From NCBI GenBank assembly GCA_001599355.1, contig BCGQ01000002.1, positions 261,554-325,553 of the forward strand: a stretch of DNA of 64,000 bases. The letters run 5' to 3'. Below are positions 1 through 64,000 of the stretch, in pieces. A program made the position numbers and the translations under genes. Source of the stretch: Nakazawaea peltata. Lineage: Eukaryota > Ascomycota > Pichiomycetes > Alaninales > Pachysolenaceae. A model generated the notes under the pieces. It did not search any database. It saw nothing but the letters and a program-made list of their open reading frames with translations, and had not been told where the DNA came from. Position 1 is the first letter of the stretch. Every line of letters begins with the position of its first letter.

Positions 1-2
1 GT

Positions 3-2732
3 GTTGAAAACCCTGAGATTGTCCAAATGTTCGGTGGTAATGCCGAAGGTTTGGAGAGAGAATTGGAGAGAATGGCTAGAAGAAAGTTCAAGTTTGTTGT
101 CTCCATGCAAAGATTGTCCAAATTCTTGCCTGAAGAGTTGGAGAACGCCGAGTTCTTGTTACGTGCTTACCCTGACTTACAAATTGCTTACTTAGACGAA
201 GAACCTCCATTACAAGAAGGTGACGAGCCAAGAGTTTACTCTGCCTTGATCGATGGTCACTGTGAGATCATGGAGAACGGTAGAAGAAAACCAAAGTTCA
301 GAATCCAAATGTCCGGTAACCCAATCTTGGGTGACGGTAAGTCCGATAACCAGAACATGGCCGTCATCTTTACCCGTGGTGAATACTTGCAATTGATCGA
401 TGCTAACCAAGATAACTATTTGGAAGAGTGTCTTAAGATCAGATCTGTCTTGGCTGAATTTGAAGAATTGAACGTTGAACATGTTAACCCTTACGCTCCA
501 GGTTTGAAGAAGGAAACTACTCAAACTCACCCAGTTGCTATCGTCGGTGCCAGAGAATATATCTTCTCTGAGAACACCGGTGTCCTTGGTGATGTTGCTG
601 CCGGTAAGGAACAAACCTTTGGTACTTTGTTCGCCAGAACATTGGCCCAAATTGGTGGTAAGTTACATTATGGTCACCCTGATTTCTTGAACCAGATCTT
701 CATGAACACCCGTGGTGGTGTCTCTAAAGCTCAGAAAGGTTTACATTTGAACGAAGATATCTATGCTGGTATGAACGCTATGTGTCGTGGTGGTAGAATT
801 AAGCACTGTGAATATTATCAATGTGGTAAAGGTAGAGATTTAGGTTTCGGTTCCACCTTGAACTTCACCACCAAGATTGGTGCTGGTATGGGTGAACAAA
901 TGTTATCGAGAGAATACTACTACTTGGGTACCCAATTGCCATTGGACCGTTTCTTGTCTTTCTACTATGCTCACCCTGGTTTCCATATCAACAATATCTT
1001 CATTACCATCTCTGTCCAATTGTTCATGTTGACCTTGGTTAACTTGAACTCTTTGGCTCACGAGGCTATCATCTGTTACTACAATAAGAACCAACCTATC
1101 ACCGATCTTCATATCCCATACGGTTGTTACAACTTGTCTCCAGCCGTGGACTGGATTCGTCACTATACTTTGTCGATTTTCATTGTCTTCTTCATCTCTT
1201 TCATCCCATTGGCTGTCCAAGAATTGATCGAACGTGGTGTCTGGAAGCTGACTCAAAGATTCTTCAAGCATCTTTGTTCATTGTCTCCAATGTTTGAAGT
1301 CTTTGTTGCTCAAATTTACTCCTCGTCTTTGATCGCCGACATGACCGTTGGTGGTGCTCGTTATATCTCCACCGGTAGAGGTTTCGCCACTGCCAGAATT
1401 CCATTCTCCTTGTTGTACTCGAGATTCGCCGAGAGTGCCATTTACATGGGTGCTAAGAGTATGTTGATGTTGTTGTTCGGTACCGTTGCTCATTGGCAGC
1501 CAGCTTTGTTGTGGTTCTGGGCTTCTTTGTCCGCCTTGATGTTCTCTCCATTCATCTTCAACCCTCACCAATTTGCTTGGGAAGATTTCTTTGTCGATTA
1601 CAGAGATTACATCAGATGGTTGTCTCGTGGTAACACTAAATGGCACAAGAACTCTTGGATCGGTTACGTTAGATTGTCTAGATCTAGAATTACCGGTTTC
1701 AAGCGTAAGTTGATTGGTGATGCTTCTGAAAAGGCTGCCGGTGACGCTCCAAGAGCTCATCGTTCCAACATTTTGATCGCCGACACCATCCCATGTTTGA
1801 TCTACACCGCTGGTTGTTACGTTGCTTACACTTATGTCAATGCTCAAACTGGTGTTTCTGACAAGGATGCTCAAATTGTCAACTCGACTTTACGTATTGT
1901 CATTTGTTCTTTACTGCCAGTTGTCATTAACATTGGATGTTTGTTCTTCCTTCTTGCCTTGTCTTGTTGTTCTGGTCCAATTTTCAGTGTCTGCTGTAAG
2001 AAGACCGGTGCTGTTATGGCTGGTATTTCCCACGGTGTCTCTGTAGTTGTCCACATCATCTTCTTCATTGTCTTGTGGGTATTGGAAGGATTCAGTTTCG
2101 TTAGAATGTTGATGGGTTTGGTTACCTCTATCTACATTGAACGTTTACTCTTCAAGATTTTGACCTTGTTGTTCTTGACCAGAGAGTTCAAGAGTGACCA
2201 CGCTAACCAAGCCTTCTGGACCGGTAAATGGTACGGTTCCGGTTTGGGATGGATGGCCTGGACCCAACCAGCTCGTGAGTTTGTCGCTAAGATTATCGAG
2301 GCCTCCGAGTTTGCCGGTGATTTCATCCTTGGTCACGTCATCTTGTTCGTCCAATTCCCAATCCTTTGTATCCCATTGATCGACAGATGGCATTCTATCA
2401 TGTTATTCTGGTTGAAACCTTCCAGACAAATCAGACCTCCTATCTACTCTATCAAACAAGCTAGATTGAGAAAGAGAATGGTTAGAAAGTACATCACTTT
2501 ATACTTCCTGGTTCTTATTCTCTTTGTTATCATCATTGCCGGTCCAGCTGTCGCTGGTTCCGTTGCTGGTATCGACACAGAGTCCATCTCTGAAGAAGTC
2601 AGCAACGCTGCCACTATTGCCGAAGGTTTATTCCAACCTCGTGGACAAGACAATAATGATACTGGTGACAATGCTCCAAAGAGTGTTTTGACCACCACTC
2701 CATCTTTGGCTACTTGGAGTACCAAGGCTTGA
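3..2732 (+). CDS. FKS1: 1,3-beta-glucan synthase catalytic subunit, C-terminal part
   Basis: Membrane enzyme that polymerises UDP-glucose into the 1,3-beta-glucan of the cell wall; the target of echinocandins. The gene enters from the left edge: the frame is open from base 3 and reads [20 protein letters not shown], a hallmark of the FKS/GSC family, so about 909 residues of a protein usually near 1,870 are present. The first third is the large cytoplasmic GT48 catalytic region; the rest holds many membrane segments (about residues 320-440, 470-560, 620-860). Codon use is strongly biased (TTG, GGT, GCT), as expected for a highly expressed gene. In-frame CTG codons are rare; the one at 1248-1250 lies in WK-x-TQRFF, where S. 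cerevisiae Fks1 has alanine. It could equally be a GSC2-type paralogue. Confidence 0.97.
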
Positions 2733-3315
2733 AGCATAAACTAGGCATTCAAAATTAACCATATAGGTTTTGTGGGGGGATTAGTATTATTGGCCTAATA
2801 CTAGTCATCATAAGACTCAATTTTTTATATTACTGTGATATTTCGTATTTTATTACTATATTTCTTTTATTGAATAAATTTATATTGATATTTAGTGATA
2901 GTAGGTTGATGTGTTGGGCTGATTAGATTCATCTAGTGTTCCTTCTCTTTTCTCAGTACTTAAAGCTCATGCTATTCCCATCCTCCCCTCTTCCCCGTCT
3001 TACTATTGTCCACCTACTGTCAAATAGCGTACACTATGAGCTTCCTATGTTGATTTCTCTCACACGGTTTCCCATACGAAGTGTCTATCTTATCTCTGTT
3101 ATCTTCCCTGTCTTCTCTCTTGGTTCACTCTGCTTCTTCCCAGCTTCTCCCGGCCCCTTTGGCTTCCTTGGATTTCTTTATTTCTTGTCTCTCCCATTTG
3201 CGTTTGTGGCTCAAAAAATTGGGGGTGTTTGGGGGGTTAGGAATTTTGGGGGTTCTCAAATTCAATTAATTCCTTCAACCGCCATAACACCACCCTCAAA
3301 ATCATCACCCTCCAA
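2733..3315. other. FKS1-GAS intergenic region
   Basis: 583 bp between two genes on the same strand. The first 200 bp are AT-rich with runs of T and ATTTTTTATATTAC-like sequence, a plausible polyadenylation region for FKS1. The remainder is strongly pyrimidine-rich on the + strand (blocks of CTTCTC, TCTCCC, CCTTGG), which gives a fortuitous 127-codon frame with no family resemblance. I see no further gene. Confidence 0.5.
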
Positions 3316-5034
3316 ATGAACCCAACTCTGTTTCTCATCCACTTCCTCTTCACTTTAATGTGTGTCCACCTGGCTAATGATAAAATAGAAATAAGATCAG
3401 GTGCCTACGATATTATCCCCTCCATTGAAGTCTCGGGCAATAAATTCTTCTACTCAAACAATGGCTCCCAATTCTTCTTAAGAGGTATAGCTTACCAACC
3501 AGACTACGGTCTCTACAGAATGCCCTCGGATTGGAATCACCAATTAAAACCGTATATTGACCCCTTGGCTATTCCTGAGATCTGCAAAAGAGATATCTTC
3601 AATTTGGGTAAATTGAATGTTAACACCGTCAGAGTTTATGCCATTGATCCAAGATCTAACCATGATTATTGTATGAATCTTCTTGCTGAAAACCACATCT
3701 ACGTCATTGCTGATTTGTCCGAACCTAAGACTTCAATTGTGAGAGAACTGCCCTCATGGGACGTTGATCTTTATGAACGATATACCGATGTTATATCGTC
3801 TATGCTGAAATATAAGAATACGCTTGGATTTTTTGCCGGGAATGAAGTGATTACAAACCCAAATAATACACTGGCTGCTCCTTTCATCAGAGCCTCTATC
3901 AGAGATTCTAAAGAGTTTATCAGATCTAGAAATCTCCGTCAAATTCCAATTGGATATTCCACGAGTGACGATGCAAGAATTAGAGACCTGTTAAAAAGTT
4001 ATATTGTATGTGGTAAAGATACAAATTCAATGCTGGATTTCTTTGGAGTCAACAATTACGAATGGTGTGGGCATTCCACTTTCAGAACTTCAGGTTATTC
4101 TGAGAGAGTGGAGGATTTCAGAAACTATCCTGTCCCTATTTTCTTCAGCGAATTCGGTTGTAATACTTTTAGACCAAGACCATTCACCGAAGTCGACTCT
4201 TTGTTCAGTCCGTTGATGACAGATGTGTTCTCAGGTGGGATAATGTACATGTACTTCGAGGAACCAAACAATTATGGTATTGTTCAAGTGGATGACTTCA
4301 ATAATGTCAGTTCTTCAATTACAAATCTTGAAGAATTCAAATTCTTACAATATCAATACAGTAAAGTTAACCCTATAGGAATTAACAAACTGTCGATATC
4401 AAACAATAAAGTTGTCATCGACTGTCCAATTCTGTCGTATAATTGGCAAGCTTCGACTATCCTTCCTAAAACTCCGGACCTGTTTGCTTGTGATTGTATA
4501 ATGAGTTCTCTTGCGTGTGTCCAGTCACCAAAGATGCAATTGACAGCCGAAGATGCGAAGGGAATTTACTCTAAAGCTTGCCATCCAAACTCGCTGATTT
4601 GTGAGAAATTGACTGGCGATGGAAACACAGGTTCGTATGGAATTTATTCAAGTTGTCGTAAGAGTCAAAAATTATCAATTCTGATGAATGAATATTATTA
4701 TAGACAAGGAGCCACCGAGCAAGCTTGTCAATTTGATAACATGGCTAGTTTGGTCAAGACCAAGAATTCTAAAATCCATTTGGCCCAGATCATCGACCCC
4801 CTCAACAAAGGTAGAACTTGTCTTGATGCAATTGGGGGTGATAAAATCGCAAAATCTCTTTATGGCCAATTTGATAACACCACCAATTTCAAAGAACAAC
4901 ATCTCAAATCATTGGATTCTAAGTCTTCTCCGAAGACCCACAAACTCCGAAACTCAAGTTCTACAACTAAACCATTTACTGCTTTTACCATTTCAATAAT
5001 CTTCATTTTCATAATTCTGTTTATGGAATTATAA
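3316..5034 (+). CDS. GPI-anchored 1,3-beta-glucanosyltransferase (GAS/PHR family, with X8 domain)
   Basis: Cell-surface enzyme of GH72 that cuts a 1,3-beta-glucan chain and rejoins it, elongating and branching wall glucan made by FKS1, its upstream neighbour. The 572-residue protein has an N-terminal signal peptide (about residues 1-20), the GH72 domain with both catalytic glutamates visible (E177 in FAGNE, E279 in FFSEFG), then a cysteine-rich X8/CBM43 domain (about 380-500), a Ser/Thr linker and a C-terminal hydrophobic tail that fits GPI attachment. The X8 domain puts it with Gas1/Gas2 rather than Gas3-5. The CTG at 4033-4035 lies in the segment before FFGVNNYEWCG, where Gas1 has Ala-Asp-Phe. 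The catalytic domain is rather divergent, so the exact paralogue is not assigned. Confidence 0.93.
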   Translation: MNPTLFLIHFLFTLMCVHLANDKIEIRSGAYDIIPSIEVSGNKFFYSNNGSQFFLRGIAYQPDYGLYRMPSDWNHQLKPYIDPLAIPEICKRDIFNLGKLNVNTVRVYAIDPRSNHDYCMNLLAENHIYVIADLSEPKTSIVRELPSWDVDLYERYTDVISSMLKYKNTLGFFAGNEVITNPNNTLAAPFIRASIRDSKEFIRSRNLRQIPIGYSTSDDARIRDLLKSYIVCGKDTNSMLDFFGVNNYEWCGHSTFRTSGYSERVEDFRNYPVPIFFSEFGCNTFRPRPFTEVDSLFSPLMTDVFSGGIMYMYFEEPNNYGIVQVDDFNNVSSSITNLEEFKFLQYQYSKVNPIGINKLSISNNKVVIDCPILSYNWQASTILPKTPDLFACDCIMSSLACVQSPKMQLTAEDAKGIYSKACHPNSLICEKLTGDGNTGSYGIYSSCRKSQKLSILMNEYYYRQGATEQACQFDNMASLVKTKNSKIHLAQIIDPLNKGRTCLDAIGGDKIAKSLYGQFDNTTNFKEQHLKSLDSKSSPKTHKLRNSSSTTKPFTAFTISIIFIFIILFMEL

Positions 5035-5136
5035 GTTATATAATTTATTTTTTAGAAAATATAGAATATATAGGATTATTGAATATTTGATTCGATCTTA
5101 TTTACAGAGTATGAACAGGAAGTGACGAGTAAGTGA

Positions 5137-5991
5137 TCAGTCTTTCTTTGGACCCCATTTGACACCAAGGAACCCGGTATTGTTATCCTTGATTTTAAAT
5201 CTGTTGTCTGGGGTTTTTGGCTTGACAATGAAATGTCTACTTTCACCTGGAACATCCAAGATCACATAAGCAAACTCTTGTTTCCAGAAACTGTCATCAA
5301 TAGCTTCTAATTGAACAGAACCAGTCTTTGTCTTGCTTTCGACTTGGAATCTCATCAAAACATGTTCTTTACCATCCAAACCGGGTCTTCTAACAGAAGA
5401 AATTGGTCTATTTCTGGTCCATTTGTCACCCAGGACTTCTCCAAAGGCCTTCAAACGATGTCCTTTCTCAAGTTGTAATAATTTTTGTGCTACTTCATCT
5501 TGTTCAACCAACTTAACAGCTCTATTGAAAGTTTGAGTATCACCAGATGGGAATGCAATCTCAGCTAAAAGTAAGTAAATGACAATCAATGCTAATCCGG
5601 AAGCTCCAATTACGACGGCGGAAGAGATGATGAATGTGGTTGCTCTTTTGACCTTACTGGCAAATGATTCTTTAGGTTTTGTGGCGTCTTTCTTAGCGCC
5701 AGAGGATGATGAAGAGGATTTGGTCGAGTTTGTCGAGTTTTTGGAGTTCGTAGACTTGGTGGAGTTAGCTCTAGTCTGTTGTTTCAAACTACCTCTCTTG
5801 AAATCCCTATGAATCAATAAACTATGTAATTCTGGCTCCCTGTATACTCCAATATGAATCCCTCTTGATCTCGACACGATTGGTCTCGATACTCCCAATG
5901 AACTCGAGACAAGTCCTCTTGAAGAAGGAACAAGTCCACGAGCTGGCGATACAATCGACTTAATGAAACTGTTTTGCAATAATTTGGACAT
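5137..5991 (-). CDS. TIM21: mitochondrial import inner membrane translocase subunit Tim21
   Basis: Subunit of the TIM23 presequence translocase; its intermembrane-space domain contacts Tom22 and links the translocase to respiratory complexes. The 284-residue product has a long basic N-terminal presequence containing a partly repeated RGLVPSSRGLVSSS-like stretch, a low-complexity Thr/Ser/Asn/Lys linker (about 75-105), one membrane segment (about 115-145) and the conserved Tim21 domain (FNRAVKLVEQDEVAQ, then GEVLGDKW-RNRP). S. cerevisiae Tim21 is about 240 residues; the excess is in the linker. The ATG at 5991 begins the presequence directly. Convergent with the GAS gene, 102 bp apart. Confidence 0.95.
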   Translation of the reverse strand: MSKLLQNSFIKSIVSPARGLVPSSRGLVSSSLGVSRPIVSRSRGIHIGVYREPELHSLLIHRDFKRGSLKQQTRANSTKSTNSKNSTNSTKSSSSSSGAKKDATKPKESFASKVKRATTFIISSAVVIGASGLALIVIYLLLAEIAFPSGDTQTFNRAVKLVEQDEVAQKLLQLEKGHRLKAFGEVLGDKWTRNRPISSVRRPGLDGKEHVLMRFQVESKTKTGSVQLEAIDDSFWKQEFAYVILDVPGESRHFIVKPKTPDNRFKIKDNNTGFLGVKWGPKKD

Positions 5992-5999
5992 CTGATGTG

Positions 6000-6639
6000 A
6001 TTGGAGATTATTTGTTATCCATCAGTTCTTCACTGCTCTTTACCAATTGAAATTGAGTCTAGACTTTTTCGTTCATCGAGCGAAAAGTGGGAGGAAAAGT
6101 AGGGAACAGTAGGGAAATTATAGGGGGAACAGTAGGGAAAACTATAGGGGAAATTGCATGGGAATATAGGGAAAATTATAGGGGAATATATGGAGAAATA
6201 TTGGGGGTTATGGAAATCAGAAAAATATGGAGGGGAATATAGGGGGAGATATTAGGGAAAAGGTATGGTTGAGATGGGGATGGTGAAATTGATAGGCCTG
6301 AGTTTGACAAGAAAGGGAAGGGTTCAAGTGGTTCGGACTACTTATATCACCCCTCTATTCTTCTATTCACTATAGTTAAAAGAAGAATAATCAAGAGAGG
6401 GTCAATTAAGAAGACCAAAACCGTTGAAATCAAATTTTCTGCAGATATGACCTAACCAAAGTAATAAGAAATGATATCTGTACTATAATAATGGTCTATG
6501 GTGTCTCAACCACCCCAAACATCCAATAAATTAACCCCCAACAATCCTTCACCGTATATACAAAAAAATATACATTTAAGTATTGTTTGCCTTATTTGGC
6601 GCAGTGGAAAAGTTGATCGGAATGGGTCTTACTTTTTAA
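6000..6639. other. TIM21 promoter / tRNA upstream region with purine-rich repeats
   Basis: About 640 bp with no gene. Between about 6089 and 6260 the + strand is an almost pure purine tract made of imperfect repeats of AGTAGGGAA, ATAGGGGAA and AATATAGGG. The remainder up to the tRNA is AT-rich with no clear signal. The purine tract lies within 250 bp of the TIM21 start codon, so it may work as a nucleosome-excluding or factor-binding promoter element; that is inference. Confidence 0.5.
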
Positions 6640-6713
6640 GCCCTTGTAGCGTAATTGGTTAGCGCGTTGCTCTCCGGAGGCAAAGATTGTGGGTTCGAGT
6701 CCCACCTCGGGCT
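6640..6713 (+). tRNA. tRNA-Arg (anticodon CCG)
   Basis: A full cloverleaf can be folded: D stem GCGT/GCGC (6649-6652, 6662-6665), anticodon stem TTGCT/GGCAA with loop CTCCGGA (6672-6678), anticodon CCG at 6674-6676, T stem GTGGG/CCCAC with loop TTCGAGT, and a perfect internal B box GGTTCGAGTCC. No intron. A run of eight T residues (6713-6720) follows at once as a Pol III terminator. The acceptor stem GCCCTTG/CTCGGGC pairs at positions 1-4 and 7 but has two mismatches, U5-C68 and U6-U67, which is unusual. Decodes the CGG arginine codon. Confidence 0.85.
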
Positions 6714-6720
6714 TTTTTTT
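6713..6720 (+). terminator. Pol III terminator of tRNA-Arg
   Basis: Eight consecutive T residues directly after the acceptor stem, the normal RNA polymerase III stop signal. Confidence 0.85.
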
Positions 6721-7218
6721 GCTACAATAAAATTAAAAATAGAGAAGTTACGAATGGAGGAATACCTGTTAGTGTAGCTTGGCCTTGATATACCTTAACC
6801 TTGAAGACACCTGATAGAAGCTCGACACTGGCAGGGCCATCTCAGCATCTCATTAGTATAACCCAACAAGCTCCCCCTCATATTTTTTTCAATACCTCAC
6901 CTCAATGGATACTCTCTTCTATTTTTAGTCAAAAATATGCAAAATCAACTTTTTTGGTGTCACGATGTAGCCTCTCAATTCGCGGTCACACCTCCCCCTT
7001 CAATTTAGGGCTGCGCAAACAAAACCCCCAAAATTTCTTAGTCGTGCGCCATTCCTCAATAACTTTACTACGAAAAAAATACCCTACTACAATCCACACA
7101 TACTGAGCGATGAAAATTTTACCTTGAAAAAAAATTAAGGAAAAAAAAGTAGAAAAAATTTATATCTATAATTTTATTATTGATTATATTAGTTCATTAT
7201 ATCACATAGACAATCAAA
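6721..7218. other. RPL26 promoter region
   Basis: About 500 bp without a gene. A fortuitous open frame (6801-7106) has no recognisable product. At 7041-7049 is GTCGTGCGC, one copy of the recurrent intergenic motif described in the findings. From about 7125 the sequence is very A-rich and then AT-rich up to the start codon, typical of a yeast ribosomal-protein 5' leader. Confidence 0.5.
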
Positions 7219-7964
7219 ATGGCCAAAATTAGTCAAGGTAAATATCATTTTGCAAGGAAGGGTCAATATTGAGACGGAGAGAGAATGTAGATCAGTGTTC
7301 AACAAGGGATGTGCGTCAAATGAAGGTTTCGTCGACAGTTGAAGAGGGAGAAAGCGAGAGGTGAAAAAAATGAAGAGAAATGGGAGAAATCAAGAGAAAT
7401 GAATACGAGGCTTTGTATCAGCGATGAAACAAGTTGAATATTTGAATCCAGAGAGTTTTTGAACGATTGTATGGTACTTCCATCAAAGCTCTACCGAAGA
7501 TAATAATACCCTTAATGCACTGAAAGACTCATATTCATTATCCCCATCAAGATATTAGACCCGATTTACCCAAGAATTATAATACTAACAATTTATTAGA
7601 CGTTTCCTCTTCCAGAAGCAAAGCTAGAAAGGCTTACTTCAACGCTCCATCTTCCGAGAGACGTGTTATCATGTCCGCTCCATTGTCCAAGGAGTTGAGA
7701 GCCCAATACAAGATCAGATCTTTGCCAATCAGAAAGGATGACGAGGTCTTGGTCACCAGAGGTTCCAAGAAGGGTTCCGAAGGTAAGGTTTCTTCTGTCT
7801 ACAGATTGAAGTACGCTATCCAAGTTGAGAAGTTGACCAAGGAGAAGTCCAACGGTGCTTCTATCCCAATCAACATCAGCACTTCCAAGGTTGTCATCAC
7901 CAAGTTGCACTTGGACAAGGACAGAAAGGCTTTGATCGAGAGAAAGGGTGGTGTTGTTGCTTAA
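7219..7964 (+). CDS. RPL26: 60S ribosomal protein L26 (uL24), two exons
   Basis: Ribosomal protein uL24, near the exit of the peptide tunnel of the large subunit. Exon 1 is 7219-7237 (M-A-K-I-S-Q plus one base) and exon 2 is 7600-7964; joining them gives 127 residues, the same length as yeast Rpl26, with [19 protein letters not shown] at the junction and [16 protein letters not shown] (KOW motif) inside. S. cerevisiae RPL26 genes carry an intron at nearly the same place. The exon 2 frame alone would start at an internal Met (7671) and lose 25 residues. No CTG codon is used, in keeping with strong codon bias. Confidence 0.96.
7238..7599 (+). other. RPL26 intron
   Basis: 362 bp intron. The 5' splice site is GTAAAT, the branch site is a perfect TACTAAC at 7583-7589, and the 3' splice site TTATTAG ends at 7599, only 10 bases after the branch heptamer. 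Removing it restores the RPL26 frame exactly. I could not recognise a snoRNA in it. Confidence 0.93.
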
Positions 7965-8054
7965 ATTTCTTTTAGGATTTGAAAAGTACATACATTGAAT
8001 TCTGGAGAAGTATAATATAATAAAATATCAAGTGATAAAAATTAAATGAATGTA

Positions 8055-8112
8055 GTGAGTGCCCGGCAATCTTCAGTGCCCGGCAGCCTTTCAGTGCCCG
8101 GTGATCTTTCTA
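8055..8112 (+). repeat. three tandem copies of an AGTGCCCGG unit
   Basis: Three imperfect units of about 17 bp, each containing AGTGCCCGG and ending in CTT, lie between the RPL26 stop and the kinase-like gene. They fall inside an open extension of the downstream frame but look non-coding; probably part of its promoter. Confidence 0.6.
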
Positions 8113-8342
8113 TGCTCCTGCTGAAGTCCTGCTCTGTTAACTACCATCTTTCCAGCCCACCCATCTACCCACTCCATCTCATTGTAGTGAAAAATTTTAG
8201 GTCGTGCATAAAACCCCAAATCCCCCACAACATCCCGGAGCCAAAACCTTCCTGCTGCTTGAATCATCCGGGGAAACCCAATCCACCTGACCAACCCAAA
8301 AGGCCTTTACACATTAATAACACCTGGAAATATCGATCCAAC

Positions 8343-9992
8343 ATGGCCAACACCACCGAAGAATACATAGTCCAAGACAAAAGCACAAGTGCTGACTCAT
8401 CAATGGTATCTGAGGAAGACACGTCAATTAGGCCCCCTCAATTCCCTGGGAATTATATGGCAAGGAAACAGACCAGATGGTTGACATCGGCTGAGTCACC
8501 AATACAGTCAAGATCACCAACACCTCAAGCAGCTGAATTCAAGGGTCCTATCTTAGGAGGGGATTCGAAACCTGAGGTGGTGGCCCCTACTCAAATACGA
8601 AGTGAGGACGTGGATGGGATTCATGATGACATCAGCGCTAACTTTATCTCGCCTCTGCAATTGTATATCACCACCTCTGGAAGAATGTTCCATGCTGGTA
8701 AGTTGTGTATTGCGTTATGTGGTATGCCAGCTAGAGGTAAGACCCATTTATCGGTATCATTGTGTAGATATTTAAGATGGTTAGGAGTTAAGACCAAGAT
8801 CTTCCATCTTGGTGACTATAGAAGAGCTCATGAAGGTTCGGTTACTCTGGAATTCTGGAATCCTGTTAGTGATACTGAACAAAGACAGAAGATCGTTGAT
8901 GAGTGTGTGAATGATATGACTACTTTCTTTGAGAATGACCAAGGTCAAGTGGTTATCTATGACGCTATTAATGCTTTATCTAAACATAGATATCAATTGA
9001 GAGATAGTTTTAAAGATGCCGATGTCAAGGTGTTATTCATCGAGTCGATTGTAACTGATCCGGAATTATTGATGGCTAATGTTAAAGATGCTTCCAAGTC
9101 CCCAGATTATGCTGGTTGGGACCCTAAGAAACTGACTGCCGATTACGTTTCCAGAATCGATATTGTAGAACCAGTATATGAAGAGATGTATGAGGACGAT
9201 TTGAGTTATATCAAATTCATTAATTTCGGTCAGAATTTGGTTCTTCGTCATAACACTTATGGATTCCTTGTGAATAAGATTGTGTTCTTCTTGATGAACT
9301 CAAGAATCAAATCTGGATCTGTGTTCTTTGCCAGATGTTCCAACAACACATTGAAGTTCAAGAGTGACCCTCCATTAGATGACAAGGGAAGAGACTATTT
9401 TGCCAAATTGAATTCCGCTTTGTTAGAACATATTTCTCAAACTAAAGGTGAGAAATTCTATACTAAAGGCCCAGCCAATTTACCAACTAAAGATGAGAAA
9501 CAATTACCAAATGGATTTGACGGACAACATGACAACTCATTCGTGGTGTGGACTTCTACAAGATTGAGAACTGTTCAACTGTCTCAATCTTTCAAAGATT
9601 TAGGTATCACTGTTAGACAAAGAACTCAGTTGACTCAAAAGAACCCAGGTGATGCCGAAGGTTTAAGTCCTCAAGAGATCCGTTTGAAATTCCCTGAAGA
9701 ATATAAGCAGCACTTGAGAGATCCGTATCATCATAGATTCAGTAGACTGGAGTCTTATCATGATTTAGCCGTTAAGATTGAGCCATTGATTTTGGAGATG
9801 GAGAGAATGAGTGGTGATATCTTGATCATTCTGGATGAGACAGTGATCAAAGTGTTCTACGGATATTTAATGGCCACTACATGTACCGACATTCCGGCAT
9901 TGAACTTCCCTCAAAATGAAATTGTCGAAATCAAGTACAATGCTTATGGAAATGTTGCCAACCGGATTAAGATTCCTGGGGTAAATCCGTGA
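8343..9992 (+). CDS. 6-phosphofructo-2-kinase/fructose-2,6-bisphosphatase-like protein with inactive-looking phosphatase half
   Basis: Bifunctional-enzyme relative, 549 residues from the ATG at 8343. The frame is open upstream to 8046, but that extension is low-quality sequence with the tandem repeat, and the conserved protein begins later. The kinase half has a Walker A motif GMPARGKT (G127-T134), HLGDYRR and the PDY and DLSYIK family blocks. The phosphatase half aligns along its length but its catalytic signature is lost: the RHGES motif reads RCSNN (Cys at 332 in place of the catalytic His), the second catalytic His is Asp (D498), and the region of the catalytic Glu reads TQKNPG. It most resembles the uncharacterised S. 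cerevisiae YLR345W rather than PFK26 or FBP26. A regulatory or kinase-only role is inferred; enzymatic activity is uncertain. Confidence 0.85.
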   Translation: MANTTEEYIVQDKSTSADSSMVSEEDTSIRPPQFPGNYMARKQTRWLTSAESPIQSRSPTPQAAEFKGPILGGDSKPEVVAPTQIRSEDVDGIHDDISANFISPLQLYITTSGRMFHAGKLCIALCGMPARGKTHLSVSLCRYLRWLGVKTKIFHLGDYRRAHEGSVTLEFWNPVSDTEQRQKIVDECVNDMTTFFENDQGQVVIYDAINALSKHRYQLRDSFKDADVKVLFIESIVTDPELLMANVKDASKSPDYAGWDPKKLTADYVSRIDIVEPVYEEMYEDDLSYIKFINFGQNLVLRHNTYGFLVNKIVFFLMNSRIKSGSVFFARCSNNTLKFKSDPPLDDKGRDYFAKLNSALLEHISQTKGEKFYTKGPANLPTKDEKQLPNGFDGQHDNSFVVWTSTRLRTVQLSQSFKDLGITVRQRTQLTQKNPGDAEGLSPQEIRLKFPEEYKQHLRDPYHHRFSRLESYHDLAVKIEPLILEMERMSGDILIILDETVIKVFYGYLMATTCTDIPALNFPQNEIVEIKYNAYGNVANRIKIPGVNP

Positions 9993-10041
9993 ACCATGAC
10001 TCTATTATTCTATGTAACTTAATGCTATTTATTACCTGAGA

Positions 10042-10803
10042 TCACTTTTGTTTCTTTAAATGCTTAAACTTATCTTGCTTACGTTGGGTCCATAACTGGT
10101 ACTCATCTTCTAAAGTTAATGGACATTCGTAATGGGTATCTTTGATCCAGAGGTAGTTACAAATCTTCCAATTGACGATCCAACCAATAAGACCTATATC
10201 TCTTGCAATTGAGATTATGACAAAGTAGGTGGAACCAAAGAGCAGACCAATTAAAACACCAACAACCACTTGTTCCACAGTATGATACATTAAATAGACC
10301 CTTGAAAAGACGACACCGGCTGACGATAGGACAAACCATGCAATGTTGCCCAATTTTTGACACTTGATGATCTTATTCGGCGACTGTAATAAGGTTTTCA
10401 AAGTGAAATACAGCAAGAAGAACCCCATGAATTGAGAATGAGCACTTGGCATACCAAACTCCAAATTTTGAGCTCCTATAGAGGTCTGGAAGTAAGAAGC
10501 GACGCCAAACGAGAAAGGTTCGTCTGGATCAGGGGTAGATGCAAAGCCAAGCATGTTCGGGTGGGGCCTTTCCTGTTTGATAATGCGTTTGATTATGTTA
10601 TTCATCACATCATTAACGACATGACCTCCAGCTATGATGACGTACTCGATCTCTCTTGTTATTAAGAGACCCGAGAAATAGTAGATCAAGACCCCAATAG
10701 GTAAGAGGGAGAAGAATGAACAAATGATGGAGATGATATCGTTGGGGTCATAAAGGATGTAAGTGTGATCGAATGGGATAGGATTGTAAGTGAGTGAAGT
10801 CAT
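10042..10803 (-). CDS. CAX4: dolichyl pyrophosphate phosphatase (dolichyldiphosphatase)
   Basis: ER membrane enzyme that removes a phosphate from dolichyl diphosphate on the lumenal side, recycling the lipid carrier for N-glycosylation. The 253-residue protein shows the PAP2/acid phosphatase triad: a KRIIKQERP motif (about residues 72-80), PSAHSQ (about 119-124) and SRVYLMYHTVEQ (about 166-177), plus four hydrophobic segments. Length and order match S. cerevisiae Cax4/Cwh8 (239 residues). Convergent with the PFK-like gene, 49 bp between stops. Confidence 0.93.
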   Translation of the reverse strand: MTSLTYNPIPFDHTYILYDPNDIISIICSFFSLLPIGVLIYYFSGLLITREIEYVIIAGGHVVNDVMNNIIKRIIKQERPHPNMLGFASTPDPDEPFSFGVASYFQTSIGAQNLEFGMPSAHSQFMGFFLLYFTLKTLLQSPNKIIKCQKLGNIAWFVLSSAGVVFSRVYLMYHTVEQVVVGVLIGLLFGSTYFVIISIARDIGLIGWIVNWKICNYLWIKDTHYECPLTLEDEYQLWTQRKQDKFKHLKKQK

Positions 10804-11593
10804 GGTGGGTTGTGAGGTTGTGAGGTTGTGAGGTCGATGAGTGGTGTGATAAGGTGGAATGTAGCGCGTATTGTAAAAGCTAAGAAAAACAGTGCAAGGT
10901 TGAGGAAAAACTGAAAAAAGCTAAGGAAAAAGTAAAGCACAAGGTAAAGGGGTAAATCATAGGGAAAATTAAAGGGGTAAAGGGAAAAAGGAGATATTTA
11001 TAGTTGGTCATAGTAAAGGGGTGTTGATAGTTGGTGATAGTTGGTGGTAATTGATGAAGGTGATAATTAAAGAGTGGAGGTGGAGATAATTGATGGAATA
11101 GTGGTGAACTTTGACGTGTGATATTAAACCATGTACTGAAAACACCTCCAATCGATTCCATCCCCTCTACACCCCCATATAAATCCTACACTTATATAAT
11201 ATATATCCTATCATCAATGCTTAATGTATAGAGTTAAAATGCTATTAAAGGCTAAAAAAAAGATCATAAAAAATCAATTAGAATAAAGGAGTTAAAAAAG
11301 ATAGTAAAAAGGGGCAGATCGGCGCAGATCAAGATCGAGAGATCGAGCCCACCTATATACAAAAGACGCGTTGTATCAAGGAAAAAGTGACACAAACAAG
11401 AGATCATCAAAAAGTAAGATATGAAGAGATGAGGAGATCTGGGGATCTCCAGGGTAGAACTCTACCCCAGAGCTCTTGGGAAGGACTCTAGGGAGAAGTC
11501 TGGGGAGAACTCTAGGGAGAACTCTAAGGGATTCTGTAAGAGATAAAAATAAGTAGATACGATAAACTGTTCTGTAGGTGATTCTGTACGTGA
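10804..11593. other. CAX4 promoter and KAP95 3' flank
   Basis: 790 bp. The first 300 bp upstream of CAX4 are A/G-rich with repeats of TTGTGAGG, AAAGGGG and ATAGTTGG. From about 11210 the sequence is A-rich, then from 11420 to 11530 it holds a series of inverted repeats and GGGAGAACTCTA direct repeats just beyond the KAP95 stop. No gene seen. Confidence 0.5.
11433..11530. repeat. back-to-back hairpins and GGGAGAACTCTA direct repeats behind KAP95
   Basis: GGAGATC-TGGG-GATCTCC (11433-11450, 7-bp stem) is followed one base later by GGGTAG-AACT-CTACCC (11452-11467, 6-bp stem) and then by an AGAGCTCT palindrome. From about 11485 to 11530 come imperfect direct repeats of GGGAGAACTCTA. They begin about 60 bp past the KAP95 stop codon, so they lie in its 3' UTR or terminator. 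Confidence 0.6.
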
Positions 11594-14197
11594 TTAGATA
11601 GACAACTGAGCCTTTTGTTGCTCTCTTGCCCATCTAGCCGTCTCCTTAGTCTGTTGAGTAAAGTTAGGATTGGCTCTGGTCTTCTTAATGAAACTAGCAA
11701 CCCATTCTTGAGCAAACCCACTCTTAAATTCACCCTTAGGATACATAGAGGCAAGATCACCAATCAATCCAATTGCCGATCTAACAACAGAATCATCAGA
11801 CGTGAGAGATATTTCCTCATTAGACTCAGCAAGGAACGAGATAATTTGTGGCACATACGATTGTACAACATCTGGGTATTCATGTAATCCAGCAACGATA
11901 CCAACATACAGATCTAAAACTGCCTCTCTGAGACTGATCATATAGTCCATAGTATCGACAGAAGCATCGTTCAATTTCAAGATTTGCAGCTGTTGACAAA
12001 TCTCCATCACCGCACTCAAGTAAGGTTGGAAATTAGACCCAATCGACGACGCAATGTCACCGAAACATGACAAGATGCAAGGTCTTAAATCTCTTCTAAT
12101 ATCAGGTTTAGAAATGATACCACCCAAGATTTGCATCAAGTCTTGTAAATAAGGTATCAAATTGTCACCTAACGAATGAGAAATATCGGCAACTAATCCA
12201 ATCGACGTATTACAAGTTGGGGAATCGATGTTTTGTAACAGATTCTTCAAGTATGGTAAGAATGCGTCCATGTATACCAAGAAGTTTTGATTCAATGCGT
12301 CGGCAACGGCTCCAATAGCAATGAAGATATCCTCTTCGATTAGAGAGTTTGGTTCTTGCAGGTTTAATAATCTTAAGAACATTTCCATCAAGTTGTCTGA
12401 TACAGACAGGACGTCGGCACCAGCTCTTCTGATCACATTAGTCAATAATGCTAAAATATTAGTTTGTAATTCCATCAAATTGGCCTTATCTTCATGAGTA
12501 TTGATCTGTGATTGCATATTGATACTGGCATCTAATCTTGTTAATACTTCACTCAGTACTCCATTAACCACAGGCATGACATCTGCCGAACTATAGAACA
12601 CCATTGTTGATAACAGTTCATAAGCCGAGGTTCTGGCAGAATATTCGTTATCGGATCTTCCACTAATTTGGACTAACACCGGTGTGATAATCGGATAATA
12701 TTGAGACATTGGAGTGGTCTGTAATTCAGATCCATTGGCTGCTAATTGTTCGATCAAATTCATAAGAGTCCAACAACAATTAGTCGAAACCTTTGGATGA
12801 TCTTGTAAACCAACTAAAATAGCCTGAACTACCAGTGGTAAATGATCATTAATATCGATGGCATCAATGACCAAGTCGGCAATTCTACCAAGACACCATG
12901 CCACGGTCTCTTTAACTTGTAAATAATCATCTTTGATCAAATTCAAAATAGGTGATAACAGTTGTCCAATTAATACTTTCAATTGTTCTCTTTCTGGACC
13001 ATCTAAAATAGAACCAAAGGCCATGACAGCAGCTTCACGATCTCTCCAATTGGATGATGGTAATTTCTGCTCGACGAATTGTAAAGTAGGTTGTACTACA
13101 TAATTTTGAGTATTTTGAGCGAAAAGTGTCAAACAAGCACCAGCTGCCATTGCTACAGTCCATGAGTCATCTTCTGGATCCTCATTTTGTCTTGCTAACA
13201 AGGTCAACAAAGTAGGTAAGACATCTTGAATAGCAACAAGAGCAAAATTATACAAAACCAGCTCTGCATCGCCATATTCTTCTCTTTGTAAAACGATTTC
13301 CAATTCTTCTTCACAAACAGTCGACCAAAATTCAACAGCCATACATGCTACTTTTTCATCTTCACTTTGCATTCCACTTACAGTTAAACTGTAAAGAGCC
13401 TTCTCCATATAAACACTCATGTAACTGTAGTATAAACTCATAATCTTGGAAAGAGCACCAAATGCACTGGCTTGTAACTCAGCATCGTCCAGTTGAGTCA
13501 GTTCACATACAACTTGCATGATATAATTTCTTTCACCTTCTCTAGAAAAGTTGAATCTGATGAACTCTAAAGAGTTAACCAAAGCATTAAGAGCCGTGAG
13601 TCTGACTTTGATAGAAGGCTCGGTAGAAAGAGCACCTTGGACAATCAGAATCAAAATACCATCAGCTTGACTAACTACACCTGGATTAGTAGGATCAGCA
13701 GTCTCACAAATATAACCAATCGCCAATAAAGAAGCACGTTTGACATGTACAGGTTGTTCAGTCTTGGTGTTCTCCACGATAATTGGGATCAACTCAGGCC
13801 AATCTGTGTTTGGTAATTCGATATCAGCAATGACAGCTACTAACTGAGCAGCCGAATTAGCAACACGCTCATCTGTAGAGATCAAAGTACGTAAAGAATT
13901 CTCCTTGATACTCTTCCTAAGTTGTTCATCCAACATATACCAACGTGATTGTTGCTCTTGTTTCTTCTTGACATCTTTAGAAGTCAATTGATTCTTTAAT
14001 TGAAGACCAGCCAACATTCTGACTTCGGTACGTTCAGACTCACTACTCATTGCATTGTTCAACAGTTGTAAGTAAGAATCGAAATGGTTAACGGCGGCAT
14101 TCTCCAATTGAGCCTCAGCCTCGGATCTTTTCACCGGGTCTGGGTTAAGCAATGCCGCCTCCAAGATCTTTCCGAAATCCATAGTGTTGTCACTCAT
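11594..14197 (-). CDS. KAP95: importin beta-1 (karyopherin beta)
   Basis: Nuclear import receptor: binds the importin-alpha/NLS-cargo complex, carries it through FG nucleoporins and releases it on Ran-GTP. The 867-residue protein (861 in S. cerevisiae Kap95) is built of HEAT repeats throughout, with an importin-beta N-terminal domain (about residues 20-100, LNPDPVKRSEAEAQLE at the start) and the conserved VACMAVEFWSTVCEEE block around residue 280. Two CTG codons in the CE-x-TQ-x-DDAELQASAFG segment (13499-13501 and 13490-13492) fall where Kap95 has alanine. The start at 14197 is the natural one. Confidence 0.97.
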   Translation of the reverse strand: MSDNTMDFGKILEAALLNPDPVKRSEAEAQLENAAVNHFDSYLQLLNNAMSSESERTEVRMLAGLQLKNQLTSKDVKKKQEQQSRWYMLDEQLRKSIKENSLRTLISTDERVANSAAQLVAVIADIELPNTDWPELIPIIVENTKTEQPVHVKRASLLAIGYICETADPTNPGVVSQADGILILIVQGALSTEPSIKVRLTALNALVNSLEFIRFNFSREGERNYIMQVVCELTQLDDAELQASAFGALSKIMSLYYSYMSVYMEKALYSLTVSGMQSEDEKVACMAVEFWSTVCEEELEIVLQREEYGDAELVLYNFALVAIQDVLPTLLTLLARQNEDPEDDSWTVAMAAGACLTLFAQNTQNYVVQPTLQFVEQKLPSSNWRDREAAVMAFGSILDGPEREQLKVLIGQLLSPILNLIKDDYLQVKETVAWCLGRIADLVIDAIDINDHLPLVVQAILVGLQDHPKVSTNCCWTLMNLIEQLAANGSELQTTPMSQYYPIITPVLVQISGRSDNEYSARTSAYELLSTMVFYSSADVMPVVNGVLSEVLTRLDASINMQSQINTHEDKANLMELQTNILALLTNVIRRAGADVLSVSDNLMEMFLRLLNLQEPNSLIEEDIFIAIGAVADALNQNFLVYMDAFLPYLKNLLQNIDSPTCNTSIGLVADISHSLGDNLIPYLQDLMQILGGIISKPDIRRDLRPCILSCFGDIASSIGSNFQPYLSAVMEICQQLQILKLNDASVDTMDYMISLREAVLDLYVGIVAGLHEYPDVVQSYVPQIISFLAESNEEISLTSDDSVVRSAIGLIGDLASMYPKGEFKSGFAQEWVASFIKKTRANPNFTQQTKETARWAREQQKAQLSI

Positions 14198-15180
14198 GAT
14201 CTATATAAAAATGCAAAACTCCGTGAAATAAGTGTAGACGACGACGACTTTCTATGCCAGTAACCACCTTTCACTCATGCAATAACAGAGATGTACAACT
14301 CGAGTCTCCTCTACAAGTCGTGGAATCAAAATAATAACAAAAGTTGAAGAGAGAAAAAAATCCAATGCTTCGCAACAAAGTTAGCGTGAAATACGTGTAA
14401 TTTACACGACTGTTTGAGGTGTAAAATTTTTATTCTATTTTGTTCTAAGGTCGTGGACAAAGGGAGAGAGAGGGAAAGGTGAGCGAAATACGAATACACA
14501 CAGACCAGTAAGTACAAGCAGTAATTGTAGACAGTTTGGATCATATGGGGGGAAGAGTTTCTATGGGAGATTCGATGGATGTATTCAGAGCTGAGACTAA
14601 GTAATCTGGTGATCTGATTTGTGATATGATAGGGTGATTTGTCTTCTTGCCTGGGCTATTGCTCTACCATGCACTGCCGGTCTATTTCTTGTGGTCAGGC
14701 CAAGCAGCACAGTCAAGGCATGACACTTTCTTAAACATTGCTTATCTTACAGTTTTTCTCACAGTTTTATTACCGTTTTTTTCTTAGCCTTTTTCTTAGC
14801 TTCCCCAGTATTCTAATTTTCACATGTCAAGTAAATTCACCCGCACGGAGAAGAGCCAGGGAATATACAAGCCGATGGAGTCAATTGACCTCGAGTATTT
14901 GATCTTCTGACCTACATATGAACTACTGGCATCCTCCATCCTCTTCTTCTTATCTTATCTATCTCTTCCTCACTCCCGCTCTCCCACCAATTCCACCCTC
15001 CCTTCTAGTCATCCCTCTCCTAGAAAAACTCGGTTAAAAGATCTATGTCATCAATTTTTTCCCTTACAAAATTATAATACCGAAATCTTAAAGAGGGTGC
15101 AGATTGTGGAGATATTTAAGGGCAGCTTTCCGCAATCGACTACACGCTGTAAGAATTGGTATCTCAAATTTATTCTAATC
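14198..15180. other. KAP95-CRC1 divergent intergenic region
   Basis: 983 bp between divergent genes. The KAP95-proximal part holds three copies of the GTCGTG motif (14317, the reverse at 14405-14410, 14449) and a perfect interrupted palindrome CGTGTAA-T-TTACACG at 14394-14408. The CRC1-proximal half is pyrimidine-rich on the + strand (14935-15015) with no feature I recognise. An ORF frame continues 28 codons upstream of the CRC1 ATG chosen here but begins in leader-like sequence. Confidence 0.5.
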
Positions 15181-16059
15181 ATGTCTGATTCTCCTGACTC
15201 TTTGTTAGTCGATAATGTAAAGTCGTTTGTTTCTGGAGGTGTTGGTGGGTTAGCTGCGGTCATAACCGGGCACCCCTTCGATTTGGTCAAAGTTCGTCTT
15301 CAGACCAATCAGTATAAAAGTTCTATAGACTGTATTAAGAAAACAGTGGCTCAAGATGGTCTTTTAGGGTTTTATCGTGGTGTGTTGCCTCCTATCATTG
15401 GTGTGACCCCTATTTTCCTGGTGAGTTTTTGGGGTTACGATGTCGGTAAGAAATTAGTCGCTCTGACTGGTCATAAGAAGCCTGAGGATTTCAGTATTCT
15501 GGAGATTAGTGCCGCCGGTTTCCTCAGCGCTATCCCAACAACTCTGATAACAGCACCATTTGAGCGTGTGAAAGTGGTCATGCAGATTCAAGATCACACC
15601 CAAAGGAAATCAATGCTTCAAGTTGTATCTCAAATTTATAAAGAAGGAGGACTCAAATCTGTCTTTAAAGGTTCTGCGGCCACTTTAGCAAGAGATGGTC
15701 CAGGTAGTGCTTTGTATTTCGCAACTTATGAATATGTTAAGAATGCTCTTACCCCTCCACAGGCCCCTGGTGACACTGGACCTCCTCAACTTTCGTTAAC
15801 TGCTATCACCATCGCTGGTGGTCTTGCTGGTGTACTGATGTGGACCGGTATTTTCCCTGTTGACACCATCAAATCCGTTCAACAATCTTCGTCGTCCAAA
15901 ATCTCAATTTCTCAAGTGATTAAACAAATTTACTCCAAGAATGGTATTAAAGGATTCTTCCCTGGTATCGGACCGGCTTTAGCTAGAAGTTTCCCTCTGA
16001 ATGCTGCCACCTTCTTAGGGGTCGAATTGGCTCGTGAGCTGTTGAATGCTGTAGTATAA
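15181..16059 (+). CDS. CRC1: mitochondrial carnitine/acylcarnitine carrier
   Basis: Inner-membrane carrier that swaps acylcarnitine for carnitine, bringing acetyl or acyl units made in peroxisomes or cytosol into mitochondria. The 292-residue protein has three repeats of about 95 residues, each with a carrier signature: GHPFDLVKVR, APFERVKVVM, FPVDTIKSVQ. TPIF-x-VSFWGYDVGKK and ARDGPGSALYFATYEY are diagnostic of Crc1. Reading CTG as Ala gives exact matches to recalled Crc1 residues at 15418-15420 (TPIF-A-VSFWG) and 15997-15999 (SFP-A-NAATFLG); at 15835-15837 it gives AGV-A-MW, a common carrier motif. The ATG at 15181 is preferred over an upstream one at 15097. Confidence 0.95.
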   Translation: MSDSPDSLLVDNVKSFVSGGVGGLAAVITGHPFDLVKVRLQTNQYKSSIDCIKKTVAQDGLLGFYRGVLPPIIGVTPIFLVSFWGYDVGKKLVALTGHKKPEDFSILEISAAGFLSAIPTTLITAPFERVKVVMQIQDHTQRKSMLQVVSQIYKEGGLKSVFKGSAATLARDGPGSALYFATYEYVKNALTPPQAPGDTGPPQLSLTAITIAGGLAGVLMWTGIFPVDTIKSVQQSSSSKISISQVIKQIYSKNGIKGFFPGIGPALARSFPLNAATFLGVELARELLNAVV

Positions 16060-16132
16060 TATTTAATTTATTATTTATTTTTATGTACAAGTAGGTTTCT
16101 CTGCCGTCTGTTCATTGATACGGGGTCGTGTC

Positions 16133-16524
16133 TCACCATCCCCTTCCATTCAAGTCATCTTCACGGCGTTTTTTCATCTTTCTATCTGTTAGTATAAACA
16201 AGCAATCAAATAATCTCTCACTATACTTACCCATTCCTTCTTACATTCTCTGTAAGCACGGAAATACTCCAGACAAGTAGATTTATAATCCAGATCATGA
16301 TTCTCCATGCATCTTATAGCCATTCGCGATGACTCCTGACATGGATCATAGTAACGAGACAGCTCCTTCATCAAGAAGGTCTTCTTGTGTACCTCCTCGG
16401 TAGGGCTATCAGGATAATACTTAAACTCATCAATCTTCAGACCTTGCTTGGCAAAGTCCACTTTGGCCTTGTCATATACGACGGTCTGCTTGGCAGCAGC
16501 AGTGAGATCATCCTTTTCACCCAT
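16133..16524 (-). CDS. COX23: cytochrome c oxidase assembly factor Cox23, two exons
   Basis: Small twin-CX9C protein of the mitochondrial intermembrane space needed for copper delivery and assembly of complex IV. Exon 1 (16231-16524) gives 98 residues with YYDPCQESSRMAIRCMEN and a second CX9C pair ending in YRECKKEW. Read straight through, the frame ends in an unrelated tail. A 53-bp intron (GTAAGT, TACTAAC, AAAG) at 16178-16230 joins exon 2 (16133-16177), whose last residues MKKRREDDLNGRGW continue the basic tail seen after the same Trp in S. cerevisiae Cox23. Total 112 residues. The ATG at 16524 is the only one in this frame near the start; further upstream the frame begins with TTG. Confidence 0.88.
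16178..16230 (-). other. COX23 intron
   Basis: 53 bp on the minus strand: 5' splice site GTAAGT (begins at 16230), branch TACTAAC at 16188-16194, acceptor AAAG ending at 16178, 10 bases after the branch heptamer. A nearer AG lies 2-6 bases after the heptamer and is probably too close to be used. Confidence 0.82.
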
Positions 16525-16690
16525 CCTGATGCACAAACTATCCAAGCACTTGCCCCTTTAACCAATTTGTGCCTCAATTTTAAGCCAATTTCGAGAACGA
16601 TTTCCTTTTTCAGAACAAAGTAAAAAAATTTTACACTTTAAAAGTTTGTTAAAGGGGCTAAAAAGGGGTAGTAAAGAGGGGAAGATCAAG

Positions 16691-17983
16691 ATGAGTGCAG
16701 ATATGAGCGATAAGGTCTGCAGCAGATGCAAGTCAGAACCTTCTGTGATGGTTGCTAGGAAAGAAGATTTCTGCCCGCTGTGTTTTGTCAAGTTTTTGAG
16801 GGGCAAACAAAGGAAGCAGATGATGAGTGACAAGTATAAGGTCAAGTATGGGAATAAGGAGAGCATTGTGACACGGGTTTTATTGACGCTTTCATTTGGG
16901 ATTTCGTCACTCTCGTTGTTGGACATGATTTTGAGTGCATTCCAAGAGCAAGCCCTGATGCATAAGGGCAGACAAGGGTACCATTTGACTTGTGTTACCG
17001 TTGGCGATGAGCTGATGAGTAAGGAAATTAAGCCTGTTGTCGAGCAGATTAAGGGCAAATATCTGTTGCTGGAGTTAAAAGTCGAGTTCAAGGTATTGAA
17101 TGTCGATTCATATGTTCCTGGGAACGATGTCTTGAATAAAATCGTACTTTATAAAGATTTCAAGACAATAAGCTCGAAGATTGTCGGTAATGAGAATTTG
17201 AATAAATTGACTGTCAATGATCTTCTATCGATGTGTCCACAAAGAACCACAAGGGAAGATTTAATGGAGATTATTAAGTATGATTTATTAATGAATATGG
17301 CCAAGTCAGAGAAATTCGATACTATTTTGTTTGCACATAGTATGACTAAATTGGCCAACGATATTATTGCATTGACTGTGAAGGGGAGAGGTCCATTAAT
17401 TAATGAAAGATTAACCGATGGCGAAATAGACGGAATAGAGGTGATTCATCCTTTAAGAGACGTTTTACAAACTGAACTTCTCAAGTATCTGGAGTTCACA
17501 GGGGTTGACAAATATGTTCTTTTCGAAGAAGACAAAGAACTGGCCTCTAAAAGGATGACCAAATATAAAACGGTAAATGAGTTAACCACACTGTATTTTG
17601 AGAATTTGGATAAAGATTATTCCGAAGTGATCTCGACAGTAGTCAAGATTGGATCGAAATTTGCCAAGCCAATTTCTGATTTCGATAACGTTAAATCTTG
17701 TTCGGTTTGTGGGCATGAAATTTATAAGGATCCAAAGTCGTGGTTGACTAAAATAACCGTTACGGATGCAGCTCCTGTCGAAACAGAAGAAGAAAGAACT
17801 GCATTAAAACTTTATTTAGATTCTGTAAAGGGAGAACTTGAAAATGGAGATTATTCGGACTCCTCAAATACTGTCGATGTTTGTTATGGATGTACTGTTA
17901 GTTTAGGAGAAGTGAAGGGACTTACATGGCCGGAGCGTAAGGAGGAGATTTTGAATGAGTATATTCTTAGTGATGAAGAGTAA
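16691..17983 (+). CDS. NCS2: cytoplasmic tRNA 2-thiolation protein 2
   Basis: Partner of Ncs6/Ctu1 in the Urm1-dependent complex that thiolates the wobble uridine of tRNA-Lys, Gln and Glu. The 430-residue protein has an N-terminal zinc-type cluster (CSRCKSEP, then FCP-x-CFVKFLRGKQRKQM) and a C-terminal SCSVCGHEIY / CYGCT cysteine set, as in Ncs2. The PP-loop of the active subunit is replaced by a degenerate one (FGISSLSLLDM), the family norm for Ncs2. The start is the ATG at 16691; in-frame sequence upstream begins with TTG. Divergent from COX23 with 166 bp between start codons. Confidence 0.93.
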   Translation: MSADMSDKVCSRCKSEPSVMVARKEDFCPLCFVKFLRGKQRKQMMSDKYKVKYGNKESIVTRVLLTLSFGISSLSLLDMILSAFQEQALMHKGRQGYHLTCVTVGDELMSKEIKPVVEQIKGKYLLLELKVEFKVLNVDSYVPGNDVLNKIVLYKDFKTISSKIVGNENLNKLTVNDLLSMCPQRTTREDLMEIIKYDLLMNMAKSEKFDTILFAHSMTKLANDIIALTVKGRGPLINERLTDGEIDGIEVIHPLRDVLQTELLKYLEFTGVDKYVLFEEDKELASKRMTKYKTVNELTTLYFENLDKDYSEVISTVVKIGSKFAKPISDFDNVKSCSVCGHEIYKDPKSWLTKITVTDAAPVETEEERTALKLYLDSVKGELENGDYSDSSNTVDVCYGCTVSLGEVKGLTWPERKEEILNEYILSDEE

Positions 17984-18274
17984 TAAATGGGGTTGATAGT
18001 GATTTTGTTTGATAAGCTTGTAGGTAACACCAATAGCCATGAAATAGGCCATCCGTAATACCGCTACTCTACCCGGTACCCCTACCGAGCACCATGCCTA
18101 TTGGCTGGTACTTAGGGCAGGAGATGTCCCTAAATTGCTATTCTGCTCAACACAATCAATATTCCGCTCACCTCTATCGCACTCAAAATCATCGATCTCA
18201 AGACGATAACGTCAATTTTAGAGAGCTCTAACAGAGGCAAGTCACGGCTTAATTGACCTCCAAATCACTTATCT
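17984..18274. other. NCS2-TRAPPC11 spacer
   Basis: 291 bp on the same strand. Contains CCCGGTACCCCTACCGAGCACC-like GC-rich sequence in the middle and no recognised signal. Confidence 0.4.
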
Positions 18275-21200
18275 ATGCCCTCATTACCAATAGAGTACAC
18301 TTTCCAACCTCATCCTCTCGTCTTCATTCAAGGACTAGGCAAGAATGGGATTCCTCAAGGCTCTCTGAAAGATTTGAAGCGCCCAAGCAGTCCAGTAGTG
18401 GAGAATCCTCTCCTAAACGATGCTGACAAGATTGTTAGGATGCACGAGACTTTAAGGTCATCAGCTGGGTTGGAATTTGTATCACTCTTCAAAAAATATA
18501 GCGTTCCAGAGGATTGTAGTTGGAATGATGATTTGATCAAGTCACAGAATCCAGCTTTCCAGAAGTATCGTATTAAACTCATTGATAATGAGGTGATACT
18601 TCCGAGAACTGGGGGTGTACGTAATAGTTCGGGGACTTCGACACCTTCGGATGTAGGCAGTGAATTAACAGAGCAGTCCGCCTCCGGTAGTAACTCTAAC
18701 CAATCGCCTTTATCTCCGTTCAATGAAGAATCAGAATTATTCCCAGACGGACTCATTTCAGTCAATTGGGTTCAAAAATATAAAGATATCATTCCTGCAG
18801 TATTCATAAGTATCCATGAGATCAATCCTGATTTACCCGAGGCTGAACAACAACTTGCAGAGAAAGGTCTTGCCGAAGATATAAAGAATTTAAAAGAAGG
18901 AATTAGTTCAAGAGGTATCAGATTCATTTCCATATTAGTTAGTTCGAGTCCAGCACCATTGACTCTGGAATTGGTGGATATGATCTCCAGATTGAAGAAA
19001 TCCACAGGTTTGACCGCCAAAAATGCTATGATATTCCTGCCATCAGGGACTGAACGAGAAATGAAACAATTTGTTAGTCAAATTATAACGACCATCAAAC
19101 CATTGACTTTGGAATTTTACACTACTATCGAGAAGAAGATCAAGAAGAAGAAATCCCGTCAATCATCAGCACAGGTATCTCAAGTCCCACAAGGTCTTTT
19201 ACAACCATTTTGGGATACTCGATACCTCATAAAATTAGCTATAATTACCGAGTTCAAATCCGAGATAGATCACCTGTTGAAGTACTGGGAACAAGCATAT
19301 TCATCACTCTCCGAGATCTTCATGTTACTATCAAGAGACAACAAACGTTGGAGTGAGTTCCGAGAACTACTCGACTTCATCTCCTTCCACATCATTAGAA
19401 ATATTTTATACCTTGAAGATTGCAATTTGGCCTATACGAAATTTGATGCTCATTTACAAAATGTTGTGACATGTTTGAAAAAACATGAAATTAAACCGAA
19501 ATGCTATTCGGTGTTGACTTGGTTCAGCTGTCAATTCAGATGGTTACTGGATCTCTTGGAATTTGTACCTGACGAATTGATCCCATTAAAATATCCGTAT
19601 CAATTGACTACCAAATCGCATTTATCGATGCCAAATCCGGGATTTTTATGCCTTCAAGCGGTATCATTAGTAGAAAAAAGACGTAACGAAGCGAAAAATT
19701 ACTCTGACGGTGATTTTATCGACCCTTATATCTCTTTGCCTATTGAGGAAGAGGTCAAATACGATTACAGCACTGAATGCACGACCTTGCTTAAGAAGGC
19801 ACTTGTATTTTTCAACAAATCTGGGTTATTTAAGAGGACTGAGAATTACATCAGGTATCAAATGGCTACATATTACTATCAAACGGGTCAATACAGTACT
19901 GCTATTGAAACTTTCAAAGAATGCCATGAAGGGTTTTTAAGTGAAGATTGGAATGTGTTGGATTCTAAGATCTCTAAAGGTATTTATGACTCTGCAGTAC
20001 TGATGGGAGATAATGAGGAGATAACTAGGGGATTTTTGAGGTTGGGACTGATCAAGAATATGAGTTTAACTCAAGATATTAAAGACACAGTTTTAAAAGA
20101 GCAGTCAAATTATGTAAAAGTAAATGATATAGAGATGTTTTCGGGAGAATTTATATTCAAGAAGCCCGAATATTCGAAATCCGAGAGCTTAGACTGTCAA
20201 TTAGTATTGAAATCCGATTTGAATGATTGGTTAAGGCAGAAGTTGGTGATCCAAAAGGTGAAATTGGAATTGGATAATATCGAGATTGAATTAAATCTGA
20301 GGGGTGATATTGCATACGATAAGGTTCAGAAAGTGGAGTTGTCTAAATCAGAATCTCACTATAATGGTGATGTTTCCTTCAATGGTGATCAAGACTTCCA
20401 TTGTTTTCAATTGACCAACATATTTGCAAATGAAGTGGCCAAGAAAACCATGACCCCCTCTGTTATAATTCTTGCCCTATTAGATGATAAGGTTCCAGTT
20501 GAAATATCCATCCCTCTCAATAAGGCCGAAAAATCAGGACACAGATATCCATGGTACATCGATTACAATGGAGATCTCCGTCAACAATATCTCAAATTAT
20601 ATACTCCCTTAGAGATTAAAGTACTCCCAAGAAGACCAGAACTGGTGTTTGAAGTTGACCATTCAAACCTACTGAAAAATTACTACATTGGGGAAAAGGT
20701 ACTGCTTCCATTTATAGTAAAGAATAACGACCATGAAAGAGTGACGATTGAACTGGAAGCAGATTTAGAATTTGGATCTGGGTGGAATGATGGTACCGAT
20801 AGTAAACATAAATTCATTTTAGAATCTCAAACGGAAGATCGACTGAATTTGGTGTTCAGTATCCCATCAGAGTATAGTCTGAAGACTTTGAAATTCAATG
20901 TGAAGATCTGGTTATATGCTGGGGATAATACTTTGCCTATAATTGAAGAAAAGGGGGTAATAATTGATATTGCACGACCTTTGAAAGCCAGATTGTTGAT
21001 TTTACCAAGATTAAGAGAAGAGGATATGCCTAGTCCATTTGTGAACTCAGGGGGTGCCAATATCCCAATTCCGACTAGGTATTGGTGTGGTCGGACCAAT
21101 ATTGTACTGCATACTGATATTGAAATGGTGGACTGTAAATTAGATATTGAGCACTCGAAAATGTTCGATATGAAATTAGTCGAGGGAACTAAAAATAGGA

Positions 21201-21703
21201 TCGATCAATCCGATTCAAGTATTAGTTTTGACCAAGAATTTTACACAAGGTCTGGAGATGACACTATTCGGAGAGAAATCCCATTGACAATTACTACAAA
21301 AACTTATTGGAAAAGAATTGGTCAAGATCAAGTCAATGTATTCAATACTCCGCCTGTTCAGATCACTCTTTCACTTTTTGATCCTCGTTGTCTATTACAA
21401 ACTACCGATCATAAAGACGGATCAGTCACCTTGGAATATGTAATTGAGAATCCCGTGCCTAGATTATTCCAATTTTCATGTCAGTTTTTGGATGAAAATA
21501 CACGACTTTTATCGGGAGATTTGGCCCATAACACCTTCCCAGTGCTTCCCTTCACATGGCAACGACTCTCGTATAGAGTTAAGATGAAGGCTGGGGACAA
21601 GCTTCCACAATTCAAAGTGTTTGATCTTCAGTACAGAGTTACATTGCCGATTTTGTTCACCGATGACCTTTTCAATTCGGAAGAGATCTTTGTAGGTATA
21701 TAG
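18275..21703 (+). CDS. TRAPPC11-like trafficking protein (foie gras/Gryzun)
   Basis: Large subunit of the TRAPP III-type tethering complex acting in ER-Golgi transport and autophagy. 1,142 residues, close to human TRAPPC11 (1,133). The N terminus LPIEYTFQPHPLVFIQGL matches the start typical of filamentous-fungal and fission-yeast TRAPPC11. The foie-gras domain spans about residues 300-610, with a conserved block around PNPGFLCLQAVSLVEKRR and a tetratricopeptide-like YYYQTGQYSTAIETFKEC; the C-terminal half is beta-rich Gryzun-type sequence. A Ser/Thr-rich insert (about 110-150) lies between. S. cerevisiae has no TRAPPC11, so the alternative is a Trs130/TRAPPC10 homologue, but the N terminus argues against that. 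Convergent with FPR1, 19 bp apart. Confidence 0.85.
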   Translation: MPSLPIEYTFQPHPLVFIQGLGKNGIPQGSLKDLKRPSSPVVENPLLNDADKIVRMHETLRSSAGLEFVSLFKKYSVPEDCSWNDDLIKSQNPAFQKYRIKLIDNEVILPRTGGVRNSSGTSTPSDVGSELTEQSASGSNSNQSPLSPFNEESELFPDGLISVNWVQKYKDIIPAVFISIHEINPDLPEAEQQLAEKGLAEDIKNLKEGISSRGIRFISILVSSSPAPLTLELVDMISRLKKSTGLTAKNAMIFLPSGTEREMKQFVSQIITTIKPLTLEFYTTIEKKIKKKKSRQSSAQVSQVPQGLLQPFWDTRYLIKLAIITEFKSEIDHLLKYWEQAYSSLSEIFMLLSRDNKRWSEFRELLDFISFHIIRNILYLEDCNLAYTKFDAHLQNVVTCLKKHEIKPKCYSVLTWFSCQFRWLLDLLEFVPDELIPLKYPYQLTTKSHLSMPNPGFLCLQAVSLVEKRRNEAKNYSDGDFIDPYISLPIEEEVKYDYSTECTTLLKKALVFFNKSGLFKRTENYIRYQMATYYYQTGQYSTAIETFKECHEGFLSEDWNVLDSKISKGIYDSAVLMGDNEEITRGFLRLGLIKNMSLTQDIKDTVLKEQSNYVKVNDIEMFSGEFIFKKPEYSKSESLDCQLVLKSDLNDWLRQKLVIQKVKLELDNIEIELNLRGDIAYDKVQKVELSKSESHYNGDVSFNGDQDFHCFQLTNIFANEVAKKTMTPSVIILALLDDKVPVEISIPLNKAEKSGHRYPWYIDYNGDLRQQYLKLYTPLEIKVLPRRPELVFEVDHSNLLKNYYIGEKVLLPFIVKNNDHERVTIELEADLEFGSGWNDGTDSKHKFILESQTEDRLNLVFSIPSEYSLKTLKFNVKIWLYAGDNTLPIIEEKGVIIDIARPLKARLLILPRLREEDMPSPFVNSGGANIPIPTRYWCGRTNIVLHTDIEMVDCKLDIEHSKMFDMKLVEGTKNRIDQSDSSISFDQEFYTRSGDDTIRREIPLTITTKTYWKRIGQDQVNVFNTPPVQITLSLFDPRCLLQTTDHKDGSVTLEYVIENPVPRLFQFSCQFLDENTRLLSGDLAHNTFPVLPFTWQRLSYRVKMKAGDKLPQFKVFDLQYRVTLPILFTDDLFNSEEIFVGI

Positions 21704-21722
21704 AAATGTATTATCTATACAA

Positions 21723-22285
21723 TCAGTTGACACCCAATAATTCAACTTCGAAAATCAAAGTAGCGTTTGGAGGGATCAAACCTGGGAAACCTCTGTTACC
21801 GTAAGCCAAAGGACCTGGGATGGTCAACTTGGCGGTCTCACCGACAGACAATTGAGGAATGGCTTCGTCCCAACCCTTGATGACTTGACCGACACCAATG
21901 TAGGTTTGGAAAGGCTTTCCACGGTCTCTGGAAGAGTCGAATTTCTTACCGTTTTCCAAGGTACCAACGTAGTGGATGGTGACTAAGTCACCGGCCTTTG
22001 GGAAAGTTTTTCCGTCACCTAATGCGGGTGTTAGTAAAAGTGTGTCAAATAATATCGAATCCAATCATCAATTAATATCAATTGTTAATTACAATCAATA
22101 GGTGTGGTGGATCATCAATTGATATTGGTCGGTGTTGGGCTTTACATACCTGGTGAAATTCTCTCAATTTGAACAGACATTGTAGGAGTAGTGTTGAAAA
22201 ATGATCTAGTAAATAAACCTGAACGAGTAGTATTGAAACTAGTTGGTCTGATGAATGATCTTCTTGCAATCGAACTAGCTAACAT
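21723..22285 (-). CDS. FPR1: FKBP12-type peptidyl-prolyl isomerase, two exons, with in-frame mitochondrial-type extension
   Basis: Cytosolic prolyl isomerase, receptor of FK506 and rapamycin. Exon 2 (21723-22018) carries the FKBP core ([52 protein letters not shown]). Exon 1 ends at 22150 in RISP plus one base, and splicing gives [15 protein letters not shown]. From the ATG at 22180 ([11 protein letters not shown]) the product is 108 residues, the classic FKBP12 size. The same frame is open 35 codons further up to an ATG at 22285, encoding a basic, acid-free, Ser/Thr/Arg-rich leader ([16 protein letters not shown]...) that looks like a mitochondrial presequence. One gene may thus give cytosolic and mitochondrial forms. 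The family and intron are clear; dual targeting is inferred. Confidence 0.93.
22019..22149 (-). other. FPR1 intron
   Basis: 131 bp on the minus strand: GTATGT at its 5' end (22149), branch TACTAAC at 22030-22036, acceptor CATTAG ending at 22019, 11 bases after the branch heptamer. It lies in the glycine codon of ISPG. Confidence 0.93.
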
Positions 22286-22456
22286 CTTTATGGTTGGTTA
22301 AATGAATTCAAGTGGAAGGAAAGAGAAAAAGCGGGAAAGATGGACGACAAGGCAAGACAGGGGGCAAGTTGCTAGGGCAAAAATGATTTTTGGCGCAACA
22401 AAAATTTAGGGCAAGGGCATGTACAAAGGTAGGGTAACGGTCTAATATACATATAT

Positions 22457-23410
22457 TTATTTCTTTCTAGTTGATCTTCTTCTGGAAGTTGAAGGGGTGG
22501 CCAGTTGGGTAGTTGATGGTGCTGGGGTTGCCGATTGAGCTGGAGAATCGGTGTGTTGAGTGGACTTTCTCAAATTGTGTCTTGTGGCCGGTTTCGATGG
22601 GGTCTGTTCAGGCAGACTTTGAGCTGTTGAAGATTGCAGTGGAGGAGCAGTTGCCGGAGGAACAGGTCCATGAGAACGAGTAGATCTTCTAGTGGATGGA
22701 GTGGCTGTAGCTGGAGTAGCAGTAGCGTGAGATTTTGCAGCTTTTGATGCTGGTGTTTGCGTCAGCTTCAGCAGAGCAAATGAACGAGTACGTTTTCTAG
22801 TATTTCTTGAAGTTGAAGAAGCAGATGCTTCAGAATTATCCGAGACAGCTCCATCGCTCTCGCCATCTTTACCTTCACTGTGTGCTGGTTTGATAGGAGT
22901 TGATGTGGACTTCTTTCTTGAAGATTTCCTTGTCCTCAGCAGCAGCAGCAGCAGTGACTTTGGCTCATCAGTTCCTGTAGAAGTTGTAGATTTCAGATCA
23001 TCCAGATCTGGTGATTGTCTACGTGTACTGGATCTTGTTAAAACAGTACGTTTCGATTCACTCTTGGTCTCATCTTCATCGTCATCTTCATCTTCACTTC
23101 CACTTCCACTTCCCACAGAATCTTCATCACTCTCATCAACATGTGACTTCTTCTTGGTCTTTTCATCTTCTTTCTCTTCATTATTCTCCGAGTCTTCAGA
23201 TTCATTACTTAATGCTTCCAAATCATCCAAATTGTATAATGACTCCAATTTCTCTAGCACATCTTTCTTAGTAACAGACGCCGTCGTAACAGTAGCGTTG
23301 ATATTCTTCACAATACTAGTCAAGTTGGTGGACTTATTTTCACCTAAAGGCTTGGATGTTGCCACAGATTTCAAGAATATGATTTCTTCTTCGTGACTCC
23401 AACTACGCAT
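22457..23410 (-). CDS. EAF7: NuA4 histone acetyltransferase subunit Eaf7-like
   Basis: Subunit of the NuA4/TINTIN module (with Eaf3 and Eaf5) that acetylates H4. 317 residues from the ATG at 23410. The N-terminal Eaf7/MRGBP domain (residues 1-75) shows WSHEEEIIFLKSVATSKPLG and LEKLESLYNLDDLEALSNE, matching the family pattern. The rest is disordered: an acidic stretch (about 75-125) and then a Ser/Thr/Ala/Arg-rich basic tail with TRKR and RRSTRKK. Six consecutive CTG codons (22937-22954) sit in this tail; as alanines they fit its Ala-rich character, as leucines they would not. A further CTG cluster in the SFA-xx-K-x-TQTPASKAAK segment behaves the same way. Divergent from NAM9. Confidence 0.82.
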   Translation of the reverse strand: MRSWSHEEEIIFLKSVATSKPLGENKSTNLTSIVKNINATVTTASVTKKDVLEKLESLYNLDDLEALSNESEDSENNEEKEDEKTKKKSHVDESDEDSVGSGSGSEDEDDDEDETKSESKRTVLTRSSTRRQSPDLDDLKSTTSTGTDEPKSLLLLLLRTRKSSRKKSTSTPIKPAHSEGKDGESDGAVSDNSEASASSTSRNTRKRTRSFALLKLTQTPASKAAKSHATATPATATPSTRRSTRSHGPVPPATAPPLQSSTAQSLPEQTPSKPATRHNLRKSTQHTDSPAQSATPAPSTTQLATPSTSRRRSTRKK

Positions 23411-23674
23411 TGTGCTGACACTGTGATGACTACTGCTGTACCAACTGTACCAACTCTTCACCAAGTAACCGCTCGACCTTTTGCCTCGATCGATTCTCAA
23501 AATGATAAACTGCTCACGACCATCAGATATTCCAAAGTGATATTCTGCTCAGTCGTGCACCACCAATTCCCCTTTAGGAATACGAAAATTTTTTCACCAA
23601 ATCACCGACTTTATTAAGAAAGCCCGGATTGTTCAAAGGATTCATTGAGTTGATAGTGTGGAGAAAGAGTCAAG

Positions 23675-25096
23675 ATGCCGAGAAAAGCTCAGTTATTGAA
23701 GTCTCTTTCGAGAGGACGTGTCCGCGCCTCGATGAATAAGTATAATATCTTCAACTTGTACAAGCATCGGTCATCCAAGCAGCTGATCTCTCCTTTGAAC
23801 TCTTTTAGACAACAGTGGTACGCCAAGCAAGAGACCAGAGCTTATCATGGAGAACATATCAGAGAAGGAAGATGGAAGACGTTCTTTGATCCTAAATTGA
23901 AGGGTGTGGCTCAATTGGATGCCTCCTTGAGTGGAGCTCAGGAGTTACCTACCCCATTAATGATGCAAACTTATGCTGTATTGGAGAAAAGATTGGATTT
24001 CGCCGTCTTTAGAGCTATGTTCTCATCTTCGATCAGACAATCGAGACAATTTATCTTGGGAAGATCTGTTAAGGTCAATGGTGTTATAATAAGTGATCCA
24101 AACTATACTTTGAAACCGGGAGATATGTTCTCTGTTGACCCTGAGAAGGTTTTGTATGCATTGGGGAGAAAGAAGCCTAGTTTAAGAGAGGCTATCAATA
24201 TCGATAATATCCAAATTGCCAAATGGAATAAATATGTCGAGAGTGCTAGACTGAAACCATATGAGTTTTGGTTGAAAAGACAAGAAAAATTGGAGAAAAA
24301 GAAGCAAGTTCAAAGTACTCAATTTGAAGATGTTTCTGATGAGTTCACCGAGCTCGAAATTAAGGAGAAGAATGAGAAGATCTTCAACTCCATGTTGGCC
24401 AGACAACGTAATACCACTAGAGCCACTGTTTTCCATGATATAATAATCACTTTGAAGGAGAACAAGGGTAAACTGTCAGCTGGATCGTTTGTTGCTCAAT
24501 TTGGTAGTGAGTTAAGTAAGAAATGTGTCGAAGTTGTCGAATTATTAGGCCCAAATAATGCTATTTTACAAGCTGAGAAACTTGAAGACTTTGAGACTTT
24601 ACTCTCCACCAACACTGAAGAACTGAAACAGGATAAATCTTTCAATCTTCGGAAAGTTAAACAATTGATCAGTGAAATCCACAGTGATTATCAAAATAAG
24701 TTGAGAGAAGATGCCGAGAAGCTGCAAGTAGATCCTTCTAGTGTCACTGAACAATATAATGCAGGATGGACTCGTGGATTAAGAAAACACCGTCCTGTTC
24801 CTCCTGCCGATGAGGTAATTGAAGCTGGTGAAGACTCTGTTGAAATCAGTTTACCATGGCAAAAGGGTCTCTTTGGAAGACAAGATGCTACTAAGAAGTA
24901 TTTCACACCATGGCAACCAAGACCATTCTTGAGTACAGTAGCTATTTTACCTCATCATCTTGAGATCTCTTTTGATACTTGTCATGCTATTTACTTAAGA
25001 GATCCTGTTGCTAGACCTGGTGCTTCTGAAGTTATTTCTCCATTATCGGTAGATCTTCATAAGAGAGCTTATATGTGGTATCTTAAGCATTCCTGA
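23675..25096 (+). CDS. NAM9: mitochondrial small ribosomal subunit protein uS4m
   Basis: Mitochondrial ribosomal protein S4, an early assembly protein of the 37S subunit; mutants in S. cerevisiae suppress mitochondrial ochre mutations. 473 residues (486 in yeast). N terminus PRKAQLLKSLSRGRVRAS and NLYKHR are typical of Nam9. The S4 RNA-binding domain lies at about residues 105-160 (LEKRLDFAVFRAMFSSSIRQSRQ, then VKVNGVIISDPNYTLKPGD). The C-terminal half is a fungal-specific extension ending in a conserved block with SFDTCHAIYLRDPVARPG. Confidence 0.95.
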   Translation: MPRKAQLLKSLSRGRVRASMNKYNIFNLYKHRSSKQLISPLNSFRQQWYAKQETRAYHGEHIREGRWKTFFDPKLKGVAQLDASLSGAQELPTPLMMQTYAVLEKRLDFAVFRAMFSSSIRQSRQFILGRSVKVNGVIISDPNYTLKPGDMFSVDPEKVLYALGRKKPSLREAINIDNIQIAKWNKYVESARLKPYEFWLKRQEKLEKKKQVQSTQFEDVSDEFTELEIKEKNEKIFNSMLARQRNTTRATVFHDIIITLKENKGKLSAGSFVAQFGSELSKKCVEVVELLGPNNAILQAEKLEDFETLLSTNTEELKQDKSFNLRKVKQLISEIHSDYQNKLREDAEKLQVDPSSVTEQYNAGWTRGLRKHRPVPPADEVIEAGEDSVEISLPWQKGLFGRQDATKKYFTPWQPRPFLSTVAILPHHLEISFDTCHAIYLRDPVARPGASEVISPLSVDLHKRAYMWYLKHS

Positions 25097-25691
25097 ATAA
25101 ATCGTGTATATATTGAGAGGTGTAGCGAAGTATATTATAGGATTGGAGTATGTAGGTGGGAACAAAGGTCGTGCATAGCTAATTTACGAATTGGGATATA
25201 TTATGTAAGCATTCCTACACACAGTAGCTCATAGTATTACAGTATAGTACAGTATAGGGAATAGTAAATAGTACAAAATAGTAGTACAGTACAACTAGTG
25301 GGTTATATACTGCAACGGTGTGATCTAGTATGTTACAATGTGTTATCTTAGGTAGTCATACTATATAGCCGTAACATAGTACAATAGCATAGTACTGCAG
25401 CATAGTATAGTAGCATGGTATAGCACAGTATAGTTGTATAGTATAGTTGTATACTAAAATTGTATTGATAGCAGAATTGTAGTAATGCTCTTCGTATAGT
25501 ATAGTATTAACCCAAAAATAATCCAATATCCCCTTTTTGATTTTCCATTTTGATTTTCCATTTCCTTTTCCATCTTAGTTTTCCTTTTTAGGTTCTTTTC
25601 TTACCTTCTTTCAGTTTAGATCTGACATTCTCACCTTCACCCCTCTCATATTGCCGCTAGGACTGAGACAGCAGACTCAAACTATAAAAGA
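25097..25691. other. NAM9-MTQ1 intergenic region with AGTATAGT-like repeats
   Basis: 595 bp. From about 25220 to 25510 the + strand is a degenerate repeat built on AGTATAGTA, GTACAGTA and CATAGTATAG, with dozens of TAG trinucleotides. GGTCGTGCA (25167-25175) is a copy of the recurrent intergenic motif. The last 150 bp before MTQ1 are T-rich with TTTTCCATTT repeats. No gene seen. Confidence 0.55.
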
Positions 25692-25697
25692 TTGACG

Positions 25698-26600
25698 ATG
25701 CCTAGAATCCGTCCATTTGATTTCCTTACTTCATTACGTCGAGATCCAGATATTTGTCGCCTACTTCCTGTGTGTAGGACAGTGAACCAAGCTCAAACAG
25801 AGCTTCGATGGATTCGTAATGAGCTTCCGACCTCAAAACATCGTGGTGCTGTCAGATTAAGAGCACTGTTCTTCCCTTTACAATATATCTTAGGTAATCA
25901 GCCCTTTGGAAACACCGAAATACTATGTGCTCCTGGAGTTCTTATCCCTAGAAATGATACTGAAGAATGGTGTCTTGAAGTGGTGCGATCAGAAGTTATC
26001 CGACCAGGATTTCGTATTTTAGATGCTTGTACTGGGTCTGGATGTATTCCAATCCTTTTGGCATCCCAATGTAGCGATATAAATGTAGTTGGGACTGATA
26101 TTTCTAACCAAGCATTGACACTATCAAGTCAGAACTTGACTCATAATGAACAAGTACTTAAAAGTACTGTCGAATTCCATAAGAACAATATCTTTGATGA
26201 GGATCTGATGTCGAAGCTACCTTCAGGGAAATTCGATTTGGTGATCTCCAATCCTCCATATATACCAAGTAACGAATTCAGTTTGAGAGGAGGCATGGAG
26301 AGATCTGTTATGTTATATGAGCCTCGTCTTGCCCTTGAAGGGGATACAGAGGTTTTTGATACTTTGGTGAGAAATATTGTAGTGAAGTCAGGAGCAAGAG
26401 GGTTTATATTTGAGCTTTCTGGGATGAGACAAGTCCAGCATACTATGAAGTTAGTCGAGAAGTATTTAAGAGATTGGAATTTCGGATATAGAGTTGATTC
26501 AAATGATCAAATCCGTAATGCAATTGGATGGAAATCGGGTTCAGATATGGAATTGTTGAGACAGCTTTGTACTCAAGTGGTGATAAATAGGAATCAATAA
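25698..26600 (+). CDS. MTQ1: mitochondrial release-factor glutamine N5-methyltransferase
   Basis: HemK/PrmC family enzyme that methylates the GGQ glutamine of the mitochondrial release factor Mrf1 using S-adenosylmethionine. 300 residues (314 in S. cerevisiae). Shows PLQYILGNQPFG, the peptide-release-factor methylase lead block, PRNDTEEW, the SAM motif ILDACTGSGCIPILLA, and the catalytic NPPYIPSNEF motif that marks N-methylation of amides. The ATG at 25698 starts a short basic leader (MPRIRPFDFLTSLRR) that could be a mitochondrial signal. Confidence 0.93.
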   Translation: MPRIRPFDFLTSLRRDPDICRLLPVCRTVNQAQTELRWIRNELPTSKHRGAVRLRALFFPLQYILGNQPFGNTEILCAPGVLIPRNDTEEWCLEVVRSEVIRPGFRILDACTGSGCIPILLASQCSDINVVGTDISNQALTLSSQNLTHNEQVLKSTVEFHKNNIFDEDLMSKLPSGKFDLVISNPPYIPSNEFSLRGGMERSVMLYEPRLALEGDTEVFDTLVRNIVVKSGARGFIFELSGMRQVQHTMKLVEKYLRDWNFGYRVDSNDQIRNAIGWKSGSDMELLRQLCTQVVINRNQ

Positions 26601-26708
26601 TATGTACTCTTCCTATATAGCATATCAACATACACTATCTACATAAACTAAGCATAAACTACACAGAAATTACCTTACTAATTGTATATTATCTATGCAC
26701 TGAATACA

Positions 26709-28133
26709 TCACTGATCAATCTTCACCTTTTTCAGTTCAGAATCATCCTCTTCACTAGCCGAAACCGTCTCCGATCTGAGTTGCTCCAGCTTCCTCTTCT
26801 CCTTTCTAGCAACACCACGACCAACGGCAGTGACTCCTCCCTCTTTAGGAAGTACTCTGGTTCCCCATAATACAAAACCTCCTCCACCTCTCATAGTCAT
26901 CAATGGATGAATTCTACCTGGGATGGTCTGGAAAGGTCTAACTCTAGAAGAATAGATATTAGGGTTGATAACTCTCAAGTCCTTGGCGATTGCATGCTGG
27001 GTTTCCAACAACACTTCTTTGAACTGAGAATATATGACAAGAGGTCTTGACCCACTAAGGTAATCAAGAAGTTTAGGAACTAAAGTGACAGGATAAGTAG
27101 CGGCACAGTAAATTAAACCGTCAAAGTCGGCCTCTTGAACCATCTTGAGAGTCTTATTAGTCTCAATGGCTCTAATTTTACGACGTTTCTGTTGCTCTCT
27201 TCTATGTTCATTCATGTCAGCCAATTCTTCTGGAGTCTTCTCTTCAAAGGTCAACATTTCCAGTTCTGGTTCAAAGAATTGCAACCAATTTACGGGTCTA
27301 ACCATTTCATTTACTAATTCTTCTGGATAATTGGAGGATTTCAAGGTAATTAAGTTGGCATGTTCATTCTCATGGGCCAAGATAATCGTACCTTCACCTT
27401 GCATTCTCTCCATCATCGCATATACAACTACACCTCCGGTCTCATCTAAGACCAAATACTTACCACCAGGTCTGACGTCACCTAAGTTCATCATGAGTCC
27501 TAAAGTCTCCTCACTCAAATCCATAACCCTATTGACATCCTTATCAATGTAATATTGCAACATCTGAGTGGATCCTAAGTATTCTACGGTGAAACGTTTT
27601 AAAAACTTCTGTTCTTTACGTTTCAAATATTTATCTTGGGAGAACTTGGTTTTCAAGTCAAAACCTTCATGGGACTCAATGATTTTGTTAATAATATCTT
27701 GACCTCCTTTCAGCTTCTTCAAAATTTCGATGTCATCACTCGACAATTTTTGGATTTTCGACCCAATATCGATGATATTTTGGTTACTTTCACTGCTTTT
27801 TATCACATCCAACACCAGTTGAGGGGTTGGGGTTGAGCCACTGGATTCATTTTCCCTCGAGTCAGCATCTCCCTTATCACCTTTATAAGTCATACTCAGA
27901 ATCGGAATCACTGTTTTGTCCTCCTGAACCTCAAATGACTGTCCCAATGGGTACCCAATGATCCCATCACATAAAAAGGTACCGAATTTACCTAAATTGA
28001 TAGTACCACCACGTCTTACTTCGATAATCTTCATACCTGTCGAGGGTAACCTCAACAATACGAACTGGTTCTCCTCAATTTGCTCAGTTTTCTTCAAGAA
28101 CATCCTCCTGCCTTCACTTATCAATACCATCAT
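26709..28133 (-). CDS. TRM6: tRNA (adenine58-N1) methyltransferase non-catalytic subunit
   Basis: Gcd10/Trm6, the tRNA-binding partner of Trm61 in the nuclear complex that makes m1A58, needed for initiator tRNA stability. 474 residues (478 in S. cerevisiae). Shows VLLRLPSTGMKIIEV and GGTINLGKFGTF at the N terminus, KFLKRFTVEYLGSTQMLQYYIDK in the middle, and DVRPGGKYLVLDETGGVVVYA, the degenerate methyltransferase fold. The C terminus is basic/acidic (VARKEKRKLEQLRS). The first two codons are both ATG; a third at 28103 is possible. Divergent from NOP2, another RNA methyltransferase, with 273 bp between starts. Confidence 0.93.
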   Translation of the reverse strand: MMVLISEGRRMFLKKTEQIEENQFVLLRLPSTGMKIIEVRRGGTINLGKFGTFLCDGIIGYPLGQSFEVQEDKTVIPILSMTYKGDKGDADSRENESSGSTPTPQLVLDVIKSSESNQNIIDIGSKIQKLSSDDIEILKKLKGGQDIINKIIESHEGFDLKTKFSQDKYLKRKEQKFLKRFTVEYLGSTQMLQYYIDKDVNRVMDLSEETLGLMMNLGDVRPGGKYLVLDETGGVVVYAMMERMQGEGTIILAHENEHANLITLKSSNYPEELVNEMVRPVNWLQFFEPELEMLTFEEKTPEELADMNEHRREQQKRRKIRAIETNKTLKMVQEADFDGLIYCAATYPVTLVPKLLDYLSGSRPLVIYSQFKEVLLETQHAIAKDLRVINPNIYSSRVRPFQTIPGRIHPLMTMRGGGGFVLWGTRVLPKEGGVTAVGRGVARKEKRKLEQLRSETVSASEEDDSELKKVKIDQ

Positions 28134-28146
28134 CTCATCTTTGTTA

Positions 28147-28332
28147 ACTCTGAAAATTTTTCAAATAGACGTTTTGGGGCAGGATAGTGGGATCTGCCCC
28201 TCAAATTTCCTGATTGGGAACACTATCGACTCCTCTTCTTGCCCTGCCCTACCTCATCTCTTTGCACAGCACTTTACGAATTATTGAAAATTTTTATTAG
28301 GAAAAAAATTTTTCAGCCTGCAAAAATTTTTA
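28147..28332. promoter_or_regulatory. RRPE-like and PAC-like elements between TRM6 and NOP2
   Basis: The shared promoter holds four AAAATTTTT-type blocks: TGAAAATTTTTCA (28151-28163), TTGAAAATTTTTA (28284-28296), AAAAAAATTTTTCA (about 28302-28314) and CAAAAATTTTTAA (28321-28333), plus a CTCATC core at 28253-28258. These resemble the RRPE (TGAAAAATTTT) and PAC (GATGAG) elements of yeast ribosome-biogenesis genes, which suits both genes. Similar A/T blocks arise easily in AT-rich DNA, so the call is tentative. Confidence 0.45.
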
Positions 28333-28406
28333 AGCTTAAAATTTGTTTTAAGAGTTGAGAGAAGGGAGTTGATCTTGGTGATTTGAGTAGATATTAAGGT
28401 TGAAAA

Positions 28407-30278
28407 ATGGGTAGAAGAGCTAAGAATAAGCAAGGTGTTCCACCAACGTTCGAAGAACTTCAATCTAAGAAAGAGCGCCGTGAGCAAAAGAAGCTGCAAT
28501 TCGAGGAGAAGACCGAGAAGAAGAGACTTGCCGCCGAGAGAGAACAGAAGGAGGAAAGAAAGGCTAAGAAGCTGAAGAAGCAACAAAAGAAACAGAAAGA
28601 TGACGAAGAGGAAGAATATAAAGACCCAGAAGATTTACCAGAAGTTGATTACGAAGAATTGGCTAATCTGAAGAAGACTTTATTCGAGGATTCTGAGCCT
28701 GAAGAAGAGGAATTAAACGATGAGTTCGACGTTGAAGGAGAAGATGATGACGATGAGTTCTATGATTCTGCCGAGGAAGATCATGGAGCTGGAGCTCGTG
28801 CGATGTTCTCTGACGACGAGTCTGATTTGGAAGAGATGGAGAAATTGAATGCTGAGAATATGGAAGCTTTCTCCAGACAATTAGATGAGGAAGAAGAAGA
28901 GGATGCTGAGGATGCCGAAGCTGAGTTATTAGAACAGCAACAACAAAATCCAAGAGCTATTGTATTACCTACTGAAGAAGACGAAGAAGAAATGGACAAC
29001 AACCCTCCAGATTTGACCTCGATCAGAACCAGAATGATCGAAATCACTAAAGTGTTGGAGAATTTCAAAGATATGGCTGAAGAAGGTAGAAGTAGAACGG
29101 AATATGTGACAAGATTGATGAAAGATATTTGCCTGTACTTTGGATATACACCATTCTTAGCTGAGAAATTGTTCAATTTGTTCACTCCAAGTGAAGCTAT
29201 GGAGTTTTTCGAGGCTAACGAGATTTCTAGACCGATCACCATCAGAACTAACACTTTGAAGACCAGACGTAGAGATTTGGCCCAAACTTTGGTCAATAGA
29301 GGTGTCAATTTACAACCAATTGGAAACTGGACTAAGGTCGGATTACAAGTATTCGATTCCCAGGTACCAATCGGTGCTACCCCAGAATACTTGGCTGGTC
29401 ATTATATCTTACAAGCTGCTTCTTCCTTCTTACCTGTTATGGCTTTAGATCCTCAAGAAAACGAGAGAGTCCTTGATATGGCTGCCGCTCCAGGTGGTAA
29501 AACCACTTATATCTCTGCCATGATGAAGAATACCGGATGTGTCTTTGCCAACGATTTCAATAAAGCCAGAACTAAGTCGTTGATTGCCAATATTCATCGT
29601 CTTGGATGTACCAATACCATTGTTTGTAACTACGATGCCAGAGAATTCCCAAAGGTTATCGGTGGATTCGATAGAATCTTATTGGATGCACCATGTTCCG
29701 GTACAGGTGTTATTGCTAAAGATGAAAGTGTCAAAGTATCGAGAACCGAGAAAGATTTCATTCAAATTCCTCATTTACAAAAACAATTATTATTATCAGC
29801 CATTGACTCTGTCGATGCCAACTCTCCAACTGGAGGATACATTGTGTACTCCACTTGTTCCATTGCCGTTGATGAGAATGAGGCTGTTGTTGACTATGCA
29901 TTGAGAAAGAGATCGAACGTTAAGTTGGTCGAAACAGGTTTGCTGATCGGTAAGGAAGGGTTCACTTCTTATCGTGGTAAGCATTTCAACCCTAACGTCA
30001 AGTTAACCAGACGTTATTATCCTCATACATACAACGTGGACGGATTCTACGTTGCCAAATTCAAGAAGATCGCCCCATCTCCATTCGATAAATCCAAGGC
30101 CGGTGCTAAAGAGAAAGAGAATGCTGCTAGAGCTGAACTGGAAGAAGAAGGTATTATTCATGGTGACTTTGCCTCGTTCGATAACGAAGAAGATGAACAA
30201 TTGATTGAACAGACCATCAAACGTAATTTGAAGAAGAAGGGAATTAATCCAAGTACTGTTTTGTCCAAGAAGAAATGA
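28407..30278 (+). CDS. NOP2: 25S rRNA (cytosine-C5) methyltransferase Nop2
   Basis: Nucleolar RsmB/NSUN1-family methyltransferase that makes m5C in 25S rRNA and is needed for 60S assembly. 623 residues (618 in yeast). A charged N-terminal third with Lys/Glu coiled-coil and long acidic runs (about 1-200) precedes the catalytic domain: DICxYFGYTPFLAEKLFNLF, LDMAAAPGGKTTYISAMM (SAM site), LDAPCSGTGV with C430 and YSTCSI with C484, the two catalytic cysteines. The C terminus is a basic tail. The CTG at 29943-29945 sits in ETGL-x-IGKEGF, where S. cerevisiae has alanine. Confidence 0.97.
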   Translation: MGRRAKNKQGVPPTFEELQSKKERREQKKLQFEEKTEKKRLAAEREQKEERKAKKLKKQQKKQKDDEEEEYKDPEDLPEVDYEELANLKKTLFEDSEPEEEELNDEFDVEGEDDDDEFYDSAEEDHGAGARAMFSDDESDLEEMEKLNAENMEAFSRQLDEEEEEDAEDAEAELLEQQQQNPRAIVLPTEEDEEEMDNNPPDLTSIRTRMIEITKVLENFKDMAEEGRSRTEYVTRLMKDICLYFGYTPFLAEKLFNLFTPSEAMEFFEANEISRPITIRTNTLKTRRRDLAQTLVNRGVNLQPIGNWTKVGLQVFDSQVPIGATPEYLAGHYILQAASSFLPVMALDPQENERVLDMAAAPGGKTTYISAMMKNTGCVFANDFNKARTKSLIANIHRLGCTNTIVCNYDAREFPKVIGGFDRILLDAPCSGTGVIAKDESVKVSRTEKDFIQIPHLQKQLLLSAIDSVDANSPTGGYIVYSTCSIAVDENEAVVDYALRKRSNVKLVETGLLIGKEGFTSYRGKHFNPNVKLTRRYYPHTYNVDGFYVAKFKKIAPSPFDKSKAGAKEKENAARAELEEEGIIHGDFASFDNEEDEQLIEQTIKRNLKKKGINPSTVLSKKK

Positions 30279-30730
30279 TGACAATCCTGCATGTATAGTA
30301 TAATTGATAGAGTTATAGATGGTAGTGTAGAGGGTATCAAAAGTGGGTGGGAGGTGTTGATTTGCCCTCCTCTAGGGGCAATTAATTGAGCAAATTACGA
30401 ATAAAAGTCACTTAGGGGTGGTATTTTGGTGTTCTGGGGTATTAGTGGATATGAAAATGGGTTCTTCTGGGAGGTTTCGAATGTAGTATGCTAGATATCA
30501 ACTTTGATTTTCATATCTTGTATTCTCAGTGTATTCATCTATCTCTAATTTCTACCGTCTTTCCCCTACTTAGCCAATCCATAATAAAAATCTGCCCTCC
30601 ACACACAAAAACGAACTCTACTCACACACAAATCCACTCTGCACTCACAAATCTGCCCCACAAAAATCTGCCCCACATCTACACTAAATCTCACTTCAAT
30701 AGTCCTATGACATTTTATTCACATACACAA
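30279..30730. other. NOP2-ARP5 convergent spacer
   Basis: 452 bp between convergent genes. Near the ARP5 end (30585-30680) there is CA-rich sequence with three copies of AAAATCTGCCC, two of them as AAATCTGCCCCACA in tandem. No gene seen; both 3' UTRs must lie here. Confidence 0.5.
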
Positions 30731-32992
30731 TTATAAGAAACAAAGATTACCCAAGTTATGTTCCTTGATATAATCCAGACCCATCTCTTCATACTCCAGT
30801 CTAGTAACATAACTACGTTGACACAGATCGGACAGTGACCAAATCTTCATTCCCCTCCAAGCATCCAAAAGAGGATCTTGAGCGAGTCTCACCTTGAATG
30901 GTGAACCTATTGGGAGTAAACCACGTACTTCATTTTCGATTCTTGGGAGGTATCCAGGAACTGTCATGAGTCCACCAGTCAAGAAGATATCTTGCATTGC
31001 GTCATACGAGTCTCCAGAGAAACCACGTCCCGATAATCTGCGGAGGAATACATCTTCTAAAGTCTCGGAAAGTCCAGCTTGATCAATGCCTGCGATTGAA
31101 GGTTGGAACAGAATCTCAGGCACACGGATCCTTTCGACATTCAAATGGACTTGATGCTGATGATGTTGATTCTCAGAATCAAATGGAACTGGTCCTCTAA
31201 AGAATTTATGTACTATTGACTTTTTCCAATCGAATTGGTTAGCATAGGTATCTTCGATGGTGAAGTTTGGATCATGTTCCAATAATTCTTGTTCCAATTC
31301 GATGACTCGTTTCTCTTCTTCTTCTTCCAGTTCGGAGTCATCAACGTTCGCAATGTCTCTATAGATGGCCCAATCATCATCATTAGCACCGAAGGTATCA
31401 TTTGGATCATTGTCAATTGTAGCACTGTTGCCTCCTCCACCTCTTCTTCTTTTGTTGCCAATAGCAGAGTCTACCCCGCTCTTGTCATCACCTGCAGCCA
31501 AAGAAGCAATGCTCTTCATTCTCATTTGAGCCGCATGTGATTTTCTATCACTAAGTTCCTCTTTTAACTTCTTTCTTTCCTTACGTCTGTCCAAAATTTT
31601 TTGTAATTTTTGTCTTCTGTCATCGATCCAACCTTGTTTGTCGGTCTCTCTCCATTTTTTATCACGTTCAGCTTCTTCTTCGAGTCTCTTTTTCTCAGCT
31701 TCCTTCTCCAGCTTGGCCCTTTGTCTAGCTTCATAATTGGCCTTCATAAGACGCTGTTTTCTCTTCTCCTTGATCTGATCTTCATCCAATTGTTCATCTG
31801 GAATATCCACAAGAGGGAAAGATGGTTCTTCAACCAGATCATCATCACCAATATCCTCATTTCTAGCACGTTTCAACGACATTTCCAAATTGTTCATGTA
31901 CTTTTTAAAGTCCAGTTCACCTTCAAATCCCTCTGCAACAAGTGTAGTATGAATATGTTTCTTAGTAGTGTTGGCGATATCATTCTTTAACTTGGTGTAG
32001 TATTCGAATTCATGTTCTTTTTGAATCAACTTCTCGAGTCTCTTCTTTTGAGCTTGTTCTTGTAATCTTCTACCACTTTCTCTTCTCTTTTCAGCTTCCA
32101 ACTGCAATTCTTCTTCGGTTTTCACAGCTTTAATCACCTCTTGGAAAGGCACCTCCAAACATCTGTCCTTCTCGGCAAGAGAATCCATTTCTAAGATGGT
32201 CTTGATCTCCTCTTGGTAGTTCTCAGACACATAACAATGATCTTTGAACAGATTTTCAAGCTGATTTTGGTTCAATTTTGTAGGGAAGTAAGGATATTTC
32301 AACACCAAAGACTTGGTTAAAAAGTTTACTGCCGTATTAGTACCGAAATCGATCCTCTTGGTCTCCGTAAGTAATGGTTTTGAGTCAATGACCGGAATAA
32401 CATGAGTCAGTTCGTATCCTGAACCAACAACAACACCCGTCTTACCACCATTGGCATGATAGCTGAACAAAGAATCGATTCCAAATACAACTTTTGGCAG
32501 ATCATAAGCTTCAAAAAGTAACTGATACATATTAGTACGATGAGAATGAGGAACACCGAGTGTTTCGGTCATCAAAATCGGGTTATTGATACGTCCTTGC
32601 GAATTGACTCCGAGTCTGGAAAAAGTGTAATCCATCGAGTATTCAACATAGTCCCAATTGGTGATCACGTTTCCATCAAAAGGTGATCTGATCGAAGAAC
32701 GAGCTCCACTGTCCAAATACACATCATTACCAACAAGTGTGAGTGTCTTTGGGTGTTTCCGCCCTCTATACCTAGCTACAAGGTTAGGATACACGCGTGA
32801 TGGCCCGTCTTGGTTCACGAGTCCTGCTCTTATATGAGATTTGCCAAAATCGATCGCGATTGGAACGTTCTCGACGTAGCCAGTGGAGAAGGGTTCTGGA
32901 CCCGAAGGTAATTCCACATCTCTGACAGGGTAAATGGTTTGCTCCACTTCTGGAGTCATTGTCTCACTCCTACTATTACTTGTGACAGTCAT
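30731..32992 (-). CDS. ARP5: actin-related protein 5, INO80 remodeller subunit
   Basis: Actin-fold subunit of the INO80 chromatin-remodelling complex that, with Ies6, grips the nucleosome. 753 residues (755 in S. cerevisiae). N-terminal actin block VPIAIDFGKSHIRAGLV, RYRGRKH, then the actin fold split by a large charged coiled-coil insertion (about residues 270-560, EEEAERDKKWRETDKQGW) and resumed at the C terminus with IFLTGGLMTVPGYLPRIENE and DPLLDAWRGM. The long insertion is the hallmark of Arp5. Divergent from SRV2, 279 bp between starts. Confidence 0.96.
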   Translation of the reverse strand: MTVTSNSRSETMTPEVEQTIYPVRDVELPSGPEPFSTGYVENVPIAIDFGKSHIRAGLVNQDGPSRVYPNLVARYRGRKHPKTLTLVGNDVYLDSGARSSIRSPFDGNVITNWDYVEYSMDYTFSRLGVNSQGRINNPILMTETLGVPHSHRTNMYQLLFEAYDLPKVVFGIDSLFSYHANGGKTGVVVGSGYELTHVIPVIDSKPLLTETKRIDFGTNTAVNFLTKSLVLKYPYFPTKLNQNQLENLFKDHCYVSENYQEEIKTILEMDSLAEKDRCLEVPFQEVIKAVKTEEELQLEAEKRRESGRRLQEQAQKKRLEKLIQKEHEFEYYTKLKNDIANTTKKHIHTTLVAEGFEGELDFKKYMNNLEMSLKRARNEDIGDDDLVEEPSFPLVDIPDEQLDEDQIKEKRKQRLMKANYEARQRAKLEKEAEKKRLEEEAERDKKWRETDKQGWIDDRRQKLQKILDRRKERKKLKEELSDRKSHAAQMRMKSIASLAAGDDKSGVDSAIGNKRRRGGGGNSATIDNDPNDTFGANDDDWAIYRDIANVDDSELEEEEEKRVIELEQELLEHDPNFTIEDTYANQFDWKKSIVHKFFRGPVPFDSENQHHQHQVHLNVERIRVPEILFQPSIAGIDQAGLSETLEDVFLRRLSGRGFSGDSYDAMQDIFLTGGLMTVPGYLPRIENEVRGLLPIGSPFKVRLAQDPLLDAWRGMKIWSLSDLCQRSYVTRLEYEEMGLDYIKEHNLGNLCFL

Positions 32993-33092
32993 GTTGCTAC
33001 CTTTTGTGGTGTCAATCCATCAGCGCTTAACTCGATTTTATCCAAGTTTTTCTAACCAAACTTTTGTACCAAATTTGGTACTTTTTCCTTGA

Positions 33093-33125
33093 TTTCCCTT
33101 GGGTTTCCCTTGGGTTTCCCTTGGG
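33093..33125. repeat. three perfect 11-bp tandem repeats in the ARP5-SRV2 promoter
   Basis: TTTCCCTTGGG is repeated three times in tandem (33093-33103, 33104-33114, 33115-33125), followed by a degenerate CTTTGGTTTCCCTT copy. It lies about 100 bp from the ARP5 start and 150 bp from the SRV2 start. Confidence 0.75.
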
Positions 33126-33271
33126 TTTCTCTTTGGTTTCCCTTCGCTTTCCCAATGATTTGCGTGGTTCCCCTTTCGTTTTCCTTTGGTGGGTGAGCCA
33201 ATTTTCGTTACCCTTCAAAAGAAGGTCGTAGAGGACAGGCTGTAGATAACTAAGAGGGAGAAGAGGACAAG

Positions 33272-35027
33272 ATGAACAATACTGAGTCACAGAATTCACA
33301 ATATTCCATTCAGGGATATAATTTAGTTACATTATTGAAACGGTAGGTTGGAATTTAGAGCAATTGAGTCAACTGTTGGTACGACTATTGTTGATACCGC
33401 GCTTTGACTGGTTTTAGTACTAACATTATATAGTTTGGAAGCAGCTACTTCCCGTTTGGAAGACGTCACTATTTTCCATGAAAGAAAATCGGGTCTGGAA
33501 GGCTTGAAATCTGTAAGTGAAGGTGGAGTTGATGCTGTTGGTGGGGCTGGTGTCACGTCTACTACCTTATCTTCTACTGTGGTTTCTCCTTCTGTTTCAG
33601 AGGAATCCAAGAAGGATTTAGAGGAGATTCCTAGACTGATCCAAGAGTTTGATCTGTTTATTAGTTCCAATTTGGAGCCATTTGCTGAATTGTCTGCTAA
33701 GATTGATCCAATTGTTGCTGAGCAAGTTGGTTATTTAGTTGACGCTTTCAAAGAAGAACGTACTTTCTTATTGGCCGCTTCTAAATCTAAGAAAATCGAT
33801 GTCTCTAACCCGGCTTTTGCCAAAGCTTTAGAACCAATCAATTCCAAGATTGAGAAAATCATCAATCTCAAAGATTCCAACCGTAAATCCGAGTATTCCA
33901 GCCATTTGAGCACTTTATCTGAAGGTTGTCCAGTCTTGGGTTGGGTCGTTGTCCCAACTCCAATTAGTTACATTCCTGATTATAAAGATGCTGCTTCATT
34001 CTGGACTAACAGAATTATGAAGGATTTCAAGGCTGATCTGGACAAATATGATCCTGCTACTCTCCACGTTGATTGGGCCAAACTGTTTTTACTGATCTTT
34101 GAGGCATTGAAGCTGTATGTTAAGGAGTATATGACTACGGGTCCTATTTGGAATGCTCAAGGTGGTGATTTTACCGAGGCTTTGAAGGAAGTGTCTTCTG
34201 GTTCTGGTTCAGTGTCTACTGTCACTGCTACTCCAGCTCCAGCTCCATCTGCTGGTGGTCCACCTCCTCCACCTCCTCCACCTCCACCACCTGCTTCTAT
34301 TTTCGAAGATTCTCCAGCTCCAGCTTCCTCGGCTCCTTCAGGTGGTCTCAACGCTGTCTTTGATTCCTTGAATAAGGGTGAAGATATCACTAAGGGATTA
34401 AAGAAGGTTGACAAGTCTCAAATGACCCATAAGAACCCAGCTTTGAGGGCATCTTCTGTGGTCACTTCAGATGCCGGTGCCTCAGCTTCTAAAAAACCAG
34501 TCCCACCAAAGAAACCAGACAGCTTGTCTCAAAAACCAAAGAAGAAACCTGCTAGAAAGGAGTTGTTCGACACCAAATGGATCGTGGAAAACTTTGAAGA
34601 CAACCATGAGATCATAATCGAAGGTGAAATGCACCAAAGTGTCTTCATCGGAAAATGTACCAACTGTACTATTCAGATTAAGGGTAAAGTTAACGCCTTG
34701 TCCTTGAGTGAGTGTAGTAAGATCGGTTTAGTTGTTGATAGTTTGGTGAGTGGAATTGATGTCATCAAGAGCACTAAATTCGGTATCCAAGTATTGACCT
34801 CTACTCCTATGATCTCTATTGATCTGTCTGATGGAGGACAAATCTACTTGGCTAAGACCTCGTTGAATACCGAGATCTTCACTTCGTCAACTACAGCCTT
34901 GAACATCAATGTTCCTGATGACGCCCAGGATGGTGACTTTAAGGAGGTTCCTGTTCCTGAACAGTTCAAACATTCTTTCGATGCTAGTGGAAAGATGACC
35001 AGTGAGATTGTTGAGCATGCTGGATAG
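33272..35027 (+). CDS. SRV2: adenylyl cyclase-associated protein (CAP), two exons
   Basis: Actin-monomer recycling protein that also binds adenylyl cyclase and helps Ras activate it. Exon 1 (33272-33342) encodes MNNTESQNSQYSIQGYNLVTLLK and, spliced to exon 2 (33434-35027), continues RLEAATSRLEDVTIF, which matches the yeast Srv2 N terminus. Total 554 residues (526 in yeast). Domains: N-terminal helical folded domain (about 60-250) with WTNRIMKDFKADLDKYD, a proline run PPPPPPPPPPP (about 300), a WH2-like region with GLKKVDKSQMTHKNP, and the C-terminal CARP beta-helix (about 395-554) ending in IVEHAG. Without the intron the exon 2 frame has no ATG at its start. Confidence 0.95.
33343..33433 (+). 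other. SRV2 intron
   Basis: 91 bp intron: donor GTAGGT (a rare form), branch TACTAAC at 33418-33424, acceptor TATATAG ending at 33433, 9 bases beyond the branch heptamer. It interrupts an arginine codon (CG|T). Confidence 0.9.
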
Positions 35028-35737
35028 ATAGTATAAACAATTGAGTTGTTGTAATTGAGATGTAGATTGTAGAAATTCTAAAGGGGTAATTTTCACAAGC
35101 GATTTGGTGACGGGGTGGGAAGTTGAGATTGAGCGGAAAAAGTGGAGGCACAATCGGGGGCACAATCGGGGGTCAATTGTGTGCAATTAGAGGGTGAAAT
35201 TGAAGATTTAAATTGAGGTTAGAGAAGGTGAAATTAAGGGGTTTATAGGTAGAATTATTATTAGGGGAAATGAAGTTAAAGGGGGGTATGGATGAAGATA
35301 GAGGATTACATGGGGTGTATGGAGTGTGATTGGGAGGGGTTGATTGGATCTTATCAGAGATTGGCAAATTGAATTGAAATCAGTCTCGAGGCTAGTCCCA
35401 CCTCTTCTCATTTTATTCACTTGCCTTGTCTTGGCCTCCTCCGGGCCACCTCTAATTGATCTTTACCCCTTTAAATTTACGATGCTGCGCAGTAAATCGG
35501 CTACACGCGTCTAGAAAAAAATAGTGAAAATTTGATAGATCCGAATAGAAATTACGGAACGAGGTAGTGATGAAGAGAGAGTGATTGGAAGAAAGGTGGA
35601 TGAATACACACTATGAAGATTTGCTACTCTGATTTCTCGAACTTGAAGGTGTCTTGGTTTTTCTTGTAGTGCCCTAATTTTCTGCGATCACACCCCTATT
35701 CAAGTACCTCTCCCGTAGTGCCCCCTACTGCCCCCTA

Positions 35738-35750
35738 TTCTAGAAAATTC
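35738..35750. promoter_or_regulatory. heat-shock element upstream of YDJ1
   Basis: TTCTAGAAAATTC has three alternating inverted TTC/GAA units spaced by exactly two bases (TTC-TA-GAA-AA-TTC), a perfect minimal Hsf1 site, about 360 bp upstream of the YDJ1 start codon. YDJ1 is an Hsf1 target in S. cerevisiae. Confidence 0.65.
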
Positions 35751-36060
35751 CACTTTTATGCACTACTTGCTGACTAAGTGTAAAGGGGCCAATTCAGGGG
35801 CGAATCGACTCCAAAAACTAGACAAGTGATGGCATAGATCGCCACTTCTAATGGCCCAGAGTAAACTTCCAAACCAATATCCATCCGATCTCGCACCTCC
35901 CCTCGTAGTATCTACCCTCTCTTCCCCTCCCCCATCTAATCTCCCTAAACGAATCCCCTTAACGAACCCCCCCTAATTACTAAAGAAGCTCAAAGAAGAA
36001 AAAAAATTTTCTTCCTCATTGAATTTTTTCTAAGAAACAAACCGACGAAGGCAGCGGTTA

Positions 36061-36066
36061 TATAAA
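36061..36066 (+). promoter_or_regulatory. TATA box of YDJ1
   Basis: TATAAA 46 bp upstream of the start codon, consistent with a stress-inducible, TATA-containing promoter. Confidence 0.5.
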
Positions 36067-36111
36067 GAGAGAGGCGATTGTATTGAACCACAGGTTGATA
36101 AGATAAACACG

Positions 36112-37341
36112 ATGGTCAAGGATTCCAAATTTTACGATCTCTTGGGTGTTGCTCCATCCCTGAGTGAAAGTGAGTTAAAGAAACTGTACAGAAAGAGTGC
36201 TTTAAAGTACCACCCAGATAAGAACCCATCCCCTGAGGCTGCTGAGAAATTCAAAGAAATCTCCCATGCTTACGAAGTGTTGTCGGATTCTCAAAAGAGA
36301 GATATTTATGATCAATACGGTGAAGAAGGATTGAACGGAGGTGGTCCAGGTGGTATGGGCGGCGGAGGAATGGAAGATTTGTTCTCCCAATTCTTTGGAG
36401 GTGGAGCCGGTTTCGGTGGTCAACAACGTCCAAGAGGTCCAGTCAAGGGTAAAGATATCAGATATCCATTAAAATGTACTTTAGAAGAGTTATACAAGGG
36501 AAGAACCGCCAAGTTGGCCTTGAACAGAACCATCTTATGTAAGACTTGTGATGGTAAAGGTGGTAAAGAGGGATCTGTCAAGACTTGTTCTTCATGTCAT
36601 GGTCAAGGTGTCAAGTTTGTCACCAAGCAAATGGGTCCAATGATTCAAAGATTCCAAACTACTTGTGAGGTTTGTTCGGGTGAAGGTGAGATCATCGATC
36701 CAAAGGATCGTTGTAAGGCTTGTTCCGGTAAGAAGACTTTGTCCGAGAGAAAGATCTTGGAAGTTCATGTTGATCCAGGTATGAAGAATGGTCAAAACAT
36801 TGTTTTCTCCGGTGAGCTGGATCAACTGCCTGGTATTATTGCTGGTGATGTTATCTTTGTTATCGAGGAGAAGCCACATGAAACTTTCAGCAGAAAGGGT
36901 GATGACTTATACTATGAGGCCAAGATTGATTTGTTGACTGCTTTGGCCGGTGGCGAGTTTGCCTTCAAGCACATCAGTGGTGAATATTTGAAGATCGAGA
37001 TCCTCCCAGGAGAAGTCATTTCCCCAGATATGGTCAAGGTTGTCGAAGGTCAAGGTATGCCAGTAAGAAGAGTCGGTTCTCATGGTAATTTGTTCATTAA
37101 ATTCGAGGTCACTTTCCCACCAAACAACTTTGCCTCCGAAGACAAGTTGAAGTTGTTGGAGCAAGTCTTGCCAGCTAGAAACAAGGTTGAAATTCCAAAG
37201 AATGCCGTTGTTGATGACGTTCAAATCGTCGATGTCGACCCAGTAAAGCACAGATCCGCTGGTGCTTCAAGAGGTGGTTACGACGATGACGACGATGATG
37301 ACGCACAAGGTGGTCCGGGTGTCCAATGTGCTTCTCAATAG
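36112..37341 (+). CDS. YDJ1: type I Hsp40 co-chaperone Ydj1
   Basis: Cytosolic J-protein that stimulates Hsp70 ATPase and delivers clients. 409 residues, the same length as S. cerevisiae Ydj1. J domain (residues 1-70) with HPD in KYHPDKN; Gly/Phe-rich segment (about 75-110); zinc domain with four CxxCxGxG-type repeats ([32 protein letters not shown]); substrate-binding beta domains; C-terminal CASQ farnesylation box preceded by an Asp run. Three CTG codons are decisive for the code: 36184-36186 in LKK-x-YRK (Ala in J domains), and 36817-36819 and 36826-36828 in GE-x-DQ-x-PG, where Ydj1 has alanine twice. Confidence 0.98.
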
Positions 37342-37380
37342 TTTTGTTTATTCTCTATAAATATCAATAATACAGCTCAC

Positions 37381-37785
37381 TCATCTATACATACAAATCA
37401 GTACCCAAATCAGGAATCCTATCCATACAAACTGCAATGGCACACCGGTGAACGACCCTACAATGAATAGGAAGCCGAACAAGATCCCCACGCCTTGTTG
37501 AGCCGGGCCCACCATCACCGAAATAGCCAATAATGTACTCTGTAGATAGTAGATCCAGTTCAGCCGATAACTCCAATAGTAACTGTCAAGGTATAATGGC
37601 TCTGGGAACAAGAAATGGCGATGACTGAAATACCTATGTAGTAATGGGAAGACGAAATTTATGGTGTGAAGTAGGAGTTTGGAGACAGTGAGTAGAAGCC
37701 TCATTTCACGTGAAATGGGTTCCTGAACAGTCTCCATTTCCTCTTTCTTAGCAAACGAATCTCTTCTTCGTAGATGTCTTCTCAT
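37381..37785 (-). CDS. small membrane protein of unknown function
   Basis: 134 residues from a clear ATG. A charged N terminus (MRRHLRRRDSFAKKEEMETV) is followed by about three hydrophobic segments (residues 25-45, 70-95, 100-130), ending at VLICMYR. It lies 39 bp from the YDJ1 stop, in convergent orientation. I do not recognise the family. Length, clean topology and a dibasic N terminus suggest a small ER or Golgi membrane protein, perhaps comparable to the uncharacterised yeast ER protein Ypr063c, but that is a guess. Confidence 0.6.
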   Translation of the reverse strand: MRRHLRRRDSFAKKEEMETVQEPISREMRLLLTVSKLLLHTINFVFPLLHRYFSHRHFLFPEPLYLDSYYWSYRLNWIYYLQSTLLAISVMVGPAQQGVGILFGFLFIVGSFTGVPLQFVWIGFLIWVLICMYR

Positions 37786-38082
37786 CTTGGACTGCCTTCT
37801 GGTAGATGTGGTTAAAGCGACAGTTGCCGAGCTAAATATGAAGTTTAGTATGGGAAGATTGAGCTGAATATGGAGCTGATTTTGAGCTTATCTGTGCGTA
37901 TGGAGCTGATTACGATGTTATTATGGTGGATATGCGGGATGTGGTGGTCTGAGCTGATTATGAAGCTCGCACGTCCGGTGGTGAATATCTCCGGATAAGA
38001 ATATCTCCGGCTGTGGACATCTCCGCTTCTATCTCCGCTCCTACATCTCGCTTAACTTTATTTCATTCTATAAATTACATAA

Positions 38083-39864
38083 CTATTCAGATGAGTTTTT
38101 AAGGGCAGCCTTACGATCTCTATTGTCCATCCAAGATTGTCCCTTATAGACATCAAGATAAACTAAAGCACTACCCAGTAAACAAAGTGCTGCCATGAAC
38201 GTATAACATCCTCCAACTGTCATAGCATCTTCCATATCGGACAATACGGCTACACCAACCAGAGACAGAACACAACGTGAGAAATTCACCAGAGATGTCG
38301 CCGTCGAAGGTTTAGTAGGGAAATTGTCAATCAAAATAGTAGTACACATGGTGATTGGGAAGATCGCAACAAATGACATGAAGAAAGATGAAATGATAAC
38401 TACAGGAATAGATGCTTTCTTCTCAAGAGTCCAAGCAAATATCACCGTAAACAGTGCCATGAGGAAAGAAGGTACAATAAATAATTGTAATCTAGCTTTA
38501 AAGACATCAAATTTTGGCTTATCATCGCCATAATCCAGATATTTCTTCTCATATCTGGCATACTCCCAACGGTAAATGTAGTCTAATGTTCTTCCACAGA
38601 ACATCGAACCCGTTAAAGCACCGAGTCCCATTGGAAGATACAATAAACCAATATGCAAAGTACTATAACCGTAAGAGTCGGTTAAAATAGTAGTATATGA
38701 AGTCATCAGCATAGTCCAAGTGGTGAAAATAAAACTGCTGGGCATTAAGGCACACAGAACTTCGGGTAAAAGCATGATCTTAAACAGTGCAAAAAGGTCA
38801 AATTTCAACGTATTTTGTTGCAATGTCTCCACTTGGTTGAGCAGAAGCTTCTTCTGGAAGAATGGAAGGTATATAATAGGAGCTCTATTCACAGCAGACT
38901 TTGGTCTTACCGAAATGTTTCCTACGATGGATCTTTTTGTTTCTGGTAAAGCTAAAAGCACGATAATCAAAAGAACAGCGGAAACGATTGTCAAGAACCA
39001 GAAGATCGATCTCCATCCAAACTTAGAACTAGCCCATAACAGACCTACAAGAGCTCCGAATCCTTGACCTACAAGAGTTATTCCTTGAACAGCTCCTACA
39101 TAAGTACCACGTTCTTTTCTAACGGTGATATCTCCAAGAATACCAGAATTAATGGCAATGACTGGGGCGATACCTCCCGATTGGAAACATCTGAACAAAA
39201 TGATCAACCAATATGCGTCCAGTAACAGTAAACCTAAGTTCAGACCTACATAAATCAGAAGACATACGGCAATGACCGGTCTTCTTCCCATTTTATCGGC
39301 CAAAGTCGACATGAGGGTGGGACTAAATCCTTGGAAAAGTAAGTAAACCACCACGGACATATTCAGAAGTTCTACGCTCACGTTGAATTTCTTCTGCATT
39401 ATCGGAATGATAGGGAAGTAAATAGGAGCCAGAATCAGTGACATCATCCCGTAGCATGAGATTAACACCACGATCGAAATTTTCTGGCCTTTAGATAATA
39501 ATGTATGAGGGAAACTTTGTTCACCATCAGGGGTCTCTGGAGATGGCGATACCTTCTCGGATCCCTCCAGAATGCTGTCATGCCTGTAATCACGTTGAGA
39601 ACGTGTATGAACCAACTCTGTGGTGTTTATATTCTGGATATTACCCAGCATTTGGTCGTCACTCACAAGATCATCGGCCAAGTTAACATCTGAGGCATTC
39701 AATGACAGAGGTGGACTTTGTGTAACAATCGACAGGTCATCATCTGACGGAGTCAACGGACTTTTAAAGCCATCGCCACCATCCTGTTGAGACCCCGGTA
39801 CCGCCATCGGCCCGGCCAAGGGACTCGATGCCACTGCTTCACTATCGCTAGATATCACAGTCAT
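38083..39864 (-). CDS. MFS drug:proton antiporter, DHA1 family
   Basis: Plasma-membrane exporter of the 12-spanner DHA1 group. 593 residues: a long acidic/Ser-rich cytoplasmic N terminus (1-125), then six membrane segments, a central loop (about 300-345) and six more. The MFS signature between segments 2 and 3 reads LADKMGRRPV, and motif C is seen as GITLVGQGFGALVG. Overall character resembles Dtr1/Qdr-type proteins, which export polyamines, bis-formyl dityrosine or organic acids. The substrate cannot be read from sequence. Confidence 0.85.
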   Translation of the reverse strand: MTVISSDSEAVASSPLAGPMAVPGSQQDGGDGFKSPLTPSDDDLSIVTQSPPLSLNASDVNLADDLVSDDQMLGNIQNINTTELVHTRSQRDYRHDSILEGSEKVSPSPETPDGEQSFPHTLLSKGQKISIVVLISCYGMMSLILAPIYFPIIPIMQKKFNVSVELLNMSVVVYLLFQGFSPTLMSTLADKMGRRPVIAVCLLIYVGLNLGLLLLDAYWLIILFRCFQSGGIAPVIAINSGILGDITVRKERGTYVGAVQGITLVGQGFGALVGLLWASSKFGWRSIFWFLTIVSAVLLIIVLLALPETKRSIVGNISVRPKSAVNRAPIIYLPFFQKKLLLNQVETLQQNTLKFDLFALFKIMLLPEVLCALMPSSFIFTTWTMLMTSYTTILTDSYGYSTLHIGLLYLPMGLGALTGSMFCGRTLDYIYRWEYARYEKKYLDYGDDKPKFDVFKARLQLFIVPSFLMALFTVIFAWTLEKKASIPVVIISSFFMSFVAIFPITMCTTILIDNFPTKPSTATSLVNFSRCVLSLVGVAVLSDMEDAMTVGGCYTFMAALCLLGSALVYLDVYKGQSWMDNRDRKAALKNSSE

Positions 39865-40604
39865 CAGAGATGTATGCTAAAAATGAAAATATTGGAGTGA
39901 AAATATTCAGCACAGAGCCGCTAGTATACCAAGCAAGTCTGTCCAACACTTGTCACACCCAACTCCCCTCCACACTAGTCAGGTCTCTTTGCTCTTTATA
40001 TAAAATAAACCTCTTCGAGGTCCCGTTTCTTTTTCCTTACGGCGTAACTCTCTTTCGCATCTTTCTTGTTACCCGGGCCGTTTTTCCTAGGGATTTGCAT
40101 CGCATTAAGCATAATAATCCAACGTTAGTGAGTGCGCTTGAGACGGAGAAATATCCGGAAGTGTGAGGAATTTCTGTTTTAGGAAGTCTTGTCGGCAACT
40201 CGGCACTTAAATTCTCGGTATTTATATTTTTTTGCAGCTGTGAGATCTGGTTTGGGGGTGCAAGATTAGGAGGAGTGGGATCATGACAGATTGGAAATTG
40301 GGAGATTTTGAAATGTGGGTGTGCTACTATTGTAATTTCTCAGAACACGGTATCTAAAATTGATTGCCGTTCTCTGGGTGTCTGGGTCTTAACGGATCTT
40401 GCCCCCAATAGTAAAATGCAACACAAAGGCTTGGATTGACACAGAAAAATAAAGAAAAATACCGCTATAAAAGGGGATAATTTTTAAACAAGCTTTTAGA
40501 TCTCGGAGCTTAAAAATTCGTGTTGAACTCCTCAACGTTCCATTCTTACAGGATTAGTGATACAATCAGATATGTAGAAGGGGGTAATGTTTATTGGTAT
40601 TAAT
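39865..40604. other. MFS gene promoter and 3' flank of the Q-rich gene
   Basis: 740 bp. A spurious 98-codon frame (39870-40166) shows no family signal. The remaining sequence is mixed, with an A-rich block around 40440-40490. Nothing further recognised. Confidence 0.45.
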
Positions 40605-41212
40605 TTAATGATCTTCACGTTTTGAAAGTTTAAATTCCGTTTCCGGTCTACGCTCCAGATCTTGTCTATTTGAGGTGCCGTCTCCAACTGAGCGACTTCT
40701 ATGACGCTCGTGCCTTCTGTAAGTCTCCTCTGGTTTTTGTTGCACTCTATTCTGTGATAATGGACTAGATTCAGCTCTTATAGCAGTATTATGGGCGACT
40801 CTCTGAACTTGTGGGAAAGTGTAGGACGTAGGTTGAGGTTGCCCTGGAACTCCCAGAGGAAGTGATTGTCTGTAGTGATAAGTTGAATGAGGAATTGAAG
40901 GATGGTGCTGATGAGGCAGAGGAATAGTTTGAGGTTGTTGGTGATATTGCAGAACAGGCATGTATCTCAGTTGCTGTTGAGCTCCGTAGCCTTCGACTGG
41001 TGCTAAATATACTACCCCTGCACCTGTATGCTGCTGAGGATAGGTAGCAGCCTGTGTCACTGGAGATTGTGTAGTATATAAGTACTGTGGTGTTCCGGAA
41101 TAATGCACATGCAGTTGTTGAGAAACTCCTGTAGCTGTAGGGGTGAGATAGTACTGTGGTGACTGACTTTCAGTTTGGACATATTGCTGCTGTTGCTGTT
41201 GAAGTTGTTGAG

Positions 41213-41251
<39 letters not shown>

Positions 41252-42794
41252 TTTGGAATTGCACTTGTTGCTGCTGCTGTTGCTGCTGTTGCTGCTGAAG
41301 TATGTACCTTTGTTGATATCTTTGTTGCAGCTGGGCTATTTGTGGTGGTAAAGTCGTTTCCTTCAGTGGGACAGAAGACTTCACAACGTCCCTCTTCTGC
41401 GGATCATGACGGTTCTCAGTATGTTGATAACCTGAATGACTTGAAGATTCTCTATTTTGAATATTCACCTGTCTAGAAGGTTCCCTATCACCATGTGAAA
41501 TTTTATCCACACGTTCCAGAGATCTATTATTCTGATTAAATTGAACTGCCTTAATCTTTGAAGGCGACAGGTTAGGATCATCATTAGCTGGTTTCCTCTT
41601 TCTTTCAATACTTGAGGCAGATCTGAATCCAACTTCCTCAGAGTGTGGAATGGGCTTCTGAGATTCCCCAGACGTAGTATTCTTTTTAGTGACTTCTCCT
41701 GTTGGCAAAGCCACTTTAAATCTGGTCATCGATTGATGCTGTTTGTTATGGTGATAATCATGAGCATGTCTTTGTCTACGAGGGGAAGACTTTACAGATC
41801 CAAAATCGCTCTTTTCAAACAGAGTACTTTGATACAGTCCAGGAACAGCCGAAGATGATGATGATTTCTTGTGAGTTTGAAATTTCAGCTCTCCTTTGAA
41901 CTGTGGTGAGGCCCCCTCAGACAGCTGCTTTTGTTCAGAAGAAGACGATTTCATCTGTTCTGACCTGATTACGGATGCAGGGTCATTAGATGAAAATAAC
42001 AATGGAATCAAGTCTGGCTTCACTCCATAATCACCTGCTAATTTCATTATTTCAAGACTTCTCTTCAAATTTTCTTGCTTAAGTTGTTCAAGCTTCACCC
42101 TCTCTTGACGTTCTCTTAATTCCATAAGAGATTTTAACGTAGACTCGTTATATGGCCATTCTGTTTGGACGGAATCACCTGACCTACTCAATATTGAGTC
42201 AATGAACTTCTGAGAGGAGGCATTGGGTGGTGCTGCAGTTGTTGGCGAGATATCAGAGGTGTCATTACTGTTAGTCTCCACCTTTTCTTTGGTTTCTTCA
42301 GGTTCAGGTTCAGGCTTCGATGAGTACGAGGGAACATTCCGGGAAAAGATTGAAGGTGAGAGTTTCGGAGGTGACTGTGATTTACTGCGTCTTTCAGCAA
42401 CAATGGCAGACACGGGACTTTGCAAGACACTTGAAGATGCCGTCAATGGTTGTGGGTCAGTTAAAGCAGTAGATTCTCCTTCCTTGGTAAGCAAATTTCT
42501 TAATGGCAGTACACCTTCTGAACTAAAGGAACCCGAACCATTTGAACCATGCCCCTCAAGGATTGAGCTTTCTAAAACTCTCTCGGGCGGAGTCTTGGGT
42601 ATTCTCGGAGTGTGGTCCCTTTCTCTTTCTGAGAGCATGTTGGCACCTTGAGACCGGTGCGGATCAATTGCAGATATCAGGTCGGGCAGTTGAAATGGAG
42701 AAGTGAGACTGGCCGGAATTTTGGCTCCTTGATGTAATAATTGCTGTGGCTCGTTAAGAGAAGAAGATGATTCGGATGGTGACTCAGAACTCAT
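40605..42794 (-). CDS. glutamine-rich low-complexity protein of unknown function
   Basis: 729 residues, almost all disordered. Ser/Pro-rich N terminus with several SP and TP sites, a short helical segment with SLMELRERQERVKLEQL and LKLAGDYGVKPDLIPLLF-like sequence (about residues 220-270) that looks like the only folded part, then basic Ser-rich sequence, and two poly-Gln tracts (about 490-550) encoded by mixed CAA/CAG, followed by Tyr/Pro/Gln-rich sequence. Such make-up is usual for transcriptional co-regulators or mRNA-binding proteins. I do not recognise the orthologue. The gene has an unusually long upstream region (1.7 kb). Confidence 0.75.
41178..41305. repeat. poly-glutamine CAA/CAG microsatellite
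   Basis: Two blocks of TTGCTG/GCTGTT repeats on the + strand encode poly-Gln on the minus strand of the Q-rich gene. Mixed codons suggest selection on the protein rather than simple slippage, though length variation between strains is likely. Confidence 0.8.
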
Positions 42795-44473
42795 CTAACT
42801 ATGAAGGAAGCCTCGGAAAGTTGCAAGCAAAAGGAATGACTGAGGCTGTTGTTGCTATTAAATTTGATGGACGACACTACTCTAAAACTTGTAAGTTTCG
42901 AGTTGAATGCACTTCCAGATAATCAAGGTTATCCGATTGAGGGGTCTTGTTCGGGAATCAAAGCCTTTGTTTCTATGTCCAAACTTAAAATGCCGGGACA
43001 GGGATAACTTGAAAGTGTGAGCAAGTATTTTTTAATTTAAGCGGTGGTGCAGCTTTGTTCAGATGCAAGGTGTGTTTTTGCTTTGTTATCCTGAACTATA
43101 ATTTGAGAGGTGAAGGCAGCTTTTAATATCAAAACCTAGCTGGATGTATATGTATAACTTCCTAATTTGAGTGAATGTAAATCACTATTGAGGAGTAAGA
43201 TGGGGAATCGAGGTACTGTTTAAAAGGGCGTCTGGCGTATCAATTATTTAAAATATTGATTGCACCGTAGAGTTGACCTCTCTTGCTATTCAATCGGTTA
43301 TTTGACAGAAGTAAGTAACTCTAAAGGTCTCTACAGCGTGATGCCTACACTTTATAAGAAGTAATGTAGTGTTGAACAAGGTAATATTTTGTAAAACTTA
43401 CAAGGGATGCATAGATTGAAGAAGAGTCAATTGTTGTCATTTCCGGACCTAAACTAGTCAAAATTGAGCACACATGTCTCCATAGCGTATGTCGTACCAC
43501 ATCTCCCGCTTTGTCAATCCTAGTCTCTGCTCATCCCCCAAAAAATTATCCCCAAAATAGCAAAGTCTGTCCTATCAGCAAAGTTTTGTGTGCGCGAACG
43601 CCCCGAAATGACAAGGAATAATTCCTGAACTAGAAGGCGTTTTTTTCTTGTGCGTTCTTTTCTTTTTTTTATCGGTTCTACAGTGTGCACTCAGGGGGGT
43701 TTGAGGAGTTGAGGAGGGAGAAAGACTGGGGCGTGGGAGGGGAAGATTGGAGATCAAGGTGCTGGATTAGGGTCGGGCGTCATATCAAGGAAAATATGGG
43801 GAGATATCAGGATAAGATACTGGTTAGCGGACTCTGGATTATCTTATCCAAATTCTAGCCAATACTGCACTGTTGTCAACTATCACATTTTTTATCCATT
43901 TTCAGACTAAATTACTCGCATCCATAAACGGTTAATTAATGAAACTTACTAGGATCTTTGTAAAATAACAACTCATCAGATCGTGGGATATACACGCATT
44001 AGTTGCCTCAGATCGCACCCATAGAAGTGAAGTATTTTATTAAGAGATGCATCGATTACTTGATCCTTGAAGGTTGCGAAAAGATCTAGACTTTGCTCAT
44101 GGGTATTATTAGTGTAGATAGAGAGCATTATCTATTGACTTGCAGTTACCGTATACACGTCACCATTGAAGGAATAGTTAAGAGCTTGCATTTGATACTG
44201 AACTCCTTTAAATAGGAAGGATGGTGTAGTGCACCCTAGCCCTTACTGTACCCTTGCTAGTTGTCCTACTGAGCTCTCTCAAGTCTTCCCTCCATTTACC
44301 TCTCTACACTCCATAATAAAACTGTATACATTTTCATCCCATAGGGAAAGCAGAAAAATATAGGTCACTAAAAATATCATTCAAATCTAATGAACACTAA
44401 AATAAAGATATCACAAAAAAAAGATATAGCTATAATAAATGTAATCGTACTAATGTTAAATGGTTAAGAAAAC
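42795..44473. other. 1.7-kb non-coding region upstream of the Q-rich gene
   Basis: No ORF with support. Mixed AT-rich sequence, with a T-rich block at 43640-43670 and a G-rich block at 43690-43750. It includes the Q-rich gene promoter and the 3' end of the SUN gene. An unannotated non-coding RNA is possible but nothing in the sequence identifies one. Confidence 0.45.
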
Positions 44474-45694
44474 TTAGTAGAAAACGTACTTGGCCTTACC
44501 AGAAGTAACACCAACGGTACAACCATCGGTACCGTCACCGTTGTACTTACCGTTCTCGTAAACACAAGAACCGGAAACGGTGGAGTCATCATCGTAGGCA
44601 ACAATCTTGACGTTGAAGTTCAGAGCATCCAAGTTGTTAGGGTTTGGAATCAAGGATAAGTAAGCAATACCATCGGTAGAACCGGCACCAAGGTTTAATG
44701 GAGCCCAGTTACCAATAGTACCGGAGGCATCACCCCAAACACAACCATCTTCCCAAGAAACACCAGCGTTGTTAACGTAGTATTGGGCAGAAGTAGATCC
44801 ACCTCTCCAGGTGTAGTAAGTGTCACTGTCAACGGTGGTCAAAATGTTCTCTCCTCCGGCATCAAGGACGGTTGGGATAACCATGTTCTCGGTACCTGGG
44901 TAATCAGTTCTACAGATAGCAATAGAGTCATCAACTTCACTGACAACGTAAGCAGCGTCGACACCCCACTCACATAAGTAGTCATTGGAAGAAGTCTTGT
45001 ATAAGTAACCGTCCTTACATAACAAACCACCAATGGAAACACCAGAAGATGGTTGGTCAGATGGCCATTGAGTCTTGGACATACCTGGTTGACAAGCGTA
45101 AGAACAGTAAGATCCCTCCTTACAAGTACCACCGGTAGAACCATCACTGTTTTCGATACCAGAGTAACCACCGAAACCTAAGTGGTCCAAAGCGATAACA
45201 CCTTGACCAGATGGGAAGTCGGTACACAGAATGACACCATCCTCGAAAGTCTCAGATGGGTCTTCGTAAGCACTCAAGTCACCAGAGATACCACCACTGC
45301 TGGCAGAAGTAGTCAGGGAGGACTTAGTAGAGGTCTTAGAGGCGGAACTAGAAGACGAAGAGGAGCTCGAAGTGGTAGAAGTGGAGCTGGAAGAAGAGCT
45401 GGAAGAACTAGATGAACTCGAGCTAGTACTGGTAGCAGTAACTTGGGTAGTAGAGTAAGAAGTAGTAGTTGGCTCGTCTTCAGTTGAACTGGAAGTAGAG
45501 GTGGCAGTAGCACTGATAGTGTTACCCTCACCATCGACAGTAACAGTGACGTAAACGTACTCGTAAGCAACAGCACGCTTGTGTTGGTGGTGTTGGTGGT
45601 ATGGCTGAGCCTCAGCATGTGGAGCTGGAATGGCAACAGCAGAACCAACCATAGAAGCGGCGATGGCCAAAATAGTGGTCTTAGAGAACAACAT
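44474..45694 (-). CDS. SUN-family secreted cell-wall protein
   Basis: Secreted or wall-bound beta-glucosidase-like protein of the SIM1/UTH1/NCA3/SUN4 family, involved in septation and wall remodelling. 406 residues: signal peptide (1-21, [21 protein letters not shown]), a His-rich pro-segment ending at a Kex2 site (HQHKR), a Ser/Thr-rich mannosylated linker (about 60-135) with a long Ser run, and the conserved C-terminal SUN domain (about 150-406) with its cysteine pattern, e.g. [23 protein letters not shown] and DGCVWGD. Codon bias is high, suggesting strong expression. The exact paralogue is not resolved. Confidence 0.93.
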
Positions 45695-48456
45695 CTATAT
45701 GGATAATTAGTATAATTGTCGTGTGAAAATGAACGTGACTCGTGAAATGCAAAGGAATGTAACGGATAGCCTCCAAAATTTGATTGAATGAATGAATGAG
45801 CTGAACTAGTAAAGTGAAACGTAAGTAAAGAGCGGCTAACCAGTCAACAAATGGAATGTGGTGAGAGTATGACGAATATATAACGGAAAGGGAAAAATAT
45901 TTCAGGGGTTGACATCTCCTGGCGACAGGTCGGTAACCATTGGAACAGCCCCAACCCTTCTTCTGCAGGACAGCGTAACCTGGTTACTCGCTGTAAGGAA
46001 TATCCAAGCTCCCCCCTTGGGATTGTAAACAAAGGGGGGCGCAAGGGAGTGTCATGGAAACGTTTGTTGTGCCCTTTGAGAAAAAAACACGAAGAAAAGC
46101 GCCGTGATTTGCCCTACTGTGCCCCGTTTATATTTTCGTTTTTCCCTTTTAGTCCAAGAAAAAAGATTGCATAACACCGCACAACAATAGGGCAAGTCGC
46201 AGGATACAACAAATTTTTGCTTTTCATACCCAATTGGGAAATCTTTTGAGATTTTGTTGACTTTTCCCAAACTGTGCATATTGTGCAGCTAGCCACCAAT
46301 CTTTTAATGCTGGGATAAACAAGCAAGTATTGAAATTGATTACCCATACAGTGGACTGCATACTAGGATGTGATCACTGTATAGGTAGTCTTCAAGTATT
46401 AATTGATACTTCAAGATATTCGTTGATAATTCTGATACCTTTGTACCATCATTTCGTGTCGATTTTTCTCTCCATTCCCTTTTGTAACACTCTCTAAACC
46501 ACCCCCTTTTTTCTGTGTCTGTCTCCCTTTTCTCTACTTTCTTCAGGGCCAATGAGGATTTTCACCCGAGGCATTGAAGAAGATCCAATAGCAAAGAAGA
46601 TACTAAACTCGTAAATTTCGTTAACTCAACCTTAGACTTTCTTTCATTCTGACTCATAGTGATCACCCATCATTGTAACCCTTTGAAAAGTTGATATGAA
46701 TGTGGCGACTCATCACCATCCCTTGAAAATAAAATTGTTTACATTGAAAATCCATTTGAATTGCTCGATGGGATGTCGCTTCATTGGTTTACTTCTCATT
46801 CTAATACGGTCTCGTGGTGCTCTTCTCTTCATATTTCACATTCTGGTGGTTTCAATCATCAAATATCCCCTGCTTTCATAAGTCTAAATAATCATATACA
46901 TACCTTAATAACTTTCTAAACTGAAGACTTGATCAAATAAGTAAAAAACTGTCAAATGAACGAATATCGGTAAGTGGTATCGTCTATATTCAACAACTGT
47001 AACTAAACTGAATAGTTTGGAAAGGAATGTAAATAGTTGGAATGAACAAAGTTTTCAAAGTTAGTGAAGTAAATTTATAAAAAGATACAAGGTGCTTCTG
47101 GGATATATATAGAAGAAGTGCGCAGAGAGAGCGGGTATGAGAGAAACGCATGAATTTTTTGGAACAGCAAAAAAATAAACAAACACTGCAGCGGAAAGAG
47201 GAAAAGGCTAAGAAAATTTTGCGTACAGGAGCGGATTACATACAAAATAGGGGGGATGGTTATATTTGGGCTTGTATGATGAGCGGAAAAAGCCACAAGA
47301 GATGGGACCGGCTGAAGTATGAGGACACCTTATTGGTTGGAGGGCTCTAAGCATTGGTATAGCCATGGGCTAGCCTTAGGCTTAGGTCATACCAATCCGT
47401 GTATTTGTTTGTTTATTTGTTGACAATGAGGTCTGAGGATGAAACGGCCCCTCAATACCTTGTTTCACACCCATCTCTCTCGGTTGAAATCATTTTTTTG
47501 CAAAGATTCCAATTTGGGCCCAGACTGATTCCAATTTAGAAAGTCTCGATTTGCCCTCCCCGATCTGTAAGATTTATGTCTCACTTGAGATAAAAAATTA
47601 CGATTTTTGCATTTGTTGCATCCGAATTGGGAAGTCATGCAAAAAATGAAAAAAATTCCGGTGCGTTAGGGGCAGCCTTTTTCCCTCGTGGTTTTGGGGG
47701 GTTGGGTTTAGGAGGCTGGAGATGGATTTGAAATTGATTCCGATTTGATTTGATCGGTAATCCTCAAATCAGCAACTCTGTGTCAAAAGAACAATCAATC
47801 CGTTGCTGCCAAACCTCAATCTAAACCTTCCATTGCTGCTTGAATGCGAAGTTAAAACATTATCGTAGAAGGGCACAATAGGTGGATGTTTTTTCTTAGT
47901 CAATTAGAATAGGTGCAGTTTTCCACTGGTATTGCGCTTAATTTGGGGCAGAAGAAATCTCTATTTATGACCTGTATGTCTCGTATTCACGTAGGGTTTC
48001 TTATATGGGGCTTCACCTCTCTTTCTCTCACTCACTCATTCACGCTCGCTCGCTCTCTCTCTCTCTCAGTTTCTCTCCACTTCAGTAGGGTCCAGACTCA
48101 ACTCTTACTTCCGTGTCTAATATGCCATGCTACGCACCTGCTCAATCCACATGATTTCTCTTGCGTCATACTTTTCCACCATACACTGCACTACGGTATG
48201 CACTAAATTTTTACAAGAAATACGCAGTTTCTTCTGCACTATTGTTCGCTCGATCGTAAATCTCAAAGAAGCTACGGCAAATCGTCATTCGACTGAAAAG
48301 TTTAATTACATACATCATTACTTATATTAGTTATCTAACTAATTATCACCTACTGTATCACCTTCAGTATCACCTTCCATAATACCAACCACTCAATGCA
48401 TTTACGACCCGGTCATTTGCACTCTAATGCAAGGAAAAAGCTTATTAAATATCCCT
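45695..48456. other. 2.8-kb gene-free region upstream of the SUN gene
   Basis: The longest gene-free stretch in the window. Short open frames (46696-46881, 47075-47350 on both strands, 47913-48206) lack any domain, start context or codon bias. Features seen: AT-rich blocks with AATTTTT runs, GGGGGGCG near 46035, and a (CT)n tract at 48023-48067. It holds the SUN promoter (SUN genes have long, multi-input promoters) and the MOD5 3' flank; an unannotated non-coding RNA cannot be excluded. Confidence 0.45.
48023..48067. repeat. CT microsatellite
   Basis: CTCTCTTTCTCTCACTCACTC-type sequence that becomes a pure (CT)n run at 48053-48067. Confidence 0.8.
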
Positions 48457-49863
48457 TCAGGCACCTTTGTCCTCAGTATCGGCCAGCTTTTTCTTGAGCC
48501 ATTCTTCGTAGTCTCTTTTACGTTTTCCCCTCCTTGTATTAGACCGATGTCTTGCTCCAGCCAAGTGCAGCAGCCATTGCCTATCAAGAACAACTAATGG
48601 CTTGTCATCGGAGTCTCTACAGATTTCACAAATACGATGTTCATTCTGTGCATCTTTGGAATCTTTGGAAGTTGAAGTCACCATCAGTTCCAATGAAGGA
48701 GGAGTAGCAGGAAGGTCAAGGAATGCGTCGATATCTTGTACGAAGATTTGAGTAATTTGTGAGCCTCTCTCGTTCACTTTCTCTTGCCATTGAGTCAAAT
48801 CTGTAGCGTCTAATAAGAAAACCTTAGCCATATCAGCTCCAGGTAAAAGTGATGATGAGGGGAGAGATGGACAGAGTGTGTTCTTGATCCATTTTACTTG
48901 ACGTTTGCTGTATTTCCTCGTCTTCAGCTTCATATCTTCAATGCATGAGTTCAAAAGTTTTGGATCATCGGAATCCGACTTCTGTAACCAAGGAAGAAAC
49001 TCTTTAAATCCAATAACTTGCCATACTCCACGCTCACAATCAGGCAATGGAGTCTGGGCAGTATAGTGCAGGTATAATTCTTTTATCTCGCCCATACCTC
49101 CCGAAGACATCATGTTATCGACTCTATCATCCAATCTCTTGCTCAACAGTTCTTGTTCACTCCAGAGCCATAAAAACAATGTTTTAAACCTCAAACTCCC
49201 TTCTTCGTTAACTTTCTTCTGCTCATCGTAGATCTGAGACAGTTGTTTACCCGTCTTGAAGTAAATCTCAAGTGACCTCTTGATTCTCCGATGATCATTG
49301 GGGTGGAATTTATTGGCCATGACTGGGTCTATCTTTTTCAATTCATGTATCAATTGGTCTGGTGGACCTTCTAAAATCAGTCTCTGCAGATCTGTCAAAT
49401 CCTTGATTATATCATCTAATTTCTTCAGTTCTTCACTTTCCTTGTTGGTCACCACCATTTTATTGTTGAATAATACCGATTGGAGGTAGTAATGGGTACC
49501 TCCCACTAAGATGGGGATCTTATTACGAGAATGAATGTCCTCGATGACCAGTAACAGTTCAGCTTTGAACCTATGCATATCGTATTCATCATCCCAACCA
49601 ACATGATTTATCACATGATGTGGTATACCATACCTCTCCTTCATGGGATGCTTATTAGTAATGATATCGACACCTCTGTACATCTGCATGGAATCAGCGT
49701 TAATGATCTCTCCATTGAACTTTAACAGAAGTTCAACTCCAAGTTGGGACTTCCCCACTCCTGTTGTACCAATGATTGATATTATAGGTTTCTTAGGAGG
49801 AATATCATTCATATTTGTCATTTGTCGATATACTTTCCTCACTATACTTTTCCAATAGACCAT
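48457..49863 (-). CDS. MOD5: tRNA dimethylallyltransferase
   Basis: Transfers the isopentenyl group from dimethylallyl diphosphate to A37 of tRNAs (i6A37). 468 residues. P-loop GTTGVGKS (residues 32-39), NADSMQMYRG, NKHP, GGTHYYLQ, and a C-terminal matrin/C2H2-type zinc finger (RICEICRDSD ... HLAGARHRSN) followed by a basic nuclear-type tail (RRGKRKR). Met1 begins a basic leader (MVYWKSIVRKVYRQ) followed by Met15 (49821) and Met18 (49812), the same arrangement by which S. cerevisiae MOD5 makes mitochondrial and cytosolic/nuclear forms from alternate starts. Divergent from AYR1. Confidence 0.95.
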   Translation of the reverse strand: MVYWKSIVRKVYRQMTNMNDIPPKKPIISIIGTTGVGKSQLGVELLLKFNGEIINADSMQMYRGVDIITNKHPMKERYGIPHHVINHVGWDDEYDMHRFKAELLLVIEDIHSRNKIPILVGGTHYYLQSVLFNNKMVVTNKESEELKKLDDIIKDLTDLQRLILEGPPDQLIHELKKIDPVMANKFHPNDHRRIKRSLEIYFKTGKQLSQIYDEQKKVNEEGSLRFKTLFLWLWSEQELLSKRLDDRVDNMMSSGGMGEIKELYLHYTAQTPLPDCERGVWQVIGFKEFLPWLQKSDSDDPKLLNSCIEDMKLKTRKYSKRQVKWIKNTLCPSLPSSSLLPGADMAKVFLLDATDLTQWQEKVNERGSQITQIFVQDIDAFLDLPATPPSLELMVTSTSKDSKDAQNEHRICEICRDSDDKPLVVLDRQWLLHLAGARHRSNTRRGKRKRDYEEWLKKKLADTEDKGA

Positions 49864-50226
49864 AGTTTGGTTGAGATGAAGTCATCGACCGGAGTCTGAA
49901 GACTTTTCACTTAGTATGTAGGGCTGATTATTGATAAATTGCTCGTGATGATGACTTGAACCTCCTTAACTAAGGGGTGATAAGAAACGGAATCAGCTCT
50001 GCCTCAATTATCCCCATAATATGCCCGTCCACCAATTAATACTCCCAATGCCGGTCCGTGCCCTAAATTTCTCTCTCTGCCCCTCCCCTACAATTGCCCT
50101 TTCTCGCTTCCGCCTCAACCTCGCTTCTCCGCACTCGCTTTAATTAATCAATTTTTTATTTATTAGGAGTGATTTTCCTAATAGATTTAGCCGAGGGTGA
50201 TTTGATAGGGAGGAGTATTGGAAGAA

Positions 50227-51096
50227 ATGAGTAGTGAACAAACAAAGTACGCGTTAGTTACAGGAGCCTCTTCTGGAATTGGCAAAGCAACCGCCAAGGA
50301 ATTGGCCTCGAGAGGTTTCAAGGTGTTTGCTGTTGCCCGTAGATTGGAGCTGATGGATGACCTTAAAGAGCTTGGGATTTTGACTATGAAGTTGGACGTT
50401 ACGAGTCTTGAGGATGTGAAGAAGGTCAAGGAAGAGATTTCTGAAATCACTGGTGGGAAATTGGATATTTTATTCAATAATGCAGGTACTTCATGTACTC
50501 TCCCTGCTTTGGATGTGACTGATGAGCAAGCTAAACTGTGCTTTGAAGTCAATGTTTTCGCCCCAGTCAGATTGACTAGAGAATTTGGTGAGATGTTGAT
50601 CAAAGCTAAAGGATGTGTCGCATTCACTGGATCTCTTGCTGGTGTAACCACTTTCCCATGGGGGTCTATTTATGGAGCCACCAAACTGGCTCTTCACTCC
50701 TATGTCAGAGTCTTACACCTTGAAATGAGACCATTTGGTGTTAAGGTGTTGAATATTATCACTGGTGGAGTCCGTACCGATATTGCCGATACCCGTCCTC
50801 TTCCAACTGACTCTGTTTACTACTCCGAGGCAACTCTTGAATCTTTCAGACGTAGACAAGGACTTGCCAAAGAAAACCATCCAATGGAGCCAGATGTTTA
50901 TGCTAAACAAGTCGTCGATGATATGTTAGCTTTGTCTGATCCATGTGATGTATGGAGAGGAGCTAGAACTTGGATAGGTTGGATTATGAGCCATATGCCA
51001 AGACCACTTCTCGAAAGGATTTTGATCTGGAAGTTTTTCTTGACTGATGTGTTTGCTGATCTTGAACTGAAGTATAGTAAGACACATATTGAGTGA
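50227..51096 (+). CDS. AYR1: NADPH-dependent 1-acyldihydroxyacetone phosphate reductase
   Basis: Short-chain dehydrogenase of lipid droplets and ER that reduces 1-acyl-DHAP to lysophosphatidic acid. 289 residues from the ATG at 50227 (the frame upstream begins with TTG). Cofactor motif TGASSGIGKA (about residues 12-21), NNAG, active-site Ser in FTGSLAGV and the YGATK catalytic pair; a C-terminal hydrophobic segment for membrane association. FTGSLAGV-TFPWGSIYGATK and ITGGV-TDIAD-RPLP match Ayr1 closely. The CTG at 50686-50688 directly follows the catalytic Lys, where Ayr1 has alanine. Confidence 0.94.
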   Translation: MSSEQTKYALVTGASSGIGKATAKELASRGFKVFAVARRLELMDDLKELGILTMKLDVTSLEDVKKVKEEISEITGGKLDILFNNAGTSCTLPALDVTDEQAKLCFEVNVFAPVRLTREFGEMLIKAKGCVAFTGSLAGVTTFPWGSIYGATKLALHSYVRVLHLEMRPFGVKVLNIITGGVRTDIADTRPLPTDSVYYSEATLESFRRRQGLAKENHPMEPDVYAKQVVDDMLALSDPCDVWRGARTWIGWIMSHMPRPLLERILIWKFFLTDVFADLELKYSKTHIE

Positions 51097-51130
51097 TGCA
51101 AAAGATACAGCAAGATACATATTGAGTGAT
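51084..51130 (+). repeat. 33-bp-offset duplication across the AYR1 stop codon
   Basis: ACATATTGAGTGAT occurs at 51084-51097 (last codons and stop of AYR1) and again at 51117-51130, with similar sequence between. The offset is 33 bp. Likely a local tandem duplication. Confidence 0.6.
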
Positions 51131-51457
51131 ACTGATAAGGTAGTATGGAATAGTTATTAAGACATAGTATGATAAGATTATATTAAGTATTGAATGAGAG
51201 TGTAGTTAGAGATGTATGATATAATGGAGAAGAGCTCAGATAATGTCAAGTCAGATAGTATAATTCAGATACTACACATTGAAGATCTTGGTCACGTGAC
51301 CTCACTCACGTGATCATATCACATGCCAATCCCCGGTCGTGCACCCCATCCCAATTCCAAATCAAGTAATTCAATACATCATCTCTTTGTTTACAAAAAA
51401 TAGCAATAAGGGAAGAGCTCTAAAGAAGAGAACCATTTCAAGGACAGTGTAGAGACG
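51097..51457. other. AYR1-RIM20 spacer
   Basis: 361 bp on one strand. Contains the AYR1 tail duplication, AT-rich terminator-like sequence, two CACGTG E-boxes (51290-51313) and one GGTCGTGCAC motif (51335-51344). These sites form a compact RIM20 promoter. Confidence 0.55.
51290..51313. promoter_or_regulatory. paired CACGTG E-boxes upstream of RIM20
   Basis: GGTCACGTGACC (51290-51301), a 12-bp perfect palindrome, and TCACGTGA (51306-51313) lie about 150 bp before the RIM20 start. CACGTG is the site of Cbf1-type and other bHLH factors in yeasts. Confidence 0.6.
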
Positions 51458-53989
51458 ATGGAGGGCTCAAATATCATGTACATACCGTTCAGGCGGACAG
51501 ATCCATCGATCGACTTACTGAATTCCCTCAAAGAAATCATCACCCAGGAATTTTATCAAAGCGCGTCACTGTTTGAACACGAACTCTCAGATTTAGCCGC
51601 GCTTAGAGGAACAGTGGCGAGATCAATTGAAGGTGATACCAAACCAAATGACGATACCGCCTTCGTCCAGTACTATTACCAGATCAGTTGTGTGAAGCGG
51701 AAGTTCCCCTCTGACTGTGTAGAGTTTAGTTGGTCAAGTAACCCCTTAACATACAAACCAGATCATCACGTCCTGTTGAAGTCGTTTGATTTTGAGAGGA
51801 TGAACGTTTTGTATAATCTTGCGGCATTGTATTCTCGGCTTGGATTTGATCAGGACCGGTCAGATTTAGAAGGATTGAAGAAGACGTCTCAATATTTCCA
51901 GAATTCGGCTGGGGTTCTCGAGCTTCTTGTTGAGGTGATTGGTTCTGTGCAAGATTTCCAGATCCCATTGGAGTATTCGATCCAAGCAATTGAAGGGTTG
52001 AAATACTTGATGTTGGCTCAACTGCAGGAGGCCTTCTGGCAAAGAGCTTTAGCTAGTAGTGGGGACAAGATTGTCTCCATTTTGGCCCAACAAGTGGGTG
52101 ATTATTATAGACAGTCGTATGAATCATTTAATAAGTCGCAATTTATTATGAGAAGTGAGTTTCTTAATCATATCAATTGCAAATCGCATCATTTCATGGC
52201 CGCTGCTAGTTATCGGATGGCTCAGGTTGAGCATTCTCAGTCTCGTTATGGTGAGCAGGTGGCATACTTGAAAGAGGCTGATAAGCTTTGTGGACTTGGA
52301 TTGAAATCACTCAGAGGTGTAACCGATCTGGTGGTGGATGATATTAGGGGGTTAAATCAGACAGTAAAGGATGTACTTAAGACTGCTGAGAAGGAGAATA
52401 ACTTGATTTTCAATAAGGTGGTCCCTAATTCTCCTCCTCCTATTGCTGGAAGACCAATGGTGAAGCCAATTTTGGTGAGCTCACTTGAATTTGAGACTCC
52501 AATTCAGGCTCTCAAAAGCATGGGAATCAAACCATTGTTCCTGAATTTATTGCCTTATATTGTTATCCAAAGTGCTCAAGCTTTCAAAGAAAGGCAAGAG
52601 GAGTTTGTCTCCTCCAATCTTATAAAGCCAGTCAATACGTTATCAAAGATGTTTAGAGACTTCATTAGCGAGAGGAATTTACCTCTGTCATTAGACTCGA
52701 TCACCAAACCACAGAGATTACCTGAAAGTTTACTTCAACATTGTCATGATTTGCATTCTAATGATGCTATCTCTAGATTGCTAAGGCAGATGGATGAGTT
52801 GGCTCGCTTAGGTCAACTGAGTGAGAATGTATTATTGGATTGTAGACAGAGATTGGCCATCGAGGAAAGAGAAGAGGAGGAGTTCAAGATGAGACAAGGA
52901 TTACTGAGATGGAATAGAATGTCATCTGAGGAGGCTTCGAAGGAGTTAGTAAGGAAAATCAATCATTATGAAGGTTTTCTTCACCAAGCAGCCGAGGGTG
53001 ATGAGACTATTAGGAATAATGTAGAAGAGATCACACCATATTTGGAGATTATGATTAAACTGGCGACTCCTGGATCTTTTGGGAAAGACGAACTCAAGAA
53101 ATTTGTCCCAATGTCAAATCTTATAGATCTTTCACCCGATCTCAGTAAGGTTATTAAACAGCTTAAAGATGCATTGAGTGAACTGTCAAGGGAGTTGAAT
53201 AAAAGACAAGGATTTCTTGAGGCTGTTGAATTAAAGGCTCGAGAATCGGCTATTTTGCCTAAAATTATATCTGAATATCGTCTTCTTCAATCTCAGGGTG
53301 ACGTGGTTTTGTCCGAGTCCTCGTTTGAGCCTGTATTCACCAGACATTTGAAAAACTTTGACAATGATTTAAGTAATTTGTATCAGATTCGTGATATGCA
53401 GACCTCATTAGAAGGAAGAATCGATACTTTAAACAAAAGGTTTGAGTCCTTGTCGTCTGATACTTCTAGCGTGACTCTGGCTCGTACTGAGGCTCTTCAA
53501 ACACTCGAAGATGCATACAATGGTTATAAAGAGAACATGAACAACATTGCTGAAGGGCAGCAATTCTATCTTGGATTCATTGAGAATGTTCAGAACTTAC
53601 TTCATGAGTGTGATGAGTTTGTATATCAAAGAAGATCTGAGGGACAAGATTTAGAGGCCAAATTGGATTTACTTTACAAGGCACCACCAGCTACTTTTGA
53701 AACTCCATCGAAAAGAATTGCTGATGCTATAGAGCCACCTCCTTCTTTACGGAGATCGACTCTTTCCTTCAATCAGGAGGATGACGATGATGAAAATGAG
53801 ACTTTTTACAGTGATGCAAACATATCATTTGATGATGGAAGTCGTAGTCCGGTAAAGGTTCAAAGAGTCAATGATGGAGGTCGGTTTGCTACTAGAATGG
53901 AAGAGAATTCAATTAGACAACATAAGGTCCGTGATACTACATCAAGAGAGGGGCTTTGGGATCCAAAACATGGAATTGAGTTTGAATAA
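51458..53989 (+). CDS. RIM20: pH-response regulator Rim20/PalA
   Basis: Bro1-domain scaffold that binds the ESCRT-III protein Snf7 and the transcription factor Rim101, bringing Rim101 to its protease Rim13 in alkaline response. 843 residues. Bro1 domain (about 1-370): YIPFRRTDPSIDL start, EFSWSS, LYNLAALYSRLG, the LMLAQ-x-QEAFWQRA block and KSHHFMAAASYRMA, closer to Rim20 than to Bro1. A V-shaped coiled-coil domain follows (about 380-720) and a short acidic tail. The CTG at 52022-52024 falls in LMLAQ-x-QE, where Rim20 has alanine. BRO1 itself is the alternative. Confidence 0.88.
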   Translation: MEGSNIMYIPFRRTDPSIDLLNSLKEIITQEFYQSASLFEHELSDLAALRGTVARSIEGDTKPNDDTAFVQYYYQISCVKRKFPSDCVEFSWSSNPLTYKPDHHVLLKSFDFERMNVLYNLAALYSRLGFDQDRSDLEGLKKTSQYFQNSAGVLELLVEVIGSVQDFQIPLEYSIQAIEGLKYLMLAQLQEAFWQRALASSGDKIVSILAQQVGDYYRQSYESFNKSQFIMRSEFLNHINCKSHHFMAAASYRMAQVEHSQSRYGEQVAYLKEADKLCGLGLKSLRGVTDLVVDDIRGLNQTVKDVLKTAEKENNLIFNKVVPNSPPPIAGRPMVKPILVSSLEFETPIQALKSMGIKPLFLNLLPYIVIQSAQAFKERQEEFVSSNLIKPVNTLSKMFRDFISERNLPLSLDSITKPQRLPESLLQHCHDLHSNDAISRLLRQMDELARLGQLSENVLLDCRQRLAIEEREEEEFKMRQGLLRWNRMSSEEASKELVRKINHYEGFLHQAAEGDETIRNNVEEITPYLEIMIKLATPGSFGKDELKKFVPMSNLIDLSPDLSKVIKQLKDALSELSRELNKRQGFLEAVELKARESAILPKIISEYRLLQSQGDVVLSESSFEPVFTRHLKNFDNDLSNLYQIRDMQTSLEGRIDTLNKRFESLSSDTSSVTLARTEALQTLEDAYNGYKENMNNIAEGQQFYLGFIENVQNLLHECDEFVYQRRSEGQDLEAKLDLLYKAPPATFETPSKRIADAIEPPPSLRRSTLSFNQEDDDDENETFYSDANISFDDGSRSPVKVQRVNDGGRFATRMEENSIRQHKVRDTTSREGLWDPKHGIEFE

Positions 53990-54017
53990 ATGGTAACTAC
54001 CATACATTCATGTTTGA

Positions 54018-55982
<1,965 letters not shown>

Positions 55983-56259
55983 TCACCGTCCAATGTCACC
56001 TTCCACTATCCTCTACACAAACTGGTCCACCTCCTGTCTCTATTAAAAATTTTATATTACCCTAACAAGTATTCTCGAAGATTACTTGTTTGGGAAGTCA
56101 ACGTTTTCCTGGCTATTGCCCCTTCCGGAAATTTACATTTTTCCCCAATCGAGTATCTCGGATTAACCGCGAAAAGAACAACTTCGCCAGAACAAAGGGC
56201 GCTTAACAATTCAGTACTAAACAACACCAACCAAAGGAGTTGTGGGACAGGTAGTGGAG

Positions 56260-58620
56260 ATGAGATTGTTAAAATCCAAACATCAGCGGCTCATATTGCA
56301 ATGCTATCCGCCTGGGAAAAGTGTAGATAAGAAACCCAACCCTTCAGAGTTGAGCTATTTGTTGTACTATGCCACTACCAGAAGGACCAAGTTGTTGAAG
56401 GTGGGGGTGTTCCTTGAGAGAAAGGTGATCAGTGACTACAATCATAACAGGACGGGTAATTTGGCCGTGTCGTTGGAGATTGTGCGTGGATTGATCGAGA
56501 AATGCTCCGATAATCTCGACGCGTTCGCCACTAACATCATGGTGATTTTCCAGCATATTTTAAAGACCACCGACTTGCTGTTATGTCAGGATTTACTTCC
56601 GATATTCAAGCTGTTCTGTAATCATATTCGTAGTGATATATTCAATGGAGACATTGAGTTTGTGAATCACTTCGAGCAGGTTTGTAAAGCCTTTGTCAAT
56701 TTCGGTTATAAACCGCTTGCTCCCAATGTTCCTGAATGGACAGTGTTGAGTTTGGAAAGTGTCCAGGCTTTCAGTCCAGTTTTGGCTTATAATAATCATC
56801 TTACGGGGAAGCTTGTTAATTATTCGATGCCATTGATCTTGAAGAACATTTATGATGTAGGTAAGAAGGAATTGGATTCTCACTTGCTTCCTGATGGAAA
56901 TAATGAGTTGAGGAAACTTGCTACTATCCGTCAAGTGACTACCCTGCTGTCTGCCAATGGGGTGGATCAAGGAGCATTGTCTTCCAATACTGTAGAGGGA
57001 GAAGCATACCGAGCATTGAATACTTTATTTGACACTACTTCTAATTCTACTGGCAACCAGTTACAGAACTCGTCTATAGCTTTGATAGACTATATCATTG
57101 TACATAAAGTGACTGATCATTGGGCTGATAGGTTAATTCAACTCTCGGTCAGTTGGATTCCTGTGTCGTCGAGATTCAAATTCTTGGACTCGTTGTTCCA
57201 ACGTTTGACTAATGAGAAAGATAATGAGACTAGATTGAAGTTGACCTCCAGAGTTGCTGCTTTGCTCTCTTCCTCCGTCACAATGGTCAGTCTTGATGTT
57301 CCTGGTACTTTGAAGATCTTTGTGCAAGAGCAACTTGGCTTAGTGGGTCGTTCTGAACCTTTGATAGGTGGATATTCCAACTGTATTAAATCATTAGCCA
57401 TTCATCAATATTATAGGAATCAAACATCTGATATCGTGGCTGAATTATTGAAGGAGATTGCTAGTTTGACCAACTCGGACCAATATAAAGCTCAATGTTT
57501 GGTATTATTGGATGATATCGATGGGGTAATGAAGGTTTCTCATCCAGAGTTTGGTGATTCTGTCCCATTAGATATTTGGGAGGATACTTTTGATCTTCTT
57601 TTTGTTAAAGATGATCTCATTCGTATTCCTTATCAACGTTTACTTGTAAATTCTTTACATAGAGAGGTCAAGAACGCTGACAACTTCAAAAAACCAAACT
57701 ATGGACGGTACATTTCCACCCAATTCAACCCCGTGGCTCATTTCTTCCAAATGGTCAATCAATATCTTTCACCTACAGAGGAGCCAATGAGTCCAGGCGT
57801 TTTAAGAACTATTGTAGAGGTGTTCAAAGGACTCATCTTCAGATATGGGATCAACGCTATTGTCAATGGACTCTCCTACTTTGATAACTGGCAAGTAAAA
57901 GATATTAAGAACAGTACTGCACAAGATAAATCAAGAGACACTTTGCTGTATATTTTTATGTTAGAATCTAGCAGATATGTGGAGTTATCAGGATTGGAAA
58001 ACGATGTGCTTTCCAAGATTAAGTTCCGTCAGAATAATGGGTTGTTCGTAGCTTATGATGTTGATACTTCTGGCTGTAAAGAAGCATCCGACCCGTTCAT
58101 TACCAAAGAACTTCTTTCTTCACATATTTCTCAGAATCAAACCTTAGTCACTTGGTTAGATGCCGATAAGAATGCACATGATGATTTTTCGACTGGGTTA
58201 TCCAAGCAACCTTCACTTCTTGCTATGGGATCAAATGTTGCCAATGGAGAGACTTCTGGAGGCACCAGTCCTTCAGGATCGACTCCAACTACTAGCCATG
58301 CCAATGGACTGGTCACCACTGCTGAGCAGTATCGTGATACCGTCAATTCTGCTGGTATGAACAGATCTTTCACTCCTATCTCCACTTTCCATGCCAAACC
58401 ATCTCCTAGAGTAGCTGATTTGAAGCATGCTATTAGTGGAAGCAGTTTAAGAATTGCTTCATTTGGTCATGGATCGATCAGAGATGGTGGATTTGGATCT
58501 AGTCTTGTATCTAGTAGGATTGTTGACGATGTTGGGTCACTTTTAGCTGATTTGGATGTGAATGGAGATCTTAGTAGTGATGAAGAAGCGTCGTATGTGA
58601 AGGGTCGGTTAGTACGCTAA
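56260..58620 (+). CDS. EFR3: plasma-membrane anchor of PI 4-kinase Stt4
   Basis: Efr3 recruits the Stt4-Ypp1 phosphatidylinositol 4-kinase complex to plasma-membrane patches. 786 residues from the ATG at 56260 (782 in S. cerevisiae). N terminus MRLLKSKHQRLILQCYPPGK matches the family; basic residues there bind membrane lipid. The rest is a helical rod with HEAT/ARM-like repeats (about 20-600), and a Ser-rich disordered C terminus with SP sites. The frame continues upstream from a GTG but the conserved start is the ATG. Confidence 0.92.
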   Translation: MRLLKSKHQRLILQCYPPGKSVDKKPNPSELSYLLYYATTRRTKLLKVGVFLERKVISDYNHNRTGNLAVSLEIVRGLIEKCSDNLDAFATNIMVIFQHILKTTDLLLCQDLLPIFKLFCNHIRSDIFNGDIEFVNHFEQVCKAFVNFGYKPLAPNVPEWTVLSLESVQAFSPVLAYNNHLTGKLVNYSMPLILKNIYDVGKKELDSHLLPDGNNELRKLATIRQVTTLLSANGVDQGALSSNTVEGEAYRALNTLFDTTSNSTGNQLQNSSIALIDYIIVHKVTDHWADRLIQLSVSWIPVSSRFKFLDSLFQRLTNEKDNETRLKLTSRVAALLSSSVTMVSLDVPGTLKIFVQEQLGLVGRSEPLIGGYSNCIKSLAIHQYYRNQTSDIVAELLKEIASLTNSDQYKAQCLVLLDDIDGVMKVSHPEFGDSVPLDIWEDTFDLLFVKDDLIRIPYQRLLVNSLHREVKNADNFKKPNYGRYISTQFNPVAHFFQMVNQYLSPTEEPMSPGVLRTIVEVFKGLIFRYGINAIVNGLSYFDNWQVKDIKNSTAQDKSRDTLLYIFMLESSRYVELSGLENDVLSKIKFRQNNGLFVAYDVDTSGCKEASDPFITKELLSSHISQNQTLVTWLDADKNAHDDFSTGLSKQPSLLAMGSNVANGETSGGTSPSGSTPTTSHANGLVTTAEQYRDTVNSAGMNRSFTPISTFHAKPSPRVADLKHAISGSSLRIASFGHGSIRDGGFGSSLVSSRIVDDVGSLLADLDVNGDLSSDEEASYVKGRLVR

Positions 58621-58971
58621 AGGTGCACAAGGTCGTGTACTGCTAAAAATTAAAGGTCGTGTAAATGAGAAAATAAAAGGTCGTGCGCTATACCAAAACA
58701 GGTCTTGGTTAAGATAAGGCTGGTAGCTAAGGCTAGTAGGTACAGTGGTGGGGGTTAGCTACAGAAGAGAACAGTTGGTCAAGATGGACAGTTGCAGGAG
58801 ACCTCTAGCTGTTCCAATTTGGTTTTAATCCCAGTCATTGACTACCAAACTACGCTGTAAAGTAGTGACGGCCACAGTAAGCCACACTCAGTTAATACAT
58901 TAAAGACCAGATATCTATTTCAATATATATATAACCAATTCATATAGAGCTTCTGTCAAAATTTGTTATCC
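58621..58971. other. EFR3-CAF20 convergent spacer
   Basis: 351 bp. Begins with three spaced copies of GGTCGTG (58631, 58655, 58679), then unremarkable sequence and an ATATATATA run before the CAF20 stop. No gene seen. Confidence 0.5.
58631..58687 (+). repeat. three evenly spaced GGTCGTG motifs behind EFR3
   Basis: GGTCGTGT at 58631, GGTCGTGT at 58655 and GGTCGTGCG at 58679: exactly 24-bp spacing, within 70 bp of the EFR3 stop. Copies of the motif found across the window. Confidence 0.75.
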
Positions 58972-59436
58972 TTATTCATCATCATCCTCGTCATCAGAGA
59001 CCAAAGCGTCGAAAGCATTAAAAGTCTTGCTTGGTTTATCGGTGATTTCTCTTGGATCGGCAGGTTTAGAACTACCGATGTTTTTGTTGTTAGGTCTGGC
59101 CTTGACAAAGGTTTCTCTGAAAGTCTCCTTCTCAGCTTCAGCGGTAGCATCAGCACTGAATGACTTCTTCTTAACAGGAGCAGTGGTAATCCATCCATCG
59201 GCATCTACTTTTGGAGCTTCTTTAACTTTATGAGGTCTTCTTGGGTTGAAACGATGGCCAACAGAAGATCTTCTTCTTCCGGTTCCCAAATAGTGCTCGT
59301 CATGTTCACTCAAGGCGGCAAGGGCTACCTTTACTTCCTCGAACATCTTCATGAACGAGCTCAAGTCGCCGTTGGCTGGCAACGTGGCAACATCCTTGTA
59401 TTGGAGTAATTGTTCCTCGTTGTATTTAGTAACCAT
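58972..59436 (-). CDS. CAF20: eIF4E-binding protein Caf20 (p20)
   Basis: Translation repressor that competes with eIF4G for the cap-binding protein eIF4E. 154 residues (161 in yeast). The eIF4E-binding motif YxxxxL-hydrophobic is at the N terminus (YNEEQLL, residues 5-11). Then GRRRSSVGHRF, VDADGWITTA, KARPNNKNIGSSKPADPREI and the acidic C terminus FNAFDALVSDDEDDDE all match Caf20. Small and disordered, as expected. Confidence 0.94.
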   Translation of the reverse strand: MVTKYNEEQLLQYKDVATLPANGDLSSFMKMFEEVKVALAALSEHDEHYLGTGRRRSSVGHRFNPRRPHKVKEAPKVDADGWITTAPVKKKSFSADATAEAEKETFRETFVKARPNNKNIGSSKPADPREITDKPSKTFNAFDALVSDDEDDDE

Positions 59437-60105
59437 CTCTGCTCTGTTCCGTAAAAATGTAAATTCAAGAGAAAATATTACCTATCACTCCGTCGCTCCC
59501 AGTTCACAATCTGATTTCTAAAGCCTCTTTAAAACCTTTTCGACATTCGTTTTCACCCTTTTTTTTTGCTTGATTTTTTTTTTCTTCTGTGAGATTCTTT
59601 GCGTGAGAGGGGTCGTGCAGGGGATAAATAGGCTTAATTGGGAGTTTTGGGATGAGATTCACGATTTTTGCTCTGCTCGTGTGAGGAAGGATCGGAAGAG
59701 GGGGGTAACGGTAATGGTATGGGGGATGAAAATGGGTGCCGGAATTAGGTGATTCCACTTGGTTTTGACATATGACAGGAATATTCAGTTTCTGGTCTTA
59801 CGAGCATTTTCATTTGTTAATAATTTCTGGGGTCTCCAGTTAATTCCAAGATCTGAGGATTTTCGAATTTCGATTGTTAAGCTTTAGGATTTTTTCGCTG
59901 AGCTCTATGCTCCTCTGTGCTATGCTCTGTGTTTTTGCTTTGTGTTTTGCTCTGCGCTCTTGCTCTGTGCCCTTGGATTCTTCCCCTAATCTTCTTGAGC
60001 ATTTTATCATTTCCACCTCTTCTCCTTAGAAAATTTTTATACTAAAATTTAAAAATTTTTACCCTCCATCTCTATCTCATCTACCTCATATACATCCCTC
60101 AAACC
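59437..60105. other. CAF20-TMA16 divergent promoter
   Basis: 669 bp. GGTCGTGCA at 59611-59619; a tract of TGCTCTGTG-like repeats at about 59900-59970 (59923, 59948, 59960); and two AAAATTTTT blocks with a CTCATC core next to TMA16 (see the RRPE/PAC entry). No gene seen. Confidence 0.5.
60029..60081 (+). promoter_or_regulatory. RRPE-like and PAC-like elements of TMA16
   Basis: GAAAATTTTTAT (about 60029-60040) and AAAAATTTTTA (about 60051-60061) resemble the RRPE, and CTCATC (60076-60081) the PAC core; the set lies within 80 bp of the TMA16 start, similar to the NOP2 promoter. Confidence 0.45.
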
Positions 60106-60645
60106 ATGCCTGTCATCAAAAGTTTGGGTAAGATCCAAAAGGCGACTGCCAACAAAAACATCCACCCAAAAGGTAGAAAATTCAAGCAGCTTAATAAAGC
60201 CACTTTGAGAGAGAAACATATCCTGAAAAAGAAGCTGGATCATATCGAGAAGAAGTCCAATGAGTTGCTGATTGTCAAGTTTTTACAAGATATTCTGACC
60301 TCAGAGACATTTGCTGAGCAAGAGAAGTTCTCATTGCAAGAATTGAAGGATTTCCTGCAACTGTTTATCGACAGAGACGATGAAGAAATCGAAGAGTTGA
60401 AGGCTCAAAGAAAGCCAGGAAGACCAACTCCTAATAGACAAATCTTATTGGAGAGTCGTAAGAAACAAGAGTCTCACATATTTGAAACCGGATGGTATTT
60501 ACCTAATCTTATGGATCCTAAGAATGTTAAGAATTTAAGACTGTGGAATGGTACATTTGGGGGTAATAATAATATTGCTAAGGTTTTGGTCAAGAGGAGT
60601 GATTCTGAAGATAAGTTTCTGGTAGATCTGGATATGCTGCTGTAG
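60106..60645 (+). CDS. TMA16: translation machinery-associated protein 16
   Basis: Nuclear factor associated with pre-60S ribosomes. 179 residues (178 in yeast). MPVIKSLGKIQKA, VHPKGRK-like IHPKGRKFKQL, FIDRDDEEIEELKAQRKPGRP and NRQILLESRKKQE, and LRLWNGTFGG near the C terminus, all match Tma16. Two blocks test the code: the CTG at 60268-60270 lies in NEL-x-IVKFLQD, where Tma16 has alanine, and DF-x-Q-x-FIDRDD carries two CTGs at tolerant positions. Confidence 0.94.
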   Translation: MPVIKSLGKIQKATANKNIHPKGRKFKQLNKATLREKHILKKKLDHIEKKSNELLIVKFLQDILTSETFAEQEKFSLQELKDFLQLFIDRDDEEIEELKAQRKPGRPTPNRQILLESRKKQESHIFETGWYLPNLMDPKNVKNLRLWNGTFGGNNNIAKVLVKRSDSEDKFLVDLDMLL

Positions 60646-61060
60646 ATTGTATAATAGGATAATGCATATAACTTAAAATGGTTTGATAGTGTGATAGTAG
60701 ATTATTTCATAAGCTTCATAAATATTATATATAATAGTTTAATTAGGTAGAGGAAGTATATTAAATATATAGTTCATGGAGGGATAAATCTCTAACGGTC
60801 ACCGAGTCCATAGGAGTTCTAACCACAAACTAACACTACTAGTAACCTCAATCAAGTCCAAGTTACCCTGAATAACCTGAATTACCTGAATTACCTACAC
60901 TAAAGTTTAAAGTTAGGGATACTTAGTCGTGCACACCCAAAAGCCCAATTAGGAAATCTTACGTAAGCACTACAATCACCCCCAATTTATAGAGTTCACT
61001 TTAGAAAGTTCACTTTATTATCAATAACATACTCAAATAGAGAACTAAACCAGCTAATTC
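60646..61060. other. TMA16 3' flank
   Basis: 415 bp between convergent genes, AT-rich with ATATATAATAG sequence at 60725-60770. A repeat of ATTACCTGA occurs at 60870-60895 and AGTCGTGCAC at 60925-60934. No gene seen. Confidence 0.45.
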
Positions 61061-62857
61061 TCAAGAGATGATCTTCTCTTCATCTCCATAATGCTCTGTA
61101 ATAACTTTTCTCAGGTTTCTTAACTGTAAATCTTTGTCATCGATAAAGAAACTACCAGCGACTAACAATGTGCTTGCCATTCCAACTGCTGTGAAGAAAT
61201 TGGTTAATAATTTCCAGAAATATCTGTTCTTTGAGACTCTTGAGAAGACCAAGATCTTATCTGAGCTTCCCCCAATCAATTTCCAGTTCCTCTTTGTCAA
61301 TTTCTTTATAGGTTTGATGAACACCTCTGGTTTCTCCATTTGGTTCAAGATACTGAAGAGGTCACGAGGAATATAGTTGAATCCAAGTGGATTTTCGTCA
61401 CCACAATGTATGGATTTACCTGAAGATGTCATCAACAAATACTCCTTCTTTCTCTTGTCTTTCAAAGTTGGGAACAACAAGTCGTCACGCTTTGAGGATT
61501 GGGATGAGAAGGGATTTAAAGCATTGAATGGGATCAATGTACCAGGAATCATCTTAGGGGAGAAAAACTTACCTTCTTCTAACAAATTGTCCGTGAGATT
61601 CGACTTTGACCATTCATAAGCTTTCTGTCTTCTGAACGATTCTTCTTTGGAAAATTCGTTGGCCAGTTTCAGAGTTCTTAAGAAGTTTTCAATCGACTCG
61701 AAATGTTCTTCTTTCTTCGGTGTGTGTTTTTTCTTTTGGACTTCAGTCTCCTTTGCCAGGGTCTCATTCACTGTAGAGCCAGGAGTTGGTTCCTTTGGCT
61801 TAGGTGGGGTATAAAGATTCGCATATTTCTTTCTGATATCATTAGCAGTCAACTGATGTAATTCTGAAGAAGGTTTTTCAACAGTGGAAGAGTCAACATC
61901 TCCAATAAAGGAACTCAAGAAAGAGAAATCAGGAGTACTCTCGACTTTTTTATTGATTCCTCTAGTTTTGATTTCATCTTCAAGTTTTTGAGCTCGATCT
62001 TGAGGTTTCTTTGTCAATTCCAGTAATTTTGCAGCTGAACTATAGTTGTTTATAGTTGATGCTTTTCTTCTAAACAGAATTGGATCAAGTTCGATCTCCT
62101 GAGGGGATTCTTTGGTCTCTTTCGATTTTTTCAATGGTTTATTGAATACTTCGAGGACACCTTCAATATCTGGGTCTACCGACTTCGTTTTGGTGCTAAA
62201 GAGCTGCTTGAAAAGCAGCTCATTCTTCTGCAAATAATTGCACATTTGATATATTTTGGACACATTGCATTGTTGATGATTTGAGATATAATCACGGAAG
62301 AAAGCCGACTTGAATTTCATCAAGAGACTTTCAATGACTTGTGGATTGATTCTAGAAGCATCAGATACGACATTAGTCAAGGCTGGAGATCTCAGGAAGA
62401 AAGATTTAAGGTCGTTTAATTCTTTTGCAAAGTCCAGTTGAAAAGTGGATGGAGAAATGGGTGTGGAAGTGGAAGTGCTTGAGGAGTTTGGAGTATTTGA
62501 AGCGCCAGAAGTAGCGCCAGAAGTAGCGCCAGAAGTAGCGCCAGAAGTACTGGCGGAGGCGCCGGAGGTGGCAGTTGACGCGGTCGATGGCGCGGTCCCT
62601 GCCGTGGCAACTGATGAGCCAGTTGATACCTTGCCCGATCCATTACCCGATACCGTCCCAGTCTCAGCTCTCACTATCTTAGGCCTCTTCTTCATAGTAA
62701 CCAAATCAATCTCATACTCAATATCCTCCTCCTTCTTAACAGATGCGTAATTTCTAACATTTAATGAGTGGAGACGAACCAGTAAACCAGCTGATTTCGA
62801 TCCCCTGAATCCATCTCTCAACATTGAATACCTGCCAGGTACTCTCAATACCCTCAT
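61061..62857 (-). CDS. putative mitochondrial membrane protein of unknown function
   Basis: 598 residues from the ATG at 62857. The N terminus is a strong mitochondrial presequence (MRVLRVPGRYSMLRDGFRG, Arg-rich, acid-free). A low-complexity segment (about 70-140) holds a Thr-Ser-Gly-Ala repeat. The middle has a helical region FQLDFAKELNDLKSFFLRS. A C-terminal block (about 440-560) with LIPFNALNPFSSQSSKRDD and GFNYIPRDLFSILNQM looks conserved and is followed by one membrane segment (FFTAVGMASTLLVAGSFF). I do not recognise the family; a fast-evolving yeast factor of mitochondrial translation or complex assembly is the natural guess. Confidence 0.7.
   Translation of the reverse strand: MRVLRVPGRYSMLRDGFRGSKSAGLLVRLHSLNVRNYASVKKEEDIEYEIDLVTMKKRPKIVRAETGTVSGNGSGKVSTGSSVATAGTAPSTASTATSGASASTSGATSGATSGATSGASNTPNSSSTSTSTPISPSTFQLDFAKELNDLKSFFLRSPALTNVVSDASRINPQVIESLLMKFKSAFFRDYISNHQQCNVSKIYQMCNYLQKNELLFKQLFSTKTKSVDPDIEGVLEVFNKPLKKSKETKESPQEIELDPILFRRKASTINNYSSAAKLLELTKKPQDRAQKLEDEIKTRGINKKVESTPDFSFLSSFIGDVDSSTVEKPSSELHQLTANDIRKKYANLYTPPKPKEPTPGSTVNETLAKETEVQKKKHTPKKEEHFESIENFLRTLKLANEFSKEESFRRQKAYEWSKSNLTDNLLEEGKFFSPKMIPGTLIPFNALNPFSSQSSKRDDLLFPTLKDKRKKEYLLMTSSGKSIHCGDENPLGFNYIPRDLFSILNQMEKPEVFIKPIKKLTKRNWKLIGGSSDKILVFSRVSKNRYFWKLLTNFFTAVGMASTLLVAGSFFIDDKDLQLRNLRKVITEHYGDEEKIIS
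62502..62549. repeat. four perfect 12-bp repeats within the mitochondrial protein gene
   Basis: GCGCCAGAAGTA is repeated four times in tandem, coding Thr-Ser-Gly-Ala units on the minus strand in the disordered segment. Twelve bases keep the frame; likely polymorphic in copy number. Confidence 0.85.
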
Positions 62858-63128
62858 TGTCAATTCTTTGCTGGATCTCGTATTTGCCACACCTTCCTCA
62901 GATGATTTAACAGCTCGATCTTTATTAATCGTCGCTTAGTGAGAAAATATCTATTTACCGTAAATGGAAATTGGGAGTGCACGACAAAATTTAATCAGGT
63001 ACAGCATTAGATTGCCGTATTTGGACAGATTTGGACGAGGCGCACGACTTACGAGGAGGATACTAAATTGGGGGTAATTTATATTAAACCATTTATAAAA
63101 AGCATGAAAACAAAGTATTGAAGAACAA
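62858..63128. other. promoter of the mitochondrial protein gene
   Basis: 271 bp. GTGCACGAC (62977-62985) and GCGCACGAC (63040-63048) are two inverse copies of the recurrent motif, 63 bp apart. AT-rich permease 3' end from 63070. Confidence 0.5.
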
Positions 63129-64000
63129 TTAGCTAGATTCAGATTGAGCATCGTGAACTGTTGGACTTACGGTCTTGTCCAAAGATTTTCTTTGAGTGAC
63201 ATGACCTTTGGTGTGATATTCCAGTTCAGCAATGGCTTCAACAGCCTCTTTGTAGTCCTCATCGACAGTGACAACTGGTCCTGTGTAATGCTTACGAGCA
63301 GAGAGTAACCACCAGCCACCTGCAAGGAAGAAGACGAATCCTAAAATGACAACAGTGTAGTTCATATCTTCTGGGGTGACAGGGATATAGTTAGGGAAGA
63401 CAAATACGATGGAGACAATGATAGTCCATAAGCAAGCGTAACCCATGACGAATTTGGAGAATCTTCCCATGGTGAATGGACCCTTCTTAACACCCATTTT
63501 CTCGGCATTGAAAAGGTATAATCCAATGACAATGATATAAGACCAGTCGGTAGCGATAGCACAGGCCGAGAAGATGGCATTCATAGCAATGGTAGAACCC
63601 AAGTTGATCAAAGAAATGATAGAGTTGATAGTAGCCAACAACCAGATGGCTCTCAATGGGTTGTTGGTGGTCTTGTTGATGACATTCAAGTTCTTGGAGT
63701 AAGGGAAGAAGTTGTCTCTAGCCAATGACCACATAGATCTAGAAGTGTAACACATGGCAACGGCACCACAGAACCAAATAATGACAAAGGTCAAGGATAA
63801 ATAAGCAGTGGCAGCAGTCTTACCCAAGACATCGTAGAACAATTGGACAATTGGTTGACCAGTTGGAGTGTTCAATAATTTCTCAATATCGTCACCCATG
63901 ACAATAGCAAAGACAACACACAAGATCCAACCCAAGACGGCAGTGGTGGTCAAAGCAGATGCAATAGCCAAAGGAACTTGTCTAGCAGCACCCTTGGATT
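63129..64000 (-). CDS. amino-acid/GABA/choline permease, C-terminal part
   Basis: APC-superfamily permease of the ACT group (UGA4, HNM1, BIO5, TPO5 relatives), plasma membrane or vacuole. The frame is open to the window end, so the N terminus is missing; about 290 residues are present. The visible part starts SKGAARQVPLAIASALTTTAVLGW and contains about seven membrane segments; FCGAVAMCYTSRSMWSLARDN is a family hallmark, and a cytoplasmic C-terminal tail with KSLDKTVSPTVHDAQSESS follows. The closest relative cannot be decided from the tail alone. Confidence 0.85.
   Translation of the reverse strand, partial: SKGAARQVPLAIASALTTTAVLGWILCVVFAIVMGDDIEKLLNTPTGQPIVQLFYDVLGKTAATAYLSLTFVIIWFCGAVAMCYTSRSMWSLARDNFFPYSKNLNVINKTTNNPLRAIWLLATINSIISLINLGSTIAMNAIFSACAIATDWSYIIVIGLYLFNAEKMGVKKGPFTMGRFSKFVMGYACLWTIIVSIVFVFPNYIPVTPEDMNYTVVILGFVFFLAGGWWLLSARKHYTGPVVTVDEDYKEAVEAIAELEYHTKGHVTQRKSLDKTVSPTVHDAQSESS

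Follow-up and report, generated by a model that had tools for sequence, protein, structure and literature searches.

How the codon CUG is decoded is the question raised by the 64,000-nucleotide stretch of DNA analysed here (the window), which carries 239 CTG codons in 29 ORFs. A nuclear code in which CUG specifies alanine (NCBI table 26) and the clade that uses it are already known and published, PMC5951914 naming Pachysolen tannophilus and an Ala clade with Nakazawaea and Peterozyma. The initial annotation ascribed the window to this clade and read its CUG codons as alanine. The gene names used below were partly taken over from that annotation and partly derived from PDB and Pfam rows.

CTG Codons in Alignments With Close Homologues

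The codon test covered three genes of the minus strand, namely KAP95 (importin beta; 11594..14197, 14 CTG codons), MOD5 (tRNA isopentenyltransferase; 48457..49863, 14 CTG) and a QDR-type MFS transporter gene (38083..39864, 22 CTG), each aligned with 118 homologues and with CTG masked. The homologue sets represent the best 120 listed per gene, with up to about 8000 candidates scored per search, from which the two nearest homologues (P. tannophilus and one other) were excluded because they possibly use the same code as the window. Columns were required to have an occupancy of at least 70%, which retained 44 of the 50 CTG columns and removed six that fell under 0.7.

We found that among the 59 codon types scored in these three window genes, the standard residue is best for 58, the sole exception being CTG; CGA and CGC had no usable columns. 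At CTG (44 columns, three genes) alanine scores +46.4 bits, serine -7.4 and leucine -48.0, which places alanine 54 bits over serine and 94 over leucine, and alanine was best in 5000 of 5000 column bootstraps. In the same test leucine is best for each of CTT, CTC, CTA, TTA and TTG. Columns with at least 50% alanine make up 14/44 for CTG and 54/118 for GCN, compared with 0/187 for the other leucine codons and 9/133 for serine codons. Columns with predominantly alanine are found in KAP95, where seven of the 14 CTG codons (184, 233, 413, 528, 548, 653 and 737) lie in columns with at least 107/118 Ala, but also in MOD5 (codon 46, Ala in 104 of the 106 homologues with a residue there) and in the transporter (codon 535, Ala in 107 of 116 such homologues). 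MOD5 by itself is weak, as alanine exceeds glutamate by only 3 bits at CTG. Columns with at least 50% leucine are 3/44 for CTG vs 1/118 for GCN, and the leucine share is 0.084 in CTG and 0.038 in GCN columns (uncorrected p 0.02, 13 residues tested); Ile and Glu are also enriched in CTG columns. If read as alanine, CUG would constitute 22% of the alanine codons in the window (242/1099, 30 ORFs).

Solved Homologues and Pfam Domains

All 14 coordinates named in the initial annotation proved to be CTG in the stated frame, and at nine of them the claimed alanine is present in the best solved homologue. These are FKS1 1248-1250 (codon 416), KAP95 13499-13501 and 13490-13492 (codons 233 and 236), NOP2 29943-29945 (codon 513), YDJ1 36184-36186, 36817-36819 and 36826-36828 (codons 25, 236 and 239), RIM20 52022-52024 (codon 189, Ala in human ALIX) and TMA16 60268-60270 (codon 55). 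The claim did not hold for GAS 4033-4035 (codon 240), where the best solved homologue has Ile. The other four coordinates are the three CRC1 sites and the AYR1 site, the latter covered by Pfam scores. The 14 examples had been hand-picked and represent 14 of the 239 CTG codons.

We give a hand count of all aligned CTG codons against the best solved chain for seven proteins, which yielded Ala 22, Leu 4, Ser 4 and other residues 26 (n=56). In the PDB queries, CTG was entered as Leu for six of these proteins and as X for KAP95, which contributes 14 sites. In FKS1 (1,3-beta-glucan synthase; 3..2732, plus strand, 5' end beyond the window) the three CTG codons correspond to Ala, Ala and Leu, and in YDJ1 (DnaJ type; 36112..37341, plus strand) all four correspond to Ala, including J-domain codon 25. 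The six of NOP2 (25S rRNA methyltransferase; 28407..30278, plus strand) correspond to Leu, Ser, Ala, Glu, Ala and Ala in the S. cerevisiae chain. In turn, two plus-strand genes each gave Ala 2, Ser 1 and Leu 0: the GAS-type glucanosyltransferase gene (3316..5034; 10 of 13 CTG codons aligned) and TMA16 (60106..60645; seven of 11 aligned to the S. cerevisiae chain), the remaining three GAS and four TMA16 codons lying outside the PDB alignments. ARP5 (30731..32992, minus strand), the CTG sites of which are mostly variable, gave Ala 1, Leu 0 and Ser 0 for its 12 codons. The RIM20/BRO1-domain protein (51458..53989, plus strand, 12 CTG) and the CRC1-type mitochondrial carrier (15181..16059, plus strand, seven CTG) were left out of the count because their PDB matches are distant; those of the carrier are distant ADP/ATP carriers only. 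A low-complexity ORF (22457..23410, minus strand), in which Ser, Thr and charged residues abound, has an uninterrupted run of six CTG codons (153-158), which under table 26 become six alanines.

Pfam scores were compared under three readings for 20 of the 29 ORFs, holding 189 of the 239 CTG codons, and summed over 32 families. The totals are 5769.1 bits for Ala, 5739.7 for Ser and 5650.1 for Leu. By family, Ala is above Leu in 28, below in two and equal in two (119.0 bits over 32 families), while Ala against Ser stands at 17 vs 13 with two ties (29.4 bits). In the AYR1-type short-chain dehydrogenase (50227..51096, plus strand, four CTG), for instance, adh_short scores 156.1 bits with Ala, 153.9 with Ser and 151.0 with Leu. 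Overlapping or one-code-only families were kept outside the sum, i.e., HEAT, HEAT_2, Arm, Htt_N-HEAT_1, RsmF-B_ferredox, Sugar_tr, adh_short_C2, KR, ADH_zinc_N, NAD_binding_10, Myb_DNA-bind_6 and EFR3_ARM, as was CAP_N, which is absent from the Leu-reading listing. We rejected Pfam as the only proof, since over these families it hardly parts Ala from Ser; the decision between the two thus rests on close homologues and the tRNA.

The tRNA Gene With Anticodon CAG

Pattern searches of the 11.6 Mb genome identified one tRNA gene with anticodon CAG (L030:1469-1541; a single match; Rfam tRNA 50.9 bits), in line with the alanine tRNA that the initial annotation had pointed to. Its product has a short variable arm and the alanine identity elements G3:U70 and A73, and carries G37. 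ARAGORN labelled it 'tRNA-Leu', going by the anticodon. The variable arm is also unlike that of the Ser tRNAs of the same genome, and no serine-type tRNA(CAG) with a long variable arm was found by the pattern searches. The first CAG pattern gave 43 matches vs 52 in a reversed control (31 examined as loci, 12 by the matched string), and a Ser/Leu A-box pattern gave eight, six of which were identified from their loci. Among the matches listed, Leu-type genes number five for CAA, two for UAA, one for AAG, one for UAG (L031) and none for CAG; these searches, which were not exhaustive, showed no Leu- or Ser-type tRNA(CAG) among the matches listed. A tRNA-Leu(CAG) as the genome's only CAG tRNA, which the initial annotation had regarded as contrary to its reading, is thus not what the searches found.

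As for the origin of this tRNA, its sequence outside the anticodon loop has 48 matches to tRNA-Val(UAC) and 45 to tRNA-Ala(AGC). The 5' part with the anticodon stem matches tRNA-Val(UAC) at 28/36 and tRNA-Ala(AGC) at 20/35 positions, and the 3' part at 20/30 and 25/30, respectively; the discordant sites (11:4 and 3:8) give a Fisher p of 0.045 in a hand count in which paired sites are not independent. Beyond the acceptor stem, the body cannot be clearly assigned to a tRNA-Ala. Instead of a tRNA-Ala altered simply in its anticodon, CUG may have been captured in this lineage by a mosaic, or by a tRNA akin to tRNA-Val(UAC) that was remodelled and, on acquiring G3:U70, became chargeable with alanine; occasional leucylation linked to G37 might then make CUG slightly mixed. 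On these sequence comparisons we consider the proposal doubtful. The Val anticodon CAC is one change from CAG. No tRNA-Val(CAC) was recognised among 38 pattern matches in the genome (30 examined as loci, none of them being called as a tRNA), and L091, labelled so by ARAGORN, is an intron-bearing gene read here as tRNA-Leu(CAA).

Phylogeny and Relation to Known Codes

The attribution of the window to the Pachysolen clade was borne out by the KAP95 tree (one gene, 33 rows, no named Nakazawaea or Peterozyma sequence among them), in which the window, one further relative and P. tannophilus are joined at 99/100, away from Candida. Identity to P. tannophilus is 73% for KAP95, 52% for MOD5 and 50% for the transporter, and the KAP95 value indicates that the window comes from another species.

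According to PMC5951914, nuclear sense-codon reassignments are three, every one of them concerning CUG in budding yeasts. The window resembles the CUG-Ala code described there in that its CTG codons lie on alanine positions, a novel tRNA with anticodon CAG bears the identity elements for alanine, no tRNA-Leu(CAG) was found and its tree position is beside Pachysolen. The tRNA body appears here as a weak Val/Ala mosaic. With the CUG-Ser1 and Ser2 codes, also reassigned through a novel anticodon-CAG tRNA, it shares the codon and this type of tRNA, and G37 is found in most Ser1 species (PMC5951914); it differs in alanine instead of serine and in the short variable arm. The standard code of S. cerevisiae agrees with the window in the 58 other codon types scored, but not in CTG. 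S. cerevisiae likewise is without tRNA-Leu(CAG) and reads CUG by tRNA-Leu(UAG) (PMC5951914).

Discussion

We consider it almost certain, on sequence grounds, that the window derives from a budding yeast belonging to the CUG-Ala clade, in which CUG codons of nuclear mRNAs would be decoded by a single tRNA with anticodon CAG. Alanyl-tRNA synthetase does not read the anticodon, and given G3:U70 and A73 it is expected to charge this tRNA. The ancestral tRNA-Leu(CAG) appears to have been lost, and the remaining tested codons retain their standard meaning. Alanine charging and insertion of alanine into protein are what we infer from the observed alignments, tRNA gene and tree. The homologue test, the Pfam totals above those of Leu and the identity elements of tRNA(CAG) together uphold the alanine reading of the initial annotation; CTG codons falling mostly on Leu or Ser, which that annotation had seen as fatal to it, are not observed, both residues scoring negatively.

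A modest chance is left for CUG being mainly alanine with a measurable share of leucine, introduced by wobble of tRNA-Leu(UAG), the gene of which is present, or by leucylated tRNA(CAG). The latter would recall the tRNA-Ser(CAG) of C. albicans, for which PMC5951914 links G37 with about 3% mischarging. The raised leucine share of CTG columns points the same way, but Ile and Glu are likewise raised, so that these columns may simply be less constrained. Moreover, a single mutation separates CTG from Leu codons, and this accounts for some Leu columns at CTG without any need for mixed decoding. Leucyl-tRNA synthetase normally charges tRNAs with a long variable arm, which also speaks against such leucylation.

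A serine reading of the kind known from Candida and its relatives (CUG-Ser1 or Ser2) is very improbable: the small Pfam gap and the lead of serine in 13 of 32 families are outweighed by its score with close homologues, by a short-armed tRNA(CAG) with G3:U70 unlike this genome's Ser tRNAs and by the grouping of KAP95 with Pachysolen. The ordinary code, with a few matching sites picked by the initial annotation, has a practically negligible chance, as the three Leu columns and four hand-counted Leu sites stand against -48.0 bits at CTG while all five other leucine codons are best as Leu, against predominantly Ala columns seen at CTG and at none of those codons, and against the lack of a Leu-type tRNA(CAG) in the genome pattern searches.

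With CUG most probably read as alanine, this genome has to be annotated with table 26, because under table 1 the residue is wrong at 239 positions of the 29 ORFs. As one more genome from the Ala clade, it would be useful for understanding how the code changed and whether the change is fully fixed.

CTG Codons Favor Alanine in Columns of Aligned Homologs

Using the 11.63-Mb genome (11 contigs) from which the window derives (contig C2:261554-325553), we masked CTG as X in three window genes, KAP95 (importin beta), MOD5 (tRNA isopentenyltransferase) and a gene for a QDR-type MFS transporter. For each gene we collected the best 120 homologs, excluded the nearest two and aligned the remaining 118; the residue favored by the alignment columns was scored separately for each codon type. 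The standard residue was best for 58 of 59 codon types with usable columns, and thus the method works; the sole exception was CTG. Its 44 columns gave alanine 46.4 bits, compared with -7.4 for serine, -25.0 for threonine and -48.0 for leucine, and alanine won in 5000 of 5000 column resamplings, which bears out the initial annotation, where CTG had been said to fall on orthologous alanines. Taken singly, KAP95 yielded 25.4 bits for alanine (runner-up serine, -5.2), the transporter 17.2 (serine, 5.4) and MOD5 3.8 (glutamate, 0.7), so MOD5 by itself would not decide. In KAP95, alanine occupies codon 413 in all 118 homologs, codons 233, 184, 528 and 737 in 114, 112, 111 and 110, and codons 548 and 653 in 107 each.

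Pfam scoring under translation tables 26 (CUG-Ala), 1 (CUG-Leu) and 12 (CUG-Ser) covered 20 of 29 ORFs and 32 families, with totals of 5769.1 bits for alanine, 5739.7 for serine and 5650.1 for leucine. Alanine scored above leucine in 28 families, below in two (HEAT_EZ, IBN_N) and equally in two; against serine these numbers were 17, 13 and two. Such broad profiles reject leucine and do not reject serine.

All 14 example codons of the initial annotation are CTG in frame; against the best solved homolog (best PDB chain) nine lie on alanine, while one lies on isoleucine and four were outside the comparison. Because these sites were hand-chosen, every aligned CTG codon of seven proteins was tallied. 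Counted by hand from printed alignments with the best solved homologs, the 56 sites fall on alanine 22 times, leucine 4, serine 4 and other residues 26, the alanine share being 4/4 in YDJ1, 8/14 in KAP95, 3/6 in NOP2, 2/3 in FKS1, 2/7 in TMA16, 2/10 in GAS and 1/12 in ARP5.

tRNA Genes

We found a single tRNA with the anticodon CAG (L030:1469-1541, contig C4; 73 nt, Rfam 50.9 bits), a gene that the initial annotation had proposed to look for, and its sequence matches only itself in the genome. It has a short variable arm, G1-C72, G2-C71, G3:U70, discriminator A73 and the anticodon loop TTCAGGT with G37. G3:U70 and A73 form the classical alanine identity set. A second CAG pattern search, judged by printed strings, gave no additional CAG-anticodon tRNA. 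None of the Leu-type genes found in the genome by pattern searches (CAA 5, UAA 2, AAG 1, UAG 1) carries CAG; by our reading of locus L091, one of the five tRNA-Leu(CAA) genes would bear an intron. For the only tRNA-Leu(UAG) found (L031, contig C4 near 804,530), which carries G37, an intron of 120 nt is predicted; CTA is rare in the window (17/15,085 codons). A second A-box search returned Ser genes, the same tRNA-Leu(UAG) and two further candidate matches. The search for tRNA-Ala gave six genes (AGC 4, UGC 2), all on contig C9, and none with the anticodon CGC. The window's only tRNA is tRNA-Arg(CCG), 6639-6714 (+).

Relation to the Known Ala Clade

According to the available part of PMC5951914, where codes of 18 species were determined by mass spectrometry, the Ala clade comprises Pachysolen, Nakazawaea and Peterozyma, has lost tRNA-Leu(CAG) and possesses a tRNA-Ala(CAG) derived from a tRNA-Ala with changed anticodon. 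The testable features described there are found in this genome, the loss of tRNA-Leu(CAG) as far as pattern searches show, and the CUG-Ala code seen here is therefore already known. A possible exception is the tRNA origin: outside the anticodon loop, among the tRNAs fetched, tRNA(CAG) shares 48 matches with tRNA-Val(UAC) vs. 45 with tRNA-Ala(AGC). The D arm and anticodon stem are nearest the former, the variable and T arms the latter, so that this one gene, counted by hand, looks like a weak Val/Ala mosaic (p 0.045 with dependent sites).

In the KAP95 tree (33 rows), the window groups with a relative (100/100) and then with P. tannophilus (99/100), in agreement with the clade initially proposed. 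Identities to P. tannophilus of 73% (KAP95), 52% (MOD5) and 50% (transporter) mark the window species as a distinct one. In database translations of the relatives, some alanine columns (codon 528 of KAP95, codon 535 of the transporter) show leucine, which would be the outcome if these relatives use the CUG-Ala code too and were translated by the standard one.

Completeness of Reassignment and CTG Usage

The tRNA-Leu(UAG) and the G37 of tRNA(CAG) may leave room for some leucine at CUG. Compared with columns of ordinary alanine codons (GCN), CTG columns contain more leucine (0.084 vs. 0.038), isoleucine (0.067 vs. 0.022) and glutamate (0.052 vs. 0.019) and somewhat less alanine (0.358 vs. 0.482, p 0.057; 13 residues tested, p-values uncorrected). 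Rather than leucine insertion, the plainer reading is that CTG occupies less constrained sites and is easily derived from leucine codons; the same tendency toward non-essential sites is reported in the available part of PMC5951914.

CTG accounts for 239 of the 15,085 codons in the 29 main ORFs of the window (15.8 per thousand). Its share among alanine codons is uneven, from 0.03 in AAP, 0.04 in FKS1 and 0.09 in SUN to 0.50 in MOD5 and 0.65 in TMA16, a variation that may track expression level. The ORF 7671-7964 (+), which by our reading resembles a ribosomal protein L26 second exon, has no CTG and six GCN codons. In SRV2, 33408-35027 (+), the frame is open 5' of the ATG at 34017 and does not begin with an ATG; the gene thus probably has a short first exon followed by an intron, and the codon tally underestimates its CTG. 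The ORF 22457-23410 (-), encoding a low-complexity, charged, Ser/Thr-rich protein, contains six consecutive CTG at codons 153-158, a run that becomes polyalanine under table 26 and polyleucine under table 1.
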